Below are positions 1 to 64,000 of a DNA stretch of 64,000 bases, piece by piece. The position numbers were made by a program, and so were the translations under genes. Origin of the DNA: Herbiconiux moechotypicola (GTDB lineage Bacteria > Actinomycetota > Actinomycetes > Actinomycetales > Microbacteriaceae); the NCBI RefSeq assembly GCF_024979255.1, contig NZ_JANLCN010000010.1, positions 62,001 through 126,000 on the forward strand. Reading direction: 5' to 3'. The number at the start of each line of letters is the position of its first letter. Positions within the stretch are counted from its first letter, which is position 1. Under the pieces are notes generated by a model that saw only the letters and a list, made by a program, of their open reading frames with translations, searched no databases and was not told the DNA's origin.

Positions 1-324
1 CCCACCCATGACGCGGGTGATCGCGTCCTGCCAGACGATCAGCCAGGTGCCGAGCGCGCCGAACACCGCGGAGTAGGCCAGGAACACCAGCGAGAAGCCG
101 AGGATGAAGAGGGAGATGCCGAGCAGCATGCGCCGGCGGCCGGCCTTGCGCTCCTCGGCGCCGGCGTCGGCCGCCGTGAAGCCGCCCACGTAGCCGAGAT
201 AGCCCGGCACGAGCGGCAGCACGCAGGGTGAGGCGAACGACACCAGGCCTGCCAGGAGCGCCACCGGGATGGCGAGCAGCAGCTGGCCGCTCAGCACCAC
301 CTCGGCGAACGGATTGCCTCCCAC
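1..324 (-). CDS. ccdA: Cytochrome c biogenesis protein CcdA (3' part cut off by the window edge)
   Basis: This is a DsbD-family membrane protein that carries reducing equivalents across the membrane to the thioredoxin-like partner encoded just upstream, for apocytochrome c maturation (family knowledge). The visible 108 N-terminal residues contain the typical ASPCVLPLVPGYLGYVGG stretch, with the redox cysteine near residue 34 and hydrophobic segments on both sides. A second membrane span follows a basic loop (EERKAGRRR). The chosen start is a GTG beginning five bases after the stop of the TlpA-like gene, which implies one operon. The second redox cysteine and the C-terminal half lie outside the window. 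Confidence 0.9.
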   Translation of the reverse strand, partial: MGGNPFAEVVLSGQLLLAIPVALLAGLVSFASPCVLPLVPGYLGYVGGFTAADAGAEERKAGRRRMLLGISLFILGFSLVFLAYSAVFGALGTWLIVWQDAITRVMGG

Positions 325-328
325 GGCG

Positions 329-913
329 TCAGCTCGTTCCGAGGTTCGACTTGATGAGGGTGTCGAGGATGGACTCCTCGCTCACGAGGCCCACGATGCG
401 GGCCGCCACCCGGCCCTCGGGGTCGATGACCAGGGTGGTGGGCACCGCCTTCGGGCTGACCTCGCCCGAGAACGCCAGCTGGAGCGCGCCGTCGGTGTCG
501 ACGACCGAGGGATAGGTGACGCCGTAGGTCTCGGCGAAGCTCACCGCCGTCGGCGCCTGGTCGCGCACGTTGACGCCGAGGAAGGCCGCCCCGCCCTCCT
601 CGGTGTACTCGGCGTTCAGCCCCTGGAGCAGAGGCGCCTCGTAGCGGCACGGGGCGCATCCGGCGTACCAGAAGTTCACCACGAGCACCTCGCCGCGGTA
701 GTCGGCCGACGACACCGGCTCGCCGTTCTCGTCGGTGCCCTCGAAGTCGATGGGGTCGCCACGGTTCTCGACCGCGATCTCGGTCACGGTTCCGTCGCCG
801 GCGATGTAGCCCTTGTTGCTGCCCTCGCGGTACTGCTCGGCGAGGTCGTCGTTGGAGCACCCGGCGACCACCAGGGTCGCCGCGGCGACCAGCGCGGCCG
901 TGGCCACGCGCAT
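329..913 (-). CDS. TlpA/ResA-like thioredoxin lipoprotein
   Basis: A 194-residue secreted thioredoxin-fold protein. The N-terminus has a lipoprotein signal (VVAGC, lipidated Cys about residue 19), and a CAPC redox motif sits at residues 86-89 in the WYAGCAPCRYEAPLL context typical of the TlpA/ResA/DsbE family. Its expected role is to reduce the CXXCH cysteines of apocytochrome c outside the membrane, using electrons delivered by CcdA. The open frame runs further upstream, but the signal peptide fixes ATG 913 as the start. It lies between a histidine phosphatase gene and ccdA on the same strand, the arrangement known for actinobacterial system II cytochrome c maturation operons. Confidence 0.92.
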   Translation of the reverse strand: MRVATAALVAAATLVVAGCSNDDLAEQYREGSNKGYIAGDGTVTEIAVENRGDPIDFEGTDENGEPVSSADYRGEVLVVNFWYAGCAPCRYEAPLLQGLNAEYTEEGGAAFLGVNVRDQAPTAVSFAETYGVTYPSVVDTDGALQLAFSGEVSPKAVPTTLVIDPEGRVAARIVGLVSEESILDTLIKSNLGTS

Positions 914-942
914 CCGGTGACCGGCACCGCGTCGCGCGCCGG

Positions 943-1587
943 TCACACGGCACCCACGTCGGTGGCGCGGGCGGCGAGGGCCGCTGCGGGGTCGGTGTAG
1001 CCGACCTCCACGAATCGGCCGTCGCGGCGCTCGAAGCTCGTGATGCTGGAGAGGGCGCAGCGGCGCTTGCGCGGGTCGTGCGGGAGTCGCTCGCCCACGA
1101 TGGTGCGGTGGGCCATCCAGATGGGCAGCTGGTGGCTCACCATCACCACGTCGCCGTCGTCGGCGCGATCGTAGGCGTCGTTCATCGCCGCGAGCATGCG
1201 GGTGGAGATGGAGCGGAAGGGCTCGCCCCAGGCGGGGCGCCAGGGGTTCCAGAGAAAGCGCCACATGCGCGGGTCGCGGAGCGCGCCGCCGGGGCCGCGC
1301 ATCCGTCGCCCCTCGAAGGCGTTGGTGGGCTCGATGATGCGGTCTTCGATCATCGGCGCCAGCTCGAAGCCCTGGGAGATGGGCTGGCCCGACTCGCGGG
1401 CGCGCTGCAACGGAGAGGTGTAGAGCGCCACCACGGGGCGTTTGCGGGCGATCAGGTCGTCGGCCGCGGCCTTGGCGAAGCGGTGTCCGAGCTCGGAGAG
1501 ACCGAAGTTCGGCAGGCGGCCGTAGAGCACCTCGTCGGGGTTGAAGACTTCACCGTGGCGGACGAGGTGGATCTGGCGGGCGGGCAC
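943..1587 (-). CDS. Histidine phosphatase (phosphoglycerate mutase-like) family protein
   Basis: A 214-residue branch-1 histidine phosphatase. The phosphoacceptor motif LVRHGE lies at residues 8-13, and the second catalytic His is in VVMVSHQLPIW. The substrate cannot be told from sequence. The longest frame starts at 1641 and an ATG exists at 1611, but a TAGACT -10 box ends 7 nt before GTG 1587, and that start puts RHG at the family's usual distance from the N-terminus. I therefore prefer a leaderless GTG start. It heads the operon with the TlpA-like gene and ccdA; the same neighbours occur in other actinobacteria. Confidence 0.85.
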   Translation of the reverse strand: MPARQIHLVRHGEVFNPDEVLYGRLPNFGLSELGHRFAKAAADDLIARKRPVVALYTSPLQRARESGQPISQGFELAPMIEDRIIEPTNAFEGRRMRGPGGALRDPRMWRFLWNPWRPAWGEPFRSISTRMLAAMNDAYDRADDGDVVMVSHQLPIWMAHRTIVGERLPHDPRKRRCALSSITSFERRDGRFVEVGYTDPAAALAARATDVGAV

Positions 1588-1594
1588 GGCTACC

Positions 1595-1600
1595 AGTCTA
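1595..1600 (-). promoter_or_regulatory. -10 box of the histidine phosphatase operon (leaderless)
   Basis: On the minus strand TAGACT is followed by 7 nt and then GTG 1587. This spacing puts transcription initiation at or next to the start codon. No convincing -35 element is needed or seen. Confidence 0.5.
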
Positions 1601-1727
1601 CGAGCGGCCATGCCGAGCGTTCGCCGAGAGCGCTCGATCATGAAGATGGCCTAACGCTCATATGTAGAACTATGCGATTGTGCTGAAAAGTTGTAGCTGC
1701 TCAAATGGAGTACAGAAAGGCACACTC

Positions 1728-1835
1728 ATGACCCTCATCACGCTGTCCGCATTCGCTCTCGTCGCCCTCGCCGGCATCGCCGCCACCGTCAAGGCCGTGG
1801 CCACCGACGGCTACCGCCGCCAGCCCACCCGCTGA
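1728..1835 (+). CDS. Small single-span membrane protein (35 aa)
   Basis: An unrecognised mini-protein. It starts MTLITLSAFALVALAG, has one hydrophobic helix over about residues 3-23, and ends in a short basic tail (GYRRQPTR). A purine-rich ribosome binding site (AGAAAGG) lies about 7 nt before ATG, and codon use is GC-rich like that of the neighbours, so it is probably translated. It sits between the divergent phosphatase operon and aspS. No function is assigned. A second tiny membrane protein of similar design lies on the other side of aspS. Confidence 0.6.
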   Translation: MTLITLSAFALVALAGIAATVKAVATDGYRRQPTR

Positions 1836-1896
1836 GGCCCGCCCGCCCCGGCCCGCGCATCCTGGCCCGCGCCTGCTGGCCCGGGAGCTCGGCCTG

Positions 1897-1902
1897 TAGA
1901 CT
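1897..1902 (+). promoter_or_regulatory. -10 box of aspS (leaderless)
   Basis: TAGACT is followed by 8 nt and then the GTG start of aspS at 1911, with no Shine-Dalgarno sequence between. This fits a leaderless transcript. Confidence 0.5.
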
Positions 1903-1910
1903 CGTCCTCC

Positions 1911-3230
1911 GTGACAGCACAGAGCTCCCGCACCCTCGTCAAGAACCTCGCCGCCCTCGAAGACGGACCCGTCACGGTCTCGGGCTGGGTCGAGACCGTT
2001 CGCGATCAGAAGAAGGTGCAGTTCGTCGTGCTGCGCGACGAGTCGGGTGCCGTTCAGCTGGTCAACCCGCGCACCGAGGAGACCGAGGCCGTCGCCGCGA
2101 GCATCTCCGGGCTCGCGCAGGGCTCGTTCATCACCGTCACGGGTGAGCTCAAGCACGACGAGCGCGTGAAGCTCGGCGGCATCGAGGTGAAGCTCGCCAC
2201 GCTCGAGGTGGTGGCCGCCGCCATCCCTGAGACCCCCATCTCCGACGAGACGGGCATCGACAAGCGCATGGACTGGCGCTTCCTCGACCTGCGCCGGCCC
2301 GAGCAGAACCTCGTGTTCCGGGTGCAGACCACGCTCGAGCACGCCTGGCGCACCTACTGGGTGGAGCACGACTTCATCGAGATCCACACCCCCAAGCTCA
2401 TGGCCTCGGCGTCGGAGTCGCGGGCCGAGCTGTTCGAGGTGGACTACTTCGACGGCAAGGCCTACCTCGCGCAGAGCCCGCAGTTCTTCAAGCAGATGGC
2501 GCAGCCCGCCGGCTTCGGCAAGGTGTTCGAGGTGGGCCCCGCGTTCCGCGCCGACCCGTCCTTCACCTCGCGTCACGCCACCGAGTTCACCAGCGTCGAC
2601 TCCGAGATCTCGTGGATCGACTCCCACGAAGACGTGATGAAGCTGCACGAAGAGCTCATGGTGGCCGGCTTCACCGCAGTGAAGGAGAAGCACGGCGACG
2701 AGATCAAGGCGCTGTTCGGCGTCGACATCGAGGTGCCCACCACGCCGTTCCCGCGCATCCCGCTCGCCGAGGCGAAGGAGATCGTGGCCTCGCGCGGCTA
2801 CGTCGTGCCGCGCGACGACGCGGACATGGACCCGGAGGGCGAGCGCCAGATCGCCGCCTACGTCAAGGAGACGTTCGGGCACGACTTCGTGTTCCTCACC
2901 GACTACCACGCGAGCATCCGGCCGTTCTACCACATGCGTCACGCCGACGACGTGACGCTCACGAACAGCTACGACCTCGTCTACAACGGTGTCGAGATCT
3001 CGACCGGCGCCCAGCGCGAGCACCGCGTGGAGGTGCTCATCGAGCAGGCTCGCGAGAAGGGGCTCGACCCCGAGGAGCTCGAGTTCTACCTCGACTTCTT
3101 CCGCTACGGCGTGCCCCCGCACGGCGGGTTCGGCATGGGCCTCTCGCGCGTGCTCATGCTCATGCTGCACCAGACCAACCTCCGCGAGGTGGTCTACCTC
3201 TTCCGCGGCCCCACCCGCCTCACCCCGTAA
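1911..3230 (+). CDS. aspS: Aspartyl-tRNA synthetase, short archaeal/non-discriminating type
   Basis: A 439-residue class IIb synthetase that charges tRNA with aspartate. An N-terminal OB-fold anticodon-binding domain (about 1-105) is followed by the catalytic core, with motif 2 around GPAFRADPSFTSRHATEF and motif 3 around HGGFGMGLSRVLMLML at the C-terminus. The usual bacterial enzyme is about 590 residues and carries an inserted GAD domain, which is absent here. This is therefore the archaeal-like form, often annotated as aspartate--tRNA(Asn) ligase, which may also charge tRNA-Asn and would then need GatCAB (family knowledge; not testable here). The start is GTG, apparently leaderless. Confidence 0.93.
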   Translation: MTAQSSRTLVKNLAALEDGPVTVSGWVETVRDQKKVQFVVLRDESGAVQLVNPRTEETEAVAASISGLAQGSFITVTGELKHDERVKLGGIEVKLATLEVVAAAIPETPISDETGIDKRMDWRFLDLRRPEQNLVFRVQTTLEHAWRTYWVEHDFIEIHTPKLMASASESRAELFEVDYFDGKAYLAQSPQFFKQMAQPAGFGKVFEVGPAFRADPSFTSRHATEFTSVDSEISWIDSHEDVMKLHEELMVAGFTAVKEKHGDEIKALFGVDIEVPTTPFPRIPLAEAKEIVASRGYVVPRDDADMDPEGERQIAAYVKETFGHDFVFLTDYHASIRPFYHMRHADDVTLTNSYDLVYNGVEISTGAQREHRVEVLIEQAREKGLDPEELEFYLDFFRYGVPPHGGFGMGLSRVLMLMLHQTNLREVVYLFRGPTRLTP

Positions 3231-3267
3231 CCCGGCGGCCCCGCCCCCGCCCGCGCCCGCTGCGGCG

Positions 3268-3369
3268 TCATCCACGACGGCGCATCCAGAAGATCGCCCC
3301 CACCGCCAGCGCGACAACCACGATCACGACGGGCGCAATCGCGAACGCGTTCCAGACCACTACGTTCAC
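3268..3369 (-). CDS. Small single-span membrane protein (33 aa)
   Basis: An unrecognised mini-protein convergent with aspS. GTG 3369 is preceded by a purine-rich site (AAGGGGCGAG). The translation begins MNVVVWNAFAIAPVVIVVVA, continues as one hydrophobic helix to about residue 28, and ends MRRRG, giving an Nout/Cin single-span protein by the positive-inside rule. It is supported by a good start context, a coherent hydrophobic profile and a clean stop, but not by homology that I can recall. Confidence 0.55.
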   Translation of the reverse strand: MNVVVWNAFAIAPVVIVVVALAVGAIFWMRRRG

Positions 3370-3557
3370 AACGCGCCTCGCCCCTTGTTCATAACCAAGC
3401 CATGCTCAGTTTATGACAGCGTTGGAGCCAGATGGGGTACCCCTCGAATCGACGGAATCGGGAGGTCGCAAAATGCCCCTTCTCCGGTGATTTGGCGGCA
3501 GTTCGCGACTTCTCGATGGCGAGAAGGGGCGCAGTCGGGGCCGCCGCGACGGTCGGG

Positions 3558-3857
3558 TCAGAGTTCGATGTCGACGGAGGCGCGGTCGGAGACGAGGGCG
3601 GCGACCTGAGGGGCGACCTCGAGGTGGGCGGGATGCTGCTGGTAGGCGTCGAGGTCGGCGAGGGTGGCGTAGTCGGCGACCAGCACGACGTCCCAGTTCT
3701 TCTCGAAGTAGGCCACGTTCGGGCCCACGGTGAGCGATGCGATCGACGGGATGAGCGGGGGCAGCGACGACAGCAGCGCCGTGATGGCGGCGGCGTCGGC
3801 CGCCTTCTGGGCGGGATCGGTGGCCGAGAGCTTCCAGGCGACGACGTGGCGGATCAT
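3558..3857 (-). CDS. Dabb family protein (stress-responsive A/B barrel domain)
   Basis: A 99-residue ferredoxin-like alpha/beta barrel protein. The start MIRHVVAWKL and the pattern NWDVVLVADYATLADLDAYQQHPAHLEV are typical of Dabb domains, which form dimers. Members have varied or unknown roles. The ATG overlaps the stop of the glutaredoxin-like gene by 4 nt (ATGA), so the two are translationally coupled, which hints at a shared redox or stress role. Confidence 0.85.
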   Translation of the reverse strand: MIRHVVAWKLSATDPAQKAADAAAITALLSSLPPLIPSIASLTVGPNVAYFEKNWDVVLVADYATLADLDAYQQHPAHLEVAPQVAALVSDRASVDIEL

Positions 3858-4111
3858 GGGGCGGCCTCCAGCAGGGCGGTTCGGAGACGGGCCGGCTCGA
3901 CCCGCCAGATGGTGTGCACGGCGCCGTCGATCTTCACGACCGGGATCTCCTCGGCGTACTCGTCGAGCAGTGCCGGGTCGTCGAGGATCGAGAGCTCGGT
4001 GACCTCCACCTCGACCTGGGGCAGCTCGGCGAGCACCGCGGCCACGACCTCACGGGCGTCGTCGCAGAGGTGGCAGCCCGGCTTCGCGATGAAGGTGAGC
4101 GAGATCGGCAC
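3854..4111 (-). CDS. Glutaredoxin family protein
   Basis: An 85-residue thioredoxin-fold protein with the N-terminal redox motif CHLC (about residues 13-16) after a FIAKPG strand, and the cis-proline region EEIPVVKIDG typical of the DUF836/glutaredoxin-like group. It probably acts as a cytoplasmic thiol reductant. The GTG start at 4111 lies 6 nt after a TAGGCT -10 box, so it looks leaderless. It is the first gene of a two-gene operon with the Dabb protein. Confidence 0.88.
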   Translation of the reverse strand: MPISLTFIAKPGCHLCDDAREVVAAVLAELPQVEVEVTELSILDDPALLDEYAEEIPVVKIDGAVHTIWRVEPARLRTALLEAAP

Positions 4112-4117
4112 CCCTTG

Positions 4118-4123
4118 AGCCTA
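4118..4123 (-). promoter_or_regulatory. -10 box of the glutaredoxin-Dabb operon (leaderless)
   Basis: Minus-strand TAGGCT, 6 nt, then GTG 4111. Confidence 0.5.
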
Positions 4124-4159
4124 TTCGCCCGGCGCACCCGCTTCGCCCGGCGCACCCGC
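4124..4159. repeat. Perfect tandem repeat, 2 x 18 bp
   Basis: TTCGCCCGGCGCACCCGC occurs twice back to back (4124-4141 and 4142-4159) between the glutaredoxin promoter and the bS22 terminator. No function is evident; it may be slippage or duplication. Confidence 0.8.
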
Positions 4160-4181
4160 ATCGTCACGCCCGGGCACAGCG

Positions 4182-4208
4182 AAAAGCGCCGGGACGCATC
4201 CCGGCGCT
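4182..4208 (-). terminator. Intrinsic terminator of the bS22 gene
   Basis: AGCGCCGGGA and TCCCGGCGCT form a perfect 10-bp stem with a 4-nt loop, followed on the minus strand by TTTT. It lies about 30 nt downstream of the bS22 stop codon. Confidence 0.75.
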
Positions 4209-4237
4209 GTCGCGCTGTTGCAGAAGTGGCGGCGCGG

Positions 4238-4336
4238 CTACTTCTTGTTGCGACGCTGGTGGCGGGTCTTGCGAAGCAGCTTGCGGTGCTTCTTCTTCGC
4301 CATGCGCTTGCGACGCTTCTTGATAACGGAACCCAC
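4238..4336 (-). CDS. Small ribosomal subunit protein bS22 (AURKAIP1/COX24 domain)
   Basis: A 32-residue, extremely basic protein beginning MGSVIKKRRKRMAKKKHRK and ending in RRNKK. This matches the actinobacterial bS22 protein seen in mycobacterial ribosome structures, which binds rRNA in the small subunit (family knowledge). The GTG start at 4336 is preceded by TGAGGTCCAA (Shine-Dalgarno GAGGT). An internal Met at residue 12 could be mistaken for the start, but the conserved GSVIKKRRKR block argues for the longer form. It is followed by its own terminator. Confidence 0.93.
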   Translation of the reverse strand: MGSVIKKRRKRMAKKKHRKLLRKTRHQRRNKK

Positions 4337-4418
4337 TTGGACCTCACACGTTCGGGGAGAGACCGCACCGATCGGCGGCCAGAGGCTGAAGAGCCTCGCA
4401 GAAGTGTAGCAGTTGCCG

Positions 4419-4613
4419 TCAGGCCGAGTCGGCGATGTGCTTCGACACCGCGGAGGCGACGGCCGACTCGGGCACCCGGAAGGAGCGGCCGAAGCGGATG
4501 GCGGGCAGTTCACCGGCGTGCACGAGGCGGTACACCGTCATCTTCGACACCCGCATCATCTCGGCGACCTCCGCGACGGTCAGGAAGCGCACGTCGTCCA
4601 GGTCAGAAGCCAT
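4419..4613 (-). CDS. Excisionase-family helix-turn-helix DNA-binding protein
   Basis: A 64-residue MerR-type/excisionase-type HTH protein. LTVAEVAEMMRVSKMTVYRL forms the HTH (about residues 11-30) and IRFGRSFRVPESAV the wing. No phage integrase or attachment site is nearby, so it is not part of a prophage. A gene of this type next to the bS22 gene and near proC is a conserved actinobacterial arrangement (the Rv0500-Rv0500A-Rv0500B neighbourhood in Mycobacterium tuberculosis). Its targets are unknown. Confidence 0.88.
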   Translation of the reverse strand: MASDLDDVRFLTVAEVAEMMRVSKMTVYRLVHAGELPAIRFGRSFRVPESAVASAVSKHIADSA

Positions 4614-4708
4614 GGCCTCGCCAATCTGTGATGTGTGGTTGCAGGATGTGGGTGTGACGGATGTGAATATCCGAAACTATAGAGGCACACGAGCCTCACA
4701 CACAACAC

Positions 4709-5170
4709 TCAGCGACGCAGCTTCGACACCAGGTCGTCGGCCACGCTCTTGACCGCGTGCGAGGTCTGCGCCGCACGCCGGCCGACGTTCTGCCCGAACG
4801 CGGCCGCGGCCGACTTCACGGCGTCGGAGGCGTTCTCCCAGAGCTCGTCCTCCTCGGCCGTGTCGAAGTCGGCGGAGAGGAACGGGATGAGCCAGTCCTC
4901 CACGTCTTCCAGCGGCGACACGTCGATGCGGTAGAAGCGGTGCTGCCCCTCCTCGCGCACCACGACGAGCCCCGCATCCCGCAGCACCTTGAGGTGCTTC
5001 GACACGGTCGGCTGGCTGAGCTCGAGCTGCCCCACGAGCTCGGAGACGCTGTACTCGCCCTCCCCCGCACCGGATGCGCCCGCGGGCTCCGCGGAGACGT
5101 AACGGTCGAGCAGCAACGACAGGAGCTGGCGTCGCGTCGGATCAGCTATCACTGAGAAGATGTCGGCCAT
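4709..5170 (-). CDS. ArsR-family winged-helix transcriptional regulator
   Basis: A 153-residue protein with an N-terminal ArsR-type winged helix: FSVIADPTRRQLLSLL, then the recognition helix QLELSQPTVSKHLKVLRDAG, then the wing GLVVVREEGQHRFYRID. The approximately 65-residue C-terminal extension has no metal-binding Cys cluster, and its acidic-then-basic helices could serve oligomerisation. The ligand is unknown. A TACCCT -10 box precedes ATG 5170 by 6 nt, so the mRNA is probably leaderless. It is divergent from the potassium transporter genes, which may be targets. Confidence 0.88.
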   Translation of the reverse strand: MADIFSVIADPTRRQLLSLLLDRYVSAEPAGASGAGEGEYSVSELVGQLELSQPTVSKHLKVLRDAGLVVVREEGQHRFYRIDVSPLEDVEDWLIPFLSADFDTAEEDELWENASDAVKSAAAAFGQNVGRRAAQTSHAVKSVADDLVSKLRR

Positions 5171-5176
5171 GCGTCA

Positions 5177-5182
5177 AGGGTA
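5177..5182 (-). promoter_or_regulatory. -10 box of the ArsR-family gene (leaderless)
   Basis: Minus-strand TACCCT, 6 nt, then ATG 5170. Confidence 0.5.
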
Positions 5183-5270
5183 GTGCGCAGGCCCCCGTTC
5201 TGCGCCACCAGCGGTAGCATTGCTCCCGTTCACCGGGGTGCGAACGGCCCCGCCGAGGCGAGGATGAGGA

Positions 5271-6761
5271 ATGAGCGTCCGCACCACGGCCGTGAGCCGC
5301 AACCCGCTCAACCGGGGCCGCACCGTCGTCGGCCGCGCGCGGGTGCGGTTGTCGGAGTTCTCCGAGAGCTCGCCCTCGCGCTTCGCGATCCTCATCTTCG
5401 CCGGCCTCATCCTGCTCTTCACCGCGCTGTTCTCGCTGCCGATCGCGAGCGCCGACGGCAAGGCCACCGGGCTGGCCGACTCCCTCTTCACCGCTGTCTC
5501 GGTCATCTGCGTCACCGGGCTCGCCACCGTCGACATGGCCACCCACTGGTCGGTGTTCGGGCACGTGCTGATCTACGTGGGCGTGCAGATCGGTGCCCTC
5601 GGGGTACTCACCCTGGCGAGCATCCTGGGCCTGGCGGTGTCGCGCAAGCTCGGGCTGCGTGCCCGCCTCATCGCGGCCAGCGACACCAACCCGCTGCGCA
5701 TGCACCACGGCCCCGTGGCCGAGGGCCAGGCGGTGCGGCTGGGTGAGATCGGCTCACTGCTCGCCACCGTCGCGATCAGTGCGTTCGTGATCGAGGTGGT
5801 GCTCGCCGCCCTGCTCTTCCCCCGGATGCTGCTCGACGGCATCGACGTCGGCACCGCCGTCTGGCACAGCTTCTACTACTCGGCCATGGCGTTCACCAAC
5901 ACCGGGTTCGCACCCAACGCCGACGGGCTGGCGCCGTTCGCCGACGACTACTTCTTCTTGACCATCCTCATGATCGGCGTCTTCCTCGGCAGCATCGGCT
6001 TCCCGGTGATCTACGCGCTCTCGCGCTCGCTCGGCGCCTGGAAGGCGCGGCGCAAGGCCAAGGGCCGCACCATCGCCAACCGGGTGCGCTGGTCGGTGCA
6101 CGTGAAGCTCACACTCGTGACCAGCGCGCTGCTCATCGTGGCGGGTGCGGCCCTCTACATCGTGCTGGAGTTCGACAACCCGAAGACCTTCGGCACGCTG
6201 GGCGCCTCCGACACGGTCTTCCAGAGCTTCTTCCTCTCGGTGATGACGCGATCGGGCGGCTTCTCGACCATCGACATCCCCGACCTCAACGGGTCGAGCC
6301 TGCTCGTCACCGACATGCTCATGTTCATCGGCGGCGGATCGGCCTCGACCGCGGGCGGCATCAAGGTAACCACCCTGGCCGTGCTCTTCCTAGCCGCCTT
6401 CGCCGAGGCGCGCGGCGTGCAGGACATGGAGTCGTTCGGCCGCCGCATCCCCTCCGACGTGCTGCGACTCGGCGTCTCGGTGGTGCTCTGGGGCGCGACC
6501 ACCGTCGCGGTGTCGAGCATCATCATCCTGCAGATCTCGAAGGCGCCGCTCGACCACGTGCTCTTCGACGTGATCTCGGCCTTCGCGACCTCGGGGCTCA
6601 CCACCGGCCTCACCGCGTCGCTGCCCGATGCCGGGGTGTACGTGATGGCGGCCACCATGTTCATGGGCCGCGTTGGTACTGTGACCTTGGCTGCGGCCCT
6701 CGCCGCGAGCCAACGGCAGCAGCTCTACAAGCGCCCGGAAGAGAGGCCCATCGTTGGTTGA
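5271..6761 (+). CDS. TrkH/KtrB-family potassium uptake channel subunit
   Basis: A 496-residue polytopic membrane protein of the superfamily of K+ transporters. It shows the four pore-loop signatures in order: ICVTGLAT, AFTNTGFAP, TRSGGFSTID and FATSGLTTGLT, each with the selectivity-filter glycine. With the adjacent cytosolic RCK protein it forms a gated K+ (or K+/Na+) uptake system. AGGATGAGGA supplies the ribosome binding site. Its last 8 nt overlap the TTG start of the regulatory subunit gene, indicating translational coupling. Confidence 0.93.
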   Translation: MSVRTTAVSRNPLNRGRTVVGRARVRLSEFSESSPSRFAILIFAGLILLFTALFSLPIASADGKATGLADSLFTAVSVICVTGLATVDMATHWSVFGHVLIYVGVQIGALGVLTLASILGLAVSRKLGLRARLIAASDTNPLRMHHGPVAEGQAVRLGEIGSLLATVAISAFVIEVVLAALLFPRMLLDGIDVGTAVWHSFYYSAMAFTNTGFAPNADGLAPFADDYFFLTILMIGVFLGSIGFPVIYALSRSLGAWKARRKAKGRTIANRVRWSVHVKLTLVTSALLIVAGAALYIVLEFDNPKTFGTLGASDTVFQSFFLSVMTRSGGFSTIDIPDLNGSSLLVTDMLMFIGGGSASTAGGIKVTTLAVLFLAAFAEARGVQDMESFGRRIPSDVLRLGVSVVLWGATTVAVSSIIILQISKAPLDHVLFDVISAFATSGLTTGLTASLPDAGVYVMAATMFMGRVGTVTLAAALAASQRQQLYKRPEERPIVG

Positions 6762-7425
6762 CCGGATCAGACACGACGCACCGGTGCTCGTGATCGGCCT
6801 CGGCCGCTTCGGCGCCGCCACCGCGGGCGAGCTCGACCGGCTCGGCCGCGAGGTGCTGGCCATCGACGAAGACGAGCGGCTCGTGCAGAAGTGGTCGGAG
6901 CGGGTGACGCACACCGTGCAGGCCGACGCGAAGAACGTCGAGGCGCTCCGCCAGATCGGTGCCTCGGAGTTCCAGATCGCGGTGGTGGCGGTCGGCTCGT
7001 CGATCGAGGCGTCGGTGCTCATCACCGCCAACCTGGTCGACCTCAAGGTGCCGCAGATCTGGGCGAAGGCCATCTCGCGCTCGCACGGCAAGATTCTCGA
7101 GCGCATCGGCGCCAACCACGTGATCTACCCCGAGGCCGAGGCCGGCGAGCGGGTGGCGCACCTGGTGTCGGGCCGCATGCTCGACTTCATCGAGTTCGAC
7201 GACGACTTCGCCCTCGTGAAGATGTATCCGCCGAAGCCGATCCGCGGCCTCAACCTCACCGAGTCGGGCGTGCGCACCAAGTACCACGTGACGGTGGTGG
7301 GTGTGAAGAGCCCGGGCAAGCCGTTCACCTACGCCACGGAGTCGACCGTGGTGTCGAACCACGACCTCATCATCGTCTCGGGCAAGTCGAGCGACATCGA
7401 GACCTTCGCCACGCTCGGCAACTGA
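6754..7425 (+). CDS. TrkA/KtrA-family potassium channel regulatory subunit
   Basis: A 223-residue cytosolic protein. An N-terminal RCK_N Rossmann domain (VLVIGLGRFGAATAGEL, with an acidic residue in LAIDEDE ending strand 2) is followed by an RCK_C domain (about 140-223). It binds nucleotide and gates the membrane subunit encoded just upstream. The TTG start lies inside the end of the upstream gene, giving an 8-nt overlap. The two genes form a complete Ktr-type uptake pair. Confidence 0.92.
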   Translation: MVDRIRHDAPVLVIGLGRFGAATAGELDRLGREVLAIDEDERLVQKWSERVTHTVQADAKNVEALRQIGASEFQIAVVAVGSSIEASVLITANLVDLKVPQIWAKAISRSHGKILERIGANHVIYPEAEAGERVAHLVSGRMLDFIEFDDDFALVKMYPPKPIRGLNLTESGVRTKYHVTVVGVKSPGKPFTYATESTVVSNHDLIIVSGKSSDIETFATLGN

Positions 7426-7462
7426 GGCCCGTCGGGGCCCCGATTCCGGTTTTCGGTTCCGG

Positions 7463-8314
7463 CTAGGCGCTGGCGGCGAGTTCCTTCGCGCGGGCGAGGG
7501 CGGCGTCGGTGGCGCGAGTGAAGAGGGCGGGCAGGTCGGCGTCGTCGAGCACGGCGAGGGCGCGTTCGGTGGTGCCCTTGGGGCTCGTGACCTGGATGCG
7601 CAGGGCGGTGGGCGTGGCTCCGGATGCGGTGAGCAGCTCGGTCGCGCCGGCGAAGGTCTCGTTCACCAGAATCGCCGCCTGATCGGGAGTGAATCCCTTC
7701 TCCACAGCGGCGGCGGTGAGGGCTTCTATCAACAGATACACGTAGGCGGGGCCCGAACCGGAGATGGTGCTGAGAGCATCCAGTTGTGATTCAGGCACCT
7801 CCACCACCGTTCCCACCGTCTCGAAGAGCGAACGCACCAGTTCGAGGTCGGCATCGCTCGAGCGGGTGCCGGCCGAGAGACCGGTCACCGCCCGGCCCAC
7901 CACGGCCGGAGTGTTGGGCATGGAGCGCAGCACGGCCACGTGGGCGGGCAGGTGCTTCTCGAAGGTGGCCACGGTCACTCCGGCGGCGACGCTCACCACG
8001 ACGGCGCCGGGACGGAGCGCATCGGCGATCTCGTCGAGGAGCGCGGGCACCATGGCGGGCTTGACCGCGACGAGCACGATGGCGGCACCGGCCGCGGCAC
8101 GGCGGTTGCCCTCGGGATCGTCGTCGGTGGCGATGGCCTCGACGCGGGGCTCATCGTCGAATTCGGCCGCCTTCGCGGCGCTGCGGTTGGTCACCACGAT
8201 GCCGCCGTCCACCTCGACAGCGGGCGAGAGCATGCCGGCGAGGATGGCGCGGCCCATCGAGCCTGCGCCCAGGATCGCGACGGAGGGGAGGAGGGTTCTC
8301 TCAGCTGCGCTCAT
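7463..8314 (-). CDS. proC: Pyrroline-5-carboxylate reductase
   Basis: A 283-residue enzyme that reduces pyrroline-5-carboxylate to proline with NAD(P)H, the last step of proline synthesis. The N-terminal Rossmann motif is VAILGAGSMGRAI, and the C-terminal P5CR signature SGSGPAYVYLLIEAL is followed by SPKGTTE. The size fits the family (about 270-280). A TAGGAT -10 box lies 6 nt before ATG 8314, giving a leaderless arrangement. It lies about 3 kb from the bS22/HTH pair, close to the arrangement known in mycobacteria. Confidence 0.95.
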   Translation of the reverse strand: MSAAERTLLPSVAILGAGSMGRAILAGMLSPAVEVDGGIVVTNRSAAKAAEFDDEPRVEAIATDDDPEGNRRAAAGAAIVLVAVKPAMVPALLDEIADALRPGAVVVSVAAGVTVATFEKHLPAHVAVLRSMPNTPAVVGRAVTGLSAGTRSSDADLELVRSLFETVGTVVEVPESQLDALSTISGSGPAYVYLLIEALTAAAVEKGFTPDQAAILVNETFAGATELLTASGATPTALRIQVTSPKGTTERALAVLDDADLPALFTRATDAALARAKELAASA

Positions 8315-8320
8315 CCGTCC

Positions 8321-8326
8321 ATCCTA
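8321..8326 (-). promoter_or_regulatory. -10 box of proC (leaderless)
   Basis: Minus-strand TAGGAT, 6 nt, then ATG 8314. Confidence 0.55.
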
Positions 8327-8392
8327 GGATTGGCGGCAGGCCACGCTGATCGGCACCCGACCGCCGAACGGCACCCGAAGGAGATGACCACC

Positions 8393-8704
8393 GTGAGCAC
8401 ACCCGGCGAGAACGACGCCACCGCGGCGATCCGCGACGCGATCGAGGCGACGGAGAGGGTCGAGCGGCTGATCGACCTCACCGTGGTCGACACGGGTGCA
8501 GGCGAGCTCGTGGTCGGGGCACGCATCGCGCTCGCGGCCGACTCCGAGCTGCGAGATGTCGTGCTCGTGATCGACGACGTCGAAGCCGCGGTGCGCGTGG
8601 CCGCTCCCGGCGCCGTCGCCGTCTACGTCGAGCCCGCCGTCGTCGCGCCGGTCGTCGACCTCGAGACCAACACCTCCGCCATCGTCATCATGAGCGCGGA
8701 TTGA
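8393..8704 (+). CDS. Stand-alone domain resembling the CDF cation-efflux C-terminal domain
   Basis: A 103-residue protein. The pattern IRDAIEATERVERLIDL, then ELVVGARIALA, then DDVEAAVRVAAP, then AVYVEPAVV matches the cytosolic ferredoxin-like C-terminal domain of cation diffusion facilitators. The six-helix transporter domain is absent, and the surrounding DNA shows no broken copy of it. GAAGGAG at 8377-8383 is too close to ATG 8384 but well spaced for the in-frame GTG 8393, so I use the latter. Its stop overlaps the TTG start of the amidotransferase gene by 4 nt. It may sense metal or act as a dimer module; function is unproven. Confidence 0.6.
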   Translation: MSTPGENDATAAIRDAIEATERVERLIDLTVVDTGAGELVVGARIALAADSELRDVVLVIDDVEAAVRVAAPGAVAVYVEPAVVAPVVDLETNTSAIVIMSAD

Positions 8705-9429
8705 CCCCGACGGCCCCGACCACGGGGCGCCGTGCGGTCGTCGTCCAGCACGACCCCACGGTCGCGCTCGGCAACTTCGGTCCGGTGCTCGAGGAGCACG
8801 GTTACACGATCGACCTGATCGACGCGCGGACCCCGGGGTTCACCGAGGCGCTCGCCGACGCGGCAGACGCCGAGCTGCTCGTGGTGCTGGGCTCGACCGC
8901 CGGGGTGTATGAGTCGGAGTCGTATCCGTTCATCGCCCCCGAGATCGCTCACCTGCAGCAGCGCCTGGCGGAACGTCGGCCGACGCTGGGGGTGTGCTTC
9001 GGCGCCCAGATCATCGCGGCCGCGCTCGGTGAAGAGGTGCGCCGCGGCGACACCGTCGAGGTGGGCTACCGCGAAGTGACCCCCACGGCGGAGGGATTCG
9101 ACTCCCCCGTGCGGCACGTCGCCGGCACGAGGATGGCGCAGTGGCACGGCGACACCTTCGACCTGCCCACTTCGGTCACTCTGCTGGCGTCGTCGGCGGA
9201 GTACCGGCACGAGGCGTACGGCAGCGGCGACTGGCTGCTCGCGGTGCAGTTCCACCCCGAGCTCACCGACGAGATGCACGAGCAGTGGCTCGTGGGCGAC
9301 GCCGCCTTCGTGGCAGAGCACGGCTACGACGCCGAAGCCCTCCGCGACGAGCGGGCTCGTCACGGCGCCGCCATGCAAACCGCCTCCCGCCTCCTGCTCT
9401 CCGACTACCTCGCCCGCCTCCCCCGCTGA
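8701..9429 (+). CDS. Class I glutamine amidotransferase-like protein
   Basis: A 242-residue stand-alone GATase1 domain related to the glutaminase part of GMP synthase. The nucleophile is Cys99 in GVCFGAQ, and the distal His-Glu pair is in VQFHPELT. Such proteins hydrolyse or transfer the glutamine amide, or deglutamylate small molecules; the substrate is not evident. Translation probably starts at TTG 8701, overlapping the upstream stop by 4 nt, so it is coupled to the CDF-like domain protein. Confidence 0.85.
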   Translation: MTPTAPTTGRRAVVVQHDPTVALGNFGPVLEEHGYTIDLIDARTPGFTEALADAADAELLVVLGSTAGVYESESYPFIAPEIAHLQQRLAERRPTLGVCFGAQIIAAALGEEVRRGDTVEVGYREVTPTAEGFDSPVRHVAGTRMAQWHGDTFDLPTSVTLLASSAEYRHEAYGSGDWLLAVQFHPELTDEMHEQWLVGDAAFVAEHGYDAEALRDERARHGAAMQTASRLLLSDYLARLPR

Positions 9430-9444
9430 GGCCGCGGCACGCGG

Positions 9445-9945
<501 letters not shown>

Positions 9946-9978
9946 TCACTCACCGTGTCGGCCTCGTGCGAGGCCCAG

Positions 9979-9984
9979 TAGATT
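9979..9984 (+). promoter_or_regulatory. -10 box of upp (leaderless)
   Basis: TAGATT, 6 nt, then ATG 9991, with no Shine-Dalgarno sequence. Confidence 0.55.
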
Positions 9985-9990
9985 GACCCT

Positions 9991-10623
9991 ATGCGAGTCC
10001 ACGTTGCCGACCACCCGCTCATCACCCACAAGCTGACCGTCCTGCGCGACGTGAACACCCCGTCGCCCACCTTCCGCGCCCTCGCCGAGGAGCTCGTCAC
10101 ACTGCTCGCCTACGAGGCCACCCGCAACGTGACCGTGGTGCCCGTCACCGTGCAGACCCCGGTCGCCGAGACGAAGGGCGTCGCCATCGCCGAACCGCGC
10201 CCCCTCGTCGTGCCGATCCTCCGCGCGGGTCTCGGCATGCTCGAGGGCATGGTGAAACTCGTTCCGAGCGCCGAGGTGGGCTTCTTGGGCATGGTGCGCA
10301 ACGAGGAGACCCTCGAACCGTCGACCTACGCCGAGCGCCTGCCCGACGACCTCTCCGACCGGCAGTGCTTCGTGCTCGACCCCATGCTCGCCACGGGTGG
10401 CTCGCTGAGCGCCGCGATCGACTTCCTGTTCCGCCGGGGGGCCCAGGATGTGACCGCGATCTGCCTGCTCGGCGCACCGGAGGGAGTCGCCGCGATCGAG
10501 AAGGCCACCGAGGGCAAGAACGTCACCCTCGTGCTCGGTGCGCTCGACGAGCGCCTCAACGAGAAGGGCTACATCGTGCCCGGGCTCGGCGACGCCGGAG
10601 ACCGCCTCTACGGCACCGTCTGA
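9991..10623 (+). CDS. upp: Uracil phosphoribosyltransferase
   Basis: A 210-residue enzyme that makes UMP from uracil and PRPP (pyrimidine salvage). The PRPP-binding loop is [17 protein letters not shown]. The uracil-binding end [16 protein letters not shown] is at the C-terminus. The length is standard. Its 3' end overlaps the end of the convergent MFS gene by 16 nt. Confidence 0.96.
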
Positions 10624-12125
10624 TCGGGCGCGCCCGCCGGTGTCGCCGGGCCCGCAACCTCTGCCGCGTCGGCGACGCGTCGGCGTCGCCGCAGGTCGAG
10701 GAGCCCCACCACGAGGGCGAGCCCCAGCAGCGCGAGCGGCACGAAGAGCGAGTTCCTGAAGCCGTCGTGGTAGACGGCCACGTTGTCGGCGTTCCCCGGT
10801 CCCTCGCGATAGAGCGTCGAGAAGAAGATCGACGTCGCCGCCGCGACCCCGACCGCGGTTCCGACGCGCTGACCCACCTGGGCCATCGACCCCGCGACGC
10901 CACCCTCGGTCACGGGGATCTCGGCGAGCGTGAGGGTCTGGTTCGGCGACACCACGAAGCCGCCGCCCGCCCCCGCCACGGCCATGGCCGCCGCCATCAG
11001 CCAGATCGACCACTCGGCCGGCGGCAGCACCGCGGCCAGCAGCACGAGCACGAACCCCGTGATCGACACCACCAGCCCGAGCACCACCAGGCGCCGGCCG
11101 TAGCGGCCGACGAGCCGGCCGCCGATGAGCGCCGTGACAGCCGAGGTCAGCGCGAACGAGATGCTCACCATCCCGGCGAACACCGGCGCGAAGCCGAGGC
11201 CCTGCTGCAAGAAGAGGGTCGTGAGCAGGAAGATCGACGGCACGGCGGCGAAGTTCGCCGCCGCGAGCAGCAGACCATTGCGGTACGAGCCGATCGAGAA
11301 CAGGGCGAAGCGGATGGCGGGCGACTTACCCGCCCTCTCGTAGCGCCGCTCCCACGCGATGAAGAGCACCACGAACACGGCGCACGCCGCCAGGAAGAGC
11401 CAGCGCCACGGGCTGTCATCAGGACCTCCGGTGGTGAGTACGAACGGCAGCATGAAGGTGAAGACGGATGCGCCGAGCAGCACGATGCCCACCAGGTCGA
11501 GCGTGCGCACCCCGGCCTGATGGGTCTGGGTGCGCGGCAGCAGCCGGATCGCGAAGAGGAAGGCGATGACGCCGAGCGGCACGTTCATCCAGAACAGCAG
11601 CCGCCACCCGTCGGCCGCACCGCCGATCGCGATGAGGAGGCCGCCGAGGGTCGGGCCGAACGCGGTGGCGACGCCGATGGTGGCCCCGAACATCCCGAAC
11701 GCCCGGCCGCGCTCCTCACCTTGGAACAGCTGCTGCACTAACCCGAGCACCTGGGGCATCTGGATGCCCGCCGCCACACCCTGCAGGATGCGTGCGAGCA
11801 ACAGCACCTCGATGTTCGGCGCCACGGCGCACAGCGCGCTGGTGAGCGTGAAGGCCGAGAGGCCGATGAGGAACATGACCTTGCGGGAGTAGAGGTCGCC
11901 GAGCCTGCCCGACGGCACGAGAGCCAGACCGAAGGCGAGGGCATAGCCTGCGACGATCAACTGCAACTGGCTGGAGTCGGCCGAGAGCGAGGCCTCGATC
12001 GACGGCAGGCCGACGTTGACCTTCGACAGGTCGAGGATGGTGAGCGCGGCCACGGCGACGCACACCGCGAAGGCCTGCCACCTGGCCCGCCCCTGGATCG
12101 GAATCGGTCCCGGCAGTGCAGTCAT
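10608..12125 (-). CDS. MFS drug-exporter-type transporter, DHA2 (14-TM) family
   Basis: A 505-residue multidrug-type permease. Motif A ([10 protein letters not shown]) follows TM2, motif C-like glycine-rich segments are in TM5 (GPTLGGLL), and hydrophobic segments continue to about residue 480, as in EmrB/QacA. The substrate is unknown. A GTG exists at 12131, but TAGATT lies 7 nt before ATG 12125, so a leaderless ATG start is favoured. An inverted repeat, AACCGG...CCGGTT, about 40 nt upstream could be an operator. No dedicated TetR or MarR gene is adjacent. Confidence 0.88.
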
Positions 12126-12132
12126 GGGCACG

Positions 12133-12138
12133 AATCTA
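12133..12138 (-). promoter_or_regulatory. -10 box of the DHA2 exporter gene
   Basis: Minus-strand TAGATT, 7 nt, then ATG 12125. Confidence 0.45.
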
Positions 12139-12162
12139 TACCTTTGTTAACGATCTCGCGCC

Positions 12163-12193
12163 TTGACAACCGGTGTATGCATCCGGTTAGCTA
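12163..12193 (+). promoter_or_regulatory. Putative promoter with embedded inverted repeat, ahead of the Cys leader ORF
   Basis: TTGACA (12163-12168), a 19-nt spacer and TAGCTA (12188-12193), then 6 nt to ATG 12200. The spacer holds an inverted repeat with AACCGG and CCGGTT arms around ATGCAT. It lies in the intergenic region between the divergent MFS exporter gene and the winged-helix regulator gene, so a factor bound here could affect both. Confidence 0.4.
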
Positions 12194-12199
12194 CTGGGC

Positions 12200-12301
12200 A
12201 TGACTGACAACGCGCACGCCCTGACCTCCTTTGAGGCCCTCGGGGATGCCGGCATGATGATGGCCGGCGGCGTCGTCATGTGTTGTCGAATGTGTCGCTG
12301 A
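12200..12301 (+). CDS. Possible Cys-rich leader peptide (33 aa)
   Basis: This short ORF begins MTDNAHALTSFEALGDAG, runs through several Met and Gly residues, and ends in VMCCRMCR, with cysteines at positions 28, 29 and 32 next to the stop. It has no Shine-Dalgarno site, but a -10-like box lies 6 nt upstream, as expected for a leaderless message. Leaderless ORFs with clustered Cys codons at the end act as cysteine-responsive attenuators in mycobacteria (known principle). A hairpin follows 63 nt downstream. Whether it is translated, and whether it controls the winged-helix gene, is inference. Confidence 0.35.
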   Translation: MTDNAHALTSFEALGDAGMMMAGGVVMCCRMCR

Positions 12302-12468
12302 CGACGAATCCCGTCGAGCGCAGTCTCCGTCGCCGCTGAAGGCACGTCGAGAAGCTGCGTTCCCGGCACCGTGATCCGGTGCCCTCCCCGAGGACTCACA
12401 CCCGAGTCCCGAACACAGACACATTTCCGGTTCGTCGAACACGAGCCGCTGCCGCAAGGACTACTTCC
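12302..12468 (+). other. Leader region before the winged-helix regulator
   Basis: No gene is seen here. It contains a perfect 7-bp stem, GGCACCG/CGGTGCC, with a 5-nt loop at 12365-12383, without a T-tract, and the ribosome binding site AAGGA just before ATG 12469. Together with the Cys-ending ORF upstream it could form an attenuator-like leader. Confidence 0.35.
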
Positions 12469-13212
12469 ATGTCGATCGCTCCTCTCGAAACCCGCCCCAC
12501 CCACCTCACCCGCCTGGCGCACGGTGCCGCCGCCGCCGCAGTCGCCCCGGCTCCTGCCGCGGCTCCGGTAGCCCACCCCGCCGACCCGGCCCCCCGCATC
12601 CGCGCCGTTCCCGAGGGCACCGAAGCTCGAGGCTTCGTGCTCTATGTCGGCATCGACGAGGACAAGGCCACCGCCGACGGCACCGACCTCGGAGCGATCG
12701 TGGCCGAGCTGCGCGCCCTCGCCGCCCGCCTCGCCCCCTCCTCAGAGACCTACGCCGCCGTCGCTCTCGCCCCCCGTGGTGCCGGCGGCCGCGACGTCGA
12801 CGTGGTGCGCCTCGCCCTGCAAGATCCGGCCGCCCTGGCCAAGCACCGCCACACGCCGGATGAAGACGACCGGGCCCGCGACGGGGTGGTCGTCGACCTC
12901 TCGCGCAAGCGCGTGCTGCTCGACAACACGGTCGCCGGCCTCACCTACAAGGAGTTCGAGCTGCTGCAGTATCTCGTGCTGCGCGAGGGCCGCACCATCG
13001 AGCGCGCGGAACTCATCACTGCCCTCTGGAGCTCCGGCGACGAGGAGGCCCCGAACGAGCGCACCATCGACGTGCACGTTCGCCGCCTGCGCTCGAAGCT
13101 CGGCGACTACGAGGACATCGTGCGCACGGTGCGCGGCGTCGGCTACCGCTTCGACCGGCACGCCGACGTCTCGGTGCGCCACACCTCCACCCCGTCGCCC
13201 GACCTGTTCTGA
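12469..13212 (+). CDS. Winged-helix (OmpR/PhoB-type) DNA-binding regulator without receiver domain
   Basis: A 247-residue protein. The C-terminal trans_reg_C winged helix covers about residues 145-230 (GLTYKEFELLQYLVLREG, then RTIDVHVRRLRSKLG, then RTVRGVGYRF). The N-terminal half has an Ala/Pro-rich segment, then an alpha/beta-looking part (GFVLYVGIDED...) without the phospho-acceptor pattern of a response regulator, so it is probably not part of a two-component pair. ATG 12469 with AAGGA 8 nt upstream is preferred to the open frame extending to 12379. Confidence 0.8.
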   Translation: MSIAPLETRPTHLTRLAHGAAAAAVAPAPAAAPVAHPADPAPRIRAVPEGTEARGFVLYVGIDEDKATADGTDLGAIVAELRALAARLAPSSETYAAVALAPRGAGGRDVDVVRLALQDPAALAKHRHTPDEDDRARDGVVVDLSRKRVLLDNTVAGLTYKEFELLQYLVLREGRTIERAELITALWSSGDEEAPNERTIDVHVRRLRSKLGDYEDIVRTVRGVGYRFDRHADVSVRHTSTPSPDLF

Positions 13213-13299
13213 GCCACCTGAACGCCCCCGAACGGGTTACACAGGAATTTCCCAGAAAAATAACGATTCGATAACTAGCGCACCGTTACCTGACCGTTA

Positions 13300-13408
13300 T
13301 ATATTCATAGAGCGTTAGTTGTTTGCTGTGGCAGCTACCGCGGAATGTGATTGCAGGACACTCTTGGTGCAAGGGAGAGGGCCCGTCGTTAGCCTCTACG
13401 ACGGGCCC
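13300..13408 (+). ncRNA. Candidate small RNA or structured 3' region
   Basis: The region is AT-richer than its surroundings. TATATT (13300-13305) could be a -10 box, with the RNA running about 100 nt through a TTGCA...TGCAA hairpin (about 13351-13372) to a perfect 11-bp GGGCCCGTCGT/ACGACGGGCCC hairpin. No -35 match and only a weak T-tract are present, and no ORF is seen. It may equally be the 3' untranslated region of the winged-helix gene. Confidence 0.3.
13379..13408 (+). terminator. Hairpin terminator between convergent genes
   Basis: GGGCCCGTCGT (13379-13389) pairs perfectly with ACGACGGGCCC (13398-13408) across an 8-nt loop, followed by TCAATCATTT. It lies between the winged-helix gene and the convergent surface-protein gene. 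The poor T-tract makes factor-independent termination likely but not certain. Confidence 0.6.
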
Positions 13409-13432
13409 TCAATCATTTAAGGCGCAGGCAGC

Positions 13433-15004
13433 TCACGCACACGGGACGAGGTTCTCGACGTCGCGCGTGAGCGACGCTTCGCCCCCGAGCAGAACGATCC
13501 TGGTCGCGCCCACGCGGGAGATGTCGGTCAAGACCGCCTGCGGCACACAGGTGCCAGGCACCACATAGAGCGGCGACTTCGACGCGCCCGCGATGACACT
13601 GCCGACCAGCGCGTCGGGGTAGTTCGTACCGGTTGCGATGAATGCGGTCGTTGCAGACCCGAAGCGAGACGCATTGATCGTCACCGAGGTGCCATAGCGG
13701 TCAGACCCGGCCAGACGCGCGACAGGGCCGATCGGCCTCAGTGAGCTCTGTACCCCTGACGAGATACTCGCCTCGCCGCCCACCAGCGTGATGGCCGAGA
13801 CGTTCATGGCTCGGAACGCGTCGAGCGTGGGTCGATCAACCGCCCCCGCACGACCATCGAGCAGCGTCACGGGCTGGGCGACCGCCCCCGCTGCGGCTCC
13901 CGCGGACAGCGCGTCGGGGAACGTAGCGCCGGTCGCGACGAACGAGTGATCAGCAGTGCCGAACACCGATACGGTGAGCGCCCGGCTCACGGCATAGCGA
14001 TCCGCTCCACCGACACGGGTCACCGTCGCCGAAGGCACGATGGTTCGGATCGACGCGAGCACAGCGTCGGACACCGAGGAAGGACCACCCACGACGGTAA
14101 CCACGCCGGGCTTTAGCCGGGCGATCTCCGTCGCGGTGCTCGCAGGCAGCTCGCCCGCTCTCGTCAGAAGCAGAGCCGCCCCTCGCTTCACGGCGGCCGG
14201 CCCGGCGCCCAGTGCATCGGGAAAGTTCTCGCCTGATGCGACAAACACCGGCGTACCAACCGCCGGCGACGGGAACTCCGCCTGAGCCACTCGCGCCGCG
14301 CCGTCATACCGATCGGTCCCTGCAATTCGCGAGACCGCCGGCTCACCCACCCGTATCGAGACCGTGGCCGTCTCGGACACGCAGTCCGTTGGCGACCCCT
14401 GCACGGCTGACATGCAGTACTCGAAGCTGTCAGTCCCCCTGAATCCCGCAGCGGGCGTGTAGACGAATCCGCCCGCAGCGGGCGGCGAGGTGAGGACGCC
14501 GTGCGCCGGCTTGGTCAACGCCGCCCACGCATAAGCACTCGAGGAGTCATTGGCGACGGGGCCCGGGCGCATAACAGTGAGCGCGGTGTCTTGCGGTGTA
14601 CTGAACACGTCATCTGCGGGAACCGGACGTTCGAAGGTGATGCGGACCGTCGCAACGTTCGTCACACAGTCGCCCCCGTCGAACAGACAGTAGGTGAACG
14701 AGTCATCCAAAGGGTTCGTCCAGTTGTCGGGGGTATAGACGAAGCCCCCTCGCCCGACCGTTCCGGTTCCCGATATGGAACCGTGTTTCAAGGGCGAGAC
14801 GATGCGGAGTCCCGGCAGCGAATCCACGGGATCGTCATTGGCGAGGATCCCAGGCGAAGGCACCCGCGCCTCCAGACCGACGAGGAACGTGTAGGCGTCG
14901 TCACGCACGACAGGCCCGACCGCGACCGCAGTCGTTGCGGGACCCGCCATTGCGCCCGCGATAACCGCACCGACGATTCCCAGCACGACGGCAATTCGAC
15001 GCAT
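13433..15004 (-). CDS. Secreted surface protein with cadherin-like tandem domains and three cell wall-binding repeats (CWB2)
   Basis: A 523-residue exported protein with a Sec signal at about residues 1-28 (VLGIVGAVIAGAMAGPATTAVA). Two Ig/cadherin-like domains of the GILANDDP...GGFVYTP...DSFTYC type (about 30-125 and 125-220) are followed by three CWB2 repeats (IAGTDRYDGAARVA, VGGADRYAVSRALT, LAGSDRYGTSVTIN), each with an ATGxxFPDAL-like core and a VVGG/LVGG end. CWB2 repeats anchor proteins to wall glycopolymers (family knowledge). AAGGAGG gives a strong ribosome binding site. GC content is lower than in neighbouring genes, which is common for surface proteins. Confidence 0.88.
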   Translation of the reverse strand: MRRIAVVLGIVGAVIAGAMAGPATTAVAVGPVVRDDAYTFLVGLEARVPSPGILANDDPVDSLPGLRIVSPLKHGSISGTGTVGRGGFVYTPDNWTNPLDDSFTYCLFDGGDCVTNVATVRITFERPVPADDVFSTPQDTALTVMRPGPVANDSSSAYAWAALTKPAHGVLTSPPAAGGFVYTPAAGFRGTDSFEYCMSAVQGSPTDCVSETATVSIRVGEPAVSRIAGTDRYDGAARVAQAEFPSPAVGTPVFVASGENFPDALGAGPAAVKRGAALLLTRAGELPASTATEIARLKPGVVTVVGGPSSVSDAVLASIRTIVPSATVTRVGGADRYAVSRALTVSVFGTADHSFVATGATFPDALSAGAAAGAVAQPVTLLDGRAGAVDRPTLDAFRAMNVSAITLVGGEASISSGVQSSLRPIGPVARLAGSDRYGTSVTINASRFGSATTAFIATGTNYPDALVGSVIAGASKSPLYVVPGTCVPQAVLTDISRVGATRIVLLGGEASLTRDVENLVPCA

Positions 15005-15030
15005 GCCAACCTCCTTGATGATGATCGCTC

Positions 15031-15036
15031 ATCATA
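15031..15036 (-). promoter_or_regulatory. -10 box of the CWB2 surface protein gene
   Basis: Minus-strand TATGAT about 26 nt before ATG 15004, followed by the Shine-Dalgarno AAGGAGGT; this is a leadered transcript, unlike many neighbours. Confidence 0.4.
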
Positions 15037-15071
15037 GTCATGACATGACGATTTGTCAGTATGGGACAGGA

Positions 15072-15077
15072 TAAGGT
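15072..15077 (+). promoter_or_regulatory. -10 box of the amidohydrolase gene (leaderless)
   Basis: TAAGGT, 6 nt, then ATG 15084. Confidence 0.5.
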
Positions 15078-15083
15078 GGCGCC

Positions 15084-16703
15084 ATGGTGCAGGAGACGCT
15101 CTTCGTCGGGCATGTCATCACCGTGGATGCCGCGATGCCGCGTGCCGAGGCGTTGCTCGTGCGAGGGGATCAGATCGTCGCCGTCGGTCTGGAGGCTGAC
15201 GTGCGGGCGAGTGCCACCGCCACGGGCGCCGGGCTCGAGGTGGTGCAGCTCGGCGAGCGGGTGCTGCTGCCTGGGTTCGTGGAGGCGCACGGGCATCCTA
15301 GCGACAGCACCGTGATGCTCAGCCGCTCCATGGTCGACATCCGCCCGGTGACGCTCGCGACGGCCGACGAGGTGTGGGCGGCGATCCGCGCCGGCGTGGC
15401 CGAGCGGCCGGCGGGCGCGTACTTCAACGGGTGGGACGGACTGCTGCAGAAGGGCCTGGTCGACCCGACCATCCAGCAGCTCGACGAGGTCGGCGGCGCG
15501 ACGCCGATCGTCATCCTGCACAACTCCGGCCACGTGGCGTACTTCAATACCGCCGCGGCAGCGGCCGCCGGGGTCACCGCCGCCACCGCCGACCCGCCCG
15601 GCGCACGATGGGGGCGGGATGCGCGGGGCGAGCTCGACGGCAAGGGGTACGAGACCGGGGCCGTGTTCCGCATCCTCGGCCCTGCACTCGGCGAGGCTGC
15701 GGGGGCACTCCCCGAACTCCTGGGCACCTACCTGGCCACGCTCAACCGCGTGGGCATCACGACCGTCGCCGACATGAGCTGGGATCACCGCAAGCAGCCC
15801 GCGGTCGATGCCGCGCGCGCCGCCGGAGGGCTCACCGCACGGCTGCGGCTCTACGAGATGTCCGCGCCGGGCGCCTCGGCCTCGGTTCCCGTCGGCGAGG
15901 GCGACGCGCTGGTGCGGCAGGTGGGGGTGAAGACCTGGGCCGACGGGTCGCCGTGGGTCGGCAACATCTTGCTGTCGTTCCCCTACCTCGACACCGAGGC
16001 GACGCGGTCGATCGGGGTTCCGCCCGGGTCGCGCGGGTCGGCCAACTACGACCGCGCGCAGCTCGACGCGATCGTGGGGCAGTACTTTCCCGAGGGCTGG
16101 CAGCTGGCCTGTCACGTGCACGGCGACCGCGCCGTCGACCTGGTGCTCGACACCTGGGAGGCGATGCTGCGGCGGCACCCCCGCACCGACCACCGGCTGC
16201 GCATGGAGCATGTAGGCGCCATGACGCCCGCCCAGTTCGAGCGCGCCGCCCGCCTGGGTGTGACGGTCAGCCTGCTCGTCGACCACGTCTACTACTGGGG
16301 CGACGTGCTCGTCGACGACCTCTTCGGCGCCGAGCACGGTGGGCCGTGGGCGAACGCCCGGGCGGCCGTCGACGCCGGGCTGCGCATCTCGTTCCACAAC
16401 GATGGCACGGTGACGCCTGCCGAACCACTGCGCAACATGGCCGTGGCGATGAACCGCACCTCGCGCAGCGGGCACCGGCTGCCGGGCGCCGAGGGCGTGA
16501 CCTTCGACCAGGCCCTGCGCGCGCAGACCATCGATGCAGCCTGGCAGCTCTTCTCGGAGCACGAGGTGGGCAGCCTCGAGGTGGGCAAGCTCGCCGACCT
16601 CGTGGTGCTGGCCGCCGATCCCTCGGCGCTCGAGGGCGACGCGCTGGCCTCGCTCGAGGTGGTCGAGACCTGGCTCGGCGGGGAGCGCGTGCACCACGGC
16701 TGA
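15084..16703 (+). CDS. Amidohydrolase family protein, YtcJ/NfdA-like
   Basis: A 539-residue metal-dependent hydrolase of the amidohydrolase superfamily, YtcJ group. It has an N-terminal beta-sandwich (ADAMPRAEALLVRG-type start), metal-binding HGH in VEAHGHPSD, then the conserved later elements HVHGDRAVDLVLD, RMEHV and SFHNDGTVTPAEP. It probably hydrolyses an amide or cyclic imide; the substrate is unknown. The downstream MarR gene, 63 nt away on the same strand, may regulate it. Confidence 0.85.
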   Translation: MVQETLFVGHVITVDAAMPRAEALLVRGDQIVAVGLEADVRASATATGAGLEVVQLGERVLLPGFVEAHGHPSDSTVMLSRSMVDIRPVTLATADEVWAAIRAGVAERPAGAYFNGWDGLLQKGLVDPTIQQLDEVGGATPIVILHNSGHVAYFNTAAAAAAGVTAATADPPGARWGRDARGELDGKGYETGAVFRILGPALGEAAGALPELLGTYLATLNRVGITTVADMSWDHRKQPAVDAARAAGGLTARLRLYEMSAPGASASVPVGEGDALVRQVGVKTWADGSPWVGNILLSFPYLDTEATRSIGVPPGSRGSANYDRAQLDAIVGQYFPEGWQLACHVHGDRAVDLVLDTWEAMLRRHPRTDHRLRMEHVGAMTPAQFERAARLGVTVSLLVDHVYYWGDVLVDDLFGAEHGGPWANARAAVDAGLRISFHNDGTVTPAEPLRNMAVAMNRTSRSGHRLPGAEGVTFDQALRAQTIDAAWQLFSEHEVGSLEVGKLADLVVLAADPSALEGDALASLEVVETWLGGERVHHG

Positions 16704-16766
16704 CGATCACCCCCACGAGACGTGCGAGAATGTGTCAACTGTTCGGCACCGAGTTCAGGAGCGTTG

Positions 16767-17210
16767 ATGGCCCCCGATGTCTCTCCCGTCGCCGCCTGGG
16801 AGTCGCTCTTCCGCGCCCAGGTGACGGTCATGCGCCAGCTGACCACGGAGTTCCCCACCGGCATCGTGTCGCTCAACGAGTACGACGTCATGTTCAACCT
16901 GTTCATCCAGCCCCGCAAGGTGCTGCGCATCCGCGACCTCGGCGAGAAGGTGCTGCTCACCCAGCCCTCGATCAGCCGACTGGTCGATCGGCTGGTGGGA
17001 CGCGGCATCCTGGAGAAGAACGACGACCCGAGCGACGGTCGGGGCACGCTGGTGGGCCTCACCGAGCACGGCGTGCAGGTGTACCGGCAGGCGGCCGTGC
17101 TGCACGCGGAGTCGATCACGGCGCACATGAGCGGTCACCTCTCCCCCGACGAGCTCGCCGAGCTGGCACGCCTCTGCGACAAGCTGCGCCGGGGTGTCGC
17201 GGGCAAGTAG
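16767..17210 (+). CDS. MarR-family transcriptional regulator
   Basis: A 147-residue winged-helix regulator. The helix VLLTQPSISRLVDRLVGRG is the recognition region, followed by a wing with DPSDGRGTLVGLTEHG. CAGGAGCGTTG precedes ATG 16767 and fixes the start; an upstream in-frame start lacks a ribosome binding site. It is on the same strand as the amidohydrolase and the photolyase, so the set may be co-regulated. The ligand is unknown. Confidence 0.88.
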   Translation: MAPDVSPVAAWESLFRAQVTVMRQLTTEFPTGIVSLNEYDVMFNLFIQPRKVLRIRDLGEKVLLTQPSISRLVDRLVGRGILEKNDDPSDGRGTLVGLTEHGVQVYRQAAVLHAESITAHMSGHLSPDELAELARLCDKLRRGVAGK

Positions 17211-17267
17211 GCGGCCACTCACGGCCCAGGCGGCGCGGCGCGGCGCCGGACGGGGTTGACTGGGAGC

Positions 17268-18641
17268 ATGACCGGTTCCACCACCCTCGTCTGGTTTCGC
17301 GACGACCTGCGCGTGCGCGACAATCCCGCTCTCACGGCGGCGGCGAAGCGAGACGCACCGATCGTGTGCCTGTACGTGCTCGATGACGAGAGCGCCGGTG
17401 TACGCCCGCTCGGTGGCGCCTCCCGCTGGTGGCTGCACGGCAGCCTCGAGGCGCTCGCGGGCGAGCTCGAGGAGCTGGGCCTGACGCTCACGCTCCGCCG
17501 CGGCCCGGCGGCCGAGGTGGTGCCCGCCGTCGTGTCGGAGACCTCGGCCGACGCCGCGTTCTGGAACCGCCGCTACGGCGATGCTGAGCGCGCGATCGAC
17601 ACCGAGCTGAAGAGCGGGCTCAGGGCCGACGGCATCGAGGTGCAGAGCTTCCAGGCCTCGGTTCTCGTCGAGCCGTGGACGATCCAGACCGGCCAGGGCG
17701 GCTGGTACAAGGTCTTCACCCCGTTCTACAAGGCGGTGCTCGCCGGGCCGCCACCGCGGCAACCGCTGCCCGCGCCGGCGGCACCCGACGGCGGCTTCCA
17801 CCACCGCCGCCTCGACGGCGACGACCTCGCCGACTGGGCACTCCTCCCCACGAGACCCGACTGGGCAGAGGGCCTCCGCGACCGCTGGCGGCCCGGCTCG
17901 GCAGGTGCCCGCCATCGCCTCTCGTCATTCCTCCGCGCCGGCATCGGCGCCTACCCCGACGAGCACGACCTGCCCGCCGAGGACGGCACCTCGAGCCTGT
18001 CGCCGCACCTGCGCTTCGGCGACGTCAGCCCCTTCGAGGTGTGGCACGCCACCGACCGCCACAGGGCCGGCGCGCCCGCCGACGCCGCCGGGGCGTCGGC
18101 CTTTCTGCGCCAGATCGTGTGGCGCGAGTTCGCCTACCATCTGCTGTACCACCTGCCCTCCCTCGGCACGGAGAACATGCGCGAGGAGTTCGACGCCTTC
18201 CCGTGGGTGAAGCCGAGCGCCCCGGATCTCGAGGCCTGGCAGCAGGGTCGCACGGGCATCCCGCTCGTCGACGCCGGAATGCGCGAACTGTGGAGAACCG
18301 GAGTCATGCACAACCGGGTGCGCATGGTGGTCGCGTCGTTCCTGGTGAAGAACCTGCGCGTCGACTGGCGCGTGGGCGAGGCCTGGTTCTGGGACACGCT
18401 GGTCGACGCCGACGCGGCCAGCAACGCCCTCAACTGGCAGTGGGTGGCGGGATCGGGGCCGGATGCCGCGCCCTACTTCCGCGTGTTCAACCCCGAGCTG
18501 CAGGCCGAGAAGTTCGACCCGCACGGCGAGTATGTGAAGCGCTGGGTGCCCGAGTTCGGCACCGCCGACTACCCGGAGCCGATGGTCGACCTCAAGGAGT
18601 CGCGCCGGGCCGCGCTCGACGCCTACGCCAGCATCCGCTGA
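17268..18641 (+). CDS. phr: Deoxyribodipyrimidine photolyase (cryptochrome/photolyase family)
   Basis: A 457-residue FAD-dependent enzyme that repairs UV-induced pyrimidine dimers with light energy. The N-terminal antenna domain starts TLVWFRDDLRVRDNPAL. The C-terminal FAD-binding domain has GIPLVDAGMRELWRTGVMHN and ALNWQWVAGSGPDAAPYF, including the tryptophans of the electron-transfer and substrate sites. A TTG at 17256 is an alternative start four codons upstream. It ends 4 nt from the end of the convergent reductase gene. Confidence 0.93.
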   Translation: MTGSTTLVWFRDDLRVRDNPALTAAAKRDAPIVCLYVLDDESAGVRPLGGASRWWLHGSLEALAGELEELGLTLTLRRGPAAEVVPAVVSETSADAAFWNRRYGDAERAIDTELKSGLRADGIEVQSFQASVLVEPWTIQTGQGGWYKVFTPFYKAVLAGPPPRQPLPAPAAPDGGFHHRRLDGDDLADWALLPTRPDWAEGLRDRWRPGSAGARHRLSSFLRAGIGAYPDEHDLPAEDGTSSLSPHLRFGDVSPFEVWHATDRHRAGAPADAAGASAFLRQIVWREFAYHLLYHLPSLGTENMREEFDAFPWVKPSAPDLEAWQQGRTGIPLVDAGMRELWRTGVMHNRVRMVVASFLVKNLRVDWRVGEAWFWDTLVDADAASNALNWQWVAGSGPDAAPYFRVFNPELQAEKFDPHGEYVKRWVPEFGTADYPEPMVDLKESRRAALDAYASIR

Positions 18642-18645
18642 CCGA

Positions 18646-20160
18646 TCAGTACCCCGAGAACTGGTCGGTGCGGATGCGGTGGGCGCCCGCCCGCCGCAGC
18701 TCGGTGGAGAGATGGTCGACGAACCCGGGAGGGCCGGACACGTAGGCGTGCCGCGACGCGACGTCGCCCACCGACGACCGCAGCAGCTCGGCCGTGACGC
18801 GGCCGGCGCCCAGGTGCTCCCACCCGGTCGGCATCGACGGCGGCGCAACGGGCGAAGCGACGAGCACCCGGATGCCCGCGGCGGCGAGCTCGGGCGCATA
18901 GGCCAGCTCGGCCGGATCGGACACCGCGTACACCAGCACCACGTCGACGGGCCGGGCACCACCCGCGGCACGCTCGGCGAGCTGCGACACGAACGGTGTG
19001 ATGCCGATTCCCCCCGCCACGAGCAGCACCGGCGTGGAGGCGTCGGCGGGCAGCAGGAAGTCGCCGCCCACCCAGGTGGCCCGCACGGTGGATCCGGGTT
19101 CGAGGTCACGGAGAGCGCGCTTGAACGAGCTGCCGGGCTGCGGCAGCTTGAGCCCCACGCTCACGAGCTCGGAAGCCGAGGAGGGGCCGGAGGCGATGCT
19201 GAACACCCTCCGTGTGCCGCGTGCGTCGGCCTTGGCGTGCGGAAGCGTCAGCTCGACGTACTGGCCGGCCCGGAAGCGCAGCGGCGCCGCCGGAGCGAAG
19301 TCGAACGCGGCCGAGGTGGGCGTGAGCTCCCGCGACCCGAGGAACCGCAGTCGCACCGCCCGCCGCTGGCCGAACGCGAACGCGACGGCATTGCCGATGA
19401 CGAGCGCGATCTCGGGCGAGGAGTAGACGGGCCCGATCTGGAACGGGATGGAGAAGAGCACGGCCACGAGCCCGGCCACTCCCAGCTGCTGCCACCGCCG
19501 GGGCGGCAGGGTGAGCGGCTCGCTCAGCATGAACCCCGCGAGGAAGACGACGGGGAACGAGCCGAGTGCCAGCCACAGCGCGTCGGGCACGGTGGTGCCG
19601 AGCAGCACCATGCGCACCGTGTTGATGACGGTGGCCAGCACGATGAAGGTGAGTCCGAGGGAGAGCTTGCGGGTGCGGTAGAGCACCAGCAGGGCGCCCA
19701 CCGCCACGAACGGCAGCAGCACGGGCGTGGCCACCCACCAACCGGAGGGGTGGAGCGCCGTGACCGACATGACGACCGCGGCGGCGGCGACCGGGTTGAA
19801 CAGGTGCCGCCCGCGCCAGGCGAGCACGAACTTCGACGCCGAGGCCACGAGCCCGGTGAGCGCGAGCAGCAGCAGCCCCGTGAGCTCACCCGTCGGCAGG
19901 AAGACGAAGAAGATGAGCTGCGCCGTGATGGTGGCCGACTGCAGCTGCGCCCGGGTGCGGAACAGCCGGGCGATCAACCAGCTCGAGGCGACGGTCGACA
20001 CCAGCGCCACCACCAGGGTGAGCAGCAGCTGCAGCGGGGTGTAGAACAGCTGCCCGAAGGCGCTCGCCACGAACGACACCACGATGAGGGCGCCGAGCAC
20101 CATCACCACGAGGTTGTACATGGTCACCCGGCCGAGCAGGGTGTCGAGTCGTGCTTTCAT
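18646..20160 (-). CDS. Fused membrane NqrB/RnfD-like and FAD/NAD(P)H oxidoreductase
   Basis: A 504-residue two-part protein. Residues about 1-270 are about ten membrane spans with RnfD/NqrB landmarks (RGRHLFNPVAAAAVVM and GFMLSEPLTLPP). Residues about 275-504 form a ferredoxin-NADP reductase module: FRAGQYVELTLPH for FAD, VLLVAGGIGITPFVSQL for nucleotide, and a C-terminal aromatic residue (QFSGY). It should move electrons from cytosolic NAD(P)H across the membrane. Its ATG overlaps the apbE stop by 4 nt. With ApbE and the FMN-binding lipoprotein it makes a compact flavin-based trans-membrane electron chain. Confidence 0.85.
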   Translation of the reverse strand: MKARLDTLLGRVTMYNLVVMVLGALIVVSFVASAFGQLFYTPLQLLLTLVVALVSTVASSWLIARLFRTRAQLQSATITAQLIFFVFLPTGELTGLLLLALTGLVASASKFVLAWRGRHLFNPVAAAAVVMSVTALHPSGWWVATPVLLPFVAVGALLVLYRTRKLSLGLTFIVLATVINTVRMVLLGTTVPDALWLALGSFPVVFLAGFMLSEPLTLPPRRWQQLGVAGLVAVLFSIPFQIGPVYSSPEIALVIGNAVAFAFGQRRAVRLRFLGSRELTPTSAAFDFAPAAPLRFRAGQYVELTLPHAKADARGTRRVFSIASGPSSASELVSVGLKLPQPGSSFKRALRDLEPGSTVRATWVGGDFLLPADASTPVLLVAGGIGITPFVSQLAERAAGGARPVDVVLVYAVSDPAELAYAPELAAAGIRVLVASPVAPPSMPTGWEHLGAGRVTAELLRSSVGDVASRHAYVSGPPGFVDHLSTELRRAGAHRIRTDQFSGY

Positions 20161-21068
20161 GTGAAGAGTTCTCCGGGGAAGTCTCGTGAGCGCTCGGCGC
20201 GCCCGTCGGCGTACATGCGGACGTAGCTGAAGTGGAAGGTCTTCGCCAGCTCGTGCGCGCCGGTGAAGAAGAGCGCGGTGGCCAGGCCGTCGGCGAGGGC
20301 GGTGTCGGCCGCGATCACCCAGGTGGCGATCACCTCGCGCGCGGGGCTGCCGGTGCGCGCGTCGAGGATGTGGTGGAGCCCGTCGCCCCACACGCGGCGG
20401 TTGCTCGCCGAGGCGCAGAGCGAGGCGTTCTGCAGGGTCGCGACGCCGATCGCCTTGCCGGGCTGCAACGGATGCTCGAGGCCGATCCGGATGGGCGTCG
20501 CGCCGCGATGACGGATGTCGCCGCTCCCGTCGACCACCACCTCGTCGACGCCGTGCCCGGCGAGCAGCTCGGTGACGAGGTCGACGAGGTAGCCCTTGCC
20601 CGCGGCACCGACGTCGATCACGACGGGCCGTTCGGTGGTGACGGTTCCGCCCTTCCGAACGACGTCACCGGTCCAGTGGGCACGACCACGCGCATCCGCC
20701 GCCGCCCGCCGCTCGGCCGAGGCCGGGGCGAGCGAGTAGGAGGCGTCGTAGCCGAGCAGCTCGAGCTCGGCGCCCACGAGGGGGTCGACGGCGCCGTGGG
20801 TGGCGGCGACCAGGCGGTCGTAGAGCTCGAACAGCGGTGGGGCGTCGTCGGGGAAGGAGACGGTACCCGCCCCTCCCGCCAGCCGGGCCACCAGCGAATC
20901 GGGGCGGAACCGCGAGTAGGCCTCGTCGAAGCGGTCGATGCGCGCGAGCACCTCGTCGCGCACCGTCGGCGAGAGGGGGGCACCCGCCGGGGTCTCGATC
21001 TGCCAGCGGGTTCCGATCGCCTCGAAGTCGAAGCGCTCCGGAGCCGGCTCGGCGGCCTGTGCGCTCAC
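20157..21068 (-). CDS. apbE: FAD:protein FMN transferase (ApbE)
   Basis: A 303-residue extracytosolic-type flavin transferase that moves FMN from FAD onto a Thr/Ser of target proteins. Conserved features are FEAIGTRWQIE near the N-terminus, a central VIDVGAAGKGYLVDLV (substrate and Mg binding) and DGSGDIRHRG, and the C-terminal HHILDARTGSPA followed by ALADGLATALFFTG. No signal peptide or lipobox is obvious, which is unusual if it acts outside the cell, although some ApbE proteins are cytosolic. Its target is presumably the FMN-binding lipoprotein encoded 19 nt upstream. Confidence 0.93.
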   Translation of the reverse strand: MSAQAAEPAPERFDFEAIGTRWQIETPAGAPLSPTVRDEVLARIDRFDEAYSRFRPDSLVARLAGGAGTVSFPDDAPPLFELYDRLVAATHGAVDPLVGAELELLGYDASYSLAPASAERRAAADARGRAHWTGDVVRKGGTVTTERPVVIDVGAAGKGYLVDLVTELLAGHGVDEVVVDGSGDIRHRGATPIRIGLEHPLQPGKAIGVATLQNASLCASASNRRVWGDGLHHILDARTGSPAREVIATWVIAADTALADGLATALFFTGAHELAKTFHFSYVRMYADGRAERSRDFPGELFT

Positions 21069-21087
21069 GAGCGACGCCGGTCCCCGG

Positions 21088-21609
21088 TCACGACGCCTCC
21101 GCCTTGATGGCCTCGACGGCCTCGTTGAAGCCGCCGCTGGTGAGGCTGGAGCCCGCGACCCGCGAGACCGAGATCTCGTCGATGTCCTCGCCCACCACGA
21201 CGGCGGCGATCCCGTCGGCGAACTGGGTCTGGTAGTTGACGGAGTTGGGGTTGGTGGCCTCGGGGGTAACCGTCACGGCGGTGATGATGTCGCTCTCGAG
21301 GGTGATCGAGACGTCGATCTCCTCCTGGCCGTTGGGGGAGGTGTAGCTGCCGGTGGCCTCGTAGGTGCCATCGGTGTACGTGCTCGCCGAGGAGTCGGAA
21401 GAGGACGAGTCGGTCGAGGACGAGTCGGTGGTCGAGGAGTCGGTGGTCGAGGAGTCCGACGAAGACGAGGAGGAGGACCCGCTCGAGCTCGTCGGCACCG
21501 TCTCGGCCTCGGCCGATCCGGCGGTGTCGGTGGCGCAGCCGGCCAGGGCGACCGAGATCGAGAGGCCGGTCATGGCGGCCAGGGTGATCTGCTTCTGTCG
21601 GAGGTTCAT
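21088..21609 (-). CDS. FMN-binding domain lipoprotein with Ser/Asp/Thr-rich linker
   Basis: A 173-residue exported lipoprotein: signal and lipobox (SISVALAGC, Cys about 25), then a low-complexity Ser/Thr/Asp linker (about 40-75) made of DSSTTDSS-like units, then an FMN_bind domain (YTDGTYEATGSYTSPNG ... VNYQTQFADGI ... SLTSGGFNEAVEAIK). The usual flavinylation motif SGATxTS is replaced by AGSSLTS, so the acceptor would be a Ser rather than Thr. The gene is first in the operon with apbE and the membrane reductase; the protein should be the outer carrier of the chain. Confidence 0.85.
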   Translation of the reverse strand: MNLRQKQITLAAMTGLSISVALAGCATDTAGSAEAETVPTSSSGSSSSSSSDSSTTDSSTTDSSSTDSSSSDSSASTYTDGTYEATGSYTSPNGQEEIDVSITLESDIITAVTVTPEATNPNSVNYQTQFADGIAAVVVGEDIDEISVSRVAGSSLTSGGFNEAVEAIKAEAS

Positions 21610-21769
21610 CTGCTGTCCTGTCGTCGTGTCGAACGGTGGTGGGGTCGGTTCTGCGACGGTAACGAGCCACTCTGGCAGGTCGCTATGAGCACTCGATGCA
21701 CGGTCTATGCGTCGCATCCGGGGCAGCGCCGGCCTCATCCAGGGTCAACGGAACCGGCCCGCGAAACGT

Positions 21770-22450
21770 TCAGAGGTCGTTCTGCCGGCCGCGCTGGCGG
21801 CGCAGCCGGCGCAGGGTGCTGATGGTGCGCTGCTCGGGCAGGCTCCACCCGAACCGCACCGCGAGCAGCCGGATGAGGGTGGTCACGATCACGCAGCCCA
21901 CCCCGGCCACGGTGATGTCCGACCCGGACGAGATCGCCGCCACGAGGAACACCGCTCCGGCACCGGCCGCGACCGCGTAGAGCGACCCCACGTGCATCAC
22001 GCCGATCGGCAGCCCCAGCAGGATGTCGCGCAGCATGCCGCCCCCGACCGCCGCCACGATCCCCACGAAGACGGCGGGCACGACGGGCAGACCGAGCGAG
22101 AGCGCCTTGCTCGTGCCGATGGCGCAGAACAGCCCGAGGCTCACCGCGTCGAGGATGGTGATGGCCACGTTCAGCCGTGAGAAGAGCCGTTCGAGCAGCA
22201 TGCCGAGCAGGGCCGCCACGATCGCGACCGGGATGTACCAGTTGGTCTCGAGCGCGGCCGGAACCTGGTTGAGCAGCAGGTCGCGGATGATTCCGCCACC
22301 GAACCCGGCGGCCATGCCGATGAGACCGACCCCCAGGAGGTCGAGCCTGCGGTCTTTGAACTGCGCCGCGAACATGGCGCCCTGCACACTGCCGAGACCG
22401 GTGGCCGCGAGGTCGAGCCAGAACGGCGTGACGAAGGTTTCGGCGACCAT
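21770..22450 (-). CDS. Trimeric intracellular cation (TRIC/UPF0126) channel family protein
   Basis: A 226-residue membrane protein of two homologous three-helix repeats plus a seventh helix. Each repeat carries the family's glycine-rich kink: GAAGFGGGIIRDLLL-like in the first half and AAVGGGMLRDILLG in the second. Bacterial TRIC channels conduct K+ or other monovalent cations (family knowledge); some family members are annotated as glycine transporters, which is worth noting next to the glycine-riboswitch gene. The start ATG 22450 has a TATGAC box 6 nt upstream; an in-frame TTG at 22456 is the alternative. Confidence 0.85.
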   Translation of the reverse strand: MVAETFVTPFWLDLAATGLGSVQGAMFAAQFKDRRLDLLGVGLIGMAAGFGGGIIRDLLLNQVPAALETNWYIPVAIVAALLGMLLERLFSRLNVAITILDAVSLGLFCAIGTSKALSLGLPVVPAVFVGIVAAVGGGMLRDILLGLPIGVMHVGSLYAVAAGAGAVFLVAAISSGSDITVAGVGCVIVTTLIRLLAVRFGWSLPEQRTISTLRRLRRQRGRQNDL

Positions 22451-22517
22451 GGTCAAGTCATACCACGAGGGTCCGGTGGGCCCGGTCAGCTGTCTTCCCC
22501 CGCCCGGCCGCGCGGGT

Positions 22518-22523
22518 TAGGCT
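22518..22523 (+). promoter_or_regulatory. -10 box of the glycine riboswitch-sdaA transcript
   Basis: TAGGCT lies about 37 nt before the riboswitch core. Initiation near 22530 would give a leader of about 245 nt before the sdaA GTG. Confidence 0.4.
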
Positions 22524-22554
22524 GGCCGCACAACCGAACACGCCACGGCCGACA

Positions 22555-22731
22555 GCCGACGCGGGAGAGCCGGATGCACGACCCGGCACCGAAGGAGCAA
22601 TCCTCCCCGACAACCTCTCAGGTACCCGTACCGCGCCGACAGGCCACTCTGGAAAGCAGCCGTTCGAGCGGCTCGCCGACGGGGAAAGCGCCTCGCGCGA
22701 AACTCTCAGGCACCCATGACAGAGGGGGAGC
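22555..22731 (+). ncRNA. Tandem glycine riboswitch (gcvT element)
   Basis: Two glycine-aptamer cores occur in series. The first has GCGGGAGAG, then CACCGAAGGAGCAA and CCTCTCAGGTACC. The second has CCACTCTGGAAAGC, then GCCGACGGGGAAAGC and ACTCTCAGGCACC, followed by ACAGAGGGGGAG. The repeated CTCTCAGG(T/C)ACC and the GCCGA(A/C)GG blocks are the hallmark of the class. It sits directly upstream of the L-serine ammonia-lyase gene, so glycine probably switches that gene on. The exact 5' boundary is approximate. Confidence 0.9.
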
Positions 22732-22773
22732 TCAGCAGGCGGTGCCGCGCGCCGCCGGAATCCGGAGCTCCTC

Positions 22774-24270
22774 GTGACCGTCAGCACCTTCGACCTCTTC
22801 CGCGTCGGCATCGGCCCGTCGAGCTCGCACACGGTCGGGCCCATGCGCGCGGCCCTCCGCTTCGCCGACGAGCTGCGGGCCGAGGGCCTGCTCGGGATGC
22901 ACGGGGCCGGCGCGGACGGTGCGGGTGGCACGGGTGACGCTCCGTCGCTCCAGGTCGAGCTCTTCGGCTCCCTGGCGGCGACCGGTCACGGCCACGGCAC
23001 CCTGCCCGCGGTGCTGCTCGGGCTCGACGGGTGGCGACCCGAACGACTGACCGTGGCCGAGAAGTCGGCCGCGCTCGAGCGCATCGAGCGTGAGGGCGGC
23101 GTGCGGCTGGGCCCGGAGCGGGCGGGAGACGCGGATGACTACAGCGGCGCCGACACGGATGCGCGGTGCGGAGACCCCACAGCGCGCGACCACGTCTTCG
23201 CACCCCTGCGTGCGCACGACATCGTGCTGCACCGCCGCGAGGTGCTGGCGCGCCATCCGAACGGTCTGCGCTTCACCGCCCGCACTCCCACCCGCGTGCT
23301 GGAGCGCGAGTACTTCTCGATCGGGGGCGGTTTCGTCGTCGGCGCCGAGGACGCGACCGCCCGGCCAGCCCACCCCGGCGATTCCGCTGCCGGGTTCGGG
23401 TCGGGCTCCGAGCTGCTCGCCCGCGCGGCCGAGGCAGGCTCGGTGAGCGCGGCCATGTTGCGGTTCGAAACCCGGGGCGGCGACGTCGACGACGCGGCCG
23501 TGCGGTCGCGCCTGCTGCACATCCGGAGCGTGATGGAGGAGTGTGCGCACGCCGGCATGAGCCGTGAGGGGGTGCTGCCCGGCGCTCTCGAGGTGCCCCG
23601 CCGCGCCCAGCGCTGGCACCGGGAGCTCGAGGCCGACGACCCCGGCCGCGATCCGGCGTTCGCCGAGGACTGGGTGAACCTCGTGGCCATCGCGGTGAAC
23701 GAGGAGAACGCCTCGGGCGGCCGCGTGGTGACCGCCCCCACCAACGGGGCGGCCGGCATCATCCCGGCCGTGCTGCACTACGCGCTGGAGTACACCCCAT
23801 CGGGCCGGCGCGATCGCGACGGCACCACGGTGCGGTTCCTGCTCGCGGCCGGCGCCGTGGGATCGCTGTTCAAGGAGCGGGCCTCCATCTCGGGCGCCGA
23901 GGTGGGCTGCCAGGGCGAGGTGGGGTCGGCCGCCTCGATGGCGGCGGCGGGCCTCGCCGAGGTGCTCGGCGGCACCCCGGCGCAGGTCGAGAACGCCGCC
24001 GAGATCGCGATGGAGCACAGTCTCGGCCTCACCTGCGACCCCATCGGCGGCCTCGTGCAGATCCCCTGCATCGAGCGCAACGCCATCTCAGCGGGCAAGG
24101 CCGTGAACGCCGCCCGCATGGCGTTGCGCGGTGACGGCAGCCACCGGGTGAGCCTCGACCAGGTGATCGAGACCATGCGGCAGACGGGGCTCGACATGCA
24201 CGCGAAGTACAAGGAGACGGCGCGCGGCGGCCTCGCCGTGAACGTGCCCGTGAGCGTGGTCGACTGCTGA
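22774..24270 (+). CDS. sdaA: L-serine ammonia-lyase (serine dehydratase), iron-sulfur type
   Basis: A 498-residue single-chain enzyme that converts L-serine to pyruvate and ammonia with an oxygen-sensitive 4Fe-4S cluster. The N-terminal beta domain has [20 protein letters not shown]. The catalytic domain has [17 protein letters not shown], and the cluster cysteines are in [19 protein letters not shown] and QIPCIERNA. The GTG start at 22774 follows GGAG. Control by a glycine riboswitch makes sense because excess glycine can be turned into serine and drained to pyruvate. Confidence 0.95.
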
Positions 24271-24295
24271 GCGGCGCACCACGGCGCTGGGCGGT

Positions 24296-25870
24296 TCAGC
24301 GGAACGCCAGCGCCTCCGGCCCCCACGCCTCGCGGATCTCGGCGTCCGGGTCGTCGACCACCTCGTCCTCCCGCCCGATGAGGAGGGTCGCCCTGGTCTC
24401 CGCGTCGTAGCGCGGCCAGTGCACCGGCGCACCCTCAGCATCCGGGGCCCCGCCGTGCGCGAAGGCGAGCCAGCGCGCCTGCATGCGCGCCGACACGGCG
24501 AGCGCCTCCGGCCGGCCGCCGAGCGCGAACACGATGTCCTTGCCGCGGGGCGCGAACGAGCCGAACACGTAAGCGAGCTCGGCCGCGTGCGTGGCGCCGA
24601 TGCCGGTGACGCGCAGGAGAGGCGTGGCGTGGTCGAAGCGGTACATCCAGGTGGGTGCGATCGCGGAGTGGGCCTCGGCGAGCCACACCGACGGCATCCT
24701 GAAGCCCGCGTCGCGGGAGACCTCGGCGGGCGTGCGGCGCCGAGGGTAGGCGGGGTAGGCCTCGGTGATGCGGCGCCCGGCCCCCTCGAAGGCCGGGTTG
24801 TCGTTCGCGATCTCGGCGAACATCTGCTCGACCGAGGCCGGGGTGATGGGCAGCAGCGGCGAGCGCATGAGCTTGAAGAACGACGACTCGTCGTGGTTGG
24901 TGCCGATGACGAGCGGGATGCGCGCCGCCTCGCCGCGCTGGAAGACGGTGAGCGGGAACTCGGGCAGCACGTCGTCGCCCTGCACGGGCGCGAGCGCCAG
25001 GGTGCCCGGCACCGTGGCGGAGACCTCGTGGATGAGCTCCGCCCCCGCGTCGACGAGGTCGAAGGGGTCGAGGTCGCGCAATCGGTGGGCGTGCGCCGGG
25101 TCGATGCCGACGATCGAGAGGAATCGGCGGGCGACGCCCTCGGCCCGCTCCCGGCCGTAGACCGAGGTGACCGGGGGGCTCTGGGCGATGGCGCGGTGGA
25201 ACAACCCCCGGGCCTGCGGTGAGGCCATGAGGGCGATCACGCAGGCGCCGCCCGCCGATTCGCCGAAGAGCGTCACGTCGTGCGGGTCGCCGCCGAACTC
25301 GCCGATGGTGTCGCGCACCCACTCCAGGGCGAAGATCTGGTCGCGCAGCCCGACGTTCGTGTCGAAGCCGTGGCCGAGACCCGAGCCGCCGGCCACCGGC
25401 GAGAACGCCGAGAAGTCGAGGAAGCCGAGCACCCCGAGCCGGTAGTTGATGCTCACCAGCACCACGTCGCCGTTCTCGGCAAGGTGCCGGCCGTCGTAGT
25501 AGCGCTGGCCCGTCGAGCCCTGGAAGTAGCCGCCGCCGTGGATCCACACCATGACGGGCAGAGGATGCTCGCGGTCGGCGACGTCGGCGGGTGCCCAGAT
25601 GTTGAGGGTGAGGCAGTCCTCGGCGATGCCGATCGCGGTGTCGACCTCCATCGAGCGCAGCACCCGCTGCGGCGCCATCGGGCCGAAGCCGCTCGCGTCG
25701 CGGAGCTCGGGCCACGGATCGGGTGCGACGGGCCGGCGGAAGCGCCGCTCACCCACGGGTGGCGCGGCGTAGGGCACGCCCTTCCAGGCGATCGCCCCTC
25801 CCTCGCGCACGCCGCGCAGGGCTCCGGCGGCGGTGCGGCGGATCAGTGATCCCCTGCCCGGCCGCGTCAT
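24296..25870 (-). CDS. Type B carboxylesterase/lipase family protein
   Basis: A 524-residue alpha/beta hydrolase. The nucleophile elbow is FGESAGGACV, the oxyanion hole is MVWIHGGGYFQGS, the acidic residue is in GTNHDESSFF, and the catalytic His is probably in GIGATHAAELAYVFG. EDCLTLNIWAP is the type-B signature 2. No signal peptide is seen, so it is probably cytoplasmic. The long open frame upstream of ATG 25870 is ignored because a TACCAT -10 box ends 6 nt before this codon. Confidence 0.92.
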   Translation of the reverse strand: MTRPGRGSLIRRTAAGALRGVREGGAIAWKGVPYAAPPVGERRFRRPVAPDPWPELRDASGFGPMAPQRVLRSMEVDTAIGIAEDCLTLNIWAPADVADREHPLPVMVWIHGGGYFQGSTGQRYYDGRHLAENGDVVLVSINYRLGVLGFLDFSAFSPVAGGSGLGHGFDTNVGLRDQIFALEWVRDTIGEFGGDPHDVTLFGESAGGACVIALMASPQARGLFHRAIAQSPPVTSVYGRERAEGVARRFLSIVGIDPAHAHRLRDLDPFDLVDAGAELIHEVSATVPGTLALAPVQGDDVLPEFPLTVFQRGEAARIPLVIGTNHDESSFFKLMRSPLLPITPASVEQMFAEIANDNPAFEGAGRRITEAYPAYPRRRTPAEVSRDAGFRMPSVWLAEAHSAIAPTWMYRFDHATPLLRVTGIGATHAAELAYVFGSFAPRGKDIVFALGGRPEALAVSARMQARWLAFAHGGAPDAEGAPVHWPRYDAETRATLLIGREDEVVDDPDAEIREAWGPEALAFR

Positions 25871-25876
25871 GTCTGC

Positions 25877-25882
25877 ATGGTA
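25877..25882 (-). promoter_or_regulatory. -10 box of the carboxylesterase gene (leaderless)
   Basis: Minus-strand TACCAT, 6 nt, then ATG 25870. Confidence 0.5.
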
Positions 25883-25964
25883 TCGACACCACCTGGCACC
25901 TCTCCCCGAATTGCGCGTAGCGTGGAAGGTGCCGCATCGAGCGACGACACGAGAGGGGTAGCGC

Positions 25965-26174
25965 ATGTCCGACCTGAGCGACCGCATCCAGGAGCCCGAC
26001 GAGGCGGAGGAGTTCTCGCTCTCCGACACCGAGCTCGAAGACGTCGACCTCGACGACACGGATGACGTGGACGACGACCCCGACGCCACCGACGAGACTG
26101 ACGTGGACGCGATCTTCGACGACGACGAAGAGGTCATCCACGACAACCTCGGCTACGAAGACCTCACCGACTAG
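25965..26174 (+). CDS. Small highly acidic protein (69 aa)
   Basis: Starts MSDLSDRIQEPDEAEEFSLS and is dominated by Asp, Glu and Thr throughout, ending DNLGYEDLTD. It has no hydrophobic segment and is probably largely disordered. GAGAGGGG upstream is a fair ribosome binding site. A second acidic protein beginning MSDLSD is encoded at 59.7 kb. The function is unknown; an Asp-rich composition could suit metal binding or interaction with basic partners. Confidence 0.65.
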   Translation: MSDLSDRIQEPDEAEEFSLSDTELEDVDLDDTDDVDDDPDATDETDVDAIFDDDEEVIHDNLGYEDLTD

Positions 26175-26225
26175 GCGTGTGGTCTAGGCTTGGTGGAAGT
26201 TTTCCCGCGGATCGGGGGACGATCC

Positions 26226-26299
26226 ATGTTCAGCATTCGAAGGAGCGGCAGCATTTGAACTTCCGCAGTGAAGAAGAAGAAGAAGAAGAAGAGTTCTAG
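26226..26299 (+). other. Two overlapping micro-ORFs ending in a poly-Glu (GAA) tract
   Basis: ATG 26226 opens a 10-codon frame (MFSIRRSGSI), preceded by GGGGA. Its stop TGA overlaps a TTG (26255) that opens a 14-codon frame, MNFRSEEEEEEEEF, ending at TAG 26299. AAGGAG sits 9 nt before that TTG. Seven GAA repeats run from 26270 to 26290. The second stop shares bases with the stop of the convergent gene. Translation is possible but unproven; it may simply be a microsatellite. Confidence 0.3.
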
Positions 26300-27705
26300 T
26301 CCCTTCCGAACGTTTCGGGGTAAGCGTTGCGCACATATCTCACGAGAGTGTCTTTGTGCGGGTCACCCGGGCGTGACCAGTGGGTGTTGAGAACTTCAAG
26401 ATCGAGCTGACCTGCGTCGGCCCAGACCTTGAGTGAGCGTGCCGCGAATTCGAAGGACTGCTCGAAGCGAGCCGACCTCCGAGCAGTTTCGTCCGCTGGC
26501 TTGTGCCGGAGAGCCCCGTCATGCACGACGAGTAGCTCGCGTGCGCCCGACTTGATCTTCGCTTCCAATGATTCGCGCAACAGCCACAGCCGCTCACTCA
26601 TCGCGAGGATCACCTCGTCGTTCGGTTGGTGCCCACGTTTTTTCAGCGCAACCTGGCGCCGAGCGATCTCTGCCTCGAGTGCCCACTCGTCGCTCTGAAT
26701 GTAGACATGATGAATGTGCGAAGCAGGATTGCCCAGGAGGAGGGCGGCGGCTTGCGACCCGGTCGACCAATGACTCCACACTCGCTTGTGACGCGGTCGC
26801 TCAAGGAGATGCCGCTGGAACTGGTCCATCTCTGCCCCGTCAAGATCAAGATTTCGTACGCCATAGACCGTGCGCACCAGATCACGAGTCGACGTCAGAC
26901 CGTACCCGAGGAGCTTGGCGAGGTGCGCCGCGACATCCCCTGCCCACGACGATACCGTGAGCGCCGTCACGGCAACGTGAGGTAAGTGTGGATGGGAGAT
27001 TTCTATCGAGGACGGGTGCTCCCGACCCACATGTCGGACGGACCAATGCGAGGTGAGGTCTTTCTCACCATCGGCCGCAGGCCATCGTGGCTCCGTGGCG
27101 CCGGTGTGAAGGGCTCCGGAGAATTCAAGAGGCTCTCGGAAATGCGCCCACACCTCAGAGTCATCAGCAGGGAGGTCATCGGTTCGGCGGAAGTCGAGCC
27201 GGTCCGCAACGTGCAGCGCGTACAGCTGCGAGCCAGCCTCGCTCCTCACGGTGAACGCGTCGACCGCGGGCCAGACAGCTACTGCCCATTCGCTCGAGTT
27301 GAGCGCGGCATCGACGACTCTGCCTACTCCCGTCGATGCGTGCAGCGCAGATATGTCCTCTGAGAGCTGGAGAACTCGTGCTCTGAGCGTGGAAACTCGT
27401 TGCGGAAGATACAACGGGTCCACCTGCCCCGAATCTGGGTCACCGCTCATCGCGAGCGCCTGCGCAATCAACGGCAGCAGACTCAACTGCGGGTGAGTCG
27501 GCTTGTCCGTTCTTCTCCATTGGCGGACGGTTGCCGCAGAAACAAAGGTGGGCAGCAGATTTGCGAGCTCGGAAGCAGACATCTTTCTGACATCCATGAA
27601 CGTCACCAGTTCATGCCGAAAGATCCGCCAGCTGTCAGCTTGGCGCACAGGTGTGGAGAACTCATCGAGGGTGTGGGAATTCCCACGCTCATCTTCGTTG
27701 ACCAT
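26296..27705 (-). CDS. Uncharacterised protein with N-terminal HTH-like segment
   Basis: I do not recognise this 469-residue protein. Residues about 30-75 (FMDVRKMSASELANLLP, then AATVRQWRRTDKPTHPQ) look like a XRE- or Mor-type HTH, suggesting DNA binding. The middle has no clear motif. The C-terminal third is helical with charged stretches and ends in LEVLNTHWSRPGDPHKD. Codon use is less GC-rich than in flanking genes, and the gene is divergent from the SH3-like secreted protein gene, suggesting an acquired two-gene islet. ATG 27705 follows a TAGCTT box by 6 nt. Confidence 0.7.
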   Translation of the reverse strand: MVNEDERGNSHTLDEFSTPVRQADSWRIFRHELVTFMDVRKMSASELANLLPTFVSAATVRQWRRTDKPTHPQLSLLPLIAQALAMSGDPDSGQVDPLYLPQRVSTLRARVLQLSEDISALHASTGVGRVVDAALNSSEWAVAVWPAVDAFTVRSEAGSQLYALHVADRLDFRRTDDLPADDSEVWAHFREPLEFSGALHTGATEPRWPAADGEKDLTSHWSVRHVGREHPSSIEISHPHLPHVAVTALTVSSWAGDVAAHLAKLLGYGLTSTRDLVRTVYGVRNLDLDGAEMDQFQRHLLERPRHKRVWSHWSTGSQAAALLLGNPASHIHHVYIQSDEWALEAEIARRQVALKKRGHQPNDEVILAMSERLWLLRESLEAKIKSGARELLVVHDGALRHKPADETARRSARFEQSFEFAARSLKVWADAGQLDLEVLNTHWSRPGDPHKDTLVRYVRNAYPETFGRD

Positions 27706-27711
27706 GGAAAA

Positions 27712-27717
27712 AAGCTA
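27712..27717 (-). promoter_or_regulatory. -10 box of the HTH-like gene (leaderless)
   Basis: Minus-strand TAGCTT, then 6 nt, then ATG 27705. No Shine-Dalgarno sequence is present. Confidence 0.5.
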
Positions 27718-27825
27718 CAGCTAGCATCCCAATTGAGACAACGCCTCCTCCCATCACCCCAACAACGCGACCGCGTTGCTGTCGCCACATCACACGCCGA
27801 TCCGCAGTCAACAAAGGGAGCACCC

Positions 27826-28584
27826 ATGAAGTTCCGAGCCCATCCCTTCGCCATCACGTTGGGAATCGCTGCCGCCACAGTCGCCCTGGTGACCGGCGGT
27901 CACTCCACCGCAGCATTCGCGGATGCCCAGTTCAAGGTCGCGTGGACTCACGTGGGAATCTACCCCCGTTCCGGGCCTTCAATGGAGTCAACCAAGGTGG
28001 GCGCTGCACTGCCCGACGGCACGACCGTCACAGTCGTGTGCGAGCAGGAAGGACAGTCCGTCACCAGCGATGTCACCACGTCGAGCATCTGGGAACTGAC
28101 CTCGAATGGCACCTGGCTCCCCAACGCCTTCGTCGAGACACACTCGAATGGCTGGACACCCGGAGTTCCTCGCTGCGACCAGCCCGAGACTTCACCCCAG
28201 ACACCGACTGAGACGCCATTCCCGGTTTCAGGCATTCCGATCAAGAACAACGGGAGTGTCTACGCCCAACTGTACAGTCACTACTACGACAGGAGCGGCA
28301 CGAACGCCGTCATCGAGTGGTCGTTCTTCCAGCAGAATGCGCGACTGATGGACGTCGCTCGCTCTCTCAAGGTAAACGAGTACACCGAGTTCCCCAGCAA
28401 CCCTACGGACGATGGCACCGACTACTTCCTGGCTATGGGCACTCATACAATCTGGAGGACTTCGCAGAACTGCTTCAGGGTAAAGGACACGTACGACTTC
28501 GCGTTCCCCTACGTCACGCAGGTGTACGACGCATGGAGAGGCAACGCGAAGGTATTCACGGTGTATTCCTCTGGCTGCATCTGA
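27826..28584 (+). CDS. Secreted protein with bacterial SH3-like domain and unknown C-terminal domain
   Basis: A 252-residue exported protein with a signal peptide at about residues 1-33 (ITLGIAAATVALVTGGHSTAAFA). An SH3b-like domain follows (about 36-125: VGIYPRSGPSMES, TVTVVCEQEGQSV, IWELTSNGTWLPNAFV), then a Pro/Thr linker, then a domain of about 115 residues (VYAQLYSHYYDRSGTNAVIEWSFF ... NCFRVKDTYDFAFP ... SSGC) that I do not recognise. SH3b domains usually bind peptidoglycan. AAAGGGAG precedes ATG. Base composition is less GC-rich than the surroundings, so it may be horizontally acquired. Confidence 0.75.
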   Translation: MKFRAHPFAITLGIAAATVALVTGGHSTAAFADAQFKVAWTHVGIYPRSGPSMESTKVGAALPDGTTVTVVCEQEGQSVTSDVTTSSIWELTSNGTWLPNAFVETHSNGWTPGVPRCDQPETSPQTPTETPFPVSGIPIKNNGSVYAQLYSHYYDRSGTNAVIEWSFFQQNARLMDVARSLKVNEYTEFPSNPTDDGTDYFLAMGTHTIWRTSQNCFRVKDTYDFAFPYVTQVYDAWRGNAKVFTVYSSGCI

Positions 28585-28615
28585 ACCCCTGCTTCATCAG
28601 TCCGCCACGAGGCAA

Positions 28616-28643
28616 GGGCCGCGCGCATCATCCCGCGCGGCCC
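28616..28643. terminator. Hairpin terminator between convergent genes
   Basis: GGGCCGCGCG and CGCGCGGCCC form a perfect 10-bp stem around an 8-nt loop, between the SH3-like gene and the convergent MFS gene. There is no long T-tract on either strand. Confidence 0.55.
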
Positions 28644-28692
28644 TCGCAACCGCCAAGGCCGGTGCCACCCATCCGGTCAGCAGATACACACC

Positions 28693-30000
28693 TCAAGCAC
28701 CCGCCTGGTCAGTACCAGCCTTGGGCTCTGCATCCGCAGCTTCTGCGGCCTTCTGCGTGGCCTGCGCCGCCGCGACCGCGGCCCGGCCCGACGGCAGCAG
28801 GAGCGCCACCACGATCACGATCACCGTGGCGACACCACCGGCGATGAGCAGCGCCTGCACGCTGATGACGTCGGCCAGCGGGCCGAACACCGACATGCCG
28901 ATGGGGGTGGCGAGCGCCATCACGATGCCCACGTAGCTGAACACCCGGCCGTGCTTGTCGGGGTCGACGGTCTCCTGCACCAGGGTCATGAACGGGGCGG
29001 AGAACAGCGGCACCCCGAGACCGAACAGGAACATGAAGGCGTAGAACACCCAGAGGTTCGGGCTCAGGCCGAGCGCGATGGTGAACACGGCGAAGGCGAA
29101 GCTCGACACGATGATGAGGCCGATGCGGCTCACCTTCGCCAGCACGGTCGAGACCAGCACACCACCGAGCAACATGCCGATGCTGAAGGCGATCTCGAGC
29201 ACCGTGACCATCCACACCTCGGTGCCGAAGGTGCGGGCGATGAGGAGCGGGGTGACGAACGACGGTGCCACGGTGAGCAGGAAGATGATGGCGAACACCA
29301 CCAGCAGCCAGCGCACGATGCGGTGGTGCCAGATGTAGTGCATGCCCTCCACGAGGTCTTCGCGGTAGGTCGACGCCTTCTCGGCCACCCGGTCGAGCGT
29401 GGGCACCACCACCATCGCGAGCAGCAGGATGCCGATGACAGCCGTGACCACGTCGATGAAGAACGCCGGCACGATGCCGAAGATGCCGAACACGGCACCG
29501 GCCGCGGCGGGGGCGAGCAGGGCCATGGCCGACTGGATGGTCTGGAAGAAGCCGTTCACACGCATGAGCTGGTCGGGCGGGGCGATCTGCGGGATCATCG
29601 CCTGCACGGCGGGCGTCTGCACCCCGGCGCCGACGGAGCGCACGGCGACGGCGAGCAGGATGATCCACAGATCGGTGATGCCGTTCAGCATGAGCAGGGC
29701 GAGCACGAGCGTGACGGCGGCGATGGTGCCGTCGGCGAGCATGACGAGCACCTTGCGGTTCATGCGGTCGGCGAGCACGCCACCGAAGATCGACACCACG
29801 CCCTGAGGCAGGAAGGCCGCGACGGCGTAGAGGGCGACCGCGAGGCCAGACTGGGTCTCGAAGGTCACCCACCACATCACCACGTACTGCACGATCATCG
29901 ACCCGAACAGCGAGACCGTCTGGCCGCTGAGGAACAGGGTGACATTGCGCTTCCAGTGCGCGGGGATCTCCGGGGTGGCGGGTGCCGTCTCATCCGTCAT
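28693..30000 (-). CDS. MFS transporter, DHA3/TetV-like (12 TM)
   Basis: A 435-residue permease with about 12 spans. It starts with an N-terminal WKRNVTLFLSGQTVSLFGSMI-like segment, and motif A is FGGVLADRMNRKV. This group is usually linked to macrolide or tetracycline efflux, but it also includes sugar-related exporters. The open frame extends upstream to 30231, but ATG 30000 fits the family N-terminus. It is divergent from the metallo-hydrolase gene, and both start around the GAAATTTC element at 30.05 kb, so it may belong to the catabolic regulon. Confidence 0.85.
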   Translation of the reverse strand: MTDETAPATPEIPAHWKRNVTLFLSGQTVSLFGSMIVQYVVMWWVTFETQSGLAVALYAVAAFLPQGVVSIFGGVLADRMNRKVLVMLADGTIAAVTLVLALLMLNGITDLWIILLAVAVRSVGAGVQTPAVQAMIPQIAPPDQLMRVNGFFQTIQSAMALLAPAAAGAVFGIFGIVPAFFIDVVTAVIGILLLAMVVVPTLDRVAEKASTYREDLVEGMHYIWHHRIVRWLLVVFAIIFLLTVAPSFVTPLLIARTFGTEVWMVTVLEIAFSIGMLLGGVLVSTVLAKVSRIGLIIVSSFAFAVFTIALGLSPNLWVFYAFMFLFGLGVPLFSAPFMTLVQETVDPDKHGRVFSYVGIVMALATPIGMSVFGPLADVISVQALLIAGGVATVIVIVVALLLPSGRAAVAAAQATQKAAEAADAEPKAGTDQAGA

Positions 30001-30042
30001 GTGAACAGCGTATACATGACCACCGACATCGAGCCCTCCGGG

Positions 30043-30075
30043 TTTCTTGCAAGAAATTTCGATACTGGCTAGTCT
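30043..30075 (+). promoter_or_regulatory. Promoter with putative RpiR operator, site A
   Basis: TTGCAA (30047-30052), a 17-nt spacer and TAGTCT (30070-30075) form a promoter for the metallo-hydrolase operon. GAAATTTC (30053-30060) lies directly after the -35 box. A 14-bp perfect palindrome, TTTCTTGCAAGAAA (30043-30056), overlaps it, and a half copy (AAATTCTTGCGAAG) follows at 30081. The same octamer recurs at sites B and D. Confidence 0.5.
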
Positions 30076-30103
30076 GAGAGAAATTCTTGCGAAGGAGCCG
30101 CCG

Positions 30104-30976
30104 ATGTCCCCCGCCGAAACCGTGATCGACCCCGCGTTCCCCGCCCCGGAGGGGTGGGAGGACGAGGTCGTCGCCTGGTGGCTCGGCCAGGCCGGCTTCG
30201 CGCTCCGCCACCGCGACGAGCTCGTGTTCATCGACCCCTACCTCAGCGACGTGCTCGCCCTGAAGTACCGCGGCCGCGTCTTCCCCCACACTCGCCTCCA
30301 CCCCACGCCCGTCAACCCCTCCGACGTCACCGGGCTGTCCCTGGTGCTCTGCACCCACGGACACACCGACCACATGGACCTCGGCTCCATCCCCTACCTG
30401 CAGACCTCGAGCGACCCGCTCTTCATCGTGCCCCGCTCCGAAGCCGTCAAAGCCGTCTCCCGCGGCATTCCGCCCGCACGGCTGCTCGGGCTCGACGCGG
30501 GCGAGCACGCCGGCATCGGCGCCGTCGCCGTCACCGCGGTGCCCGCCGCCCACGAGCACCTCGAGCTCGACGCCCACGGTCAGAACCTCTTCCTCGGCTA
30601 CGTGATCGAGCTCGGCGGCCTGCGCATCTACCACTCCGGCGACTGCGCACCCTACGAAGGGCAGGAGCAGATCATCCGCGAGCTCGATGTCGACATCGCC
30701 CTGCTGCCGGTGAACGGACGGGATGCGCACCGCGTCGACCACGGCGTGCCCGGCAACTTCTCGGTCGACGAGGCGGTCGCACTGTGCCGCGCCGCGCGCA
30801 TCCCGGCCCTCGTGCCGCACCACTGGGGGCTGTTCGCCTTCAACACCGCCAACCCCGACGAGCTGCGGGCCGCGCTCGAGGAGGTCGACGACGTGGCCTG
30901 GCGGCTGCCCGTGCTGGGCGAGCCGTTCCGTCTGAGTGGCGTCGGCGCGTCTCGCATCGCGGGGGCCCGCGCGTGA
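30104..30976 (+). CDS. MBL-fold metallo-hydrolase, UlaG/lactonase-like
   Basis: A 290-residue metallo-beta-lactamase-fold hydrolase. The metal motif is THGHTDHMD (His85, His87, Asp89, His90). Further ligands are probably in AAHEHLELDAHG and YHSGDCAPYEG, and HHWGLF resembles the C-terminal region of L-ascorbate-6-phosphate lactonase (UlaG). A sugar-lactone or cyclic-ketone ring-opening role would fit the neighbouring dehydrogenases, but the substrate is unknown. GAAGGAG precedes ATG 30104. The stop overlaps the GTG of the AroE-fold gene by 4 nt, so the two are translationally coupled. Confidence 0.85.
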   Translation: MSPAETVIDPAFPAPEGWEDEVVAWWLGQAGFALRHRDELVFIDPYLSDVLALKYRGRVFPHTRLHPTPVNPSDVTGLSLVLCTHGHTDHMDLGSIPYLQTSSDPLFIVPRSEAVKAVSRGIPPARLLGLDAGEHAGIGAVAVTAVPAAHEHLELDAHGQNLFLGYVIELGGLRIYHSGDCAPYEGQEQIIRELDVDIALLPVNGRDAHRVDHGVPGNFSVDEAVALCRAARIPALVPHHWGLFAFNTANPDELRAALEEVDDVAWRLPVLGEPFRLSGVGASRIAGARA

Positions 30977-31893
30977 CGAGCACGTTCTGGTTCTTCGGGG
31001 TCACCACCGGCCAGTCGGCCATGCAGCGCATCTATCCGCTCTGGATGGAGCACCTCGGCATCGACTCCGAGCTGCGCGGGATCGACTTCGCGCTCGACGC
31101 GCCCGCCGAGGGTTACCGGGCGGCCGTGGAGCGCATCCGCGACGACCCCGCCTCGATCGGGGCGCTCATCACCACTCACAAGCTCGCCGTGCTGAACGCC
31201 GCCCGTGACCTCTTCGACGAGCTCGACGACTCGGCACGGCTGCTGCACGAGGTGAGCTGCATCGCGAAGCGGGGCGACCGGATGCTCGGAGCGGCGCTCG
31301 ACGATCGCACGAGCTCCCTCGCCCTGCGTGGTCTCGCGGGCGAGGGGTGGTGGGATGCGGGTGGCGAGCTGCTGCTGCTCGGGGCCGGCGGGGCGTCGGT
31401 CGCGACGGTGCTCGGCGTGCACCGGGCGGCGGAGGCCGGGCTCGACGCGCCCGCGCGCATCCGGGTGACCGCCCGTTCGCCGCACCGACTCTCGGAGCTC
31501 ACCGCGCTCGCGGACTCGGTGGGGTTGCGCATCCCGCTCGACCCCGTGGTGGCCGCCGACGCCGCCGCGACGGATGCGGTGGTCGCGACGCTGCCGCCGC
31601 ACTCGATCGTGGTGAACGCGACCGGTATGGGCAAGGACAGGCCCGGGTCGCCGACCTCGGACGGGGTGCGCTACCCCGATGATTCGATCGCGTGGGACAT
31701 GAACTACCGGGGCGAGCGGCTCTTCCTCGAGCAGGCGCGGGCGCAGGGCGCCTCCGCTCGCACACGGGTGGTCGACGGATGGGACTACTTCGTGCACTCC
31801 TGGACCCACGTGGTGGCCGTGGTGCACCAGGTCGACATCTCCGGGCCGGTGTTCGACGAGATGTCGGCGATCGCCCGCTCCGCGATGGCCTGA
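30973..31893 (+). CDS. Shikimate dehydrogenase (AroE)-fold NAD(P)-dependent dehydrogenase, paralogue A
   Basis: 306 residues. The N-terminal substrate domain keeps an AroE-like catalytic lysine (ITTHKL, Lys70) and Asp (GAALDDRTS, Asp110/111). The Rossmann domain has LLLGAGGASV, and VVNATGMGKDRPGSP corresponds to the NATPxGM region of AroE. The shikimate-binding HSxSP motif is replaced by VTTGQSAM, so the substrate is probably a different cyclic or linear polyol. The only related gene in the window is paralogue B in the operon 13 kb away. Start GTG 30973 overlaps the upstream stop. Confidence 0.85.
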   Translation: MTSTFWFFGVTTGQSAMQRIYPLWMEHLGIDSELRGIDFALDAPAEGYRAAVERIRDDPASIGALITTHKLAVLNAARDLFDELDDSARLLHEVSCIAKRGDRMLGAALDDRTSSLALRGLAGEGWWDAGGELLLLGAGGASVATVLGVHRAAEAGLDAPARIRVTARSPHRLSELTALADSVGLRIPLDPVVAADAAATDAVVATLPPHSIVVNATGMGKDRPGSPTSDGVRYPDDSIAWDMNYRGERLFLEQARAQGASARTRVVDGWDYFVHSWTHVVAVVHQVDISGPVFDEMSAIARSAMA

Positions 31894-31967
31894 GCGGCGG
31901 CGCACGCGCTAGCGTCGTCGTGGGAGACAGGGCCGGAGGGACCGCCCCTCCCACCCGAGGAGCGACG

Positions 31968-32729
31968 ATGCCCACACCCGCAAGCCCCGCCGACCCCCGC
32001 GTCGCGATCGTCACCGGAGCCGCGTCGGGGGTGGGCCTGGCCACGGTGCGAGGATTGCTCGCTGAAAGTGCCCACGTGGTGGCGGTCGACGTCGATCCGT
32101 CCGCGGCGGAGCTCTTCGCCGCCGATCCGGGCGTGCTGACGGTGATCGGCGACGTGGCCGACCCCGCTACCGCCGAACGCGCGGTGACCGCGGCGCTCGA
32201 CGCCTTCGGGCGCGTCGACGTGCTCGTGAACAACGCCGCCCGCTTTCTGCTCAAGCCGCTCGCCGAGACGACCGTGACCGAGTGGGATGCGGTGCTCCGC
32301 ACGAACGTGCGCGGCGTATTCCTGTTCTCGCGGGCGGTGCTGCCCACGATGACGGCGCAGGGCGGAGGCTCGATCGTGAACGTCACCTCCATCTCGGGCC
32401 TCGTGGGGCTCGCGAACCAGGCGGTCTACGGCGCGAGCAAGGGAGCGATCGTCACGCTCACGAAGGCGCTCGCGGTCGAGGTGGCCGCATCGGGCGTGCG
32501 GGTGAACGCGGTCGCGCCGGGCACCGTCGACACCCCGTTCGTGCGGGAGCCGCTCGCCGCCCTGCCCGACCCGGAGGCCACCCTCCGCACGATCGCGGCG
32601 ACGCATCCGCTCGGCCGCATCGCCCGGCCCTCCGAGATCGCCGACGCCGTGCTCTACCTCGCCTCCCCCGCCGCCTCCTTCATCACCGGCACCGTCCTCC
32701 CCGTCGACGGCGGCTACACCGCCCAGTGA
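31968..32729 (+). CDS. SDR family oxidoreductase (classical)
   Basis: 253 residues. Cofactor motif TGAASGVG, NNAA strand, catalytic Ser/Tyr/Lys in NVTSIS...YGASKGA, and the C-terminal FITGTVLPVDGGYTA of the 3-ketoacyl-reductase-like classical group. The cofactor is probably NAD(H), because a VDVD stretch follows the Gly motif. It should oxidise or reduce a hydroxyl of the sugar or polyol handled by this locus. GAGGAG is 7 nt before ATG 31968. It is the third gene of the unit led by the metallo-hydrolase. Confidence 0.9.
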   Translation: MPTPASPADPRVAIVTGAASGVGLATVRGLLAESAHVVAVDVDPSAAELFAADPGVLTVIGDVADPATAERAVTAALDAFGRVDVLVNNAARFLLKPLAETTVTEWDAVLRTNVRGVFLFSRAVLPTMTAQGGGSIVNVTSISGLVGLANQAVYGASKGAIVTLTKALAVEVAASGVRVNAVAPGTVDTPFVREPLAALPDPEATLRTIAATHPLGRIARPSEIADAVLYLASPAASFITGTVLPVDGGYTAQ

Positions 32730-32740
32730 CCCGCCCCCCG

Positions 32741-33478
32741 CTAGAGCGACCTGGCCACGGACTCGACAGGGCAGAGCTCCAACCGGGTCTCCACCTGCGA
32801 GTACTGTCGCAGCCAACCCTCAAGGCCCGCGTCGACGTACCCCGCAAGCCCGACGAGGGTGTCATGCGCCTCGCGGAGCGGGAGGCGCACCGGTGATCCA
32901 TCGACGTTCATCTCCCCCGGGAGCGGCACGCCCCAGATGATGTGCTCGTGGTGCGCGATCCTGTTGCGAAGCGCCTGCACCCGTCGAGCCGCGGTTTCGA
33001 CACGTGCACGATCGAGATCAGCGACATGAGGGAATGCACGCCGCAGAGCCGGCTTCCACAACACACTGTCGTAGATGACCCGGCGGCGCTCGGTTCCGCT
33101 GCCTCTATAAGCCCCTCGCCCGAGGAGCTTCACCCAGAACCCGAACATGAGCGTCGCGACGAGTTTTCCGTGAATCACATCGGTCGTCCCCGTGAGCTGT
33201 GCGAGCCGACCCCTTCGCCAGGCCTCACCGACGAGTGCTGCTGTGCCGTCGTCCAGGATGTCGGTGCGCCGGTACCACTCGAGGCCGAACTCGGAGGCGA
33301 GCTCCCGGGCCATCGCCGATCGCATCGCGATCTCCACCGTCGCGAGATCGTCGAACACCGCCAGAGCCACGGATGCCGCCCACCGGTAAAGCGCGATCGG
33401 CTCTACCTCCGTCCGATCGCACGCGAGACGGTACCGGGCGAATCTGACAGGCGGAATCGTCGCCACGAGACGTTCCAC
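32741..33478 (-). CDS. Abi-like protein with HEPN-type motif
   Basis: A 245-residue helical protein of the Abi (AbiD/AbiF-like) abortive-infection type. Near the C-terminus it carries RVQALRNRIAHHEHI, a HEPN-style R-(4-6)-H signature, seen in many RNases that act in phage defence or toxin-antitoxin systems. The centre, GKLVATLMFGFWVKLL, also matches the family pattern. I use GTG 33478 (AGGAAG upstream) although the frame is open to 33547. It lies alone within the sugar locus, convergent with the SDR, next to a tandem-repeat tract. Defence activity is inferred from family only. Confidence 0.7.
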   Translation of the reverse strand: MERLVATIPPVRFARYRLACDRTEVEPIALYRWAASVALAVFDDLATVEIAMRSAMARELASEFGLEWYRRTDILDDGTAALVGEAWRRGRLAQLTGTTDVIHGKLVATLMFGFWVKLLGRGAYRGSGTERRRVIYDSVLWKPALRRAFPHVADLDRARVETAARRVQALRNRIAHHEHIIWGVPLPGEMNVDGSPVRLPLREAHDTLVGLAGYVDAGLEGWLRQYSQVETRLELCPVESVARSL

Positions 33479-33613
33479 TGGACCCGCTTCCTTGCGCCCA
33501 CTGCGCTCCGCACCTACGATTGACCCATAGCCCCCGGCGCAGCGCACTCAGTGTGACGGCCGGGGTTCACTTTTTTCCGTGATCTCGAACCGATCTCGGG
33601 GATCTCTCGCGCC

Positions 33614-33645
33614 GATCGAACGATCGAACGATCGAACGATCGAAC
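33614..33645. repeat. Perfect tandem repeat, 4 x GATCGAAC
   Basis: Four back-to-back copies of the octamer lie between the Abi-like gene and the end of the HAD gene. Each junction recreates CGATCG. It is too short and unspaced for a CRISPR array, and is probably a microsatellite or binding-site cluster. Confidence 0.85.
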
Positions 33646-33678
33646 GAAGTCGAGCATACCTCGCTCTCGAAAAGAGGG

Positions 33679-34245
33679 TCAGACGCCGCCGTCGTAGCGG
33701 GAGGTGTTGTCGTAGTAGCCGCTGGGGAGGTAGAGGCTCGGGATGCCGAGTTCGACGTACATGTCGGTGATCTTGCGGTTGTCGTCGATGGCGAGCACGG
33801 GGTCGACGCCCCAGTCGCGCAGGCGGGCCACTTCGTCGCGCTTGTAGTCGACGGCGTGGCGCGAGGAGTCGTCCTCGTCGGGCGGGCGGCACACCAGCAG
33901 GTCCCAGCGGAGGGCGTGACCGTCGAGCCAGGCGCGCGTGGTGGCGGCGACGTCGTCGATGCGGCCGGTGAGGATGACGACGCGCACCTCGTCGCGCACC
34001 GTCGAGGCGAGCACACGGCCGGCCTCGATCACGCCGTCGGCCTCGACGCCGCCGTAGAACCCCGCCCAGTCAGGCTCCTCGCGATGCAGGAAGTGCTGCC
34101 GGTGCAGTGCATCGGCGATCACCCCGTCGAGGTCGAAGATGACCGCGGGTCCAGGCAGCAGGGTGCCGTCGGCGGGATGCCAGTGCCCGGGGAGGGCGTC
34201 GGCGGCCGCCGCGCGCACGGCGGCCGAGGTGGCGTCGGCGATCAT
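33679..34245 (-). CDS. HAD-superfamily phosphatase-like protein
   Basis: 188 residues with the four HAD motifs: FDLDGVIAD (nucleophile Asp), VILTGRIDD (motif II Thr), a Lys in VDYKRDEV, and VLAIDDNRK (motif IV acidic pair). The spacing and the DWAGFYGG cap region resemble the phosphatase domain of polynucleotide kinase. In context it could remove phosphate from a pathway intermediate. Its ATG overlaps the transketolase C-subunit stop by 4 nt, so it is the last gene of a three-gene coupled operon. Confidence 0.8.
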   Translation of the reverse strand: MIADATSAAVRAAAADALPGHWHPADGTLLPGPAVIFDLDGVIADALHRQHFLHREEPDWAGFYGGVEADGVIEAGRVLASTVRDEVRVVILTGRIDDVAATTRAWLDGHALRWDLLVCRPPDEDDSSRHAVDYKRDEVARLRDWGVDPVLAIDDNRKITDMYVELGIPSLYLPSGYYDNTSRYDGGV

Positions 34246-35258
34246 GCGGAGCGCACCTCCGCCCCGGCATCGGCCCCGGCGAGCGCCTCGCGCACGACCT
34301 CGGCGATGCCCGGCGCATCCAGCCGGTAGTGCCGGTACAGGTGCGTGGGCGGCGCGATGAGGCTGTACTCGTCGTGGATTCCGTGCCGCACCAGGCGGGC
34401 GCGCGACGGCGACTCCGCCATCACCTCCGCCACGGCGGCGCCGAGCCCGCCCAGCACGTTGTGCTCCTCAATGGTCACCACCAGGGCGCTGCGGGCCGAG
34501 GCGGCACGCACCAGTTCCGCATCCAGCGGCTTGATCGTCGGCATGTCGATCACCCCGACCGAGAGCCCCTCCGCGCGGAGCGCCTCGGCCGCGGCGAGCG
34601 ACGGATGAACCTGGGTGCCGCAGGCGATGAGGGTCACGTCGGTGCCGGTGGAGTGCTCGACCCCCCGCCCGAACACGAACTCCACGTCGTCGGCGTAGAC
34701 CTGCGGGTCGCGCCCGCGGCTGGTGCGGAAGTAGATGGGCTCCGGCCAGCTGGCTGATGCGCGGATCGCCGCCCGCAACTGCGGACCGTCGGCGGGCGAC
34801 ACCACGGTGAGCCCCGCGATCGCCCGCATCGTGGAGATGTCCTCCGTGGCGTGGTGGCTCGTGCCGTAGAACCCGAGCGCGATGCCGGTGTGATGGCCGA
34901 TCAGCCGCACCGGGAGCTTGGTGTACGCCACGTCCATCCGTATCTGCTCGCAGCACAGCAGCGCGAGGAACGAGGCGAAGGTGGCCACGAACGGCGTGTG
35001 CCCCGTGGTGGCGAGGCCCGCCGCGGCCGAGACCATGTTCTGCTCGGAGATGCCGAACTGCAGAAAGCGGTCGGGATGCGCGCGGGCGAACTTCACGAGG
35101 CCGTTGGAGTACTGCAGGTCGGCGGTGCCCGCCACCACGGGAACTCCGGCCTCGACGAGATCGAGCAGGCCGTCGGAGAGGTGGTCGAGCCCGGGGTTCT
35201 GGGCGTTGAGGCCGCGGTACTGCCACGACCCCTCGGAGAGGGTGGCGGGGGCACTCAT
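34242..35258 (-). CDS. Transketolase, C-terminal (pyrimidine-binding) subunit
   Basis: A 338-residue subunit with the transketolase pyrimidine domain (FLQFGISEQNMVSAAAGLA, holding the catalytic Glu that activates thiamine diphosphate) and the C-terminal domain (PTIKPLDAELV ... EEHNVLGGLG). Its partner is the N-terminal subunit encoded just upstream; ATG and stop overlap by 4 nt. Two-subunit transketolases often serve peripheral sugar pathways such as apulose-phosphate or sulfosugar breakdown (family knowledge). The substrate is unknown. Confidence 0.92.
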   Translation of the reverse strand: MSAPATLSEGSWQYRGLNAQNPGLDHLSDGLLDLVEAGVPVVAGTADLQYSNGLVKFARAHPDRFLQFGISEQNMVSAAAGLATTGHTPFVATFASFLALLCCEQIRMDVAYTKLPVRLIGHHTGIALGFYGTSHHATEDISTMRAIAGLTVVSPADGPQLRAAIRASASWPEPIYFRTSRGRDPQVYADDVEFVFGRGVEHSTGTDVTLIACGTQVHPSLAAAEALRAEGLSVGVIDMPTIKPLDAELVRAASARSALVVTIEEHNVLGGLGAAVAEVMAESPSRARLVRHGIHDEYSLIAPPTHLYRHYRLDAPGIAEVVREALAGADAGAEVRSA

Positions 35259-36190
35259 GCGCGCACCCCCGCTCCGGTCGAGGCTGCCGCCGAGCGGATC
35301 TCGGCGACCGCCGCCTCCGCATCCGCCGGCACCAGGTAGCCGAGATGCCACCCGGGCTCGGTCTCCATGTAGCCGACCCCCTTGCCCTTCTTCGTGTGCG
35401 CGATCACGCAGCTCGGCGCGGCCTCGGCGGGCCGGTCGGCGAGCCCCAGCAGCAGGTCGCGGACCGCGACCGCGTCGTGCCCGTCGACCTCGTGCACCTC
35501 CCACCCGAAGGCGCGCCACTTGTCGGCGAGGGGCTCGATGCCCACCACCTCGTCGACCTCGCCGTCGAGCTGGAACCCGTTGCGGTCGACGATCGCGACG
35601 AGCTTGCCGAGACGGTGGTGGGCGCCCGCGAGCGCCGCCTCCCACACCTGCCCCTCCTGCATCTCGCCGTCGCCCAGCATCACGAACACCGAGAAGCCGT
35701 CGCCGTTCATCCGGCCCCCGAGCGCCATGCCGAGACCGTTCGAGAGCGCGTGCCCGATGGAGCCCGAGCTGAAGTCGATGCCGGGCACCTTCGTCATGTC
35801 GGGGTGGTCGCCGAGCGGGCTGCCGAGCCGCGTGTAGCCGTTCAGCACCTCGGCGGGGAAGAACCCGAGGTCGGAGAGCACGGGGAAGAGGCCCACGGCG
35901 GCGTGGCCCTTGCCCATGAGGAAGCGGTCTCGGCCCTGCCACTGCGGGTTCGCGGGGTCGGTGCGCATCACGCCGTAGTAGAGCGCGGCGAAGATCTCGG
36001 CGGCCGAGAACACGGAACTGTAATGGCCGACCTTGGCCAGCTCGATGAGCCGGATGGCCTCGGTGCGCACGAACTCGGCGCGGTCGGCGAGCAGCGCGGC
36101 GTCGGCGACGGGGCGGGCAGGCGCGAGCGCCGCCGAGGGGTGTTTCGCGGGCGGGTGGGGGGCGGGCGGATGCGTCGTTGCAGAGGGCAT
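35255..36190 (-). CDS. Transketolase, N-terminal (thiamine-diphosphate-binding) subunit
   Basis: A 311-residue subunit with VGHYSSVFSAAEIFAALY, the substrate/ThDP His residues in GKGHAAVGLF and GDHPDM, and the ThDP motif GDGEMQEGQVWEAALAG followed by DRNGFQLDG. An Ala/Pro/His-rich N-terminal tail of about 30 residues precedes the domain; a later start is possible but none is supported by a ribosome binding site. With the C-terminal subunit it forms a full two-chain transketolase. A GAAATTTC element lies 16 nt upstream of ATG 36190. Confidence 0.92.
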   Translation of the reverse strand: MPSATTHPPAPHPPAKHPSAALAPARPVADAALLADRAEFVRTEAIRLIELAKVGHYSSVFSAAEIFAALYYGVMRTDPANPQWQGRDRFLMGKGHAAVGLFPVLSDLGFFPAEVLNGYTRLGSPLGDHPDMTKVPGIDFSSGSIGHALSNGLGMALGGRMNGDGFSVFVMLGDGEMQEGQVWEAALAGAHHRLGKLVAIVDRNGFQLDGEVDEVVGIEPLADKWRAFGWEVHEVDGHDAVAVRDLLLGLADRPAEAAPSCVIAHTKKGKGVGYMETEPGWHLGYLVPADAEAAVAEIRSAAASTGAGVRA

Positions 36191-36203
36191 GCGCCCATGC
36201 TGT

Positions 36204-36246
36204 TTGAAATTTCCCCCGTCGTCAAGCTACTCTCAGAATAAATTTC
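36204..36246. promoter_or_regulatory. Divergent promoter region with putative RpiR operators, site B
   Basis: For the plus-strand SDR: TTGAAA (36204-36209), an 18-nt spacer and TACTCT (36228-36233). GAAATTTC (36206-36213) overlaps the -35 box and also lies 16 nt from the transketolase start on the other strand. A variant, TAAATTTC, is at 36239-36246. The ten bases AAATTTCGAT are identical at sites A and B. Confidence 0.5.
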
Positions 36247-36265
36247 GATTCTCGAGGGAGAGACC

Positions 36266-36967
36266 ATGTCCGAAGCGCATCCACCCGTGGCCGTTGTGAC
36301 CGGGGGCGCCACCGGCATCGGCCGGGCCGTCGGCGAGCTGCTCGTCTCGCGCGGCTGGCAGGTGCGCGCCATCGGCCTCGACAGCGACTCCGACCTGCCC
36401 GAGGGCATCTCGTTCGTGCGTGCCGACGTGAGCGACCCGGATGCGCTCCGGACCGCAGTGGAGGACCTCGGCCCGGTCTCGGCGCTGGTCACCGCGGCCG
36501 CCGTGCTGCGCGACGATGAGTGGCTGCCCGCGAGCTTCGACCGCGTGCTCGAGATCAACGTGACCGGCGTGCTGGCCGTCGCCGAGCTGCTGCGCTCACG
36601 GCTCGCCGACGCTGGCGGCGCGATCGTGAACTTCGCCTCGATGTGGAGCTACTTCGGCTCGATCGGCGCCCCCGCCTACGCGGCCTCGAAGGGCGCGATC
36701 GTAGCGCTGACCCGGTCGCAGGCGGTGGCGTACGCCGCCGAGGGCATCCGGGTGAACGCCGTCGCCCCGGGCTGGATCGAGACCCCCATGTCGCGTCGCG
36801 CCCGCAACGACGCCGAGCGCTACTCCCGCATCACCACGCGCATCCCGCTCGCCCGCTGGGGCACGGCGGCCGAGGTCGCGGCGGCCATCGGGTTCCTCGT
36901 GTCGACCGAGGCGTCGTACGTGACCGGGAGCGTGCTCGACGTCGACGGGGGTTACTCGATCGGGTGA
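36266..36967 (+). CDS. SDR family oxidoreductase (classical)
   Basis: 233 residues: TGGATGIGRA cofactor motif, an Ala-rich TAAAVL strand in place of NNAG, catalytic NFASMWS...YAASKGA, and the C-terminal SYVTGSVLDVDGGYS. It is most like sugar or polyol dehydrogenases. The ribosome binding site GAGGGAGAG is 6 nt upstream. It is divergent from the two-subunit transketolase and is followed after 15 nt by the PfkB-like kinase gene. Confidence 0.9.
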   Translation: MSEAHPPVAVVTGGATGIGRAVGELLVSRGWQVRAIGLDSDSDLPEGISFVRADVSDPDALRTAVEDLGPVSALVTAAAVLRDDEWLPASFDRVLEINVTGVLAVAELLRSRLADAGGAIVNFASMWSYFGSIGAPAYAASKGAIVALTRSQAVAYAAEGIRVNAVAPGWIETPMSRRARNDAERYSRITTRIPLARWGTAAEVAAAIGFLVSTEASYVTGSVLDVDGGYSIG

Positions 36968-36970
36968 GCG

Positions 36971-36976
36971 TAGGCT
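36971..36976 (+). promoter_or_regulatory. -10 box of the PfkB-like gene (leaderless)
   Basis: TAGGCT, 6 nt, then ATG 36983. It suggests that the kinase gene has its own start in addition to read-through from the SDR gene. Confidence 0.5.
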
Positions 36977-36982
36977 CGTCGG

Positions 36983-37933
36983 ATGACCTCCCCGACGACC
37001 GTGGTGATCGCCGGCCACGTGTGCGTCGACGAGATCCAGACCGACCGCAGCGTGCACCGCACTGCCGGTTCGCCCGCGGTCTTCATGGCGCCCGTGCTCA
37101 CCGAGGCCGGATGCACGCCGCTCGTCTCTGCGCCACACGGTCGCGACTTCGCCGCGCTTGGCACGGGGCTCCGGATGCTCGAGCCGGCCGTCGGCGACCG
37201 CACCCTCGTCTACCGCAACGACGTGCGGCGCACGCAGCGAATGCAGTCGGTGCGTGAGGCGGACACGGCATTCGTGACCGCACCCGGGCGCGACTCCGGC
37301 ACCGCCGACGCGCTGGGCGACGCGGCCGCCCTGCTGTTCACGCCGCTATTACCCTCGCCGTGGGCGGGTGCAGTCGACGCCTTCACCGCGGCGGTGCCCT
37401 CCGACGCGCTTCGGCTGCTGCTCGTGCAGGGTTACCTGCGCGAACCGGGCGCGCCCGGCGCGGACGGCCTGCGGCCGGTGCTGCCACGCGACTTCGTCGA
37501 GGCCGGGGACGTGCTGCCGCGCTTCGACGTGGCCGTGCTCAGCGAGGAAGACCTGCCGGGCGTCGCGCATGCACGCGCGCACGCCTGGTCGCGCGCGCAT
37601 CCGTCGACCGCGATCGTCGTGACGCGCGGGCCGCTGGGGGCGAGCGTGCACCTGCGCGGTGAGCGCATCGACGTGTCGACCGGCGAAGCAGGACCGCTCG
37701 AGCCCGCGGCGCTGGTGGGCGCGGGTGACGTGTTCGGCGCCGAGCTGGCGTGCGCGCTGATCGCGTCGCCGGGTCGTGCCGCCGAGCGTGCCGTGATCGT
37801 CGACGCCGTGGAGCGTGCCGACCGCGCCACCTCGCGCCGGCTCGCCGCGCGGATCGTGCAGCGGCGAGCGGGGCCCGCTGGGCGCGACGCGGCGCGCGAG
37901 GCGGCTCAGGTGGGCGAGACGCCGATCGCGTAG
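36983..37933 (+). CDS. PfkB-family carbohydrate kinase-like protein
   Basis: A 316-residue ribokinase-fold protein. The start VVIAGHVCVDEI and the C-terminal LVGAGDVFGAELA match PfkB patterns, including the anion hole and catalytic Asp in GAGDxF. The first PfkB signature (GGxxxN) is degenerate here (HRTAGSPAVFMAP), so the substrate pocket has diverged. It probably phosphorylates a sugar of this pathway; a nucleoside is possible. Its end overlaps the convergent Tat-protein gene by 28 nt. Confidence 0.8.
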   Translation: MTSPTTVVIAGHVCVDEIQTDRSVHRTAGSPAVFMAPVLTEAGCTPLVSAPHGRDFAALGTGLRMLEPAVGDRTLVYRNDVRRTQRMQSVREADTAFVTAPGRDSGTADALGDAAALLFTPLLPSPWAGAVDAFTAAVPSDALRLLLVQGYLREPGAPGADGLRPVLPRDFVEAGDVLPRFDVAVLSEEDLPGVAHARAHAWSRAHPSTAIVVTRGPLGASVHLRGERIDVSTGEAGPLEPAALVGAGDVFGAELACALIASPGRAAERAVIVDAVERADRATSRRLAARIVQRRAGPAGRDAAREAAQVGETPIA

Positions 37934-38502
37934 CCCGAGGTGAGCTCCGTGGTGGCCTCGACGGTGGTGGTCACGTCGGAGAGCCAGACCGTCTGCACCT
38001 GGACCTGCCACGTGGCCAGAGGGGCGAAGGTCGCCGCGGGGGTGTCCTTGTAGTAGAACGTGAAGTCGATGCGCCCCAGCTCGTTGGCACCGAGCACGAC
38101 AGTCATGCGGCTGCTGGTGACGCCTCCGCCGATGTCCATGTTGGTCCAGTTCGTGGGCAGTGCACCCTGCCCCACGAGGGTGAAGCCGCTCAGGAAGAGT
38201 GCGGGTGCCTCGCCCGGCGCGGAGTCGCTGCGGGAGACCAGGAATGTCACCTCGGTGTCGAGGCCTCCGGGGCCGGCCTGGATGTAGAGCGAGCTGGGGC
38301 CCTCCGCGTAGAGCGCGGTCGCGGGAGACGTGTCCTGCGACCCCACCAGCAGCGTCGCAGGCGTTCCGGCGAAGTACTGGGAGGGCGTGGCCGGCTCGGT
38401 CGAGGCCGAGGCGAGCGGGGTGGCGACGGCTACGGCGACGACTGGCACCGACCAGGCCGCGGCGGTCATGACGGTGCGACGGTCGAATTCTGTGTTCTTC
38501 AT
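37906..38502 (-). CDS. Tat-exported hypothetical protein
   Basis: A 198-residue secreted protein of unknown function. The twin-arginine signal DRRTVMTAAAW is followed by a hydrophobic stretch and an ASA cleavage site (about residue 35). The mature part is rich in Ser, Thr and Val and predicted mainly beta-strand, ending VEATTELTSGYAIGVSPT. It may be an extracellular beta-sandwich. Ribosome binding site GGGGAG; a TAGACT box (38538-38543) lies upstream. It appears unrelated to the catabolic genes around it. Confidence 0.7.
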   Translation of the reverse strand: MKNTEFDRRTVMTAAAWSVPVVAVAVATPLASASTEPATPSQYFAGTPATLLVGSQDTSPATALYAEGPSSLYIQAGPGGLDTEVTFLVSRSDSAPGEAPALFLSGFTLVGQGALPTNWTNMDIGGGVTSSRMTVVLGANELGRIDFTFYYKDTPAATFAPLATWQVQVQTVWLSDVTTTVEATTELTSGYAIGVSPT

Positions 38503-38562
38503 ATGTCGGGCTCCCCAAAAGCTCTGATGTGATGCTCAGTCTAGGGGTATGCGGTTACCGCT

Positions 38563-39654
38563 TTAGAACACGACCAGTGTGCGGGCTCCCACTCCCCGCT
38601 CCAGGTCGGCGATGCCGTCCTGGATGTCGTCGAGCGGGATGCGACGGCCGGCCAACGCGTCCAGCTCCAGTGCGCCCGCCAGGTAGTCCTGCACCAACCG
38701 CGGCAGGTCGCGCCGGGGCACCAGAGAACCAGCACGCACCCCGTGCACACCCTTGCCCGAGTGCAGATGCCCCGCGGGGAATGCGATCTCCGCGTCGTCG
38801 CCGAAAACGCCGACCGCCCAGACCGATCCGCCCCGCGCCGCCGCTTCGAGGCCGAGATCGACCAGGGCGGGCACGCCGACCGCCTCGAACACGTGGTCGG
38901 CTCCCCCGTCGGTGAGCCGATGGATCGTCGCGGCGGCATGGGAATCAGCCGCAGTGTTGATGGTGTGCGTGGCGCCGAAGCTCTCGGCCGCGAGGGCGAG
39001 GCGCTCGTCGCTGCGGTCGAGAGCGATGACGCTCGCCGCGCCCGCGCCGGCCGCACCCTGGCACACGTTGAGCCCCACCCCGCCCGCGCCGATCACCACG
39101 ACGTGGTCACCCGGCCCCACCCCCGCCACCGTGCGCGCCGACCCCACCCCGGTGGCCACGGCGCAGCCGAGCATCGCCGCGAGGTCGAGCGGCATGCGCG
39201 GGTCGATCACCGTCACGGCGTTGCGGTGCAGCACCATCTCCTCGGCGAAGCCCCCGATGTTCGTCCACTGATGCACCTCGCGGCCGGACTGGGCCAGACG
39301 CGGCGGCGCCTCCGCCGGCCGCATGGTGGCCTCGCGATTCTGGCACATCGCCGGCCTCCCGGCCCGGCACTGCCGGCACGCGCCGCAATAGACGACGAAG
39401 CAGGCGATCACGTGGTCGCCCACCCGCACATCCGTCACCGCGTCGCCGACCTCGGTCACGACGCCCGAGGCCTCGTGCCCCAGCACCACGGGCATCGGCC
39501 GGGCCACCCGGCCGTCGATCACGTGGAGATCGGAATGGCAGAGCCCCACGGCGGCCGTGGCGACCCGCACCTCCTGGGCGAGCAGCACATCCGGAGTGTC
39601 GACCTGTTCGATGCGCAGGGGTTCGTGAGGGGCGTGCAGGACGGCGGCGCGCAT
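38563..39654 (-). CDS. Zinc-dependent alcohol dehydrogenase (class III-like MDR)
   Basis: A 363-residue MDR enzyme. Catalytic zinc ligands are in GLCHSDLH, GHEASGVV and GCAVATG. The structural zinc lobe is present as CGACRQCRAGRPAMC. The Rossmann motif VVVIGAGGVGLNV is followed by an acidic residue in IALDRS, so NAD is favoured. It probably oxidises an alcohol or polyol in the locus. It is divergent from the FGGY kinase, with site C between them. ATG 39654 is preceded by GGGAG. Confidence 0.92.
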   Translation of the reverse strand: MRAAVLHAPHEPLRIEQVDTPDVLLAQEVRVATAAVGLCHSDLHVIDGRVARPMPVVLGHEASGVVTEVGDAVTDVRVGDHVIACFVVYCGACRQCRAGRPAMCQNREATMRPAEAPPRLAQSGREVHQWTNIGGFAEEMVLHRNAVTVIDPRMPLDLAAMLGCAVATGVGSARTVAGVGPGDHVVVIGAGGVGLNVCQGAAGAGAASVIALDRSDERLALAAESFGATHTINTAADSHAAATIHRLTDGGADHVFEAVGVPALVDLGLEAAARGGSVWAVGVFGDDAEIAFPAGHLHSGKGVHGVRAGSLVPRRDLPRLVQDYLAGALELDALAGRRIPLDDIQDGIADLERGVGARTLVVF

Positions 39655-39694
39655 GGTGAAGACTCCCGTGTCGGTAATTTTTTCGCAATTCGGG

Positions 39695-39723
39695 TTGAAT
39701 TCGAAAGAAACTTCGGCCACTCT
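39695..39723 (+). promoter_or_regulatory. Promoter with putative RpiR operator variant, site C
   Basis: TTGAAT (39695-39700), a 17-nt spacer and CACTCT (39718-39723), upstream of the FGGY kinase. The spacer holds GAAACTTC (39707-39714), one base different from the GAAATTTC of the other sites. GAATTCGAAAGAAACTTC as a whole is AT-rich against the background. Confidence 0.4.
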
Positions 39724-39777
39724 AGTGATGGGCAGCGAGCCCGGTCAACACACACGATGAAGTGGACACGCCCGACG

Positions 39778-41277
39778 ATGACGAAGACGCACGTGATGGC
39801 TCTGGATGCGGGAACGGGGAGCGTGCGCGCCATCCTGTTCCGCCACGACGGCTCGGTGGAGCACATCGCGCAGGAGGAGTTCGCGCAGCACTACCCGGCG
39901 CCCGGCTGGGTGGAGCACGATGCGGTGGACATCTGGGAGTCGCAGCGTCGCGTGGCGCAGCGGGTGCTCGCCGAGTCGGGGGTGGCGGCTGAGGCGGTCG
40001 CCGCGATCGGCATCACGAACCAGCGCGAGACCTGCGTGCTCTGGGACCGCGTGACGGGGGAGCCCGTGCACAACGCCCTGGTGTGGCAGGACGGTCGCAC
40101 CGCCGGATTCTGCGACGAACTGCGCGAGGCCGGGCACGCCGAACGGGTGCGCACGGCGACGGGATTGCCGATCGACACCTACTTCTCGGGCACGAAGCTG
40201 AAGTGGCTGCTCGACAACGTGCCCGGCGCCCGCGCCCGCGCCGAGGCCGGCGAGCTGCTGGCCGGCACGATCGACTCGTGGCTCATCTGGAAGCTCACCG
40301 ACGGCGCCGCGCACGTGACCGACTACTCGAACGCCTCGCGCACGATGCTGTTCAACATCCGCCGCCTGGAGTGGGATGCGGAGATCCTGGAGCTGCTCGA
40401 CATCCCGCTCGCCGTGCTGCCCGCGGTGCGGCCCTCGAGCGAGGTGTACGGGGTGACGGGCTCGACCGCCGGATTGGGCGCGGCGATCCCCGTGGCGTCG
40501 GCGACCGGCGACCAGCAGGGCGCCCTGTTCGGGCAGGCCTGCTTCACCGCGGGATCCGTCAAGGCCACCTACGGCACCGGCGGCTCGGTCATGATGAACA
40601 CAGGCACGACCCTCGTGGAGTCGTCGGCCGGGCTCATCACGACCATCGCGTGGGGCCTCGACGGGCGGGTGGAGTACGCGCTCGAAGGGGTGTTCTTCGG
40701 GGTCGGCGCCACCATCAAGTGGCTGCGCGACGAGCTGCGGGTGATCGACGACGTGGCGTCGACGGCCGAGATCGCGGAGTCGGTGCCCGACACCGGAGGT
40801 GTGTACCTGGTGCCGGCGTTCACCGGCATCGCGTCGCCGTACTGGGACCAGTACGCACGGGCGACGGTGTTCGGCATCACGCCCGGCACCGGGCGCGCCC
40901 AGCTCGTGCGTGCCGCCCTGGAGTCGATGAGCTACTCCTACCGCGACGTGATCGAGGCCATGAACGCCGAGTCGGGCACCCCGTTGCCCGAGCTGCGCGT
41001 CGACGGCGGGGCCGTGGCGAACGACTTCCACCTGCAGTTCCAGGCCGACCAGCTCGGGGTGCCCGTGCACCGCCCGCGCATCACGGAGTCGACCGCGCGC
41101 GGCGCCGCCTTCCTCGCCGGGCTCGCCGTCGGCTTCTGGGGGTCGCAGGAGGAGCTGCGCGACACCATCGACATCGAGCGCACCTTCGAGCCGCACATGG
41201 ACGCCGCCACCCGCGCCGAGCTCTACGCCGGCTGGACGAAGGCCGTCGAGCGCTCCCTCGACTGGGTCGCGCACTGA
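39778..41277 (+). CDS. FGGY-family carbohydrate kinase, glycerol kinase-like
   Basis: 499 residues with strong glycerol-kinase landmarks: ITNQRETCVLWD, HNALVWQDGRTA, YFSGTKLKWLLDN, DSWLIWKLTDGAAH, and GDQQGALFGQACF with YGTGGSVMMNTG at the ATP site. The first motif reads ALDAGTGSVRAILF instead of the classical DQGTTSSR, so the substrate may not be glycerol; erythrulose, apulose or another small polyol or ketose is possible. An in-frame ATG at 39757 is an alternative start. It is divergent from a zinc alcohol dehydrogenase and convergent with the regulator gene. Confidence 0.85.
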   Translation: MTKTHVMALDAGTGSVRAILFRHDGSVEHIAQEEFAQHYPAPGWVEHDAVDIWESQRRVAQRVLAESGVAAEAVAAIGITNQRETCVLWDRVTGEPVHNALVWQDGRTAGFCDELREAGHAERVRTATGLPIDTYFSGTKLKWLLDNVPGARARAEAGELLAGTIDSWLIWKLTDGAAHVTDYSNASRTMLFNIRRLEWDAEILELLDIPLAVLPAVRPSSEVYGVTGSTAGLGAAIPVASATGDQQGALFGQACFTAGSVKATYGTGGSVMMNTGTTLVESSAGLITTIAWGLDGRVEYALEGVFFGVGATIKWLRDELRVIDDVASTAEIAESVPDTGGVYLVPAFTGIASPYWDQYARATVFGITPGTGRAQLVRAALESMSYSYRDVIEAMNAESGTPLPELRVDGGAVANDFHLQFQADQLGVPVHRPRITESTARGAAFLAGLAVGFWGSQEELRDTIDIERTFEPHMDAATRAELYAGWTKAVERSLDWVAH

Positions 41278-41316
41278 CGACGAGTCGGCTCCCCTGCTCT
41301 CGGGCTATCTCCCGAA

Positions 41317-42219
41317 TTACCGGGAGCCGCTGACGCGCGTGGGCCGGATGGCCGAGAGGTACGACTCCTGCAGGTAGTCGGCCGTCTCCTCGTAGTACGT
41401 CGTGGCGTACGACGCGTACAGCGCGTCGATCGCGAGCAGCTGCCCCCACTTCGCCGTGACCGACTCACCGTACACGTCCGACGAGGCCACCGTCCCGGCC
41501 GTCAGCAGCACCGTGTCGACCACGGAGGCCAGCGCCGAGTCGACGTTGGAAGTGACCCCCACCGTGTGCGCCCCGTGGAACTTCGCGATCTGCGCCGACG
41601 ACACCACCGAGGTGGAGTCGCCCGAGTCGCTGATGGCGATGAGCACGTCGGAGGGCCCGAGCGTGGCGCTGCCCATCGACTGCACGCTCTGGTCGCGGAA
41701 GAAGTGACACCGCACCCCGGCGCGGAGGAACCGCATGGTGGCGCTCTCGGCCGCGCTCGACGACGACCCCATGGCGGCGAAGTAGAGCGACGAGGCCGAG
41801 TGGATGCGCTCGACCGTGTCGGCGATCACCTCGGGGTCGAGTCGCTCGGCGGTGCGGGTGAGCGACTCGTAGCTGCCGTGCAGCACCTTCTCGATCACGT
41901 TCTCGGTGCTGTCGCCCTTGAGCACGCCCTCGTACACCCAGTTGGTGCGCTGCTCTCCGGCGCCGGGCCGCGAGTAGATGGCCTGGGCGATGCCGAGGCG
42001 CAGCTGGTTGTAGCCGTCGAGCTCGAGCTCGCGCAGGAACCGCGACACCGTCGAGTCGGCCACCCCGGCCCGCCCGGCGAGCTCGGTGATGGAGAGCGCC
42101 TGCGCCTCTTCGGGGTTGGTGAGGATGACGTCGGCCACGCCTCGCAGCGCAGGACTGAGCGACCCTGCACGGCGCGAGATCTGGTGCAGGATGTTGTCAC
42201 TCATCGCCTGGTCGCTCAC
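41317..42219 (-). CDS. MurR/RpiR-family transcriptional regulator
   Basis: 300 residues. An N-terminal HTH_6 domain (LSITELAGRAGVADSTVSRFLRELELDGYNQLR, about 40-75) is followed by a SIS sugar-phosphate-binding domain (FAAMGSSSSAAESATMRFL ... VLIAISDSGDSTSVV ... TVGVTSNVDS). Such proteins repress or activate sugar genes on binding a phosphosugar. It is the last gene of the eleven-gene operon, overlaps the 2-hydroxyacid dehydrogenase gene by 23 nt, and is the natural candidate to bind the GAAATTTC elements at the promoters of this locus. Confidence 0.93.
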   Translation of the reverse strand: MSDQAMSDNILHQISRRAGSLSPALRGVADVILTNPEEAQALSITELAGRAGVADSTVSRFLRELELDGYNQLRLGIAQAIYSRPGAGEQRTNWVYEGVLKGDSTENVIEKVLHGSYESLTRTAERLDPEVIADTVERIHSASSLYFAAMGSSSSAAESATMRFLRAGVRCHFFRDQSVQSMGSATLGPSDVLIAISDSGDSTSVVSSAQIAKFHGAHTVGVTSNVDSALASVVDTVLLTAGTVASSDVYGESVTAKWGQLLAIDALYASYATTYYEETADYLQESYLSAIRPTRVSGSR

Positions 42220-43159
42220 GGTCAGAGTCTAAGGCGTCGAGCAGATTCGACACCGCTGCCCCGAGGGCCCGGTCGACGCTCTCGCGGGTGAAGCCGCCGA
42301 TGTGCGCGGTGCCCAGAACGGCGGGATGCGCGGTGAGCGTGGTGACGCCGGGCGGCTCCACCTCGAACACGTCGGTGGCGTAGGCCCGCAACCCGCCCGA
42401 GTCGAGGGCGGCGAGCACGGCCGCTTCGTCGACGAGGGATGCACGCGCCGTGTTCACGAGGATCGCGCCGGCGGGCAGGGCAGCGAGCGCCCGCGCATCC
42501 AGCAGCGGGGTCGCGGCCGGCGGCGCGTGCAGGCTCAGCACCTCGGCGGTGGCGAGCACCTCCTCCAGGGGTGCGAAGGCGAAGTCGCCGTCGGGCGCGA
42601 ACGAGCTGTCGGGGTAGGCGTCGAACGCCCGCACGCTCATCCCGAGCGCCAGGGCGACACGCGCCACGCGCCGGCCCACCTGCCCGGCGCCCACGAGGCC
42701 GAGCCGCCGCCCGGCGAGCTCGATCCCCTCCCACCGGCCCCACTCCCCCGCGCGGATGGCCGCCGTGGCCGAGGGCAGCGAGCGCGCCGCGGCGAGCATC
42801 AGCCCGACCGCGAGCTCGGCCACGCCCTGCGCGTTGGCGGCGGGTGCCCGCAGCACCTCCACGCCGAGCTCCGAGGCGGCGGCCAGGTCGATCGCGTCAG
42901 CACCCGTGCCGTTGCGCGAGATCGCCCGCAGCCGCGGAGCCGCCGCCAGCGTCTCGCGCGTGACGGGCTCGACCCCCGCGAGGTACCCCACGGCCGAGCC
43001 GAGCGCCGCGCGTTGCTGCTCGGGCGTGGGCACCGCTCCGGGTGACGGGAAGACGAGTTCGTAACCGGCGTCGCGCATCCGCTCGAGGGCTGGGTGGCCG
43101 TAGGCCGAGCGGGGCGTTACGACGATGCGCCCCGCCGAGGCAGAGACAGCGGCGTCCAT
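42197..43159 (-). CDS. D-isomer-specific 2-hydroxyacid dehydrogenase
   Basis: A 320-residue NAD-dependent enzyme with GRRLGLVGAGQVGRRVA (Rossmann), RNGTGADAIDL in the catalytic Arg region, VNTARASLVDEAAV, and the catalytic His in GTAHIGGFTRE. It probably interconverts a 2-keto acid and a D-2-hydroxy acid made from the pathway substrate, possibly after aldolase cleavage. A gap of 5 nt separates it from the cupin isomerase gene upstream. Confidence 0.9.
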   Translation of the reverse strand: MDAAVSASAGRIVVTPRSAYGHPALERMRDAGYELVFPSPGAVPTPEQQRAALGSAVGYLAGVEPVTRETLAAAPRLRAISRNGTGADAIDLAAASELGVEVLRAPAANAQGVAELAVGLMLAAARSLPSATAAIRAGEWGRWEGIELAGRRLGLVGAGQVGRRVARVALALGMSVRAFDAYPDSSFAPDGDFAFAPLEEVLATAEVLSLHAPPAATPLLDARALAALPAGAILVNTARASLVDEAAVLAALDSGGLRAYATDVFEVEPPGVTTLTAHPAVLGTAHIGGFTRESVDRALGAAVSNLLDALDSDRERPGDE

Positions 43160-43164
43160 GCCGC

Positions 43165-43764
43165 TCAGTCCGCCCAGCGCGGGTTCGCCACGAGTTCGGG
43201 CACACCGTCGCGGTCGAGCACGATGGTGCGGAACCCCTTGGTCTCGATGGTGCCGTAGTCGTGCCCGGCGTCGCCCGGGAAGGCGAAGAAGGTGATGAGC
43301 GGCTCGCTCGCCGAGGTGTTGATGCTGCGGTGCGCGTAGCGCCCGGGCACGTACACCGAGCGGCCGGGCCGGAACTCCTCCACCTGCACGTCGCCCTCTG
43401 GGCTCTCCATGAGCATGAGCCCCTGCCCCGAGAGGCAGAAGTAGATCTCGGCCGACTCGAGCCGGGTGTGGAAGTGCCCCTTGGTCATGTAGTACTCGTC
43501 GCCCACCTTGCCGGGGTAGGTGATGCTCGTGCCGTAGGCCACCTCGGTCTCGAGCAGGGGCACGTCGAAGTCGTAGAACTCGTAGCTCAATGGGTCGCCC
43601 GCAGCGACGGCGGCCTCGAAGGCCTCGGTGTCGGCGTAGAGGCCGCGCATCGCCGAGAGCGGGCGCTTGAGCGACGGCCGGTCGGCGGTGAGGCCGGTAC
43701 CGAGGTCGAACTGGGTGGCGACCGCCTTCACGATGGGGTCGAGGGATGCGGTGGTACTGCTCAT
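43165..43764 (-). CDS. Cupin-type phosphoglucose isomerase (archaeal GPI family)
   Basis: A 199-residue cupin metalloenzyme related to archaeal phosphoglucose isomerase. The diagnostic stretch is TSITYPGKVGDEYYMTKGHFHTR, with metal ligands in GHFH, the Glu in SAEIYFCLSGQG, and the later His in VPGRYAHRSINTS. It should isomerise an aldose phosphate to a ketose phosphate. Its presence inside a catabolic operon suggests a dedicated step rather than housekeeping glycolysis. Confidence 0.9.
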   Translation of the reverse strand: MSSTTASLDPIVKAVATQFDLGTGLTADRPSLKRPLSAMRGLYADTEAFEAAVAAGDPLSYEFYDFDVPLLETEVAYGTSITYPGKVGDEYYMTKGHFHTRLESAEIYFCLSGQGLMLMESPEGDVQVEEFRPGRSVYVPGRYAHRSINTSASEPLITFFAFPGDAGHDYGTIETKGFRTIVLDRDGVPELVANPRWAD

Positions 43765-43817
43765 GGTCGGTGTGTCCTTCTGAGTGTCGGGAAAAGGGTG
43801 GGTGGTCTCGCGCGTCG

Positions 43818-44789
43818 TCAGCGACGGGCGATCTCGGAGAGCTGGTCGAAGCCGGGGCCCGAGGTGGGGATGCGCAGGTCGAACACCTGGTCCATCACGC
43901 GCGTCCAGCCGTGGAGGAAGTAGAACCAGCCGTCGACCGGATGCACGCCGCGGCCGGCCTGACGCCTCGCCTGATCGAGGAAGACCAGGTCGCCGCGGTA
44001 GTTGAAGTCCCAGGCGACGGCGCCGTCGGGGAACCCGACCGCATCCGTGAGCGGTGACCCCGGACGGTCTTTGCCGAGGCCGGTGGCGTTCACCACGATC
44101 GCGCCGGGGGCGAGACCGGAGAGCACCTCGTCGTTCTGCTCGGGGGAGGGCGCGACGACGTAGTCGATCGGGATGCGGAAGCCGAGCCGATCGTGGAAGG
44201 CGCGCATCTCGTCGAGGCGGCCCGGGCGGCGGTTGGTCACGACGATCCGCGTGGGCACGGGCTGCCCCGCCTGCTGCAGGCGGTGCAGGTGCAGGGTGAG
44301 CGCGAGCGACGAGCCGCCGGCACCGAGGAGGAGGAGCTCGCGAGCGGCGGCCCCGGCACCCTCGCGTGCGCCTGTGTCCTCCCCGACGATCGCGTCGTAG
44401 GCGAGCCCGGCCGTCACGTCGTCCATCGCGTGCCCGAGCAGCCGGTCTCCCCGCTTCGAGATGCTGCTGATCTCGTCGAGCTGCGCGGCCGACTCCCCCA
44501 CCTCGTCGAAGAGGTCGCGGCTGGCCTTGTAGAGGTTGAGCTTGTGCGTGGTCACGAGCGCGCCGAGCGCGTTCGGATCGTCGCGCAGGTACTCCACCAC
44601 GCGCCGGTACACCTCGGGCGGAGCGTCGAGCGGAATGTCGATGCCGGCGATCCGCGGCGGCAGCCCCAGGTGCTCCGCCCAGCGCGGGAACACCGTCATG
44701 ATCGACGACGACCCCGTGGTGACGCCCACGAAGAAGAAGGTGGGCTCGGGCTGGTTCTCGAGGGTCTCGGGGGTGAGCACGGTGGTCAC
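43818..44789 (-). CDS. Shikimate dehydrogenase (AroE)-fold NAD(P)-dependent dehydrogenase, paralogue B
   Basis: A 323-residue paralogue of the gene at 30973, about 57% identical over the first 114 aligned residues by hand count. The AroE lysine (VTTHKL, Lys83) and Asp (HAMDDVTAG, Asp123/124) are kept. The nucleotide motif is LLLGAGGSSLAL, followed by VVNATGLGKDRPGSP. As in paralogue A, the shikimate-binding serines are replaced (GVTTGSSS). It overlaps the adjacent zinc dehydrogenase gene by 4 nt. No aroB, aroC, aroD or aroK gene is nearby, so a role in aromatic synthesis is unlikely. Confidence 0.85.
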   Translation of the reverse strand: MTTVLTPETLENQPEPTFFFVGVTTGSSSIMTVFPRWAEHLGLPPRIAGIDIPLDAPPEVYRRVVEYLRDDPNALGALVTTHKLNLYKASRDLFDEVGESAAQLDEISSISKRGDRLLGHAMDDVTAGLAYDAIVGEDTGAREGAGAAARELLLLGAGGSSLALTLHLHRLQQAGQPVPTRIVVTNRRPGRLDEMRAFHDRLGFRIPIDYVVAPSPEQNDEVLSGLAPGAIVVNATGLGKDRPGSPLTDAVGFPDGAVAWDFNYRGDLVFLDQARRQAGRGVHPVDGWFYFLHGWTRVMDQVFDLRIPTSGPGFDQLSEIARR

Positions 44790-45823
44790 ACGATCACCGA
44801 CTTCATACCGGCGCCGGTGCGCGACTGCTCCATTGCGAGCGCGATGTCGTCGAGGGCGAACCGCCCCGTGATGACGGGGGTGAGGTCGACGCCCCCGCCC
44901 GCCACGATGTCGATGGCGTCGCCGTAGTCGGTGACGCTCGACCCCGTGGTGCCGGTGAGCGTCTGCTCGCGGTAGTGCAGCGAGTTCACGTCGATCGGCG
45001 GCCGGGCGCCGTCGCCGAGGCCCGAGAACACGTTGATGCGGCCGAGCCGTCCGGCGAGACCGGTGGCCGCGGAGATGACCTCGGCCTTCGACACGCAGGT
45101 GATGACCACGTCGGCCCCCTCACCTCCGGTCAGCCGGTCGACCTCGGCGGCGAGGTCGGTCTCGGTGACGTTCACGAGCACGTCGGCGCCCATCCGTCCG
45201 GCGATCTCGAGGCGCGGCTGCCGCGAGTTGGCGACGATCACCTGCCGGGCGCCCGCCCTCTTCGCGAGCACCGTGTGGAAGCATCCGATGGGCCCCGCGC
45301 CGATGATGAGCACCGTGTCGCCCTCGCCCACCTCGACCTTGCGCTGCCCGTGCAGGCAGCACGACAGCGGCTCGATCACGGCCGCCACCTCGAAGCCCAC
45401 ACTGTCGGGCAGGTGGAAGAGGTTGCCGCGCTCGAGGGCGATGGCGGGCACGCGGAGGAACTCGGCGAAGCCGCCGTCCATCGTGATGCCGAAGGCCTCG
45501 TAGTCGGGGCAGAGCTGGTTGAGGCCCTTGGCGCAGAGGGCGCAGCGCCCGCAGCCCACGTTGGGGGCCGCGCTCACCCGGTCGCCCGGGGCGAAGCCCT
45601 GCACCTCGGCGCCGGCCTCCACCACCTCGCCGCTCCACTCGTGCCCGAGCACGCGTGGAGTGCCGGCCGGGATGCGGAAGTGGCCGTGCTTCACGATGCG
45701 CAGGTCGGTGCCGCAGATGCTCGCGGCGCGCACGCGCACGAGCACGTCGCCCGGCCCGATGGCCGGCACCGGCACTTCGGCGACCTCGATCACGCCGGGC
45801 TCGCGGAAGACGGCGGCCTTCAT
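44786..45823 (-). CDS. Zinc-dependent dehydrogenase (threonine/sorbitol dehydrogenase-like)
   Basis: A 345-residue MDR enzyme. Catalytic zinc ligands are in SICGTDLR, GHEWSGEV and EPLSCCLHG. The structural zinc site is GCGRCALCAKGLNQLC, and the cofactor motif is VLIIGAGPIGCFH. This group oxidises secondary alcohols of polyols. The start ATG 45823 overlaps the stop of the next dehydrogenase gene by 4 nt, and its own stop overlaps paralogue B, so three dehydrogenases are made from a tightly coupled block. Confidence 0.92.
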   Translation of the reverse strand: MKAAVFREPGVIEVAEVPVPAIGPGDVLVRVRAASICGTDLRIVKHGHFRIPAGTPRVLGHEWSGEVVEAGAEVQGFAPGDRVSAAPNVGCGRCALCAKGLNQLCPDYEAFGITMDGGFAEFLRVPAIALERGNLFHLPDSVGFEVAAVIEPLSCCLHGQRKVEVGEGDTVLIIGAGPIGCFHTVLAKRAGARQVIVANSRQPRLEIAGRMGADVLVNVTETDLAAEVDRLTGGEGADVVITCVSKAEVISAATGLAGRLGRINVFSGLGDGARPPIDVNSLHYREQTLTGTTGSSVTDYGDAIDIVAGGGVDLTPVITGRFALDDIALAMEQSRTGAGMKSVIV

Positions 45824-47001
45824 CGGGCCACCTCCGGGGCCAGCGGGGCGGCCGGGGCACCTTGCGAGACCGGCGCGGTGGCGGCGCGCTCGGCGGCGTC
45901 CTCCCCCGCGAGCCGCGCGGAGAGCGACGCGGCGAGCGCCGCATCCCGCTCGGCCAGCGCCTCGGCCGACACCGCGAACACCGTCTTGTTCGACCATCCC
46001 GCTCGATCCGCCAGCCGCGCGAACACCGCGGGCGCGTCGTCGAGCGTCTCGACGTGGCTCACCAGGTCGTCGACCGCGAGCGTGCGGCCGAGGCAGGCCA
46101 CCACCATCTCCCAGTCGTTCGTTACCCGCGGCGCGATCGTCGCGTTCCAGGTGCCGCGCAGCACGAGCTCGCGGCGCAGGATGCGCGACACCGCCTCCTT
46201 GGGCAGGGCCACGTCGGTCGAGAGGTCGCCGAGCAGCACCACCTGGCCGCGGTGAGCGGCGGCGTGCACCGCCTGCAGGAAGGTGACGCCCAGACCGGAG
46301 GCCTCGACGGAGATGTCGACCCCGCGGCCGCCGGTGGCGGCCAGGGCGAGCTCGTCGGAGGGCGCGGCCGAGGCGTCGAGCGTCTCGAAGCCGAGCTGCG
46401 CCGCGACGGTGCGCTTGCGCGCGTCGACGTCGGCCACGAGCACGCGCACCACGCCGAGGATGCGCAGCCACTGCGCCGCGAAGAGCCCGATCGGGCCCGC
46501 GCCGATCACGAGCGCGCTCGCGTTCGGCGGCACCACGGCCTTGCGCACGGCGTGCAGCGCCACCCCCGCGGGCTCCACCATCGCACCCGCGATGAGCGAG
46601 GTGCCCGCCGGCAGCTTCACGAGGTTGCGGGCCGGCACCCGCAGGTACTCTTCCAGCCCGCCGTCACGCCGGGAGCCGAAGTAGTCGTACCGGTCGCCGA
46701 GCGTGTACTCGCCGATCTCGGTCATCGGATCGGTGGGGTCGGGGATGCACGGGAAGATCGCCACCCGGTCGCCCGCCACGAGCATCCCGTCGGCGGAGTC
46801 CTCCTCCACCGTGCCCGACATCTCGTGCCCGAGCACCAGCGGGAAGCCGTAGCCCTTGCCCACGCCGTAGCGCAGCACGTCGGAGCCGCACACGCCCACC
46901 GCGCCCACGCGCACGAGCACCGGGTCGACGCCCACGGGCTCGGGCGGGGGCACGTCGCGCACGACGAGCGAGCGCACCCCCTCCAGCACTGCCGCCTTCA
47001 T
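45820..47001 (-). CDS. Zinc-dependent dehydrogenase (galactitol-1-phosphate 5-dehydrogenase-like)
   Basis: A 393-residue MDR enzyme with zinc ligands in GVCGSDVLR, GHEMSGTV and EPAGVALHA. The four-Cys structural lobe is missing: the region reads FPCIPDPTDPMTEIGEYTLG, with a single Cys. The cofactor motif is ALVIGAGPIGLFAAQW. An Ala-rich C-terminal extension of about 45 residues is unusual. It probably acts on a polyol or polyol phosphate. Its ATG is 2 nt from the SDR stop. Confidence 0.88.
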   Translation of the reverse strand: MKAAVLEGVRSLVVRDVPPPEPVGVDPVLVRVGAVGVCGSDVLRYGVGKGYGFPLVLGHEMSGTVEEDSADGMLVAGDRVAIFPCIPDPTDPMTEIGEYTLGDRYDYFGSRRDGGLEEYLRVPARNLVKLPAGTSLIAGAMVEPAGVALHAVRKAVVPPNASALVIGAGPIGLFAAQWLRILGVVRVLVADVDARKRTVAAQLGFETLDASAAPSDELALAATGGRGVDISVEASGLGVTFLQAVHAAAHRGQVVLLGDLSTDVALPKEAVSRILRRELVLRGTWNATIAPRVTNDWEMVVACLGRTLAVDDLVSHVETLDDAPAVFARLADRAGWSNKTVFAVSAEALAERDAALAASLSARLAGEDAAERAATAPVSQGAPAAPLAPEVAR

Positions 47002-47002
47002 C

Positions 47003-47851
47003 TCAGACCTCCATGCCGTACCGCAGCACCTTGTGCGTGGGGTAGAGCGAGAAGGTGGGGATGGTGACGTCGGGCGTGCGGGTGGCGATGTAGAGCGCGG
47101 CCTCGGCCACGTTCGACACGTCGATGCAGCTGGCCGAGAGGCCCTCCTCGATCTCCTTCTCGTCGAGCCAGCCGTCGGTGTAGGCGGGCAGGTCGCCGTC
47201 GTAGAGGCCGCGGTCGATGATCTCGGTCATGGGGGTGCGCACGTGCGAGGGGTTCAGCACGGTCACGCCGATGTTCTTCTCCATGCCCTCGATGAGGATG
47301 TTCTTCGACAGCCCCAGCATCCCGTGCTTCGACGCCCGGTACGGGCTGTGGCCCGGCCCGGAGGCGACCTTCGTCGACGAGGAGCCCATGTTGATGATGC
47401 GGCCGCCCGTGGACTGCTTCTCCATGACGAGGAAGGCCTCGCGGCAGCAGAGGAAGACGCCGGTGAGGTTGGGGCCGATGGTCTTCGTCCACTCCTCGAG
47501 CGTGACCTCGGTGATGGGCGGCGCCAGCGAGTCGCGGCCCGCACTGTTCACCACGAGGTCGAGCCGGCCGAAGCGGGCGAGGGTCTCGGCGAAGAAGGAG
47601 CGCACCTGGTCTTCGTCGACCACGTCTCCGGTGAGGGCGAGCACCTCGCCGCCGCGGTCGGCACTGCGCTCGGCGATGTCGGCGGCGACCTGGTCGAGGC
47701 GGGCGGTGTCGATGTCGATCATCGCCACCTTGGCGCCGTTGGCGGCATAGATGCGGGCGACGGCCTCGCCGATGCCCGAGGCGGCGCCGGTGATGAGGGC
47801 GACCTTGCCGGCGAGCGCGTCGCCGGGGGTCGGCAGGTAGTCAGGCACCAT
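47003..47851 (-). CDS. SDR family oxidoreductase
   Basis: A 282-residue classical SDR. TGAASGIGEAVA cofactor motif with an acidic MIDID end of strand 2 (NAD preference), NSAGRDS, and catalytic Ser/Tyr/Lys in NMGSSST...YRASKHG. The C-terminus carries an extra segment (TDGWLDEKEIEEGL) and no DGG motif, so it is not a fatty-acid reductase. Its start overlaps the aldolase gene end by 11 nt. Confidence 0.9.
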   Translation of the reverse strand: MVPDYLPTPGDALAGKVALITGAASGIGEAVARIYAANGAKVAMIDIDTARLDQVAADIAERSADRGGEVLALTGDVVDEDQVRSFFAETLARFGRLDLVVNSAGRDSLAPPITEVTLEEWTKTIGPNLTGVFLCCREAFLVMEKQSTGGRIINMGSSSTKVASGPGHSPYRASKHGMLGLSKNILIEGMEKNIGVTVLNPSHVRTPMTEIIDRGLYDGDLPAYTDGWLDEKEIEEGLSASCIDVSNVAEAALYIATRTPDVTIPTFSLYPTHKVLRYGMEV

Positions 47852-48539
47852 GGTGGTGCTCCTTTCGAGCGTTGTCTCTGATGGTTCTCACGGTGTCGGC
47901 GGCCGAGGCCGCCCGCCGCGTGATCTCGGCGAAGTCGCCGGCCTCGAGCAGGTCGCGGGGTGCGATCCAGGTGCCGCCGCAGGCGAGCACGGAGGGGCGG
48001 GATAGGTAGCGCGGCAGATCGTCGACCCTGATGCCGCCGGTGGGCATGAGCCGCGCGTGCGGGTAGGGCCCGGCGAGCGCGTCGATGAGGGCGACACCGC
48101 CGGCCGCCTCGGCGGGGAACAGCTTCACCACGTCGGCGCCGAGCGCGAGGGCGCGGTCGAGCTCGGATGCGGTGGCCGCCCCCGGGATGAAGTCGAGACC
48201 TCGTGAGGCGGCGTGGGCGAGCACCTCGGGGTTGGTGCCGGGGGCGACCCCGAAGTGCGCACCGGCCTCCACCGCGGCGTCGACCGACGCCGTGGTGAGC
48301 AGCGTCCCGGCTCCCACCACGAAGCCGGGACGCGCATCCGTCACCGCCCGGATGGCTGCCGCAGCGGCCGCGGAGCGGAAGGTCACCTCCATGCCAGTGA
48401 GCCCACCGGCCGCCAGCGCGTCGGCCAGGTGGAGGGCCTGGTCTGCCGAGGAGACCACGACCACGGGCACCACGCCGGCCTGGGCGAGGTAGTCGGCGGC
48501 GCGGGTGGCCGCACCGGCCGCCGCGCCGCTCCCGGTCAT
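47841..48539 (-). CDS. KDPG/KHG-type 2-keto-3-deoxy-sugar-acid aldolase
   Basis: A 232-residue class I aldolase of the Eda family. Landmarks are GMEVTFRSAAAAAAI (catalytic Glu), FVVGAGTLL, HFGVAPGTNP, FIPGAAT, the Schiff-base Lys in DVVKLFPAEAAGG, and LMPTGGI. It cleaves a 2-keto-3-deoxy aldonate (phosphate) to pyruvate plus an aldehyde. Its place right after the ABC importer genes suggests that the imported compound is converted to a 2-keto-3-deoxy acid, as in Entner-Doudoroff-like routes. It overlaps both neighbours. Confidence 0.92.
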   Translation of the reverse strand: MTGSGAAAGAATRAADYLAQAGVVPVVVVSSADQALHLADALAAGGLTGMEVTFRSAAAAAAIRAVTDARPGFVVGAGTLLTTASVDAAVEAGAHFGVAPGTNPEVLAHAASRGLDFIPGAATASELDRALALGADVVKLFPAEAAGGVALIDALAGPYPHARLMPTGGIRVDDLPRYLSRPSVLACGGTWIAPRDLLEAGDFAEITRRAASAADTVRTIRDNARKEHHHGA

Positions 48540-49366
48540 GCCGGGCTCCCGAGGCCGAGCTGCTCGGGGGTCTTCGCGCCCACCATCATCGCCACCGCAT
48601 CCGCCATGTCGACCTGGTCGGTCTCCACGAGCGCGATGCGCTTGCCGAGGCGCTGGATGTGGATGCGGTCGGCCACCTCGAAGATCTGCGGCATGTTGTG
48701 GCTGATGAGGATGACGGGGATGCCGCGGGCATTGATGTCCTTGATGAGCTTCACCACCCGACCGGACTCCTTCACGCCGAGGGCGGCGGTGGGCTCGTCG
48801 AGGATGACCACCTTCGAGCCGAAGGCTGCGGCGCGGGCGACCGCCACACCCTGACGCTGGCCGCCGGAGAGCGTCTCCACCGACTGGCCCACGTTCTGGA
48901 GGGTCTGGAGGCCGAGCTCCGACATGGCGCCGAGGGCCTCCTGGCGCATCTTCTTCTTGTCGAGCATCCGGAACACGCTGCCCGCGATGCCCGCGCGGCG
49001 GATCTCGCGGCCGAGGAAGATGTTGCTCGCCACGTCGAGCGCGGGCGACACGGCGAGGCTCTGGAACACCGTCTCGATGCCGAGCCGGCGCGCCTCGACG
49101 GGCGACTTGAGCGTGGTGCGCTCGCCGCCCACGAGCAGCTCGCCCTCGTCGGGCTGCACCGCACCGGAGAGGCACTGGATGAGGGAGGACTTGCCGGCGC
49201 CGTTGTCGCCGATCACCGCGAGCACCTCGCCGCGGCGGATCTCGAAGTCGGTCTCGTCGAGCGCCACCACGTGGCCGTAGCGCTTCACGAGGCCCCGGCC
49301 CTCGAGGATGAGCTCGGGAGCGGGGTCGGGCGTGGTCGATGTCGTCGTCGTTGTCGTGTCGGTCAT
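48536..49366 (-). CDS. Sugar ABC transporter ATP-binding protein (single-domain, FrcA-like)
   Basis: A 276-residue ABC ATPase: Walker A GDNGAGKSS, signature LSGGQRQG, Walker B VVILDEPTAA, H-loop ISHNM. The Thr-rich N-terminal tail (MTDTTTTTTSTTPDP) is unusual. RbsA-type importers usually have tandem domains (about 500 residues); this single-domain form is like the fructose importer FrcA, so it acts as a homodimer with the permease encoded next. Confidence 0.93.
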   Translation of the reverse strand: MTDTTTTTTSTTPDPAPELILEGRGLVKRYGHVVALDETDFEIRRGEVLAVIGDNGAGKSSLIQCLSGAVQPDEGELLVGGERTTLKSPVEARRLGIETVFQSLAVSPALDVASNIFLGREIRRAGIAGSVFRMLDKKKMRQEALGAMSELGLQTLQNVGQSVETLSGGQRQGVAVARAAAFGSKVVILDEPTAALGVKESGRVVKLIKDINARGIPVILISHNMPQIFEVADRIHIQRLGKRIALVETDQVDMADAVAMMVGAKTPEQLGLGSPA

Positions 49367-49367
49367 C

Positions 49368-50411
49368 TCAGCGTCCGATCTTGCGCAGGCGCTGGTCGAC
49401 CGCGACGGCGCCGATGATGAGCAGTCCGATGGTGAACTCCTGCCAGAGGTTGTCGAAGCCCGCGAGCGAGAGGCCGCTCGAGAACACGCCCACGATCACC
49501 GCGCCGAGCAGCGTGCCCATGATGCGGCCGCGGCCGCCGAACAGGCTCGTGCCGCCGATGACGACCGCGGTGATGGAGGCGAGGTTGTAGCTCGCGCCCG
49601 CCGTGGGCGAGATGGAGCCGATGCGGCCGATGAGCAGCCACGCGGTCACGCCGATGATGAGGCCCGCCACCACGTACACCGACATGAGCACCCGGTTCAC
49701 CCGAATGCCCGAGAGCCTCGCCGCCTCGATGTTGTCGCCCACCGCGTAGATGTGCATGCCCCAGGCGGTGCTCCTCAGGATGTACGCGAAGAGCACGAAC
49801 ATGAGGATGGTGAGCACCTGCCCGTAGGTGAAGGTGGTGCCGAGCACCTGGAACCCCGTGCCCAGGAAGGTGAACAGGGCAGGCACGTCGGCGTAGGGCA
49901 CGCTCTCACCGTCGGAGATGAAGATGTTGAGCGCGTAGAAGATGCTGAGCGTGCCGAGGGTGGCGATGAACGGCGGGATGTTGAGCTTGGTCACGATGAG
50001 CCCGTTGATGGCGCCGCAGGCGACGCCGACGAGGATGCCCACCACGAGCGCGAGCTCCACCGGGAGCCCCATCGCCACCGCGACCTTGCCCATCACCACC
50101 TGCGCCAGCAGCATCACGGCCGCCACCGAGAGGTCGATGCCCGCGGTGAGGATGATGAGGGTCTGGGCGATGCCGAGCATCGCGATCACCTGCACCTGCT
50201 GCAGGATGAGCGAGAAGTTCTGCAGGGTGCCGAAGTTGGGCGAGACGATCGAGAACACGATCAGGGCGATCACGAGCACCGCGATGGGGCCGATCAGCGG
50301 GCGCGAGAGCATCCGCCGTTCGATCCACTGCAGGGGCCCCAGGCGCTCCGAGCGGCCGATCTCGACCAGCCCGACCGCCGATGTCGTGTCGGCCGGCTTG
50401 GTGTCGGTCAT
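49368..50411 (-). CDS. Sugar ABC transporter permease (RbsC/FrcC-like)
   Basis: A 347-residue membrane permease of the BPD_transp_2 family with about 8-10 spans. Conserved parts are ILTAGIDLSVAAVMLL, GLIVTKLNIPPFIATLGTL, AVGDNIEAARLSGI and AVVIGGTSLFGGRGRIMGTL. It forms the import channel for the sugar bound by the lipoprotein encoded upstream. It is one base away from the ATPase gene. Confidence 0.93.
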   Translation of the reverse strand: MTDTKPADTTSAVGLVEIGRSERLGPLQWIERRMLSRPLIGPIAVLVIALIVFSIVSPNFGTLQNFSLILQQVQVIAMLGIAQTLIILTAGIDLSVAAVMLLAQVVMGKVAVAMGLPVELALVVGILVGVACGAINGLIVTKLNIPPFIATLGTLSIFYALNIFISDGESVPYADVPALFTFLGTGFQVLGTTFTYGQVLTILMFVLFAYILRSTAWGMHIYAVGDNIEAARLSGIRVNRVLMSVYVVAGLIIGVTAWLLIGRIGSISPTAGASYNLASITAVVIGGTSLFGGRGRIMGTLLGAVIVGVFSSGLSLAGFDNLWQEFTIGLLIIGAVAVDQRLRKIGR

Positions 50412-50416
50412 GTCGG

Positions 50417-51457
50417 TCAGCCCCAGCAGTTCTCGAGGCCCCAGGCGGTGTCTTCGGAGTCGACACCCTCCTGCGGCTGGTCGGTGATGAGGGTGACGCC
50501 GGTGTTGGTGAAGTCGAGGCCCTCGCTGTTGGCGGGCTTCGTGCCGTCGTCGAGGTAGGCCTTCACCGCCTGGAGGGCCTGCTTCGACATCTCGAGCGGG
50601 AACTGCATGCTCGTGGCGGCGATGATGCCCTCCTGCACGTTCGTGACGCCCGGGCATCCGCCGTCGACCGACACGATCGTGATCTGGTCTTCGAGGCCCG
50701 CGGCGGTGACGGCCTGGTAGGCGCCGGCGGCGGTGGGCTCGTTGATCGTGTAGACGAGGTTGATGGTGGGGTCTTTCTGCAGCAGCTTCTCCATGCCGGT
50801 GCGCCCGCCCGCCTCGTTGGCGTCGGTGACCTCGTGGCCGACGAGGCGATCGTCGGTCTCGTCCCACATCTTGGTGGGGTCGGCCGTGTCGATGCCGAAG
50901 CCCTCGAGGAAGCCCTGGTTGCGGGCGACGTCGACCGGGATCTGGTCGGTGGAGAGGTCGAGCGTGGCGATGCGGGCCGGGGTGTCGCCGAGCGCGGCCT
51001 TCGCCCACTCGCCCACGAGCTGGCCGGCGAGCACGTTGTCGGTGGCGAAGGTGCCGTCGATGCCGGAGCCCTCGCCGAGCGGGGAGTCCATGGCGAACAC
51101 CACGACGCCCGCCTGCTGCGCCTTCTGGATGGCCGGGATGATGCCGTCGCCGGCGGGGGTGACGAGGATCGCCTTCGCGCCCTGGGCGGTGAAGTTCTCG
51201 ATCGCCGTGATCTGCGAGTCCACGTCGCTCTGGCCGTCGCCGGAGGCGACCTGGAGGTTGAAGCCCAGTGCCTCGGCTTCCTCCTTCGCGCCCTCGGTCA
51301 TCTTCACGTAGAAGGGGTTGTCCTGGGTCTTGATGACGAGGCCCACGAGGGGCTCGTCCGAGTTCGACGATGAAGCGGTGCTGCAGGCGCTGAGGCCGAG
51401 GAGCGCCATCGCTCCGACGGCCGACGCAGCGACGATGCTGCGGATACGAGCGTGCAT
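50417..51457 (-). CDS. Sugar ABC transporter substrate-binding lipoprotein (RbsB/FrcB-like)
   Basis: A 346-residue exported lipoprotein (signal with LSAC lipobox, Cys about 25) of the periplasmic-binding-protein type 1 fold. LVGLVIKTQDNPFYVKMTEGA is the typical first strand, and IVSVDGGCPGV lies near the hinge. It should bind a pentose, hexose or cyclitol. GAGAGGAC precedes ATG 51457. It is the first gene of the eleven-gene operon and is driven by the site D promoter. Confidence 0.93.
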   Translation of the reverse strand: MHARIRSIVAASAVGAMALLGLSACSTASSSNSDEPLVGLVIKTQDNPFYVKMTEGAKEEAEALGFNLQVASGDGQSDVDSQITAIENFTAQGAKAILVTPAGDGIIPAIQKAQQAGVVVFAMDSPLGEGSGIDGTFATDNVLAGQLVGEWAKAALGDTPARIATLDLSTDQIPVDVARNQGFLEGFGIDTADPTKMWDETDDRLVGHEVTDANEAGGRTGMEKLLQKDPTINLVYTINEPTAAGAYQAVTAAGLEDQITIVSVDGGCPGVTNVQEGIIAATSMQFPLEMSKQALQAVKAYLDDGTKPANSEGLDFTNTGVTLITDQPQEGVDSEDTAWGLENCWG

Positions 51458-51499
51458 GATGTCCTCTCGGGAGGGTAGGAAATGATTACCGATTCCCAC

Positions 51500-51527
51500 A
51501 CCGTACCGGAAATTTCTACGATTTCAA
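51500..51527 (-). promoter_or_regulatory. Main operon promoter with putative RpiR operator, site D
   Basis: On the minus strand TTGAAA (51527-51522), a 16-nt spacer and TACGGT (51505-51500). The spacer contains the palindrome GAAATTTC (51509-51516). Transcription would start about 35 nt before the ABC binding-protein gene. A repressor bound in the spacer would block RNA polymerase. Confidence 0.55.
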
Positions 51528-51953
51528 GATATGCAGCAGCATTTTCTCTCCACCCCTGCCCGCTCTCACATCGGCCGCCCGCGCATCCACCTCGCCCTAC
51601 GTAGGCGCGCGGCGGGTTCGCCACGCCACACGACGAGCGGCGCCGTCGGCGGCGAGCAACCCGGCTCGCGTGGCTGTCGCGGCGCGGCCGACCTCACGCG
51701 CCACCACGCGCCCACCATCCCCCCCACCCCGCACCCGCGCAGGTGTTGCGCGTCGAGTTCGCCACGCGTGGCGACGGCCGGCACCGCATGGGGCGAGGAT
51801 CGCGCCTCGCGTGGCGAAGCCCGAACACTCCGACGAGCAGACGAGCGGGTGGAGTCCGGGTTGCGGCATGCGCGGGGTAGGGCGCACGCGCGGGTGGGGC
51901 GGGACGCGCGAGGTAGGGCGGATGCGCGGATGGGTGGGGCTCGTAGGGCGACG
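51528..51953. other. Gene-free GC-rich intergenic stretch with palindromes
   Basis: No convincing gene is seen here: the open frames are arginine-rich shadows. The stretch repeats variants of CGCGTGGC and TTCGCCACG several times. At its centre is a perfect 16-bp palindrome, TCGCCACGCGTGGCGA (51759-51774). It separates the sugar operon promoter from the end of cysE. Confidence 0.6.
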
Positions 51954-52562
51954 TCAGATGTAGATGGCGGGGTCGAGGTAGAAGGCGGGGTCGGTGAGGG
52001 AGTCGCGGGGGCCGGAGGCGCCGGGGGTGGCGTGCGCGACGTCGCGGGCGGGGATGCCGACGAGCACGGAACCCGCGGGGGCGTCTTTGACGACGACCGC
52101 ACCCGCGCCCACGCTGCTGTCGGAGCCGATGACCACCGGCCCGAGGATGGTGGCGCCCGCACCGACCGTCACCCGGTCGCCGAGCGTGGGGTGGCGCTTC
52201 TCGCGGCGCGAGCTCTTCCCGCCGAGCGTGACCGCGTGGTAGAGCATCACGTCGTCGCCGATGACCGCGGTCTCACCGATCACCACGCCCATCCCGTGAT
52301 CGATGAACAACCGTCGGCCGATGCGCGCACCCGGGTGGATCTCCACACCCGTGAGGAACCGAGCGAACTGCGACAGCAGCCGCGCCGGCAGCCGGAGCCC
52401 TGGCGCCCGCCACCAGCGGTGCGCCACCCGGTACAGCCACACCGCGTGCACCCCGGGGTATGACAGCACCACCACGAGCGCACTCCGCGCCGCCGGGTCG
52501 TGAGCGCGCGCGGCGGCCACGTCTTCGCGCACGCGGGCGAGAAGACGGCGGCCGACGCTCAC
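51954..52562 (-). CDS. cysE: Serine O-acetyltransferase
   Basis: A 202-residue enzyme making O-acetylserine for cysteine synthesis. A short helical N-terminal part ([17 protein letters not shown]) is followed by left-handed hexapeptide repeats ([61 protein letters not shown]). The C-terminal tail ends in Ile (DPAIYI), which suits docking into CysK to form the cysteine synthase complex. It follows cysK on the same strand after 27 nt. Confidence 0.94.
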
Positions 52563-52589
52563 CGGCGCACCCCGATCACGCGGGCCCGC

Positions 52590-53528
52590 TCAGTCGGCGA
52601 GCCCGGCCCACAGCGGGGTCGAGATGTAGCGCTCACCGAGGTCGCACACCACGGCGACGACGGTCTTGCCCGCGTTCTCGGGCCGCTTCGCGACCTCGAG
52701 GGCCGCCCACATGATGGCACCCGACGAGATGCCCGCCATGATGCCCTCCTCGCTCGCGAGGTCGCGGGCCACGGTCAGCGCGTCGTCGAGCGTGACGTCG
52801 ATGATCTCGTCGTACACCTCGCGGTCGAGGATGGGCGGCACGATGTTGGCACCGATGCCCTGGATCTTGTGCGGCCCCGCCACGCCCTGCGTGAGCAGCG
52901 GCGAGTCGATCGGCTCGACACCGACGACCTGCACCCCGGGCTTCTTCTCCTTGAGCACCTGGCCCACGCCCGTGATGGTGCCGCCGGTGCCGATGCCCGC
53001 GACGAAGATGTCGACGGCGCCGTCGGTGTCGGCCCAGATCTCCTCGGCCGTGGTGGTGCGATGCACCGCCGGGTTGGCTTCGTTCTCGAACTGGCGCGCG
53101 AGGATCGCGTTCTCGGTGGAGTCGACGATCTCCTGCGCCTTCGCCAGCGCACCCTTGATGCCCTCGGGGCCGGGGGTGAGCACGAGCTCCGCCCCGTAGG
53201 CGCGCATCACCACGCGCCGCTCCGACGACGCCGTCTCGGGCATCGTGAGGATGACCTTGTAGCCTCGGGCGGCACCCACCATCGCGAGCGCGATGCCGGT
53301 GTTGCCGCTCGTGCCCTCGACGATGGTGCCGCCGGGCTTCAGCGCCCCGGACTTCTCGGCGGCGTCGACGATGGCGACACCGATGCGGTCTTTCACGCTG
53401 TTGGCGGGGTTGTAGAACTCGAGCTTGCCGAGCACCGTGGCGTCGATGCCCTCGGTGAGACGGTTGATGCGAACGAGCGGGGTGCGGCCGACGATGGCGG
53501 TGACGTCGGCGTAGATCTGAGCAGCCAT
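52590..53528 (-). CDS. cysK: Cysteine synthase (O-acetylserine sulfhydrylase)
   Basis: A 312-residue PLP enzyme that makes cysteine from O-acetylserine and sulfide. The PLP lysine is Lys46 in [11 protein letters not shown], the substrate loop is [10 protein letters not shown], the phosphate-binding loop is [10 protein letters not shown], and the C-terminal PLP ring contact is in ISSGA. It is the first gene of the cysK-cysE pair. The upstream extension of the frame to 53699 crosses a terminator hairpin and is rejected. Confidence 0.96.
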
Positions 53529-53572
53529 GGATGCGTCCTTCCGAAGGGTCGACTTCACTCTAGCCACGCAGA

Positions 53573-53607
53573 AGCCCCGCCCGGCGAAGATGACGCGGGG
53601 CGGGGCT
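53573..53607 (-). terminator. Hairpin terminator downstream of the DUF4190-like gene
   Basis: AGCCCCGCCC and GGGCGGGGCT form a perfect 10-bp stem with a 15-nt loop, about 35 nt after the stop codon. The following bases are only mildly T-rich (TTCT). Confidence 0.5.
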
Positions 53608-53640
53608 CCAGGATGCGCGGCGCGCGTGCCGCGGCGATGC

Positions 53641-54138
53641 TCAGTTGCAGGTGTAGGTGATGCCGTCGACCTCCCACACGCCCGGTCCGAGCTGCGCACA
53701 GGCGTCGATCACGCTTCCCGCGAGGGCGACGAGCACGACGATGAAGATGATGAGGCCGATCACCTCGAGCACGATCGCGATGATCGACACGATCACACCC
53801 GCCTTCGCAGGCCCGTTCGCGAAACCGGCCTCGCGAGACTGCTTGCGCGCGATGATGCTCATGATGAGACCGGCGATCGGCGCCACCAGCGGGAAGATGA
53901 AGAAGCCCGCGATCGCCACGATGAGGCCGGCGATGCCGAGCGACTTGCCCGGGAAGGTGGCCGGCGGCGCCGCGGCGTACCCGGGAGCGGCGGTGGGCGG
54001 TGCCGACACCGGGGGCGGCGTCACCGGAGGAGCGGCCTGGTAGGCGGGTGCCGGGGGCGGGGGTGCCGCCGGAGGCGTCGACGACTGCGGCGGCACCGAC
54101 GGCTGCGGAGGCACGGGGGGCTGGTTGGGGTCGGTCAT
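53641..54138 (-). CDS. DUF4190-like membrane protein with Pro/Ala-rich cytoplasmic tail
   Basis: 165 residues. The first 65 are Pro/Ala-rich ([18 protein letters not shown]...). Then come two membrane helices ([20 protein letters not shown] and [20 protein letters not shown]) with a basic loop between them ([12 protein letters not shown]), the pattern of DUF4190. A short extracytosolic end contains two Cys (DACAQLG, YTCN) that may form a disulfide. The function is unknown. GGAAGGGA lies upstream of ATG. Confidence 0.75.
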
Positions 54139-54295
54139 GGCGGGCGTCCCTTCCTCGTCACTGGTTCGAGTCCCTGCTGATTCGAAGCTGATTCGAAGGT
54201 TACCGCGATGCGGCCTCCACGGCCCAGGGTTTTTCCGGCGGTGGCCACGCCCGGTAGCGTGGGGGCGATCCGTCCGTCCCCCGCTAGGAGTCGCC

Positions 54296-55213
54296 GTGCC
54301 CGCTGTCCGCCCCCTCTCCGGAGCACGCATCGACCTCGAGAGCGGCCCCTACCGCGCCTCCGTCGCGAGCATCGGCGCCTCCCTGCGCGTGCTGCAGCAC
54401 GACGGCCGCGACCTCGTGGTGCCCTACGGCGTCGACGAGCAGCGCCCCGCCTACCGCGGCGCCACCCTCGCGCCCTGGCCGAACCGGGTCACCGACGGCC
54501 GCTACGTGTTCGGCGGAGAGACCGCCCAGCTGCCCCTCACGGAGCCCGAGCGCGGCAACGCCCTGCACGGCCTCGTGGCCTGGCTCGACTTCGAGGTCGC
54601 CGAGCGCACCGTCGACCGCGTCGCGCTGCGCGCCACCGTCGAGTCGCAGGCGGGCTACCCCCACCGCCTCGAGCTCACCGTGGAGTACCGCCTCGACGAC
54701 GCCGGCCTGCACCAGAGCGTGACCGCTCTCAACACGGGCGATGACCCCGCACCGTTCGGCACCGGACCGCACCCCTACCTCGTGGCCGGCCCCGGCACGG
54801 TCGACGACTGGACTCTCGAGCTGCCCGCATCCGAGGTTCTCACCGTCACGCCCGAGCGCCTCATCCCGATCGGTCTCTCGGATGTCGCGGTCGAAGACGG
54901 CGGGGCGTTCGACTTCCGCTCCCCCCGCCTCATCGCCGACACCTTCATCGACCACGCCTTCACCTCGCTGACCCGGGATGCGGAAGGAGTGGCCACGGTC
55001 ACGGTCACCTCGCCGGCGGGCACCGGCGTCGCGATGACCTTCGGGCCGGAGTGCCGCTGGGTGCAGGTGCACACCGCCGACGCCTCGGCGCGCTCGGGCC
55101 TGGCGGTCGAGCCGATGACCTGCCCTCCCGACGCGTTCAACTCCGGCCTCGACCTGATCGTGCTCGCGCCGGGGGCCTCGGCCACCGCATCCTGGAGCAT
55201 CGCCGCGCTCTGA
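54296..55213 (+). CDS. Aldose 1-epimerase family protein
   Basis: A 305-residue galactose-mutarotase-fold protein. Conserved parts are APWPNRVTDGRYVFGG, the catalytic-type His in ALHGLVAW and GTGPHPYLV, and the Glu in AVEPMTCPPDAFNSG. It interconverts alpha and beta anomers of a sugar, perhaps linked to carbohydrate use elsewhere. GTG 54296 has AGGAG 6 nt upstream. GATTCGAAGCTGATTCGAAG, a short direct repeat, lies at about 54179-54198, upstream. Confidence 0.9.
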   Translation: MPAVRPLSGARIDLESGPYRASVASIGASLRVLQHDGRDLVVPYGVDEQRPAYRGATLAPWPNRVTDGRYVFGGETAQLPLTEPERGNALHGLVAWLDFEVAERTVDRVALRATVESQAGYPHRLELTVEYRLDDAGLHQSVTALNTGDDPAPFGTGPHPYLVAGPGTVDDWTLELPASEVLTVTPERLIPIGLSDVAVEDGGAFDFRSPRLIADTFIDHAFTSLTRDAEGVATVTVTSPAGTGVAMTFGPECRWVQVHTADASARSGLAVEPMTCPPDAFNSGLDLIVLAPGASATASWSIAAL

Positions 55214-55249
55214 GCCCGACCAGCGCTCCTGGCCGCTCGACCCCGCCGC

Positions 55250-56698
55250 TCAGCCGCGGTCGTCGGCGTCGGGCAGACTCGCCGACCGGTACGGCCGGTG
55301 GTGCTTCGGAATGAACACCGTGAACACCACCCCGATCACCGCGGCCACCGCCGACACCGCGAACGACACCTGGAACGCGCTCGCGCTCGGGGTGGTCTCC
55401 CCCGCTGCCGACACCAGCTGCGAGGCGAGCACCACGCCGAACACCGCACTCGCGATCGACGAACCGAGCGTGCGCATCACCGAGTTGAGGCCGTTCGAGG
55501 CAGCGGTCTCGGTGGAGGGCACCGCGCCCATGATGAGCGTGGGCATCGACGAGTAGGCGAAGCCCACGCCGAAGCCCACGAGGGTGGCGATGAGCACCGC
55601 GTGCCACACCTCGCTCATAAGGAACACCGCGAGCAGGTAGCTCACGGCGATGATGGTGATCCCGAGCAGCAGGCTCGTGCGCGCCCCGCGGGCGGCGATG
55701 AGCCGCGCGGCCACGGGCGACATGGCCCACATCACGAGTCCGCTCGGCATGAGACACAGGCTCGACACGAGCATCGACTGCCCGAGGCCGACCCCGGTGG
55801 CGGTCGAGGCCTCGAGCAGCTGCGGCAGCACGACCGTGCTGGCGAAATAGGTGAACCCCACGGTGATGGAGGCGAGGTTGGTGAGCAGCACCGTGGGCCT
55901 CGCGGCTACGCGGATGTCGATGAGCGGGCTGCGCGATCGCAGCTCGAAGAGCACCCAGAGCACCAGCACGACGACCCCGCCGATGAGGGTGCCGAGCGTC
56001 GCGGGCGAGCCCCACCCCCATCCCGACCCCTTCGAGATGCCGAGCAGCAGCGAAGCCAGACCGATACCGAGACCCACCGCGCCCAGGGCGTCGAAGGTGC
56101 CCTCGGCCCGGAGCGTGCTCACCGGGATGAAGCGCCACACGAGCGCGAACCCGGCGAGCGCCAGCACGCCCGACACGGCGAACAGGATGTGCCAGTCGAG
56201 GAACTGCGAGATGACGGCGGCCAGCGGCAGGCCGATCGCGCCACCGATGCCGAGGGTGGCACTCACCAGGGCGATGGCGGGGCCCACGCGGTCGCGGTGC
56301 AGCACGTCGCGCAGGATGCTCACGCCGAGCGGGATGACGGCCAGACCGGTGCCTTGGAGCGCCCGGCCCACGATCAGCGGCGCCAGCTCGTGCGAGAAGA
56401 AGGCGATGAGCGAGCCGAGCAGCACGAACGAGAGCACGATGAGCACCATGCGGCGCTTGCCGTAGAGGTCGCCCAGCCGCCCGAAGATGGGCGTGGCCAC
56501 GGCGGCCGTGAGCAGGGTGACGGTCACCGCCCACTGGGAGTCCTCGGCCGAGACCCGCAGGATGTCGGGCAGCTCGGGGACGAGCGGCACCAGCAGCGTC
56601 ATCATGAACGCGGTGACGAGGCCGGTGAAGGCGAGGGTGAAGACGACGGCGCGGTCGTCGAGGGGTCGGCTCAGACGAGCGCGTTCATCGGGGTCCAG
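55250..56698 (-). CDS. MFS drug-exporter-type transporter, probable non-AUG start
   Basis: A 482-residue DHA2/EmrB-like permease: motif A GRLGDLYGKRR, with motif C-like glycines in TM5 (GIGGAIGLPLAAV). The first ATG (56605) would remove half of TM1 and leaves no ribosome binding site nearby. In frame upstream is LSRPLDDRAVVFTLAFTGLV, and a perfect AGGAGG (56711-56706) stands 7 nt before CTG 56698 and 4 nt before an ATT. I take CTG as the start; an in-frame TAG just beyond rules out anything longer. The substrate is unknown. Confidence 0.8.
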   Translation of the reverse strand: MDPDERARLSRPLDDRAVVFTLAFTGLVTAFMMTLLVPLVPELPDILRVSAEDSQWAVTVTLLTAAVATPIFGRLGDLYGKRRMVLIVLSFVLLGSLIAFFSHELAPLIVGRALQGTGLAVIPLGVSILRDVLHRDRVGPAIALVSATLGIGGAIGLPLAAVISQFLDWHILFAVSGVLALAGFALVWRFIPVSTLRAEGTFDALGAVGLGIGLASLLLGISKGSGWGWGSPATLGTLIGGVVVLVLWVLFELRSRSPLIDIRVAARPTVLLTNLASITVGFTYFASTVVLPQLLEASTATGVGLGQSMLVSSLCLMPSGLVMWAMSPVAARLIAARGARTSLLLGITIIAVSYLLAVFLMSEVWHAVLIATLVGFGVGFAYSSMPTLIMGAVPSTETAASNGLNSVMRTLGSSIASAVFGVVLASQLVSAAGETTPSASAFQVSFAVSAVAAVIGVVFTVFIPKHHRPYRSASLPDADDRG

Positions 56699-56768
56699 AA
56701 TCTTGCCTCCTGTTAACTACCTTCGGAAAGCCCCAACCTGGGGGAAGACAGTGGTATTCCCGGCCCGG

Positions 56769-56774
56769 GATAAT
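56769..56774 (+). promoter_or_regulatory. -10 box of the TMEM175-like gene (leaderless)
   Basis: GATAAT, 6 nt, then ATG 56781. Confidence 0.5.
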
Positions 56775-56780
56775 GGGCGC

Positions 56781-57413
56781 ATGCGCACGGAACGGGGATT
56801 CGACAGGCTGGTCAACTTCAGCGATGCCGTCGTGGCCATCGCCATCACCCTGCTCATCCTCCCGCTGGTCGAGACCGCCACCGAGGTCAGCGGCAAGCCG
56901 ATCGACGAGCTGCTGGTCGAAGACGGCCCCCGGCTGCTGGTGTTCGTCATCAGCTTCGCGGTCATCGGCCGCTTCTGGCTCGCGCACCACGGCATGTTCG
57001 AGAAGATCGTCGACTACAACCGGGCGACGCTCTGGATCAACCTGCTGTGGCTGCTCACCATCGTCTTCCTGCCGTTCCCCACCGAGCTCATCGCCGTGAG
57101 CGGGCACGACGACCCCACCACGACTGCGCTCTACGTGGGCACCATGGCGGCGACGAGCCTCACCGCGGTGTGGCAGCAGTTCGAGTTCGTGCGCCATCCC
57201 GAGCTGCAGGCGGAGGCGGTGCGCGGCACTCTCCGCATGGCCCCTTCGCTCATCATGGCCGGGATGATGCTCGTCGTGCTGGTGCTCGTCGTGCTGTTCC
57301 CGTCGGGCGGGCTGTTCTGGCTCTTCGTGCTCCTGCTCTCGACCCCCCTGCAGATCATCGAGAAGCGCATGCACGCCCGCCGCACGGCCGTCGTGCCCGG
57401 CTCCGAGGCGTGA
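56781..57413 (+). CDS. TMEM175/DUF1211 family potassium channel-like protein
   Basis: A 210-residue membrane protein with six predicted spans. The first helix has the family signature RLVNFSDAVVAIAITLLILPL, whose FSD residues face the pore in bacterial TMEM175 channels. WLAHHGMFEKI and LPFPTELI are other family-like segments. It is likely a K+-permeable tetramer. Its stop overlaps the GTG of the YchJ gene by 4 nt. Confidence 0.88.
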   Translation: MRTERGFDRLVNFSDAVVAIAITLLILPLVETATEVSGKPIDELLVEDGPRLLVFVISFAVIGRFWLAHHGMFEKIVDYNRATLWINLLWLLTIVFLPFPTELIAVSGHDDPTTTALYVGTMAATSLTAVWQQFEFVRHPELQAEAVRGTLRMAPSLIMAGMMLVVLVLVVLFPSGGLFWLFVLLLSTPLQIIEKRMHARRTAVVPGSEA

Positions 57414-57799
57414 GCGACCGCTGCCCGTGCCTCTCGGGCGACACCTTCGGGCAGTGCTGCGAGCCCTACCTGGCGGGCCGTGCGCATCCACCCACCGCCG
57501 AGCGGCTCATGCGCTCGCGGTACACCGCCTTCGCGCGGGGTGACGCTACCTATCTGCTCGCCAGCTGGCACCCGTCGACGCGGCCGGCGAGCCTCGAGCT
57601 CGACCCGGGCATCCGGTGGCTGTCGCTCGAGATCGTGGGGCGCAGCGGTGGCGGCCTGCTCGACACGGAGGGTGAGGTGGAGTTCACGGCCCGCTATCGC
57701 GTGACCGAGGCCGACGGCACCGGGCGCCGTGGCACCCAGCACGAGCGGAGCCGGTTCGGGCGCGACGGCGGGCGGTGGAGCTATGTCGGCGAAGCCTGA
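57410..57799 (+). CDS. YchJ family protein (UPF0225) with SEC-C motif
   Basis: A 129-residue protein. It starts with the zinc-binding SEC-C motif CPCLSGDTFGQCC, then PYLAGRAHPPTAERLMRSRYTAFARGD, diagnostic of YchJ, and an NTF2-like domain ending ERSRFGRDGGRWSYVG. The role is unknown. It is translationally coupled to the TMEM175-like gene upstream (GTGA overlap) and overlaps the lipase gene by 17 nt. Confidence 0.93.
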   Translation: MSDRCPCLSGDTFGQCCEPYLAGRAHPPTAERLMRSRYTAFARGDATYLLASWHPSTRPASLELDPGIRWLSLEIVGRSGGGLLDTEGEVEFTARYRVTEADGTGRRGTQHERSRFGRDGGRWSYVGEA

Positions 57800-59057
57800 G
57801 CCGGGGGTCGGCAGCGGGAACGCGCACCCGCGCACCCGGGGTCGACGGCTCGTGGTCGACGGGCTGCTCGCGATCGTACTCACCGCCGCGGTGGTGGTGG
57901 GTCTGTCGGTCGCCTCGACGTTCTGGACCGATGCGCTGCGCCTGGCCGAAGGCGCCGCCGAGGAAGCCGCGGAGCAGCCCTTCTACACGCTGCCCGCCAC
58001 GGTCGACCCCGCCGCGCCGGGCACGGTGCTGAGGAGCGAGCCGATCGGCAGCGCCCCTCCCGGCACCCTCGCGTGGCGGGTGCTCTACCACTCCACCGAC
58101 GTGCTGGGCGACGACATCGTGGTGTCGGGGCTGGTGATCACCCCGGACGGCGACCCGCCGGCGGGCGGTTGGCCCGTGGTGTCGTGGGCGCATCCGACCA
58201 CTGGCACCGCGATCCGCTGTGCACCCTCGGTGGGCCTCGACCCGTTCGACCTCGTCGAGGGGCTGAAGGAGCTGACCGACGCCGGCTACGCGGTCGCCGC
58301 CACCGACTACTCGGGGCTCGGGGTGGACGGACCCGACTCGTACCTGATCGGGGTGACCGAGGGCAACAACGTGCTCGATGCGGTGCGGGCCGCGCGCGGC
58401 ATCCCGGATGCGCGGGTGGGCACCGAACTCGTGCTGTGGGGGCACTCGCAGGGCGGGCAGGCGGCGCTGTTCGCGGCGCAGCAGGCGGCCGCCTACGCTC
58501 CCGAGCTGCAGCTGAAGGCGGTGGCCGTGGCCGCGCCCGCCACCGATCTCGCGGCGCTGCTGAAGGCCGACATCGGCGATATCTCGGGGGTCACGATCGG
58601 GTCGTACGCCTTCACCGCCTACGCCTCGGTGTACGGGCCGTCGACCCCGGGCGCCTCGCTCGACACGATCCTCACCCCCGCCGCCGCGGCCGCAGCGCCC
58701 TCGATGAACGAGCTGTGCCTGCTGGGGCAGAACTCGCAGCTGCACGAGATCGGTGCGCCGCTCGTGGGCGACTACCTCAGCGGCGACCCGTCGACCACTC
58801 AGCCCTGGGCCGACCTGCTCGCGGCGAACACCCCCGGCTCGGGCGGTGCGGCGCTGCCGGTGCCGCTGTTCGTGGCGCAGGGCGATGTGGACCAGCTGGT
58901 GCACCCCGATATCACGGCGGCGTTCGTGAAGTCGCAGGCGGAGGCGGGCACGACGGTGACGTCGTACACGATCGAGGGCACAGGACACGGGACGGTGGCG
59001 CTGCGAGCGGTGCCGAAACTGATGGAGTGGCTGGGGTCGCTCGGGCTGCCGCACTGA
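57783..59057 (+). CDS. Secreted or membrane-anchored lipase/alpha-beta hydrolase
   Basis: A 424-residue alpha/beta hydrolase of the secretory (LIP-type) lipase group. A single N-terminal hydrophobic helix (LLAIVLTAAVVVGLSVA, about 26-42) after a basic RTRGRR acts as signal or anchor. The nucleophile elbow is LWGHSQGGQAA, the Asp is probably in AQGDVDQLVH, and the His in GTGHGTVAL. Its function is the hydrolysis of extracellular esters. The start ATG 57783 follows GGAG and lies inside the upstream gene. The stop lies within an 18-bp tandem repeat. Confidence 0.88.
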   Translation: MSAKPEPGVGSGNAHPRTRGRRLVVDGLLAIVLTAAVVVGLSVASTFWTDALRLAEGAAEEAAEQPFYTLPATVDPAAPGTVLRSEPIGSAPPGTLAWRVLYHSTDVLGDDIVVSGLVITPDGDPPAGGWPVVSWAHPTTGTAIRCAPSVGLDPFDLVEGLKELTDAGYAVAATDYSGLGVDGPDSYLIGVTEGNNVLDAVRAARGIPDARVGTELVLWGHSQGGQAALFAAQQAAAYAPELQLKAVAVAAPATDLAALLKADIGDISGVTIGSYAFTAYASVYGPSTPGASLDTILTPAAAAAAPSMNELCLLGQNSQLHEIGAPLVGDYLSGDPSTTQPWADLLAANTPGSGGAALPVPLFVAQGDVDQLVHPDITAAFVKSQAEAGTTVTSYTIEGTGHGTVALRAVPKLMEWLGSLGLPH

Positions 59058-59098
59058 AATCCGCTGCCGCACGGAAACCCGCTGCCGCACGGAAACCT
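59045..59098. repeat. Tandem repeat, 3 x 18 bp, across the lipase stop codon
   Basis: GCTGCCGCAC(T/G)GAAA(T/C)C(C/T) occurs three times without spacers (59045-59062, 59063-59080, 59081-59098). In the first copy TGA is the lipase stop; the other copies have CGG at that place, so the repeat probably arose by duplication of the gene end. Confidence 0.85.
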
Positions 59099-59117
59099 GC
59101 CCGAAACGCCGTGGCCC

Positions 59118-59123
59118 TAGCCT
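59118..59123 (+). promoter_or_regulatory. -10 box of the cupin gene (leaderless)
   Basis: TAGCCT, 6 nt, then ATG 59130. This decides for ATG 59130 against the in-frame GTG 59124. Confidence 0.5.
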
Positions 59124-59129
59124 GTGGGC

Positions 59130-59621
59130 ATGACCACGGCCCCGCTTCTCACCCACGACTCCGACCTCGTCGCCTACCGCATCAGCGCGGGCGACACCGT
59201 GAAGCTGGTGCCGCTCACCGGGCCGGCCGACGGGTCGCCGACGAGCGTGTTCTTCGAGATCTGGGACCCGTCGGGGAGCCAGCCCGACAACTCGCATCCC
59301 GAGTCGGTGGAGATCTTCGTCTTCCTCAAGGGCGAGGGCGTGGCCGTGAGCGACGAGCACAGTGTCGCGGTGACCGCCGGCGACGTGCTGGTGCTGCCTG
59401 TGGGGTCGGTGCACCACATCAAGAACGCCTCCGCCACCGAGAAGCTGTACGCGGTGACGGTGATGGCGAACGACCTCGGCTCGCAGGCCTCCGACTCCTC
59501 GGTGAAGGGGTTCCACGAGCTCGTGCTCGGCGGCATCCCCGACACCTTCGACGACGCCGACCGTGCCGTCTTCGTGCAGAACGCGGCCACCGTCGCGCGG
59601 TACGCGCCCGCCGCGTCCTGA
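59130..59621 (+). CDS. Cupin domain-containing protein
   Basis: A 163-residue single-domain cupin. Motif 1 is around HPESVEIFVFLKGEGV and motif 2 around AGDVLVLPVGSVHHIKN, with likely metal ligands His, Glu and His. The C-terminal third (HELVLGGIPDTFDDADRAVF) is less typical. The enzymatic or binding role is unknown. Confidence 0.85.
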   Translation: MTTAPLLTHDSDLVAYRISAGDTVKLVPLTGPADGSPTSVFFEIWDPSGSQPDNSHPESVEIFVFLKGEGVAVSDEHSVAVTAGDVLVLPVGSVHHIKNASATEKLYAVTVMANDLGSQASDSSVKGFHELVLGGIPDTFDDADRAVFVQNAATVARYAPAAS

Positions 59622-59679
59622 GCCCCCTTGGCGGCTCGGCCGCCGGGGAGTTCACTGGGGGGCGACGAACGGAGCATCC

Positions 59680-59868
59680 ATGAGCGACCTGAGCGACGAC
59701 GAGCTCGACCCCGATCTCGGACCCGATAGCGAGGCGGCACCCGACGCCGGCCGGGAGTCCGAGTCGGCCGACCCGCACGCCGACAACCCCGACCCCGACG
59801 CGGACGGTGACGCCGACCCCGAGGCCCCCGGCCCGACGGCCGATCTCGTCGATCCTGACGCGGACTGA
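59680..59868 (+). CDS. Small acidic Asp/Pro-rich protein (62 aa)
   Basis: Starts MSDLSDDELDPDLGPDSEAA and continues with Asp-Pro-Asp-Ala repeats to the end (LVDPDAD). No hydrophobic segment is present. It shares the MSDLSD start and composition with the acidic protein at 25.97 kb. ACGGAG upstream of ATG is a weak ribosome binding site. No function is known. Confidence 0.55.
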   Translation: MSDLSDDELDPDLGPDSEAAPDAGRESESADPHADNPDPDADGDADPEAPGPTADLVDPDAD

Positions 59869-59970
59869 CGGACGCCGCTCGTTACTGCACTCGGCGCGCG
59901 GGGTGCTTGCGGGAAGGTTTGGCGGATGCGCGGGGTTGGCCTGATCGTCGCCGAACGAGAGGGGCCGCCC

Positions 59971-60630
59971 GTGTCCTTGACCTCAACCGCTCCTGCCCCG
60001 ACCGCCACGGCCACAACGCCGACCGTGCGGGAGCAGGTGGAGCGGCTGGTGGCGCTGGGGGTGCCCGAGCTGGCCGGGGTGAGCGCCGAGGAGCTGCGGA
60101 GCGCGGCGTCGAAGCTGCGGGGCGGGGCGCGGTCGATCCTCATCGTGCATCCCTCTCTGGTGCCCGTGAGCAGGCTGGTGCCGCTGCTCTCGCGCTCGGG
60201 CAAGCCGGGTTTCGTGGTGTCGGACTTCTCCGACCTCGACCAGTTCGAGCCGCTCGACGACATCGACGTGCCCGACCGGCCGCTGTACCTGGTGCACGAG
60301 GTCGAGCGGGGCGACGACCTGCGCAACTGGAGCCCCGACGAGGCGCTGCCCGAGATCGTCTCCCGCGGTCGCCGGCCGCTGACCGTCAGCGAGGGGGTCA
60401 GCTGGTTCCTGCAGCAGCCCGATCAGCTCGAGCCGAACTTCTGCGCGATGACCATCGGTTCTCGCCTGCGCCGCCCGGCGGGCGGGCTCGACGCCCGCAC
60501 CCCCGCGATCTGGATCTCGTCGGGCACCGGCCGCGACGGCCGCGCCGTCCGGGGTGCCCCGAAGCTCGGCTGGTGCTGGGCCGGCAACCGCCACACCTGG
60601 CTCGGCTTCGCCTCCGCCGCCCGCTGCTGA
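59971..60630 (+). CDS. DUF5701-like conserved hypothetical protein
   Basis: A 219-residue protein resembling an actinobacterial family of unknown function (DUF5701, from memory). Conserved-looking segments are ILIVHPSLVPVSRLVPLL, KPGFVVSDFSDLDQF, YLVHEVERGDDLRNWSPDEALP, and the C-terminal WISSGTGRDGRAVRGAPKLGW followed by CWAGNRHTWLGFAS. GTG 59971 with GAGAGGGG upstream is preferred; the open frame reaches 59926. No catalytic motif is recognised. Confidence 0.75.
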   Translation: MSLTSTAPAPTATATTPTVREQVERLVALGVPELAGVSAEELRSAASKLRGGARSILIVHPSLVPVSRLVPLLSRSGKPGFVVSDFSDLDQFEPLDDIDVPDRPLYLVHEVERGDDLRNWSPDEALPEIVSRGRRPLTVSEGVSWFLQQPDQLEPNFCAMTIGSRLRRPAGGLDARTPAIWISSGTGRDGRAVRGAPKLGWCWAGNRHTWLGFASAARC

Positions 60631-60657
60631 CCGCCACCCGCCGTTACACTGCGGCGG

Positions 60658-61620
60658 TCAGGAGGTTGCGCGGTTGAGGAAGCTGATGCCATCGATGACG
60701 GTGTAGGCGAGGCGGAAGCGAGGGCTGCCGGCGTCGGCGGCGCGCATGAGGTCGTGGAGGGTGAGGGCGGGAACGCCGGGGAGGGCGACACCGGCGAGGG
60801 TCGCACGCGGGGCGAAGAGCGCGAGGGCGACGAGGTCGCGGGCGGAGGGCGCGGATCCGGCTGTCGCCACCGGCGCTGGGCCGGCCGAGGGCACAGCTGC
60901 GGAGGCGGAGGCGGCGGTCGAGGCGCGCAGGGTGCGCAGCTCGCGGCGGCGGGTGTCGGTGGTGGGGTGGGGACGGCCGAGGCGCGCGGGTACGGCCGCC
61001 ACGACGGCGGCGAACGCGAGGAGGGCGGCGATGGCGAGCGCGGTGGAGGCCGGGTTCGGCACGACGAGAACGATGAGGAAGGCAGCGACGAGCACGCCGA
61101 GCAGCGCGAGCGTCACGACGAGGAGCGATGGCCACCGCCACGGCGCACTGATCACGCCGCGCCGCGAGGCCGCCCAAGCCGCTTCGTCGAGTGCCTCTGC
61201 CAGGCGGCCGCGGCGCGCATCCCGTGATCGGCCCGGCTGGTGGAGCCCGGCCACGGGTTCGGCGTCGAGGTAGGCACGAACCATCTGCGCCTCGGCGGGC
61301 GCGAGTGCGGCAGGCACGGCGATCTCGACGGCGGGCGCCCTTCCACGCGCAGCCTCACGGAGCACGATGACGCCACGCGCCTGAAGATCGAGCAGCAGAG
61401 CCGCAGCCGCACGTCGTTCCACGCCGGCCAAGAGCGAATCGTCGAGCACCTGACTCGTCGGGGGCACCGGTGCAGTCCGCTCCGCCCGGGCGGCGGGAGC
61501 CGGAGACACCTCGGGCGCCGTGGTGGAGAGCAGCCTCACGGTCGACCACCGCAGCAGCAATGCCACGACCAGGAGCCCGATCGCCACCCCGATAACTCCG
61601 GCCGCGAGCCCTGTGTACAC
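60658..61620 (-). CDS. Uncharacterised membrane protein
   Basis: 320 residues. An N-terminal membrane helix (TGLAAGVIGVAIGLLVVALLL) is followed by a cytosolic part of about 125 residues (LLAGVERRAAAALLLDLQARGVIVL resembles the winged or helical part of DUF2207/TIGR04222-type proteins), two close helices (SLLVVTLALLGVLVAAFLIVLVV, ALAIAALLAFAAVVAAV), and an Ala-rich C-terminus. The function is unknown. The frame runs on through the tRNA and its terminator, so a start after the terminator (GTG 61620) is chosen. Confidence 0.65.
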   Translation of the reverse strand: MYTGLAAGVIGVAIGLLVVALLLRWSTVRLLSTTAPEVSPAPAARAERTAPVPPTSQVLDDSLLAGVERRAAAALLLDLQARGVIVLREAARGRAPAVEIAVPAALAPAEAQMVRAYLDAEPVAGLHQPGRSRDARRGRLAEALDEAAWAASRRGVISAPWRWPSLLVVTLALLGVLVAAFLIVLVVPNPASTALAIAALLAFAAVVAAVPARLGRPHPTTDTRRRELRTLRASTAASASAAVPSAGPAPVATAGSAPSARDLVALALFAPRATLAGVALPGVPALTLHDLMRAADAGSPRFRLAYTVIDGISFLNRATS

Positions 61621-61648
61621 CGCACCCCACCCGTCGACGCCGCCCAGC

Positions 61649-61678
61649 AAAAAGGCTCCGATCGCGATGATCGGAGCC
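61649..61678 (-). terminator. Intrinsic terminator of tRNA-Arg
   Basis: On the minus strand GGCTCCGATC pairs perfectly with GATCGGAGCC across a 5-nt loop and is followed by TTTTT. It begins 13 nt after the tRNA 3' end. Confidence 0.9.
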
Positions 61679-61690
61679 TCGGTGATTCGG

Positions 61691-61764
<74 letters not shown>

Positions 61765-61892
61765 ATCATGCAGTGGAATCCACCGCACGAGTATCAGAGC
61801 CTAGCACGCACGGCCGAGCGGGGCAACGCGGGCACCCGACGCCGCTCCCCCGGGCGGGCGCCGATGTCGGCACCCGGTGAGAGCATGGGTGC

Positions 61893-64000
61893 ATGCCTGC
61901 CGAATCCCGCCCCGATCCGCGCGCGGGCTGGCGCAGCGTGATGGGCTCGGTGCTGGGAGCCGCGGAGGAGCGGCCGATTCAGGATGCGCGGGGTGCGCCA
62001 CCGGAGGGCACGACCCCGATGGGGTTGCAGTTCGAGCTGCGGGCACTCACCCCGCGCACCCACGACAGGTGGCGGGGCCCGACCTCGGCGAAGGCCGTCC
62101 CCGACGACGCAGACCTGGCTGCGCCCGAAGGCTCACCGGGCAGCGACCCGCTCGACCCCGATCCGCTCGACCCCGATCAGCTCGCCGATGCGCTCGCGCT
62201 CAGGGCACCCCGGCGCCTCGGCGTGCGCCCCGCCGTGCGGAGCTCGTCGGGCTCGTACGTGAAGTCGAACCTCACCTGGGGCTCGTTCAGCCACCAGGTG
62301 AACCGCCACCGGCTCGACCCCGAGCACCACCGCTGGTTCGCACAGTTCGCCGCCCTCCACCGCGCCACGCGCCCCCAGACCGCACCGGCCGAAGCCGAGT
62401 GGATCACCCTCGACGAGTTCACCAGCCCTCTGCTCTGGCAGCTGCTCGCCGAGGCGGAGACGCTCGGCATCGAGCTGGTCACCTCGGCCCGCAGCGGCGC
62501 GGTCGTGGTGTCGCGCGACCCGGTCGAGGTGCTCCTGCTGGCGCGGGGAGGGCCCGACGGCTCTCTCCTGCTCGATCCGGTCGTCACAGATCACGGCGAC
62601 CCCGCGCATCCGCCCCACCCCGCCCACAACGCGGGCGCCCTCGGCACCCACGGCGTCTACCGCTACACCCTCTCGAAGCAGCCGCTCATCGTGCTCGCCC
62701 GCCTCGCGCATCCGCTCACCCCCGAAGAGACCGCCCTTCTCGGGCGCGCCCCGCTGCACGTGCCCGCGACCGACACCGAGCAGTTCTTCGCCGAGTACTA
62801 CCCCGACCTGCAGCGCGGCGTCACCCTCGAGAGCACCGACGACGCACTGACCCTCCCCGAGGTTCCGCCGCCCACGCTCGTGCTCACCGCACGGTTTCGC
62901 CCCGGCGACGTGCTGCAGCTCGACTGGGACTGGGCCGGCCACCGCGACCCCACCGCCGAGACGGCCACGCTCGCGGCGGTCGCGATCGAGCTCGACGCGG
63001 TGCTCACCCGCTTCCCGCCCACGATCGACCCCCTCACCCCCTCGCTCACGCTGCGCGGGGTCGATGCCGCCGCGTTCGCCGAGAAGGCGATCCCGATGCT
63101 CGAGGCGCGCGCCGACGTGCGGGTCGACGTGATCGGCGAGCGGCCCGCCTACCGCGAGATCGAGGGGCACCCCGAGGTCACCCTCACCGCGGTCGAGACG
63201 CTGAAGCGCGACTGGTTCGACCTCGGCTTTGTGGTGAACATCAACGGATACACGGTGCCGTTCGGCCCCCTGTTCAAGGCGCTGGCCCAGGGCCGCAAGA
63301 AGCTGCTCATGGTCGACAAGAGCTACCTCTCGCTCGACCACCCGGCGTTCGACCGCCTGCGCGAGCTGCTCGACGAGGCCGACGCGCTCGACGAGTGGGA
63401 GACCGGCCCACGGGTGAGCCGGCACCGCTTCGCCGTGTTCCCGGCGTTCGACGACGTGGCCGAGCAGAGCCCGGAGGCGGCGGCCTGGCGATCGTCGGTG
63501 GCGGCGCTGGCGATGACAGCGGCAGAGAACGAGGCTCCGGATGCGGGCGGCGGCGCGGTCCCGCCCACCCTGGTGCCCGAGGCGGTCACCGCCGAGCTCC
63601 GCCCCTACCAGCGGGCGGGGTTCGACTGGCTCGCCCAGCTGTGGCGGCACCGACTGGGCGGGGTGCTCGCCGACGACATGGGCCTCGGCAAGACTCTCCA
63701 GGCCCTCACCCTCATCGCCCACGCCCGCGAAACGGCGGAGACCGAGCGACCCGCCCCCTTCCTCGTCGTGGCCCCCACCTCCGTGGTCGCGAACTGGGCG
63801 CTCGAGGCCGAACGCTTCACACCCTCCCTCCGGGTGCGCACCGTCACCACCACCGAGAAGGTCGCCGCCCGCCCGCTGGCCGAACTCGCCGCCGAGGCCG
63901 ACGTCGTCGTCACGAGTTACGCCCTCCTCCGCCTCGACGCCCGCGCCTACCGCGCCCAGCGCTGGTCGAGCCTCTTCCTCGACGAGGCCCAGTTCGTGAA
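61893..64000 (+). CDS. SNF2-family DEAD/DEAH-type helicase (C-terminal part cut off by the window edge)
   Basis: About 702 residues are visible. Residues 1-570 form an N-terminal region typical of large bacterial SNF2 proteins; it is mostly unassigned, with a segment RDWFDLGFVVNINGYTVPFG-type near 450 that matches the bacterial SNF2-associated domain. The ATPase starts at LRPYQRAGFDWL (about 570), with Walker A DDMGLGKTLQAL, motif Ia VVAPTSVVANW, and the DEAQ-type Walker B LFLDEAQFVK at the edge. Such proteins translocate on double-stranded DNA. The start ATG 61893 is the first good one after the tRNA region. Confidence 0.88.
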   Translation, partial: MPAESRPDPRAGWRSVMGSVLGAAEERPIQDARGAPPEGTTPMGLQFELRALTPRTHDRWRGPTSAKAVPDDADLAAPEGSPGSDPLDPDPLDPDQLADALALRAPRRLGVRPAVRSSSGSYVKSNLTWGSFSHQVNRHRLDPEHHRWFAQFAALHRATRPQTAPAEAEWITLDEFTSPLLWQLLAEAETLGIELVTSARSGAVVVSRDPVEVLLLARGGPDGSLLLDPVVTDHGDPAHPPHPAHNAGALGTHGVYRYTLSKQPLIVLARLAHPLTPEETALLGRAPLHVPATDTEQFFAEYYPDLQRGVTLESTDDALTLPEVPPPTLVLTARFRPGDVLQLDWDWAGHRDPTAETATLAAVAIELDAVLTRFPPTIDPLTPSLTLRGVDAAAFAEKAIPMLEARADVRVDVIGERPAYREIEGHPEVTLTAVETLKRDWFDLGFVVNINGYTVPFGPLFKALAQGRKKLLMVDKSYLSLDHPAFDRLRELLDEADALDEWETGPRVSRHRFAVFPAFDDVAEQSPEAAAWRSSVAALAMTAAENEAPDAGGGAVPPTLVPEAVTAELRPYQRAGFDWLAQLWRHRLGGVLADDMGLGKTLQALTLIAHARETAETERPAPFLVVAPTSVVANWALEAERFTPSLRVRTVTTTEKVAARPLAELAAEADVVVTSYALLRLDARAYRAQRWSSLFLDEAQFV

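Follow-up and report, generated by a model that had tools for sequence, protein, structure and literature searches.

A probable Herbiconiux regulon with AroE-fold dehydrogenases that may degrade a sugar alcohol by way of a phosphorylated lactone

Introduction

What does a bacterium degrade, and by which reactions, when a sugar importer, a KDPG-type aldolase, a cupin phosphoglucose isomerase and two dehydrogenases of the AroE fold are encoded side by side? The question is raised by a locus of the soil bacterium Herbiconiux moechotypicola lying in the 64 kb stretch of DNA analysed here (the window). A sequence-only reading had taken the locus for one catabolic system acting on a polyol, cyclitol or branched sugar. 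Our preferred reading, to which we give a probability of about one half, is that the locus is a regulon for the uptake and degradation of a sugar alcohol, a hexitol most likely, via a module of AroE-fold dehydrogenase and lactonase.

Results

Gene content of the locus

Gene calling by codon usage and ribosome binding sites, together with Pfam and NCBIfam profile searches, recovered the genes of the locus (Table 1), including the eleven-gene operon that had been described from the letters alone. The minus-strand operon (51457 to 41317) holds exactly eleven genes in the order ABC_B, ABC_C, ABC_A, Eda, SDR, two zinc dehydrogenases, AroE1, cupin PGI (cPGI), 2-hydroxyacid dehydrogenase and RpiR, and its 10 junctions range from an overlap of 11 nt to a gap of 53 nt. 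The satellite genes (30104-41277) encode the UlaG-like hydrolase, AroE2, an SDR, a HAD protein, TktC, TktN, a second SDR, a zinc dehydrogenase and the FGGY kinase. The closest PDB relatives of ABC_B are sugar/ribose-binding proteins (91 bits), and the 2-hydroxyacid dehydrogenase reaches 210 bits with TIGR01327, below the cut-off of 454.

Not every earlier assignment held. The HAD phosphatase stands on a weak match, and among the three SDRs counted in the locus SDR2 and SDR3 were retained while SDR 31968, as well as ORFs 36983 and 37906, was not found at the corresponding places in sister loci. The supposed PfkB kinase (ORF 36983-37933) gave no Pfam match at 0.001 and no NCBIfam match at 1e-8. 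Its translation contains a GAGD stretch, and it may be a divergent PfkB.

Table 1. Genes and operator-like sites of the locus, in window coordinates
Feature	Position	Strand	Evidence
Operator-like GAAATTTC, upstream of UlaG-AroE2	30053..30060		
UlaG-like metallo-hydrolase, proposed phospho-lactonase	30104..30976	+	Pfam 89 bits; THGHTDH metal motif
AroE2, AroE-fold dehydrogenase 2, separate paralogue	30973..31893	+	53% to AroE1
SDR1, SDR dehydrogenase (satellite gene)	31968..32729		Pfam/NCBIfam
HAD phosphatase	33679..34245	-	PF25109 29.0 bits, weak (cut-off 27.6); kept in sister loci
Transketolase C-terminal subunit (TktC)	34242..35258	-	Pfam 127 + 98.6 bits; 89-92% identity, sister loci
Transketolase N-terminal subunit (TktN)	35255..36190	-	Pfam 131 bits; kept in sister loci
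Operator-like GAAATTTC, between TktN and SDR2	36206..36213		
SDR2, SDR dehydrogenase	36266..36967	+	Pfam; kept in sister loci
Zinc dehydrogenase, NDMA/mycothiol-ADH-like	38563..39654	-	TIGR03989 271 bits, below cut-off 440; kept in sister loci
Operator-like GAAACTTC, one-mismatch copy, between ADH 38563 and GlpK	39707..39714		
GlpK-family kinase (FGGY), altered glycerol pocket	39778..41277	+	NCBIfam GlpK, alignment
RpiR-family regulator with SIS domain	41317..42204	-	Pfam HTH_6 + SIS
D-2-hydroxyacid dehydrogenase, PGDH-like	42197..43159	-	Pfam 149.8 bits; aligns with 1wwk
cPGI, cupin-type phosphoglucose isomerase	43165..43764	-	Pfam PF06560 106 bits
AroE1, AroE-fold dehydrogenase 1, proposed aldose-phosphate dehydrogenase	43818..44789	-	Structure model, Foldseek, neighbourhood
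Zinc dehydrogenase, Tdh/IolM-like	44786..45823	-	Tdh 233.8, IolM 229 bits, both below cut-off
Zinc dehydrogenase, GatD-like	45820..47001	-	Top NCBIfam galactitol-1-P 5-dehydrogenase, 179.6 bits, below cut-off 550
SDR3, SDR dehydrogenase	47003..47851	-	Pfam; 69-77% identity in more distant type A operons
Eda, KDPG/KHG-type aldolase	47841..48539	-	Pfam PF01081 208 bits; TIGR01182 223.6 bits
ABC_A, importer ATPase, one ABC domain	48536..49366	-	Pfam ABC_tran 106.6 bits
ABC_C, importer permease	49368..50411	-	Pfam BPD_transp_2 131.6 bits
ABC_B, sugar-binding protein, RbsABC-type importer	50417..51457	-	Pfam Peripla_BP_4 150.7 bits
Operator-like GAAATTTC, upstream of 11-gene operon	51509..51516		

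A shared operator-like site

The palindrome GAAATTTC occurs three times in the 4.28 Mb assembly, each time at a promoter of this locus; shuffles of the window gave an expectation of 0.04 for these 3 sites, and the reversed pattern, used as a genome-wide control, had 0. Where the window carries the one-mismatch copy GAAACTTC, Agromyces (L008) has the exact GAAATTTC. The exact site is found at the same three promoters in the sister loci G678, G487 and G711 and at one promoter in G421, and, among type A operons, also upstream of those in Streptomyces (L014) and Paenarthrobacter (L019). In seven type A loci no exact site was seen within the stretch examined. Gene order is kept in all four sister loci, and in loci of Streptomyces, Arthrobacter and Paenarthrobacter the genes for GlpK, UlaG and the main operon follow one another in a single run; a Mycolicibacterium MAG has this run too, with RpiR divergent. 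The locus looks like one regulon, as the claim of a single catabolic system had it, and the RpiR protein probably controls it by binding the GAAATTTC-type site.

Conservation of the module

Confirmed relatives of the AroE-fold family were found in at least 551 stretches in one scan. Neighbourhoods were compared in 90 of 103 loci, those in which AroE is flanked by 5 kb or more on each side. cPGI lies near AroE in 86 of the 90, in 79 of them within 1.2 kb, and an NAD-dependent 2-hydroxyacid dehydrogenase (2HADH) in 73; six of the 17 loci lacking the latter have an FAD-linked oxidase of a type which we take to act on 2-hydroxyacids, leaving 11/90 with neither. Eda was present in 59 loci and not nearby in 31. 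The core module is conserved and is found across phyla. A split transketolase is rare by comparison, with TktN near AroE in 2 and TktC in 1 of 67 loci, and the transketolase, to which the sequence-only reading had given a share in the final cleavage, was seen beside AroE just in the closest relatives and does not belong to the core.

The hydrolase is of two kinds. A UlaG-like protein occurs alone in 54 of the 90 loci and a PTE-like protein alone in 24, 12 have neither, and none has both. The exclusion gives a Fisher p of 2.8e-13, which overstates it since the pattern corresponds to just two changes counted on the tree of AroE, where branch support is weak (0.23 for the 23-locus PTE clade, 0.63 for the L010 branch). 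Direct neighbours of AroE (<300 nt) are just 5 of the 54 UlaG genes and 7 of the 24 PTE genes. Nakamurella (L010) combines RpiR, SDR3, GlpK and AroE of type A with cPGI, 2HADH and PTE whose nearest relatives belong to the PTE lineage; this mixed ancestry indicates that the whole PTE-type downstream block functions together with front-end genes of type A. What L010 exchanged was a block and not a single gene, which also limits the weight of the exclusion.

The UlaG-like protein aligns with UlaG (2wyl) and has the THGHTDH metal motif, and it reaches 36.3 bits against the NCBIfam UlaG equivalog cut-off of 306. The best NCBIfam match of the PTE-like proteins of L010 and L085 is 'phospho-furanose lactonase' (115 bits, cut-off 630 not reached). 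These comparisons support a putative role of the metallo-hydrolase as lactonase on a phosphorylated lactone.

The AroE-fold dehydrogenases

The two AroE-fold enzymes that had been proposed from sequence are 53% identical, and AroE2 forms its own clade in the tree. Pfam gave no match at 0.001 for either; AroE2 scores 43.6 bits against the AroE equivalog cut-off of 413, and AroE1 has no match at 1e-8. The AlphaFold2 model of AroE1 (mean pLDDT 91.1) has shikimate dehydrogenases as its top Foldseek matches, with 13-24% identity among the 50 structural matches listed. Lys83 and Asp123, presumably the catalytic residues of the fold, are invariant in 40/40 AroE-fold sequences. By its modelled fold and by these Lys and Asp residues, AroE1 belongs to the shikimate dehydrogenase superfamily. 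With that family, 5-ketofructose reductase included, it shares the fold, a nucleotide-binding motif and the Lys and Asp; it differs from shikimate dehydrogenases in its low identity, in scores far below the AroE cut-offs and in a conserved DGWxYF/GWT motif, which we take to stand where AroE carries its substrate Gln. In a plasmid collection 8 of 15 matching records name the feature, all eight as shikimate (5-)dehydrogenase, and the family is probably misannotated widely. It seems, from sequence and surroundings, that a relative of AroE, an enzyme that serves the synthesis of aromatic amino acids, has been turned to the oxidation of a sugar phosphate; we know of no AroE-fold enzyme that makes lactones.

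Kinase, isomerase and aldolase

The FGGY kinase could be narrowed down to the GlpK family (NCBIfam 660 bits, cut-off 590). A Phe two residues after GTG, presumably the glycerol-pocket residue F270 of E. coli, is found in 4/4 housekeeping copies but in 0/18 locus GlpKs, and alignment shows the locus GlpK to be a paralogue whose glycerol pocket is changed. cPGI aligns over its full length with Phosphoglucose Isomerase 1j3p (173.8 bits) and retains GHxH...E...H, which we regard as the metal ligands. Eda scores above the TIGR01182 cut-off (223.6 against 156 bits) and aligns with solved KDPG aldolases, including the K-[FL]-FPAEA and ACGGTW motifs.

No dehydratase was seen in the locus. In a search for Edd, the window's genome and four relatives with the locus reached just the level of IlvD (243-251 bits against a cut-off of 708); 12 of 14 controls were likewise below the cut-off and 2 over it, as were 3 and 2, respectively, of five further genomes. 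A canonical Zwf is encoded elsewhere in the genome.

Discussion

The best reading of the route is an Entner-Doudoroff-like pathway without dehydratase. The RbsABC-type importer would take up a polyol, which SDR, GatD-like and Tdh/IolM-like dehydrogenases and the GlpK-derived kinase would turn into a ketose phosphate, and cPGI would convert this to an aldose phosphate. The AroE-fold enzyme may then oxidise the cyclic aldose phosphate to a phospho-lactone, to be opened by the UlaG-like hydrolase, or by the PTE-family protein in other lineages, to a phospho-aldonate. The PGDH-like dehydrogenase would yield a 2-keto-aldonate phosphate, and the KDPG-type aldolase would cleave it into two C3 units. 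With no dehydratase seen in the locus, an ordinary hexitol would yield glyceraldehyde-3-phosphate and hydroxypyruvate, the latter a possible ketol donor for the dedicated transketolase. We infer the order of the reactions, the reaction of AroE, the carbon number, the substrate and the end products. A real weak point is the cleavage of a 2-keto-3-hydroxy acid, because KDPG aldolases favour 3-deoxy substrates.

The repeated oxidation and the aldolase cleavage proposed earlier are supported, and ring opening by the metallo-hydrolase stands with the ring being more likely a phosphorylated lactone and the enzyme a lactonase. A polyol agrees with the GlpK-like and GatD-like enzymes and with related loci in which XylB-like kinases accompany glycerol-dehydrogenase-like and SDR enzymes; nothing found pointed to a branched sugar.

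As proposed, the route resembles the Entner-Doudoroff pathway (PGI, Zwf, Pgl, Edd, Eda) in isomerising a hexose phosphate, oxidising it to a phospho-lactone, hydrolysing the lactone and ending with a KDPG-type cleavage, in that order, but it has cupin PGI, the AroE-fold enzyme, UlaG/PTE and the 2-hydroxyacid dehydrogenase where that pathway has its first four enzymes. The opening of a phosphorylated lactone by a hydrolase of the UlaG fold would recall the L-ascorbate (Ula) pathway, whose equivalog cut-off for UlaG is missed here and whose other enzymes are absent among the families found. The D-altritol and galactitol pathways of Agrobacterium end by epimerisation to fructose-6-phosphate; they resemble the locus in importer, polyol dehydrogenases and an FGGY kinase for rare hexuloses, and differ in having epimerases where we propose an oxidative module. 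According to PMC12193009, the D-altritol 5-dehydrogenase of A. tumefaciens produces D-tagatose.

The cyclitol named in the earlier reading is a weaker, unlikely rival. As in the Thermotoga inositol pathway (IolG, IolM, IolN, IolO), an inositol-like ring would be oxidised twice, by the IolM-like dehydrogenase and by the AroE-fold enzyme acting on a six-membered carbocycle, and the UlaG-like hydrolase would open the diketone; Eda would split the resulting keto acid after its reduction. The locus and that pathway share an IolM-type zinc dehydrogenase, a hydrolase and ring opening after oxidation, and cyclohexane rings are the substrates of known AroE relatives. Genes in related loci fit as well: an inositol-2-dehydrogenase-like gene in a spirochaete (L022; 278 bits, below the cut-off of 355), a Gfo/Idh enzyme in Phycisphaerae (L065), inositol-monophosphatase-family genes in L023 and Shinella (L146), and psicose-epimerase/IolO-like TIM barrels also in the latter. 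However, the 229 bits of ADH 44786 with IolM fall short of the cut-off of 450, the protein that substitutes for UlaG is closest to phospho-lactonases, and the near-constant cPGI and the kinase paralogue indicate phosphorylated sugars. To our knowledge the Thermotoga pathway has no counterpart of the kinase, cPGI or the AroE-fold enzyme.

We give similarly little credence to a pentitol version of the module, running from pentulose-5-phosphate over pentose-5-phosphate, pentono-1,4-lactone-5-phosphate, pentonate-5-phosphate and the 2-keto acid to a C3 acid and glycolaldehyde phosphate. For common pentitols two steps suffice to reach the pentose phosphate pathway, which makes such a module unnecessary, cPGI is by homology a hexose-6-phosphate isomerase, and the aldolase keeps its KDPG-type motifs. 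In favour, the closest family of the type B kinases is xylulokinase (337 bits for the best of three scanned, below the cut-off of 380), and the reference list of PMC5788505 has an entry naming a lactonase of D-xylono- and L-arabino-1,4-lactone-5-phosphate. That the units are independent catabolic genes and neighbours by chance is strongly disfavoured and very improbable, for though SDR1 and ORFs 36983 and 37906 were not found in sisters and the split transketolase is rare near AroE, GAAATTTC occurs nowhere else in the genome, gene order persists in sister loci and the single gene runs recur; units that never co-occur were looked for across loci and this was not so.

The hexitol reading may tentatively be taken further, to an AroE-fold enzyme like G6PDH but for rare hexoses, in a dehydratase-free route that erases stereochemistry, with the dedicated two-subunit transketolase salvaging hydroxypyruvate in Herbiconiux-type bacteria. 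Configuration would be lost at C2 through formation of the ketose and the 2-keto acid and at C3/C4 through aldol cleavage, so that many different sugar-alcohol front ends could be served.

The series of enzymes is widespread and apparently undescribed. If the hexitol reading is true, it would add new chemistry to the AroE fold, account for Eda in sugar operons of bacteria without Edd and provide a general route for rare hexitols. The conserved neighbourhood gives the AroE-like family a testable assignment, namely which aldose phosphate is oxidised.

Gene content of the locus

The genome carrying the 64-kb window comprises 4.28 Mb in 51 contigs with a GC content of about 70%. The genes that the sequence-only reading had listed for the catabolic locus were confirmed by gene calling and family scans, with some corrections. 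The main operon consists of 11 genes as called, and three more gene groups lie beside it: the UlaG-like hydrolase with the second AroE-fold dehydrogenase (AroE2), the transketolase and HAD phosphatase genes with the dehydrogenase SDR2, and the zinc dehydrogenase (ADH) with the locus kinase (GlpK). Two ORFs, SDR1 and an Abi_2-like ORF, separate AroE2 from HAD, and two others, at 36983 and 37906, separate SDR2 from ADH. SDR1, 36983 and 37906 were used as queries in the sister loci and were not found at the corresponding places; the Abi-like ORF was itself no query, and the sister-locus spacing between AroE2 and HAD is too tight for it. All four look like extras to the locus. A counterpart of the MFS transporter was present near the locus in one relative (G678, L150) and none was seen in the remaining sister stretches examined. 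The 469-aa ORF may not be a gene.

Features flanking or interrupting the locus (window positions)
Feature	Position	Strand	Remarks
469-aa ORF	26296-27705	-	No Pfam match at 0.001; passed over by the gene caller
MFS transporter	28693-30000	-	Divergent from UlaG
Abi_2-like ORF	32741-33547	-	Weak Pfam Abi_2 match (20.5 bits, cut-off 25.6); between SDR1 and HAD

The two AroE-fold proteins are 53% identical, and the structure model of AroE1, the copy in the main operon, has a mean pLDDT of 91.1. On the tree AroE2 has a clade to itself, shared with Agromyces L008 and the sister loci and lying outside the AroE1 clade, and AroE2 retains all invariant columns of a 40-sequence alignment of which it is itself one member. 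Together with its UlaG partner, AroE2 may accept a second stereoisomer.

Distribution of the AroE module

A scan with both AroE proteins as queries returned at least 551 stretches with confirmed relatives, of which the best 80 were retained; the record titles of these 80 include actinobacteria, rhizobia and other Alphaproteobacteria, Burkholderia relatives, spirochaetes and planctomycetes. Matches were found in 30 of 396 genomes sampled from the phylum (E 0.001; about 20 of the 30 weak) and in 47 of 398 sampled from the family (1e-40). The loci fall into four kinds. Type A, in Streptomyces, Arthrobacter, Paenarthrobacter and a Mycolicibacterium MAG, and with a different importer region in Shinella, a Rhizobium MAG and Pacificoceanicola, tightly groups the importer, UlaG, the KDPG-type aldolase (Eda), SDR3, two ADHs, GlpK, AroE, the cupin phosphoglucose isomerase (cPGI), the D-2-hydroxyacid dehydrogenase (2HADH) and the RpiR regulator. 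The window is a type A locus split into several units, with the addition of transketolase, HAD, SDR2, ADH and the second AroE. In type B, from rhizobia and others, cPGI-Eda-AroE-2HADH-UlaG-RpiR adjoins an RbsABC importer and a XylB-like kinase, with a GldA-like dehydrogenase, SDRs and a HAD phosphatase as variable additions. Spirochaete and planctomycete loci carry an IolM-like ADH and a XylB-like kinase, some with IolG-like or Gfo/Idh enzymes, and in the fourth kind, from further actinobacteria, a PTE-family protein replaces UlaG.

Neighbours were counted in the 90 of 103 loci that extend 5 kb or more to either side of AroE: cPGI was present in 86 (no more than 1.2 kb from AroE in 79 of these), 2HADH in 73, Eda in 59, UlaG in 54, PTE in 24, DeoC in 9 and an FAD-linked oxidase in 8. 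A family of proteins of about 440-460 aa also lies beside the module in 9 of the 90 (L077:12935-14311, L036, L055, L063, L065, L071, L159, L170 and L174); the L077 copy had no Pfam match at 0.001. Deoxyribose-phosphate-aldolase-like genes occur in L027, L045, L048, L053, L056, L058, L082, L085, L144, L156 and L157, several of which also hold a XylB-like kinase belonging to another cluster, the second. In two loci a GH2-type glycoside hydrolase adjoins the module (L085:6079-8547, by Pfam, and L045:5896-8496, of the same cluster), hinting at a glycoside as the sugar source there.

A shared operator-like site

Inspection of the intergenic regions revealed the palindrome GAAATTTC upstream of the main operon, upstream of UlaG-AroE2 and between TktN and SDR2. 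The window holds three exact sites versus 0.04 in shuffles; the entire assembly also holds three, all at this locus, and the reversed control gave none. The gap separating ADH from GlpK carries a copy with a single mismatch, at the place where Agromyces L008 has an exact site. Three genomes of the same genus (G678, G487 and G711) keep the palindrome at all three promoters, and one of the same family (G421) keeps one exact copy. It also occurs upstream of an importer gene in Streptomyces L014 (two copies) and Paenarthrobacter L019 (one), once in Microbacterium L009, and in L023, L029, L038 and L145, some copies being away from promoters; no exact copy was found in the examined stretch of seven further loci of type A (L010-L013, L015, L024 and L051). 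The locus looks like one regulon sharing GAAATTTC, and since the RpiR gene sits in the operon we infer that RpiR would be the protein that binds it.

Proposed pathway

The two hydrolases are mutually exclusive, both occurring together in none of the 90 loci and neither in 12. UlaG is an enzyme for a phosphorylated lactone, and the two PTE-like proteins scanned had 'phospho-furanose lactonase' as top NCBIfam match, well below its cut-off. This exclusion, with phospho-lactone enzymes in both families, indicates that the hydrolase substrate should be a lactone made by the preceding step. AroE would be the constant dehydrogenase that forms this lactone, and cPGI, its most constant neighbour, would supply the aldose phosphates. 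In the window the AroE2 and UlaG genes overlap by 4 nt. Across the loci counted, the distance to AroE is within 300 nt for PTE in 7 of 24 and for UlaG in 5 of 54; 2HADH usually intervenes. On the AroE tree (83 tips) the UlaG/PTE change was counted twice, with weak support for the branches concerned (0.23 and 0.63); two is the safe number, and more events are possible. The second change is in Nakamurella L010, where AroE, GlpK, SDR3 and RpiR are nearest to type A, cPGI, 2HADH and PTE are nearest to the PTE lineage, Eda has mixed affinities and there is a different importer. A block has been exchanged here, so that foreign cPGI-2HADH-PTE works together with an AroE and a front end of type A, which would be expected if both hydrolases share the same job.

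The nearest relative of 2HADH is phosphoglycerate dehydrogenase, whose substrate is a phosphorylated D-2-hydroxyacid. Among the 17 loci lacking 2HADH, 6 have the FAD-linked oxidase (PF01565/PF02913 by Pfam on the copies in L030, L072 and L075) and 11 have neither; two loci have both. Eda can be aligned with KDPG aldolases across their motifs. Because no dehydratase was seen in the locus, the simplest reading is that Eda would cleave a 2-keto-3-hydroxy acid; this is the weakest step of the scheme and chemically unusual for that aldolase family. 6-Phosphogluconate dehydratase (Edd) above the cut-off was found neither in the window's genome and four relatives that carry the locus nor in three of five further genomes (Streptomyces, Arthrobacter and Nakamurella); it was found in the other two (Sinorhizobium and the Mycolicibacterium MAG). 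The window's genome encodes a canonical Zwf (641 bits), and the AroE module is therefore no replacement for the housekeeping enzyme. A second Zwf-like gene (G000:C51:174627-175970) scores 359 bits, below the cut-off of 400.6.

The locus GlpK is a paralogue: four relatives hold separate copies of about 745 bits, to which the window's GlpK is 48-49% identical. The Phe two residues after GTG, which in E. coli packs on glycerol, is present in 4 of 4 housekeeping copies and absent from all 18 aligned locus GlpKs; the locus kinase likely acts on a larger polyol or ketose. Two GlpK-like stretches in the draft genome (G000:C14:12414-13364 and C50:194212-195162) match only model positions 1-316, and its housekeeping glycerol kinase may thus be shortened or split by contig ends.

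The finding is real and follow-up is worthwhile. The system combines known folds in a new way and is not a new kind of system; among its new predictions, that of an AroE-fold phospho-aldose dehydrogenase is the strongest.
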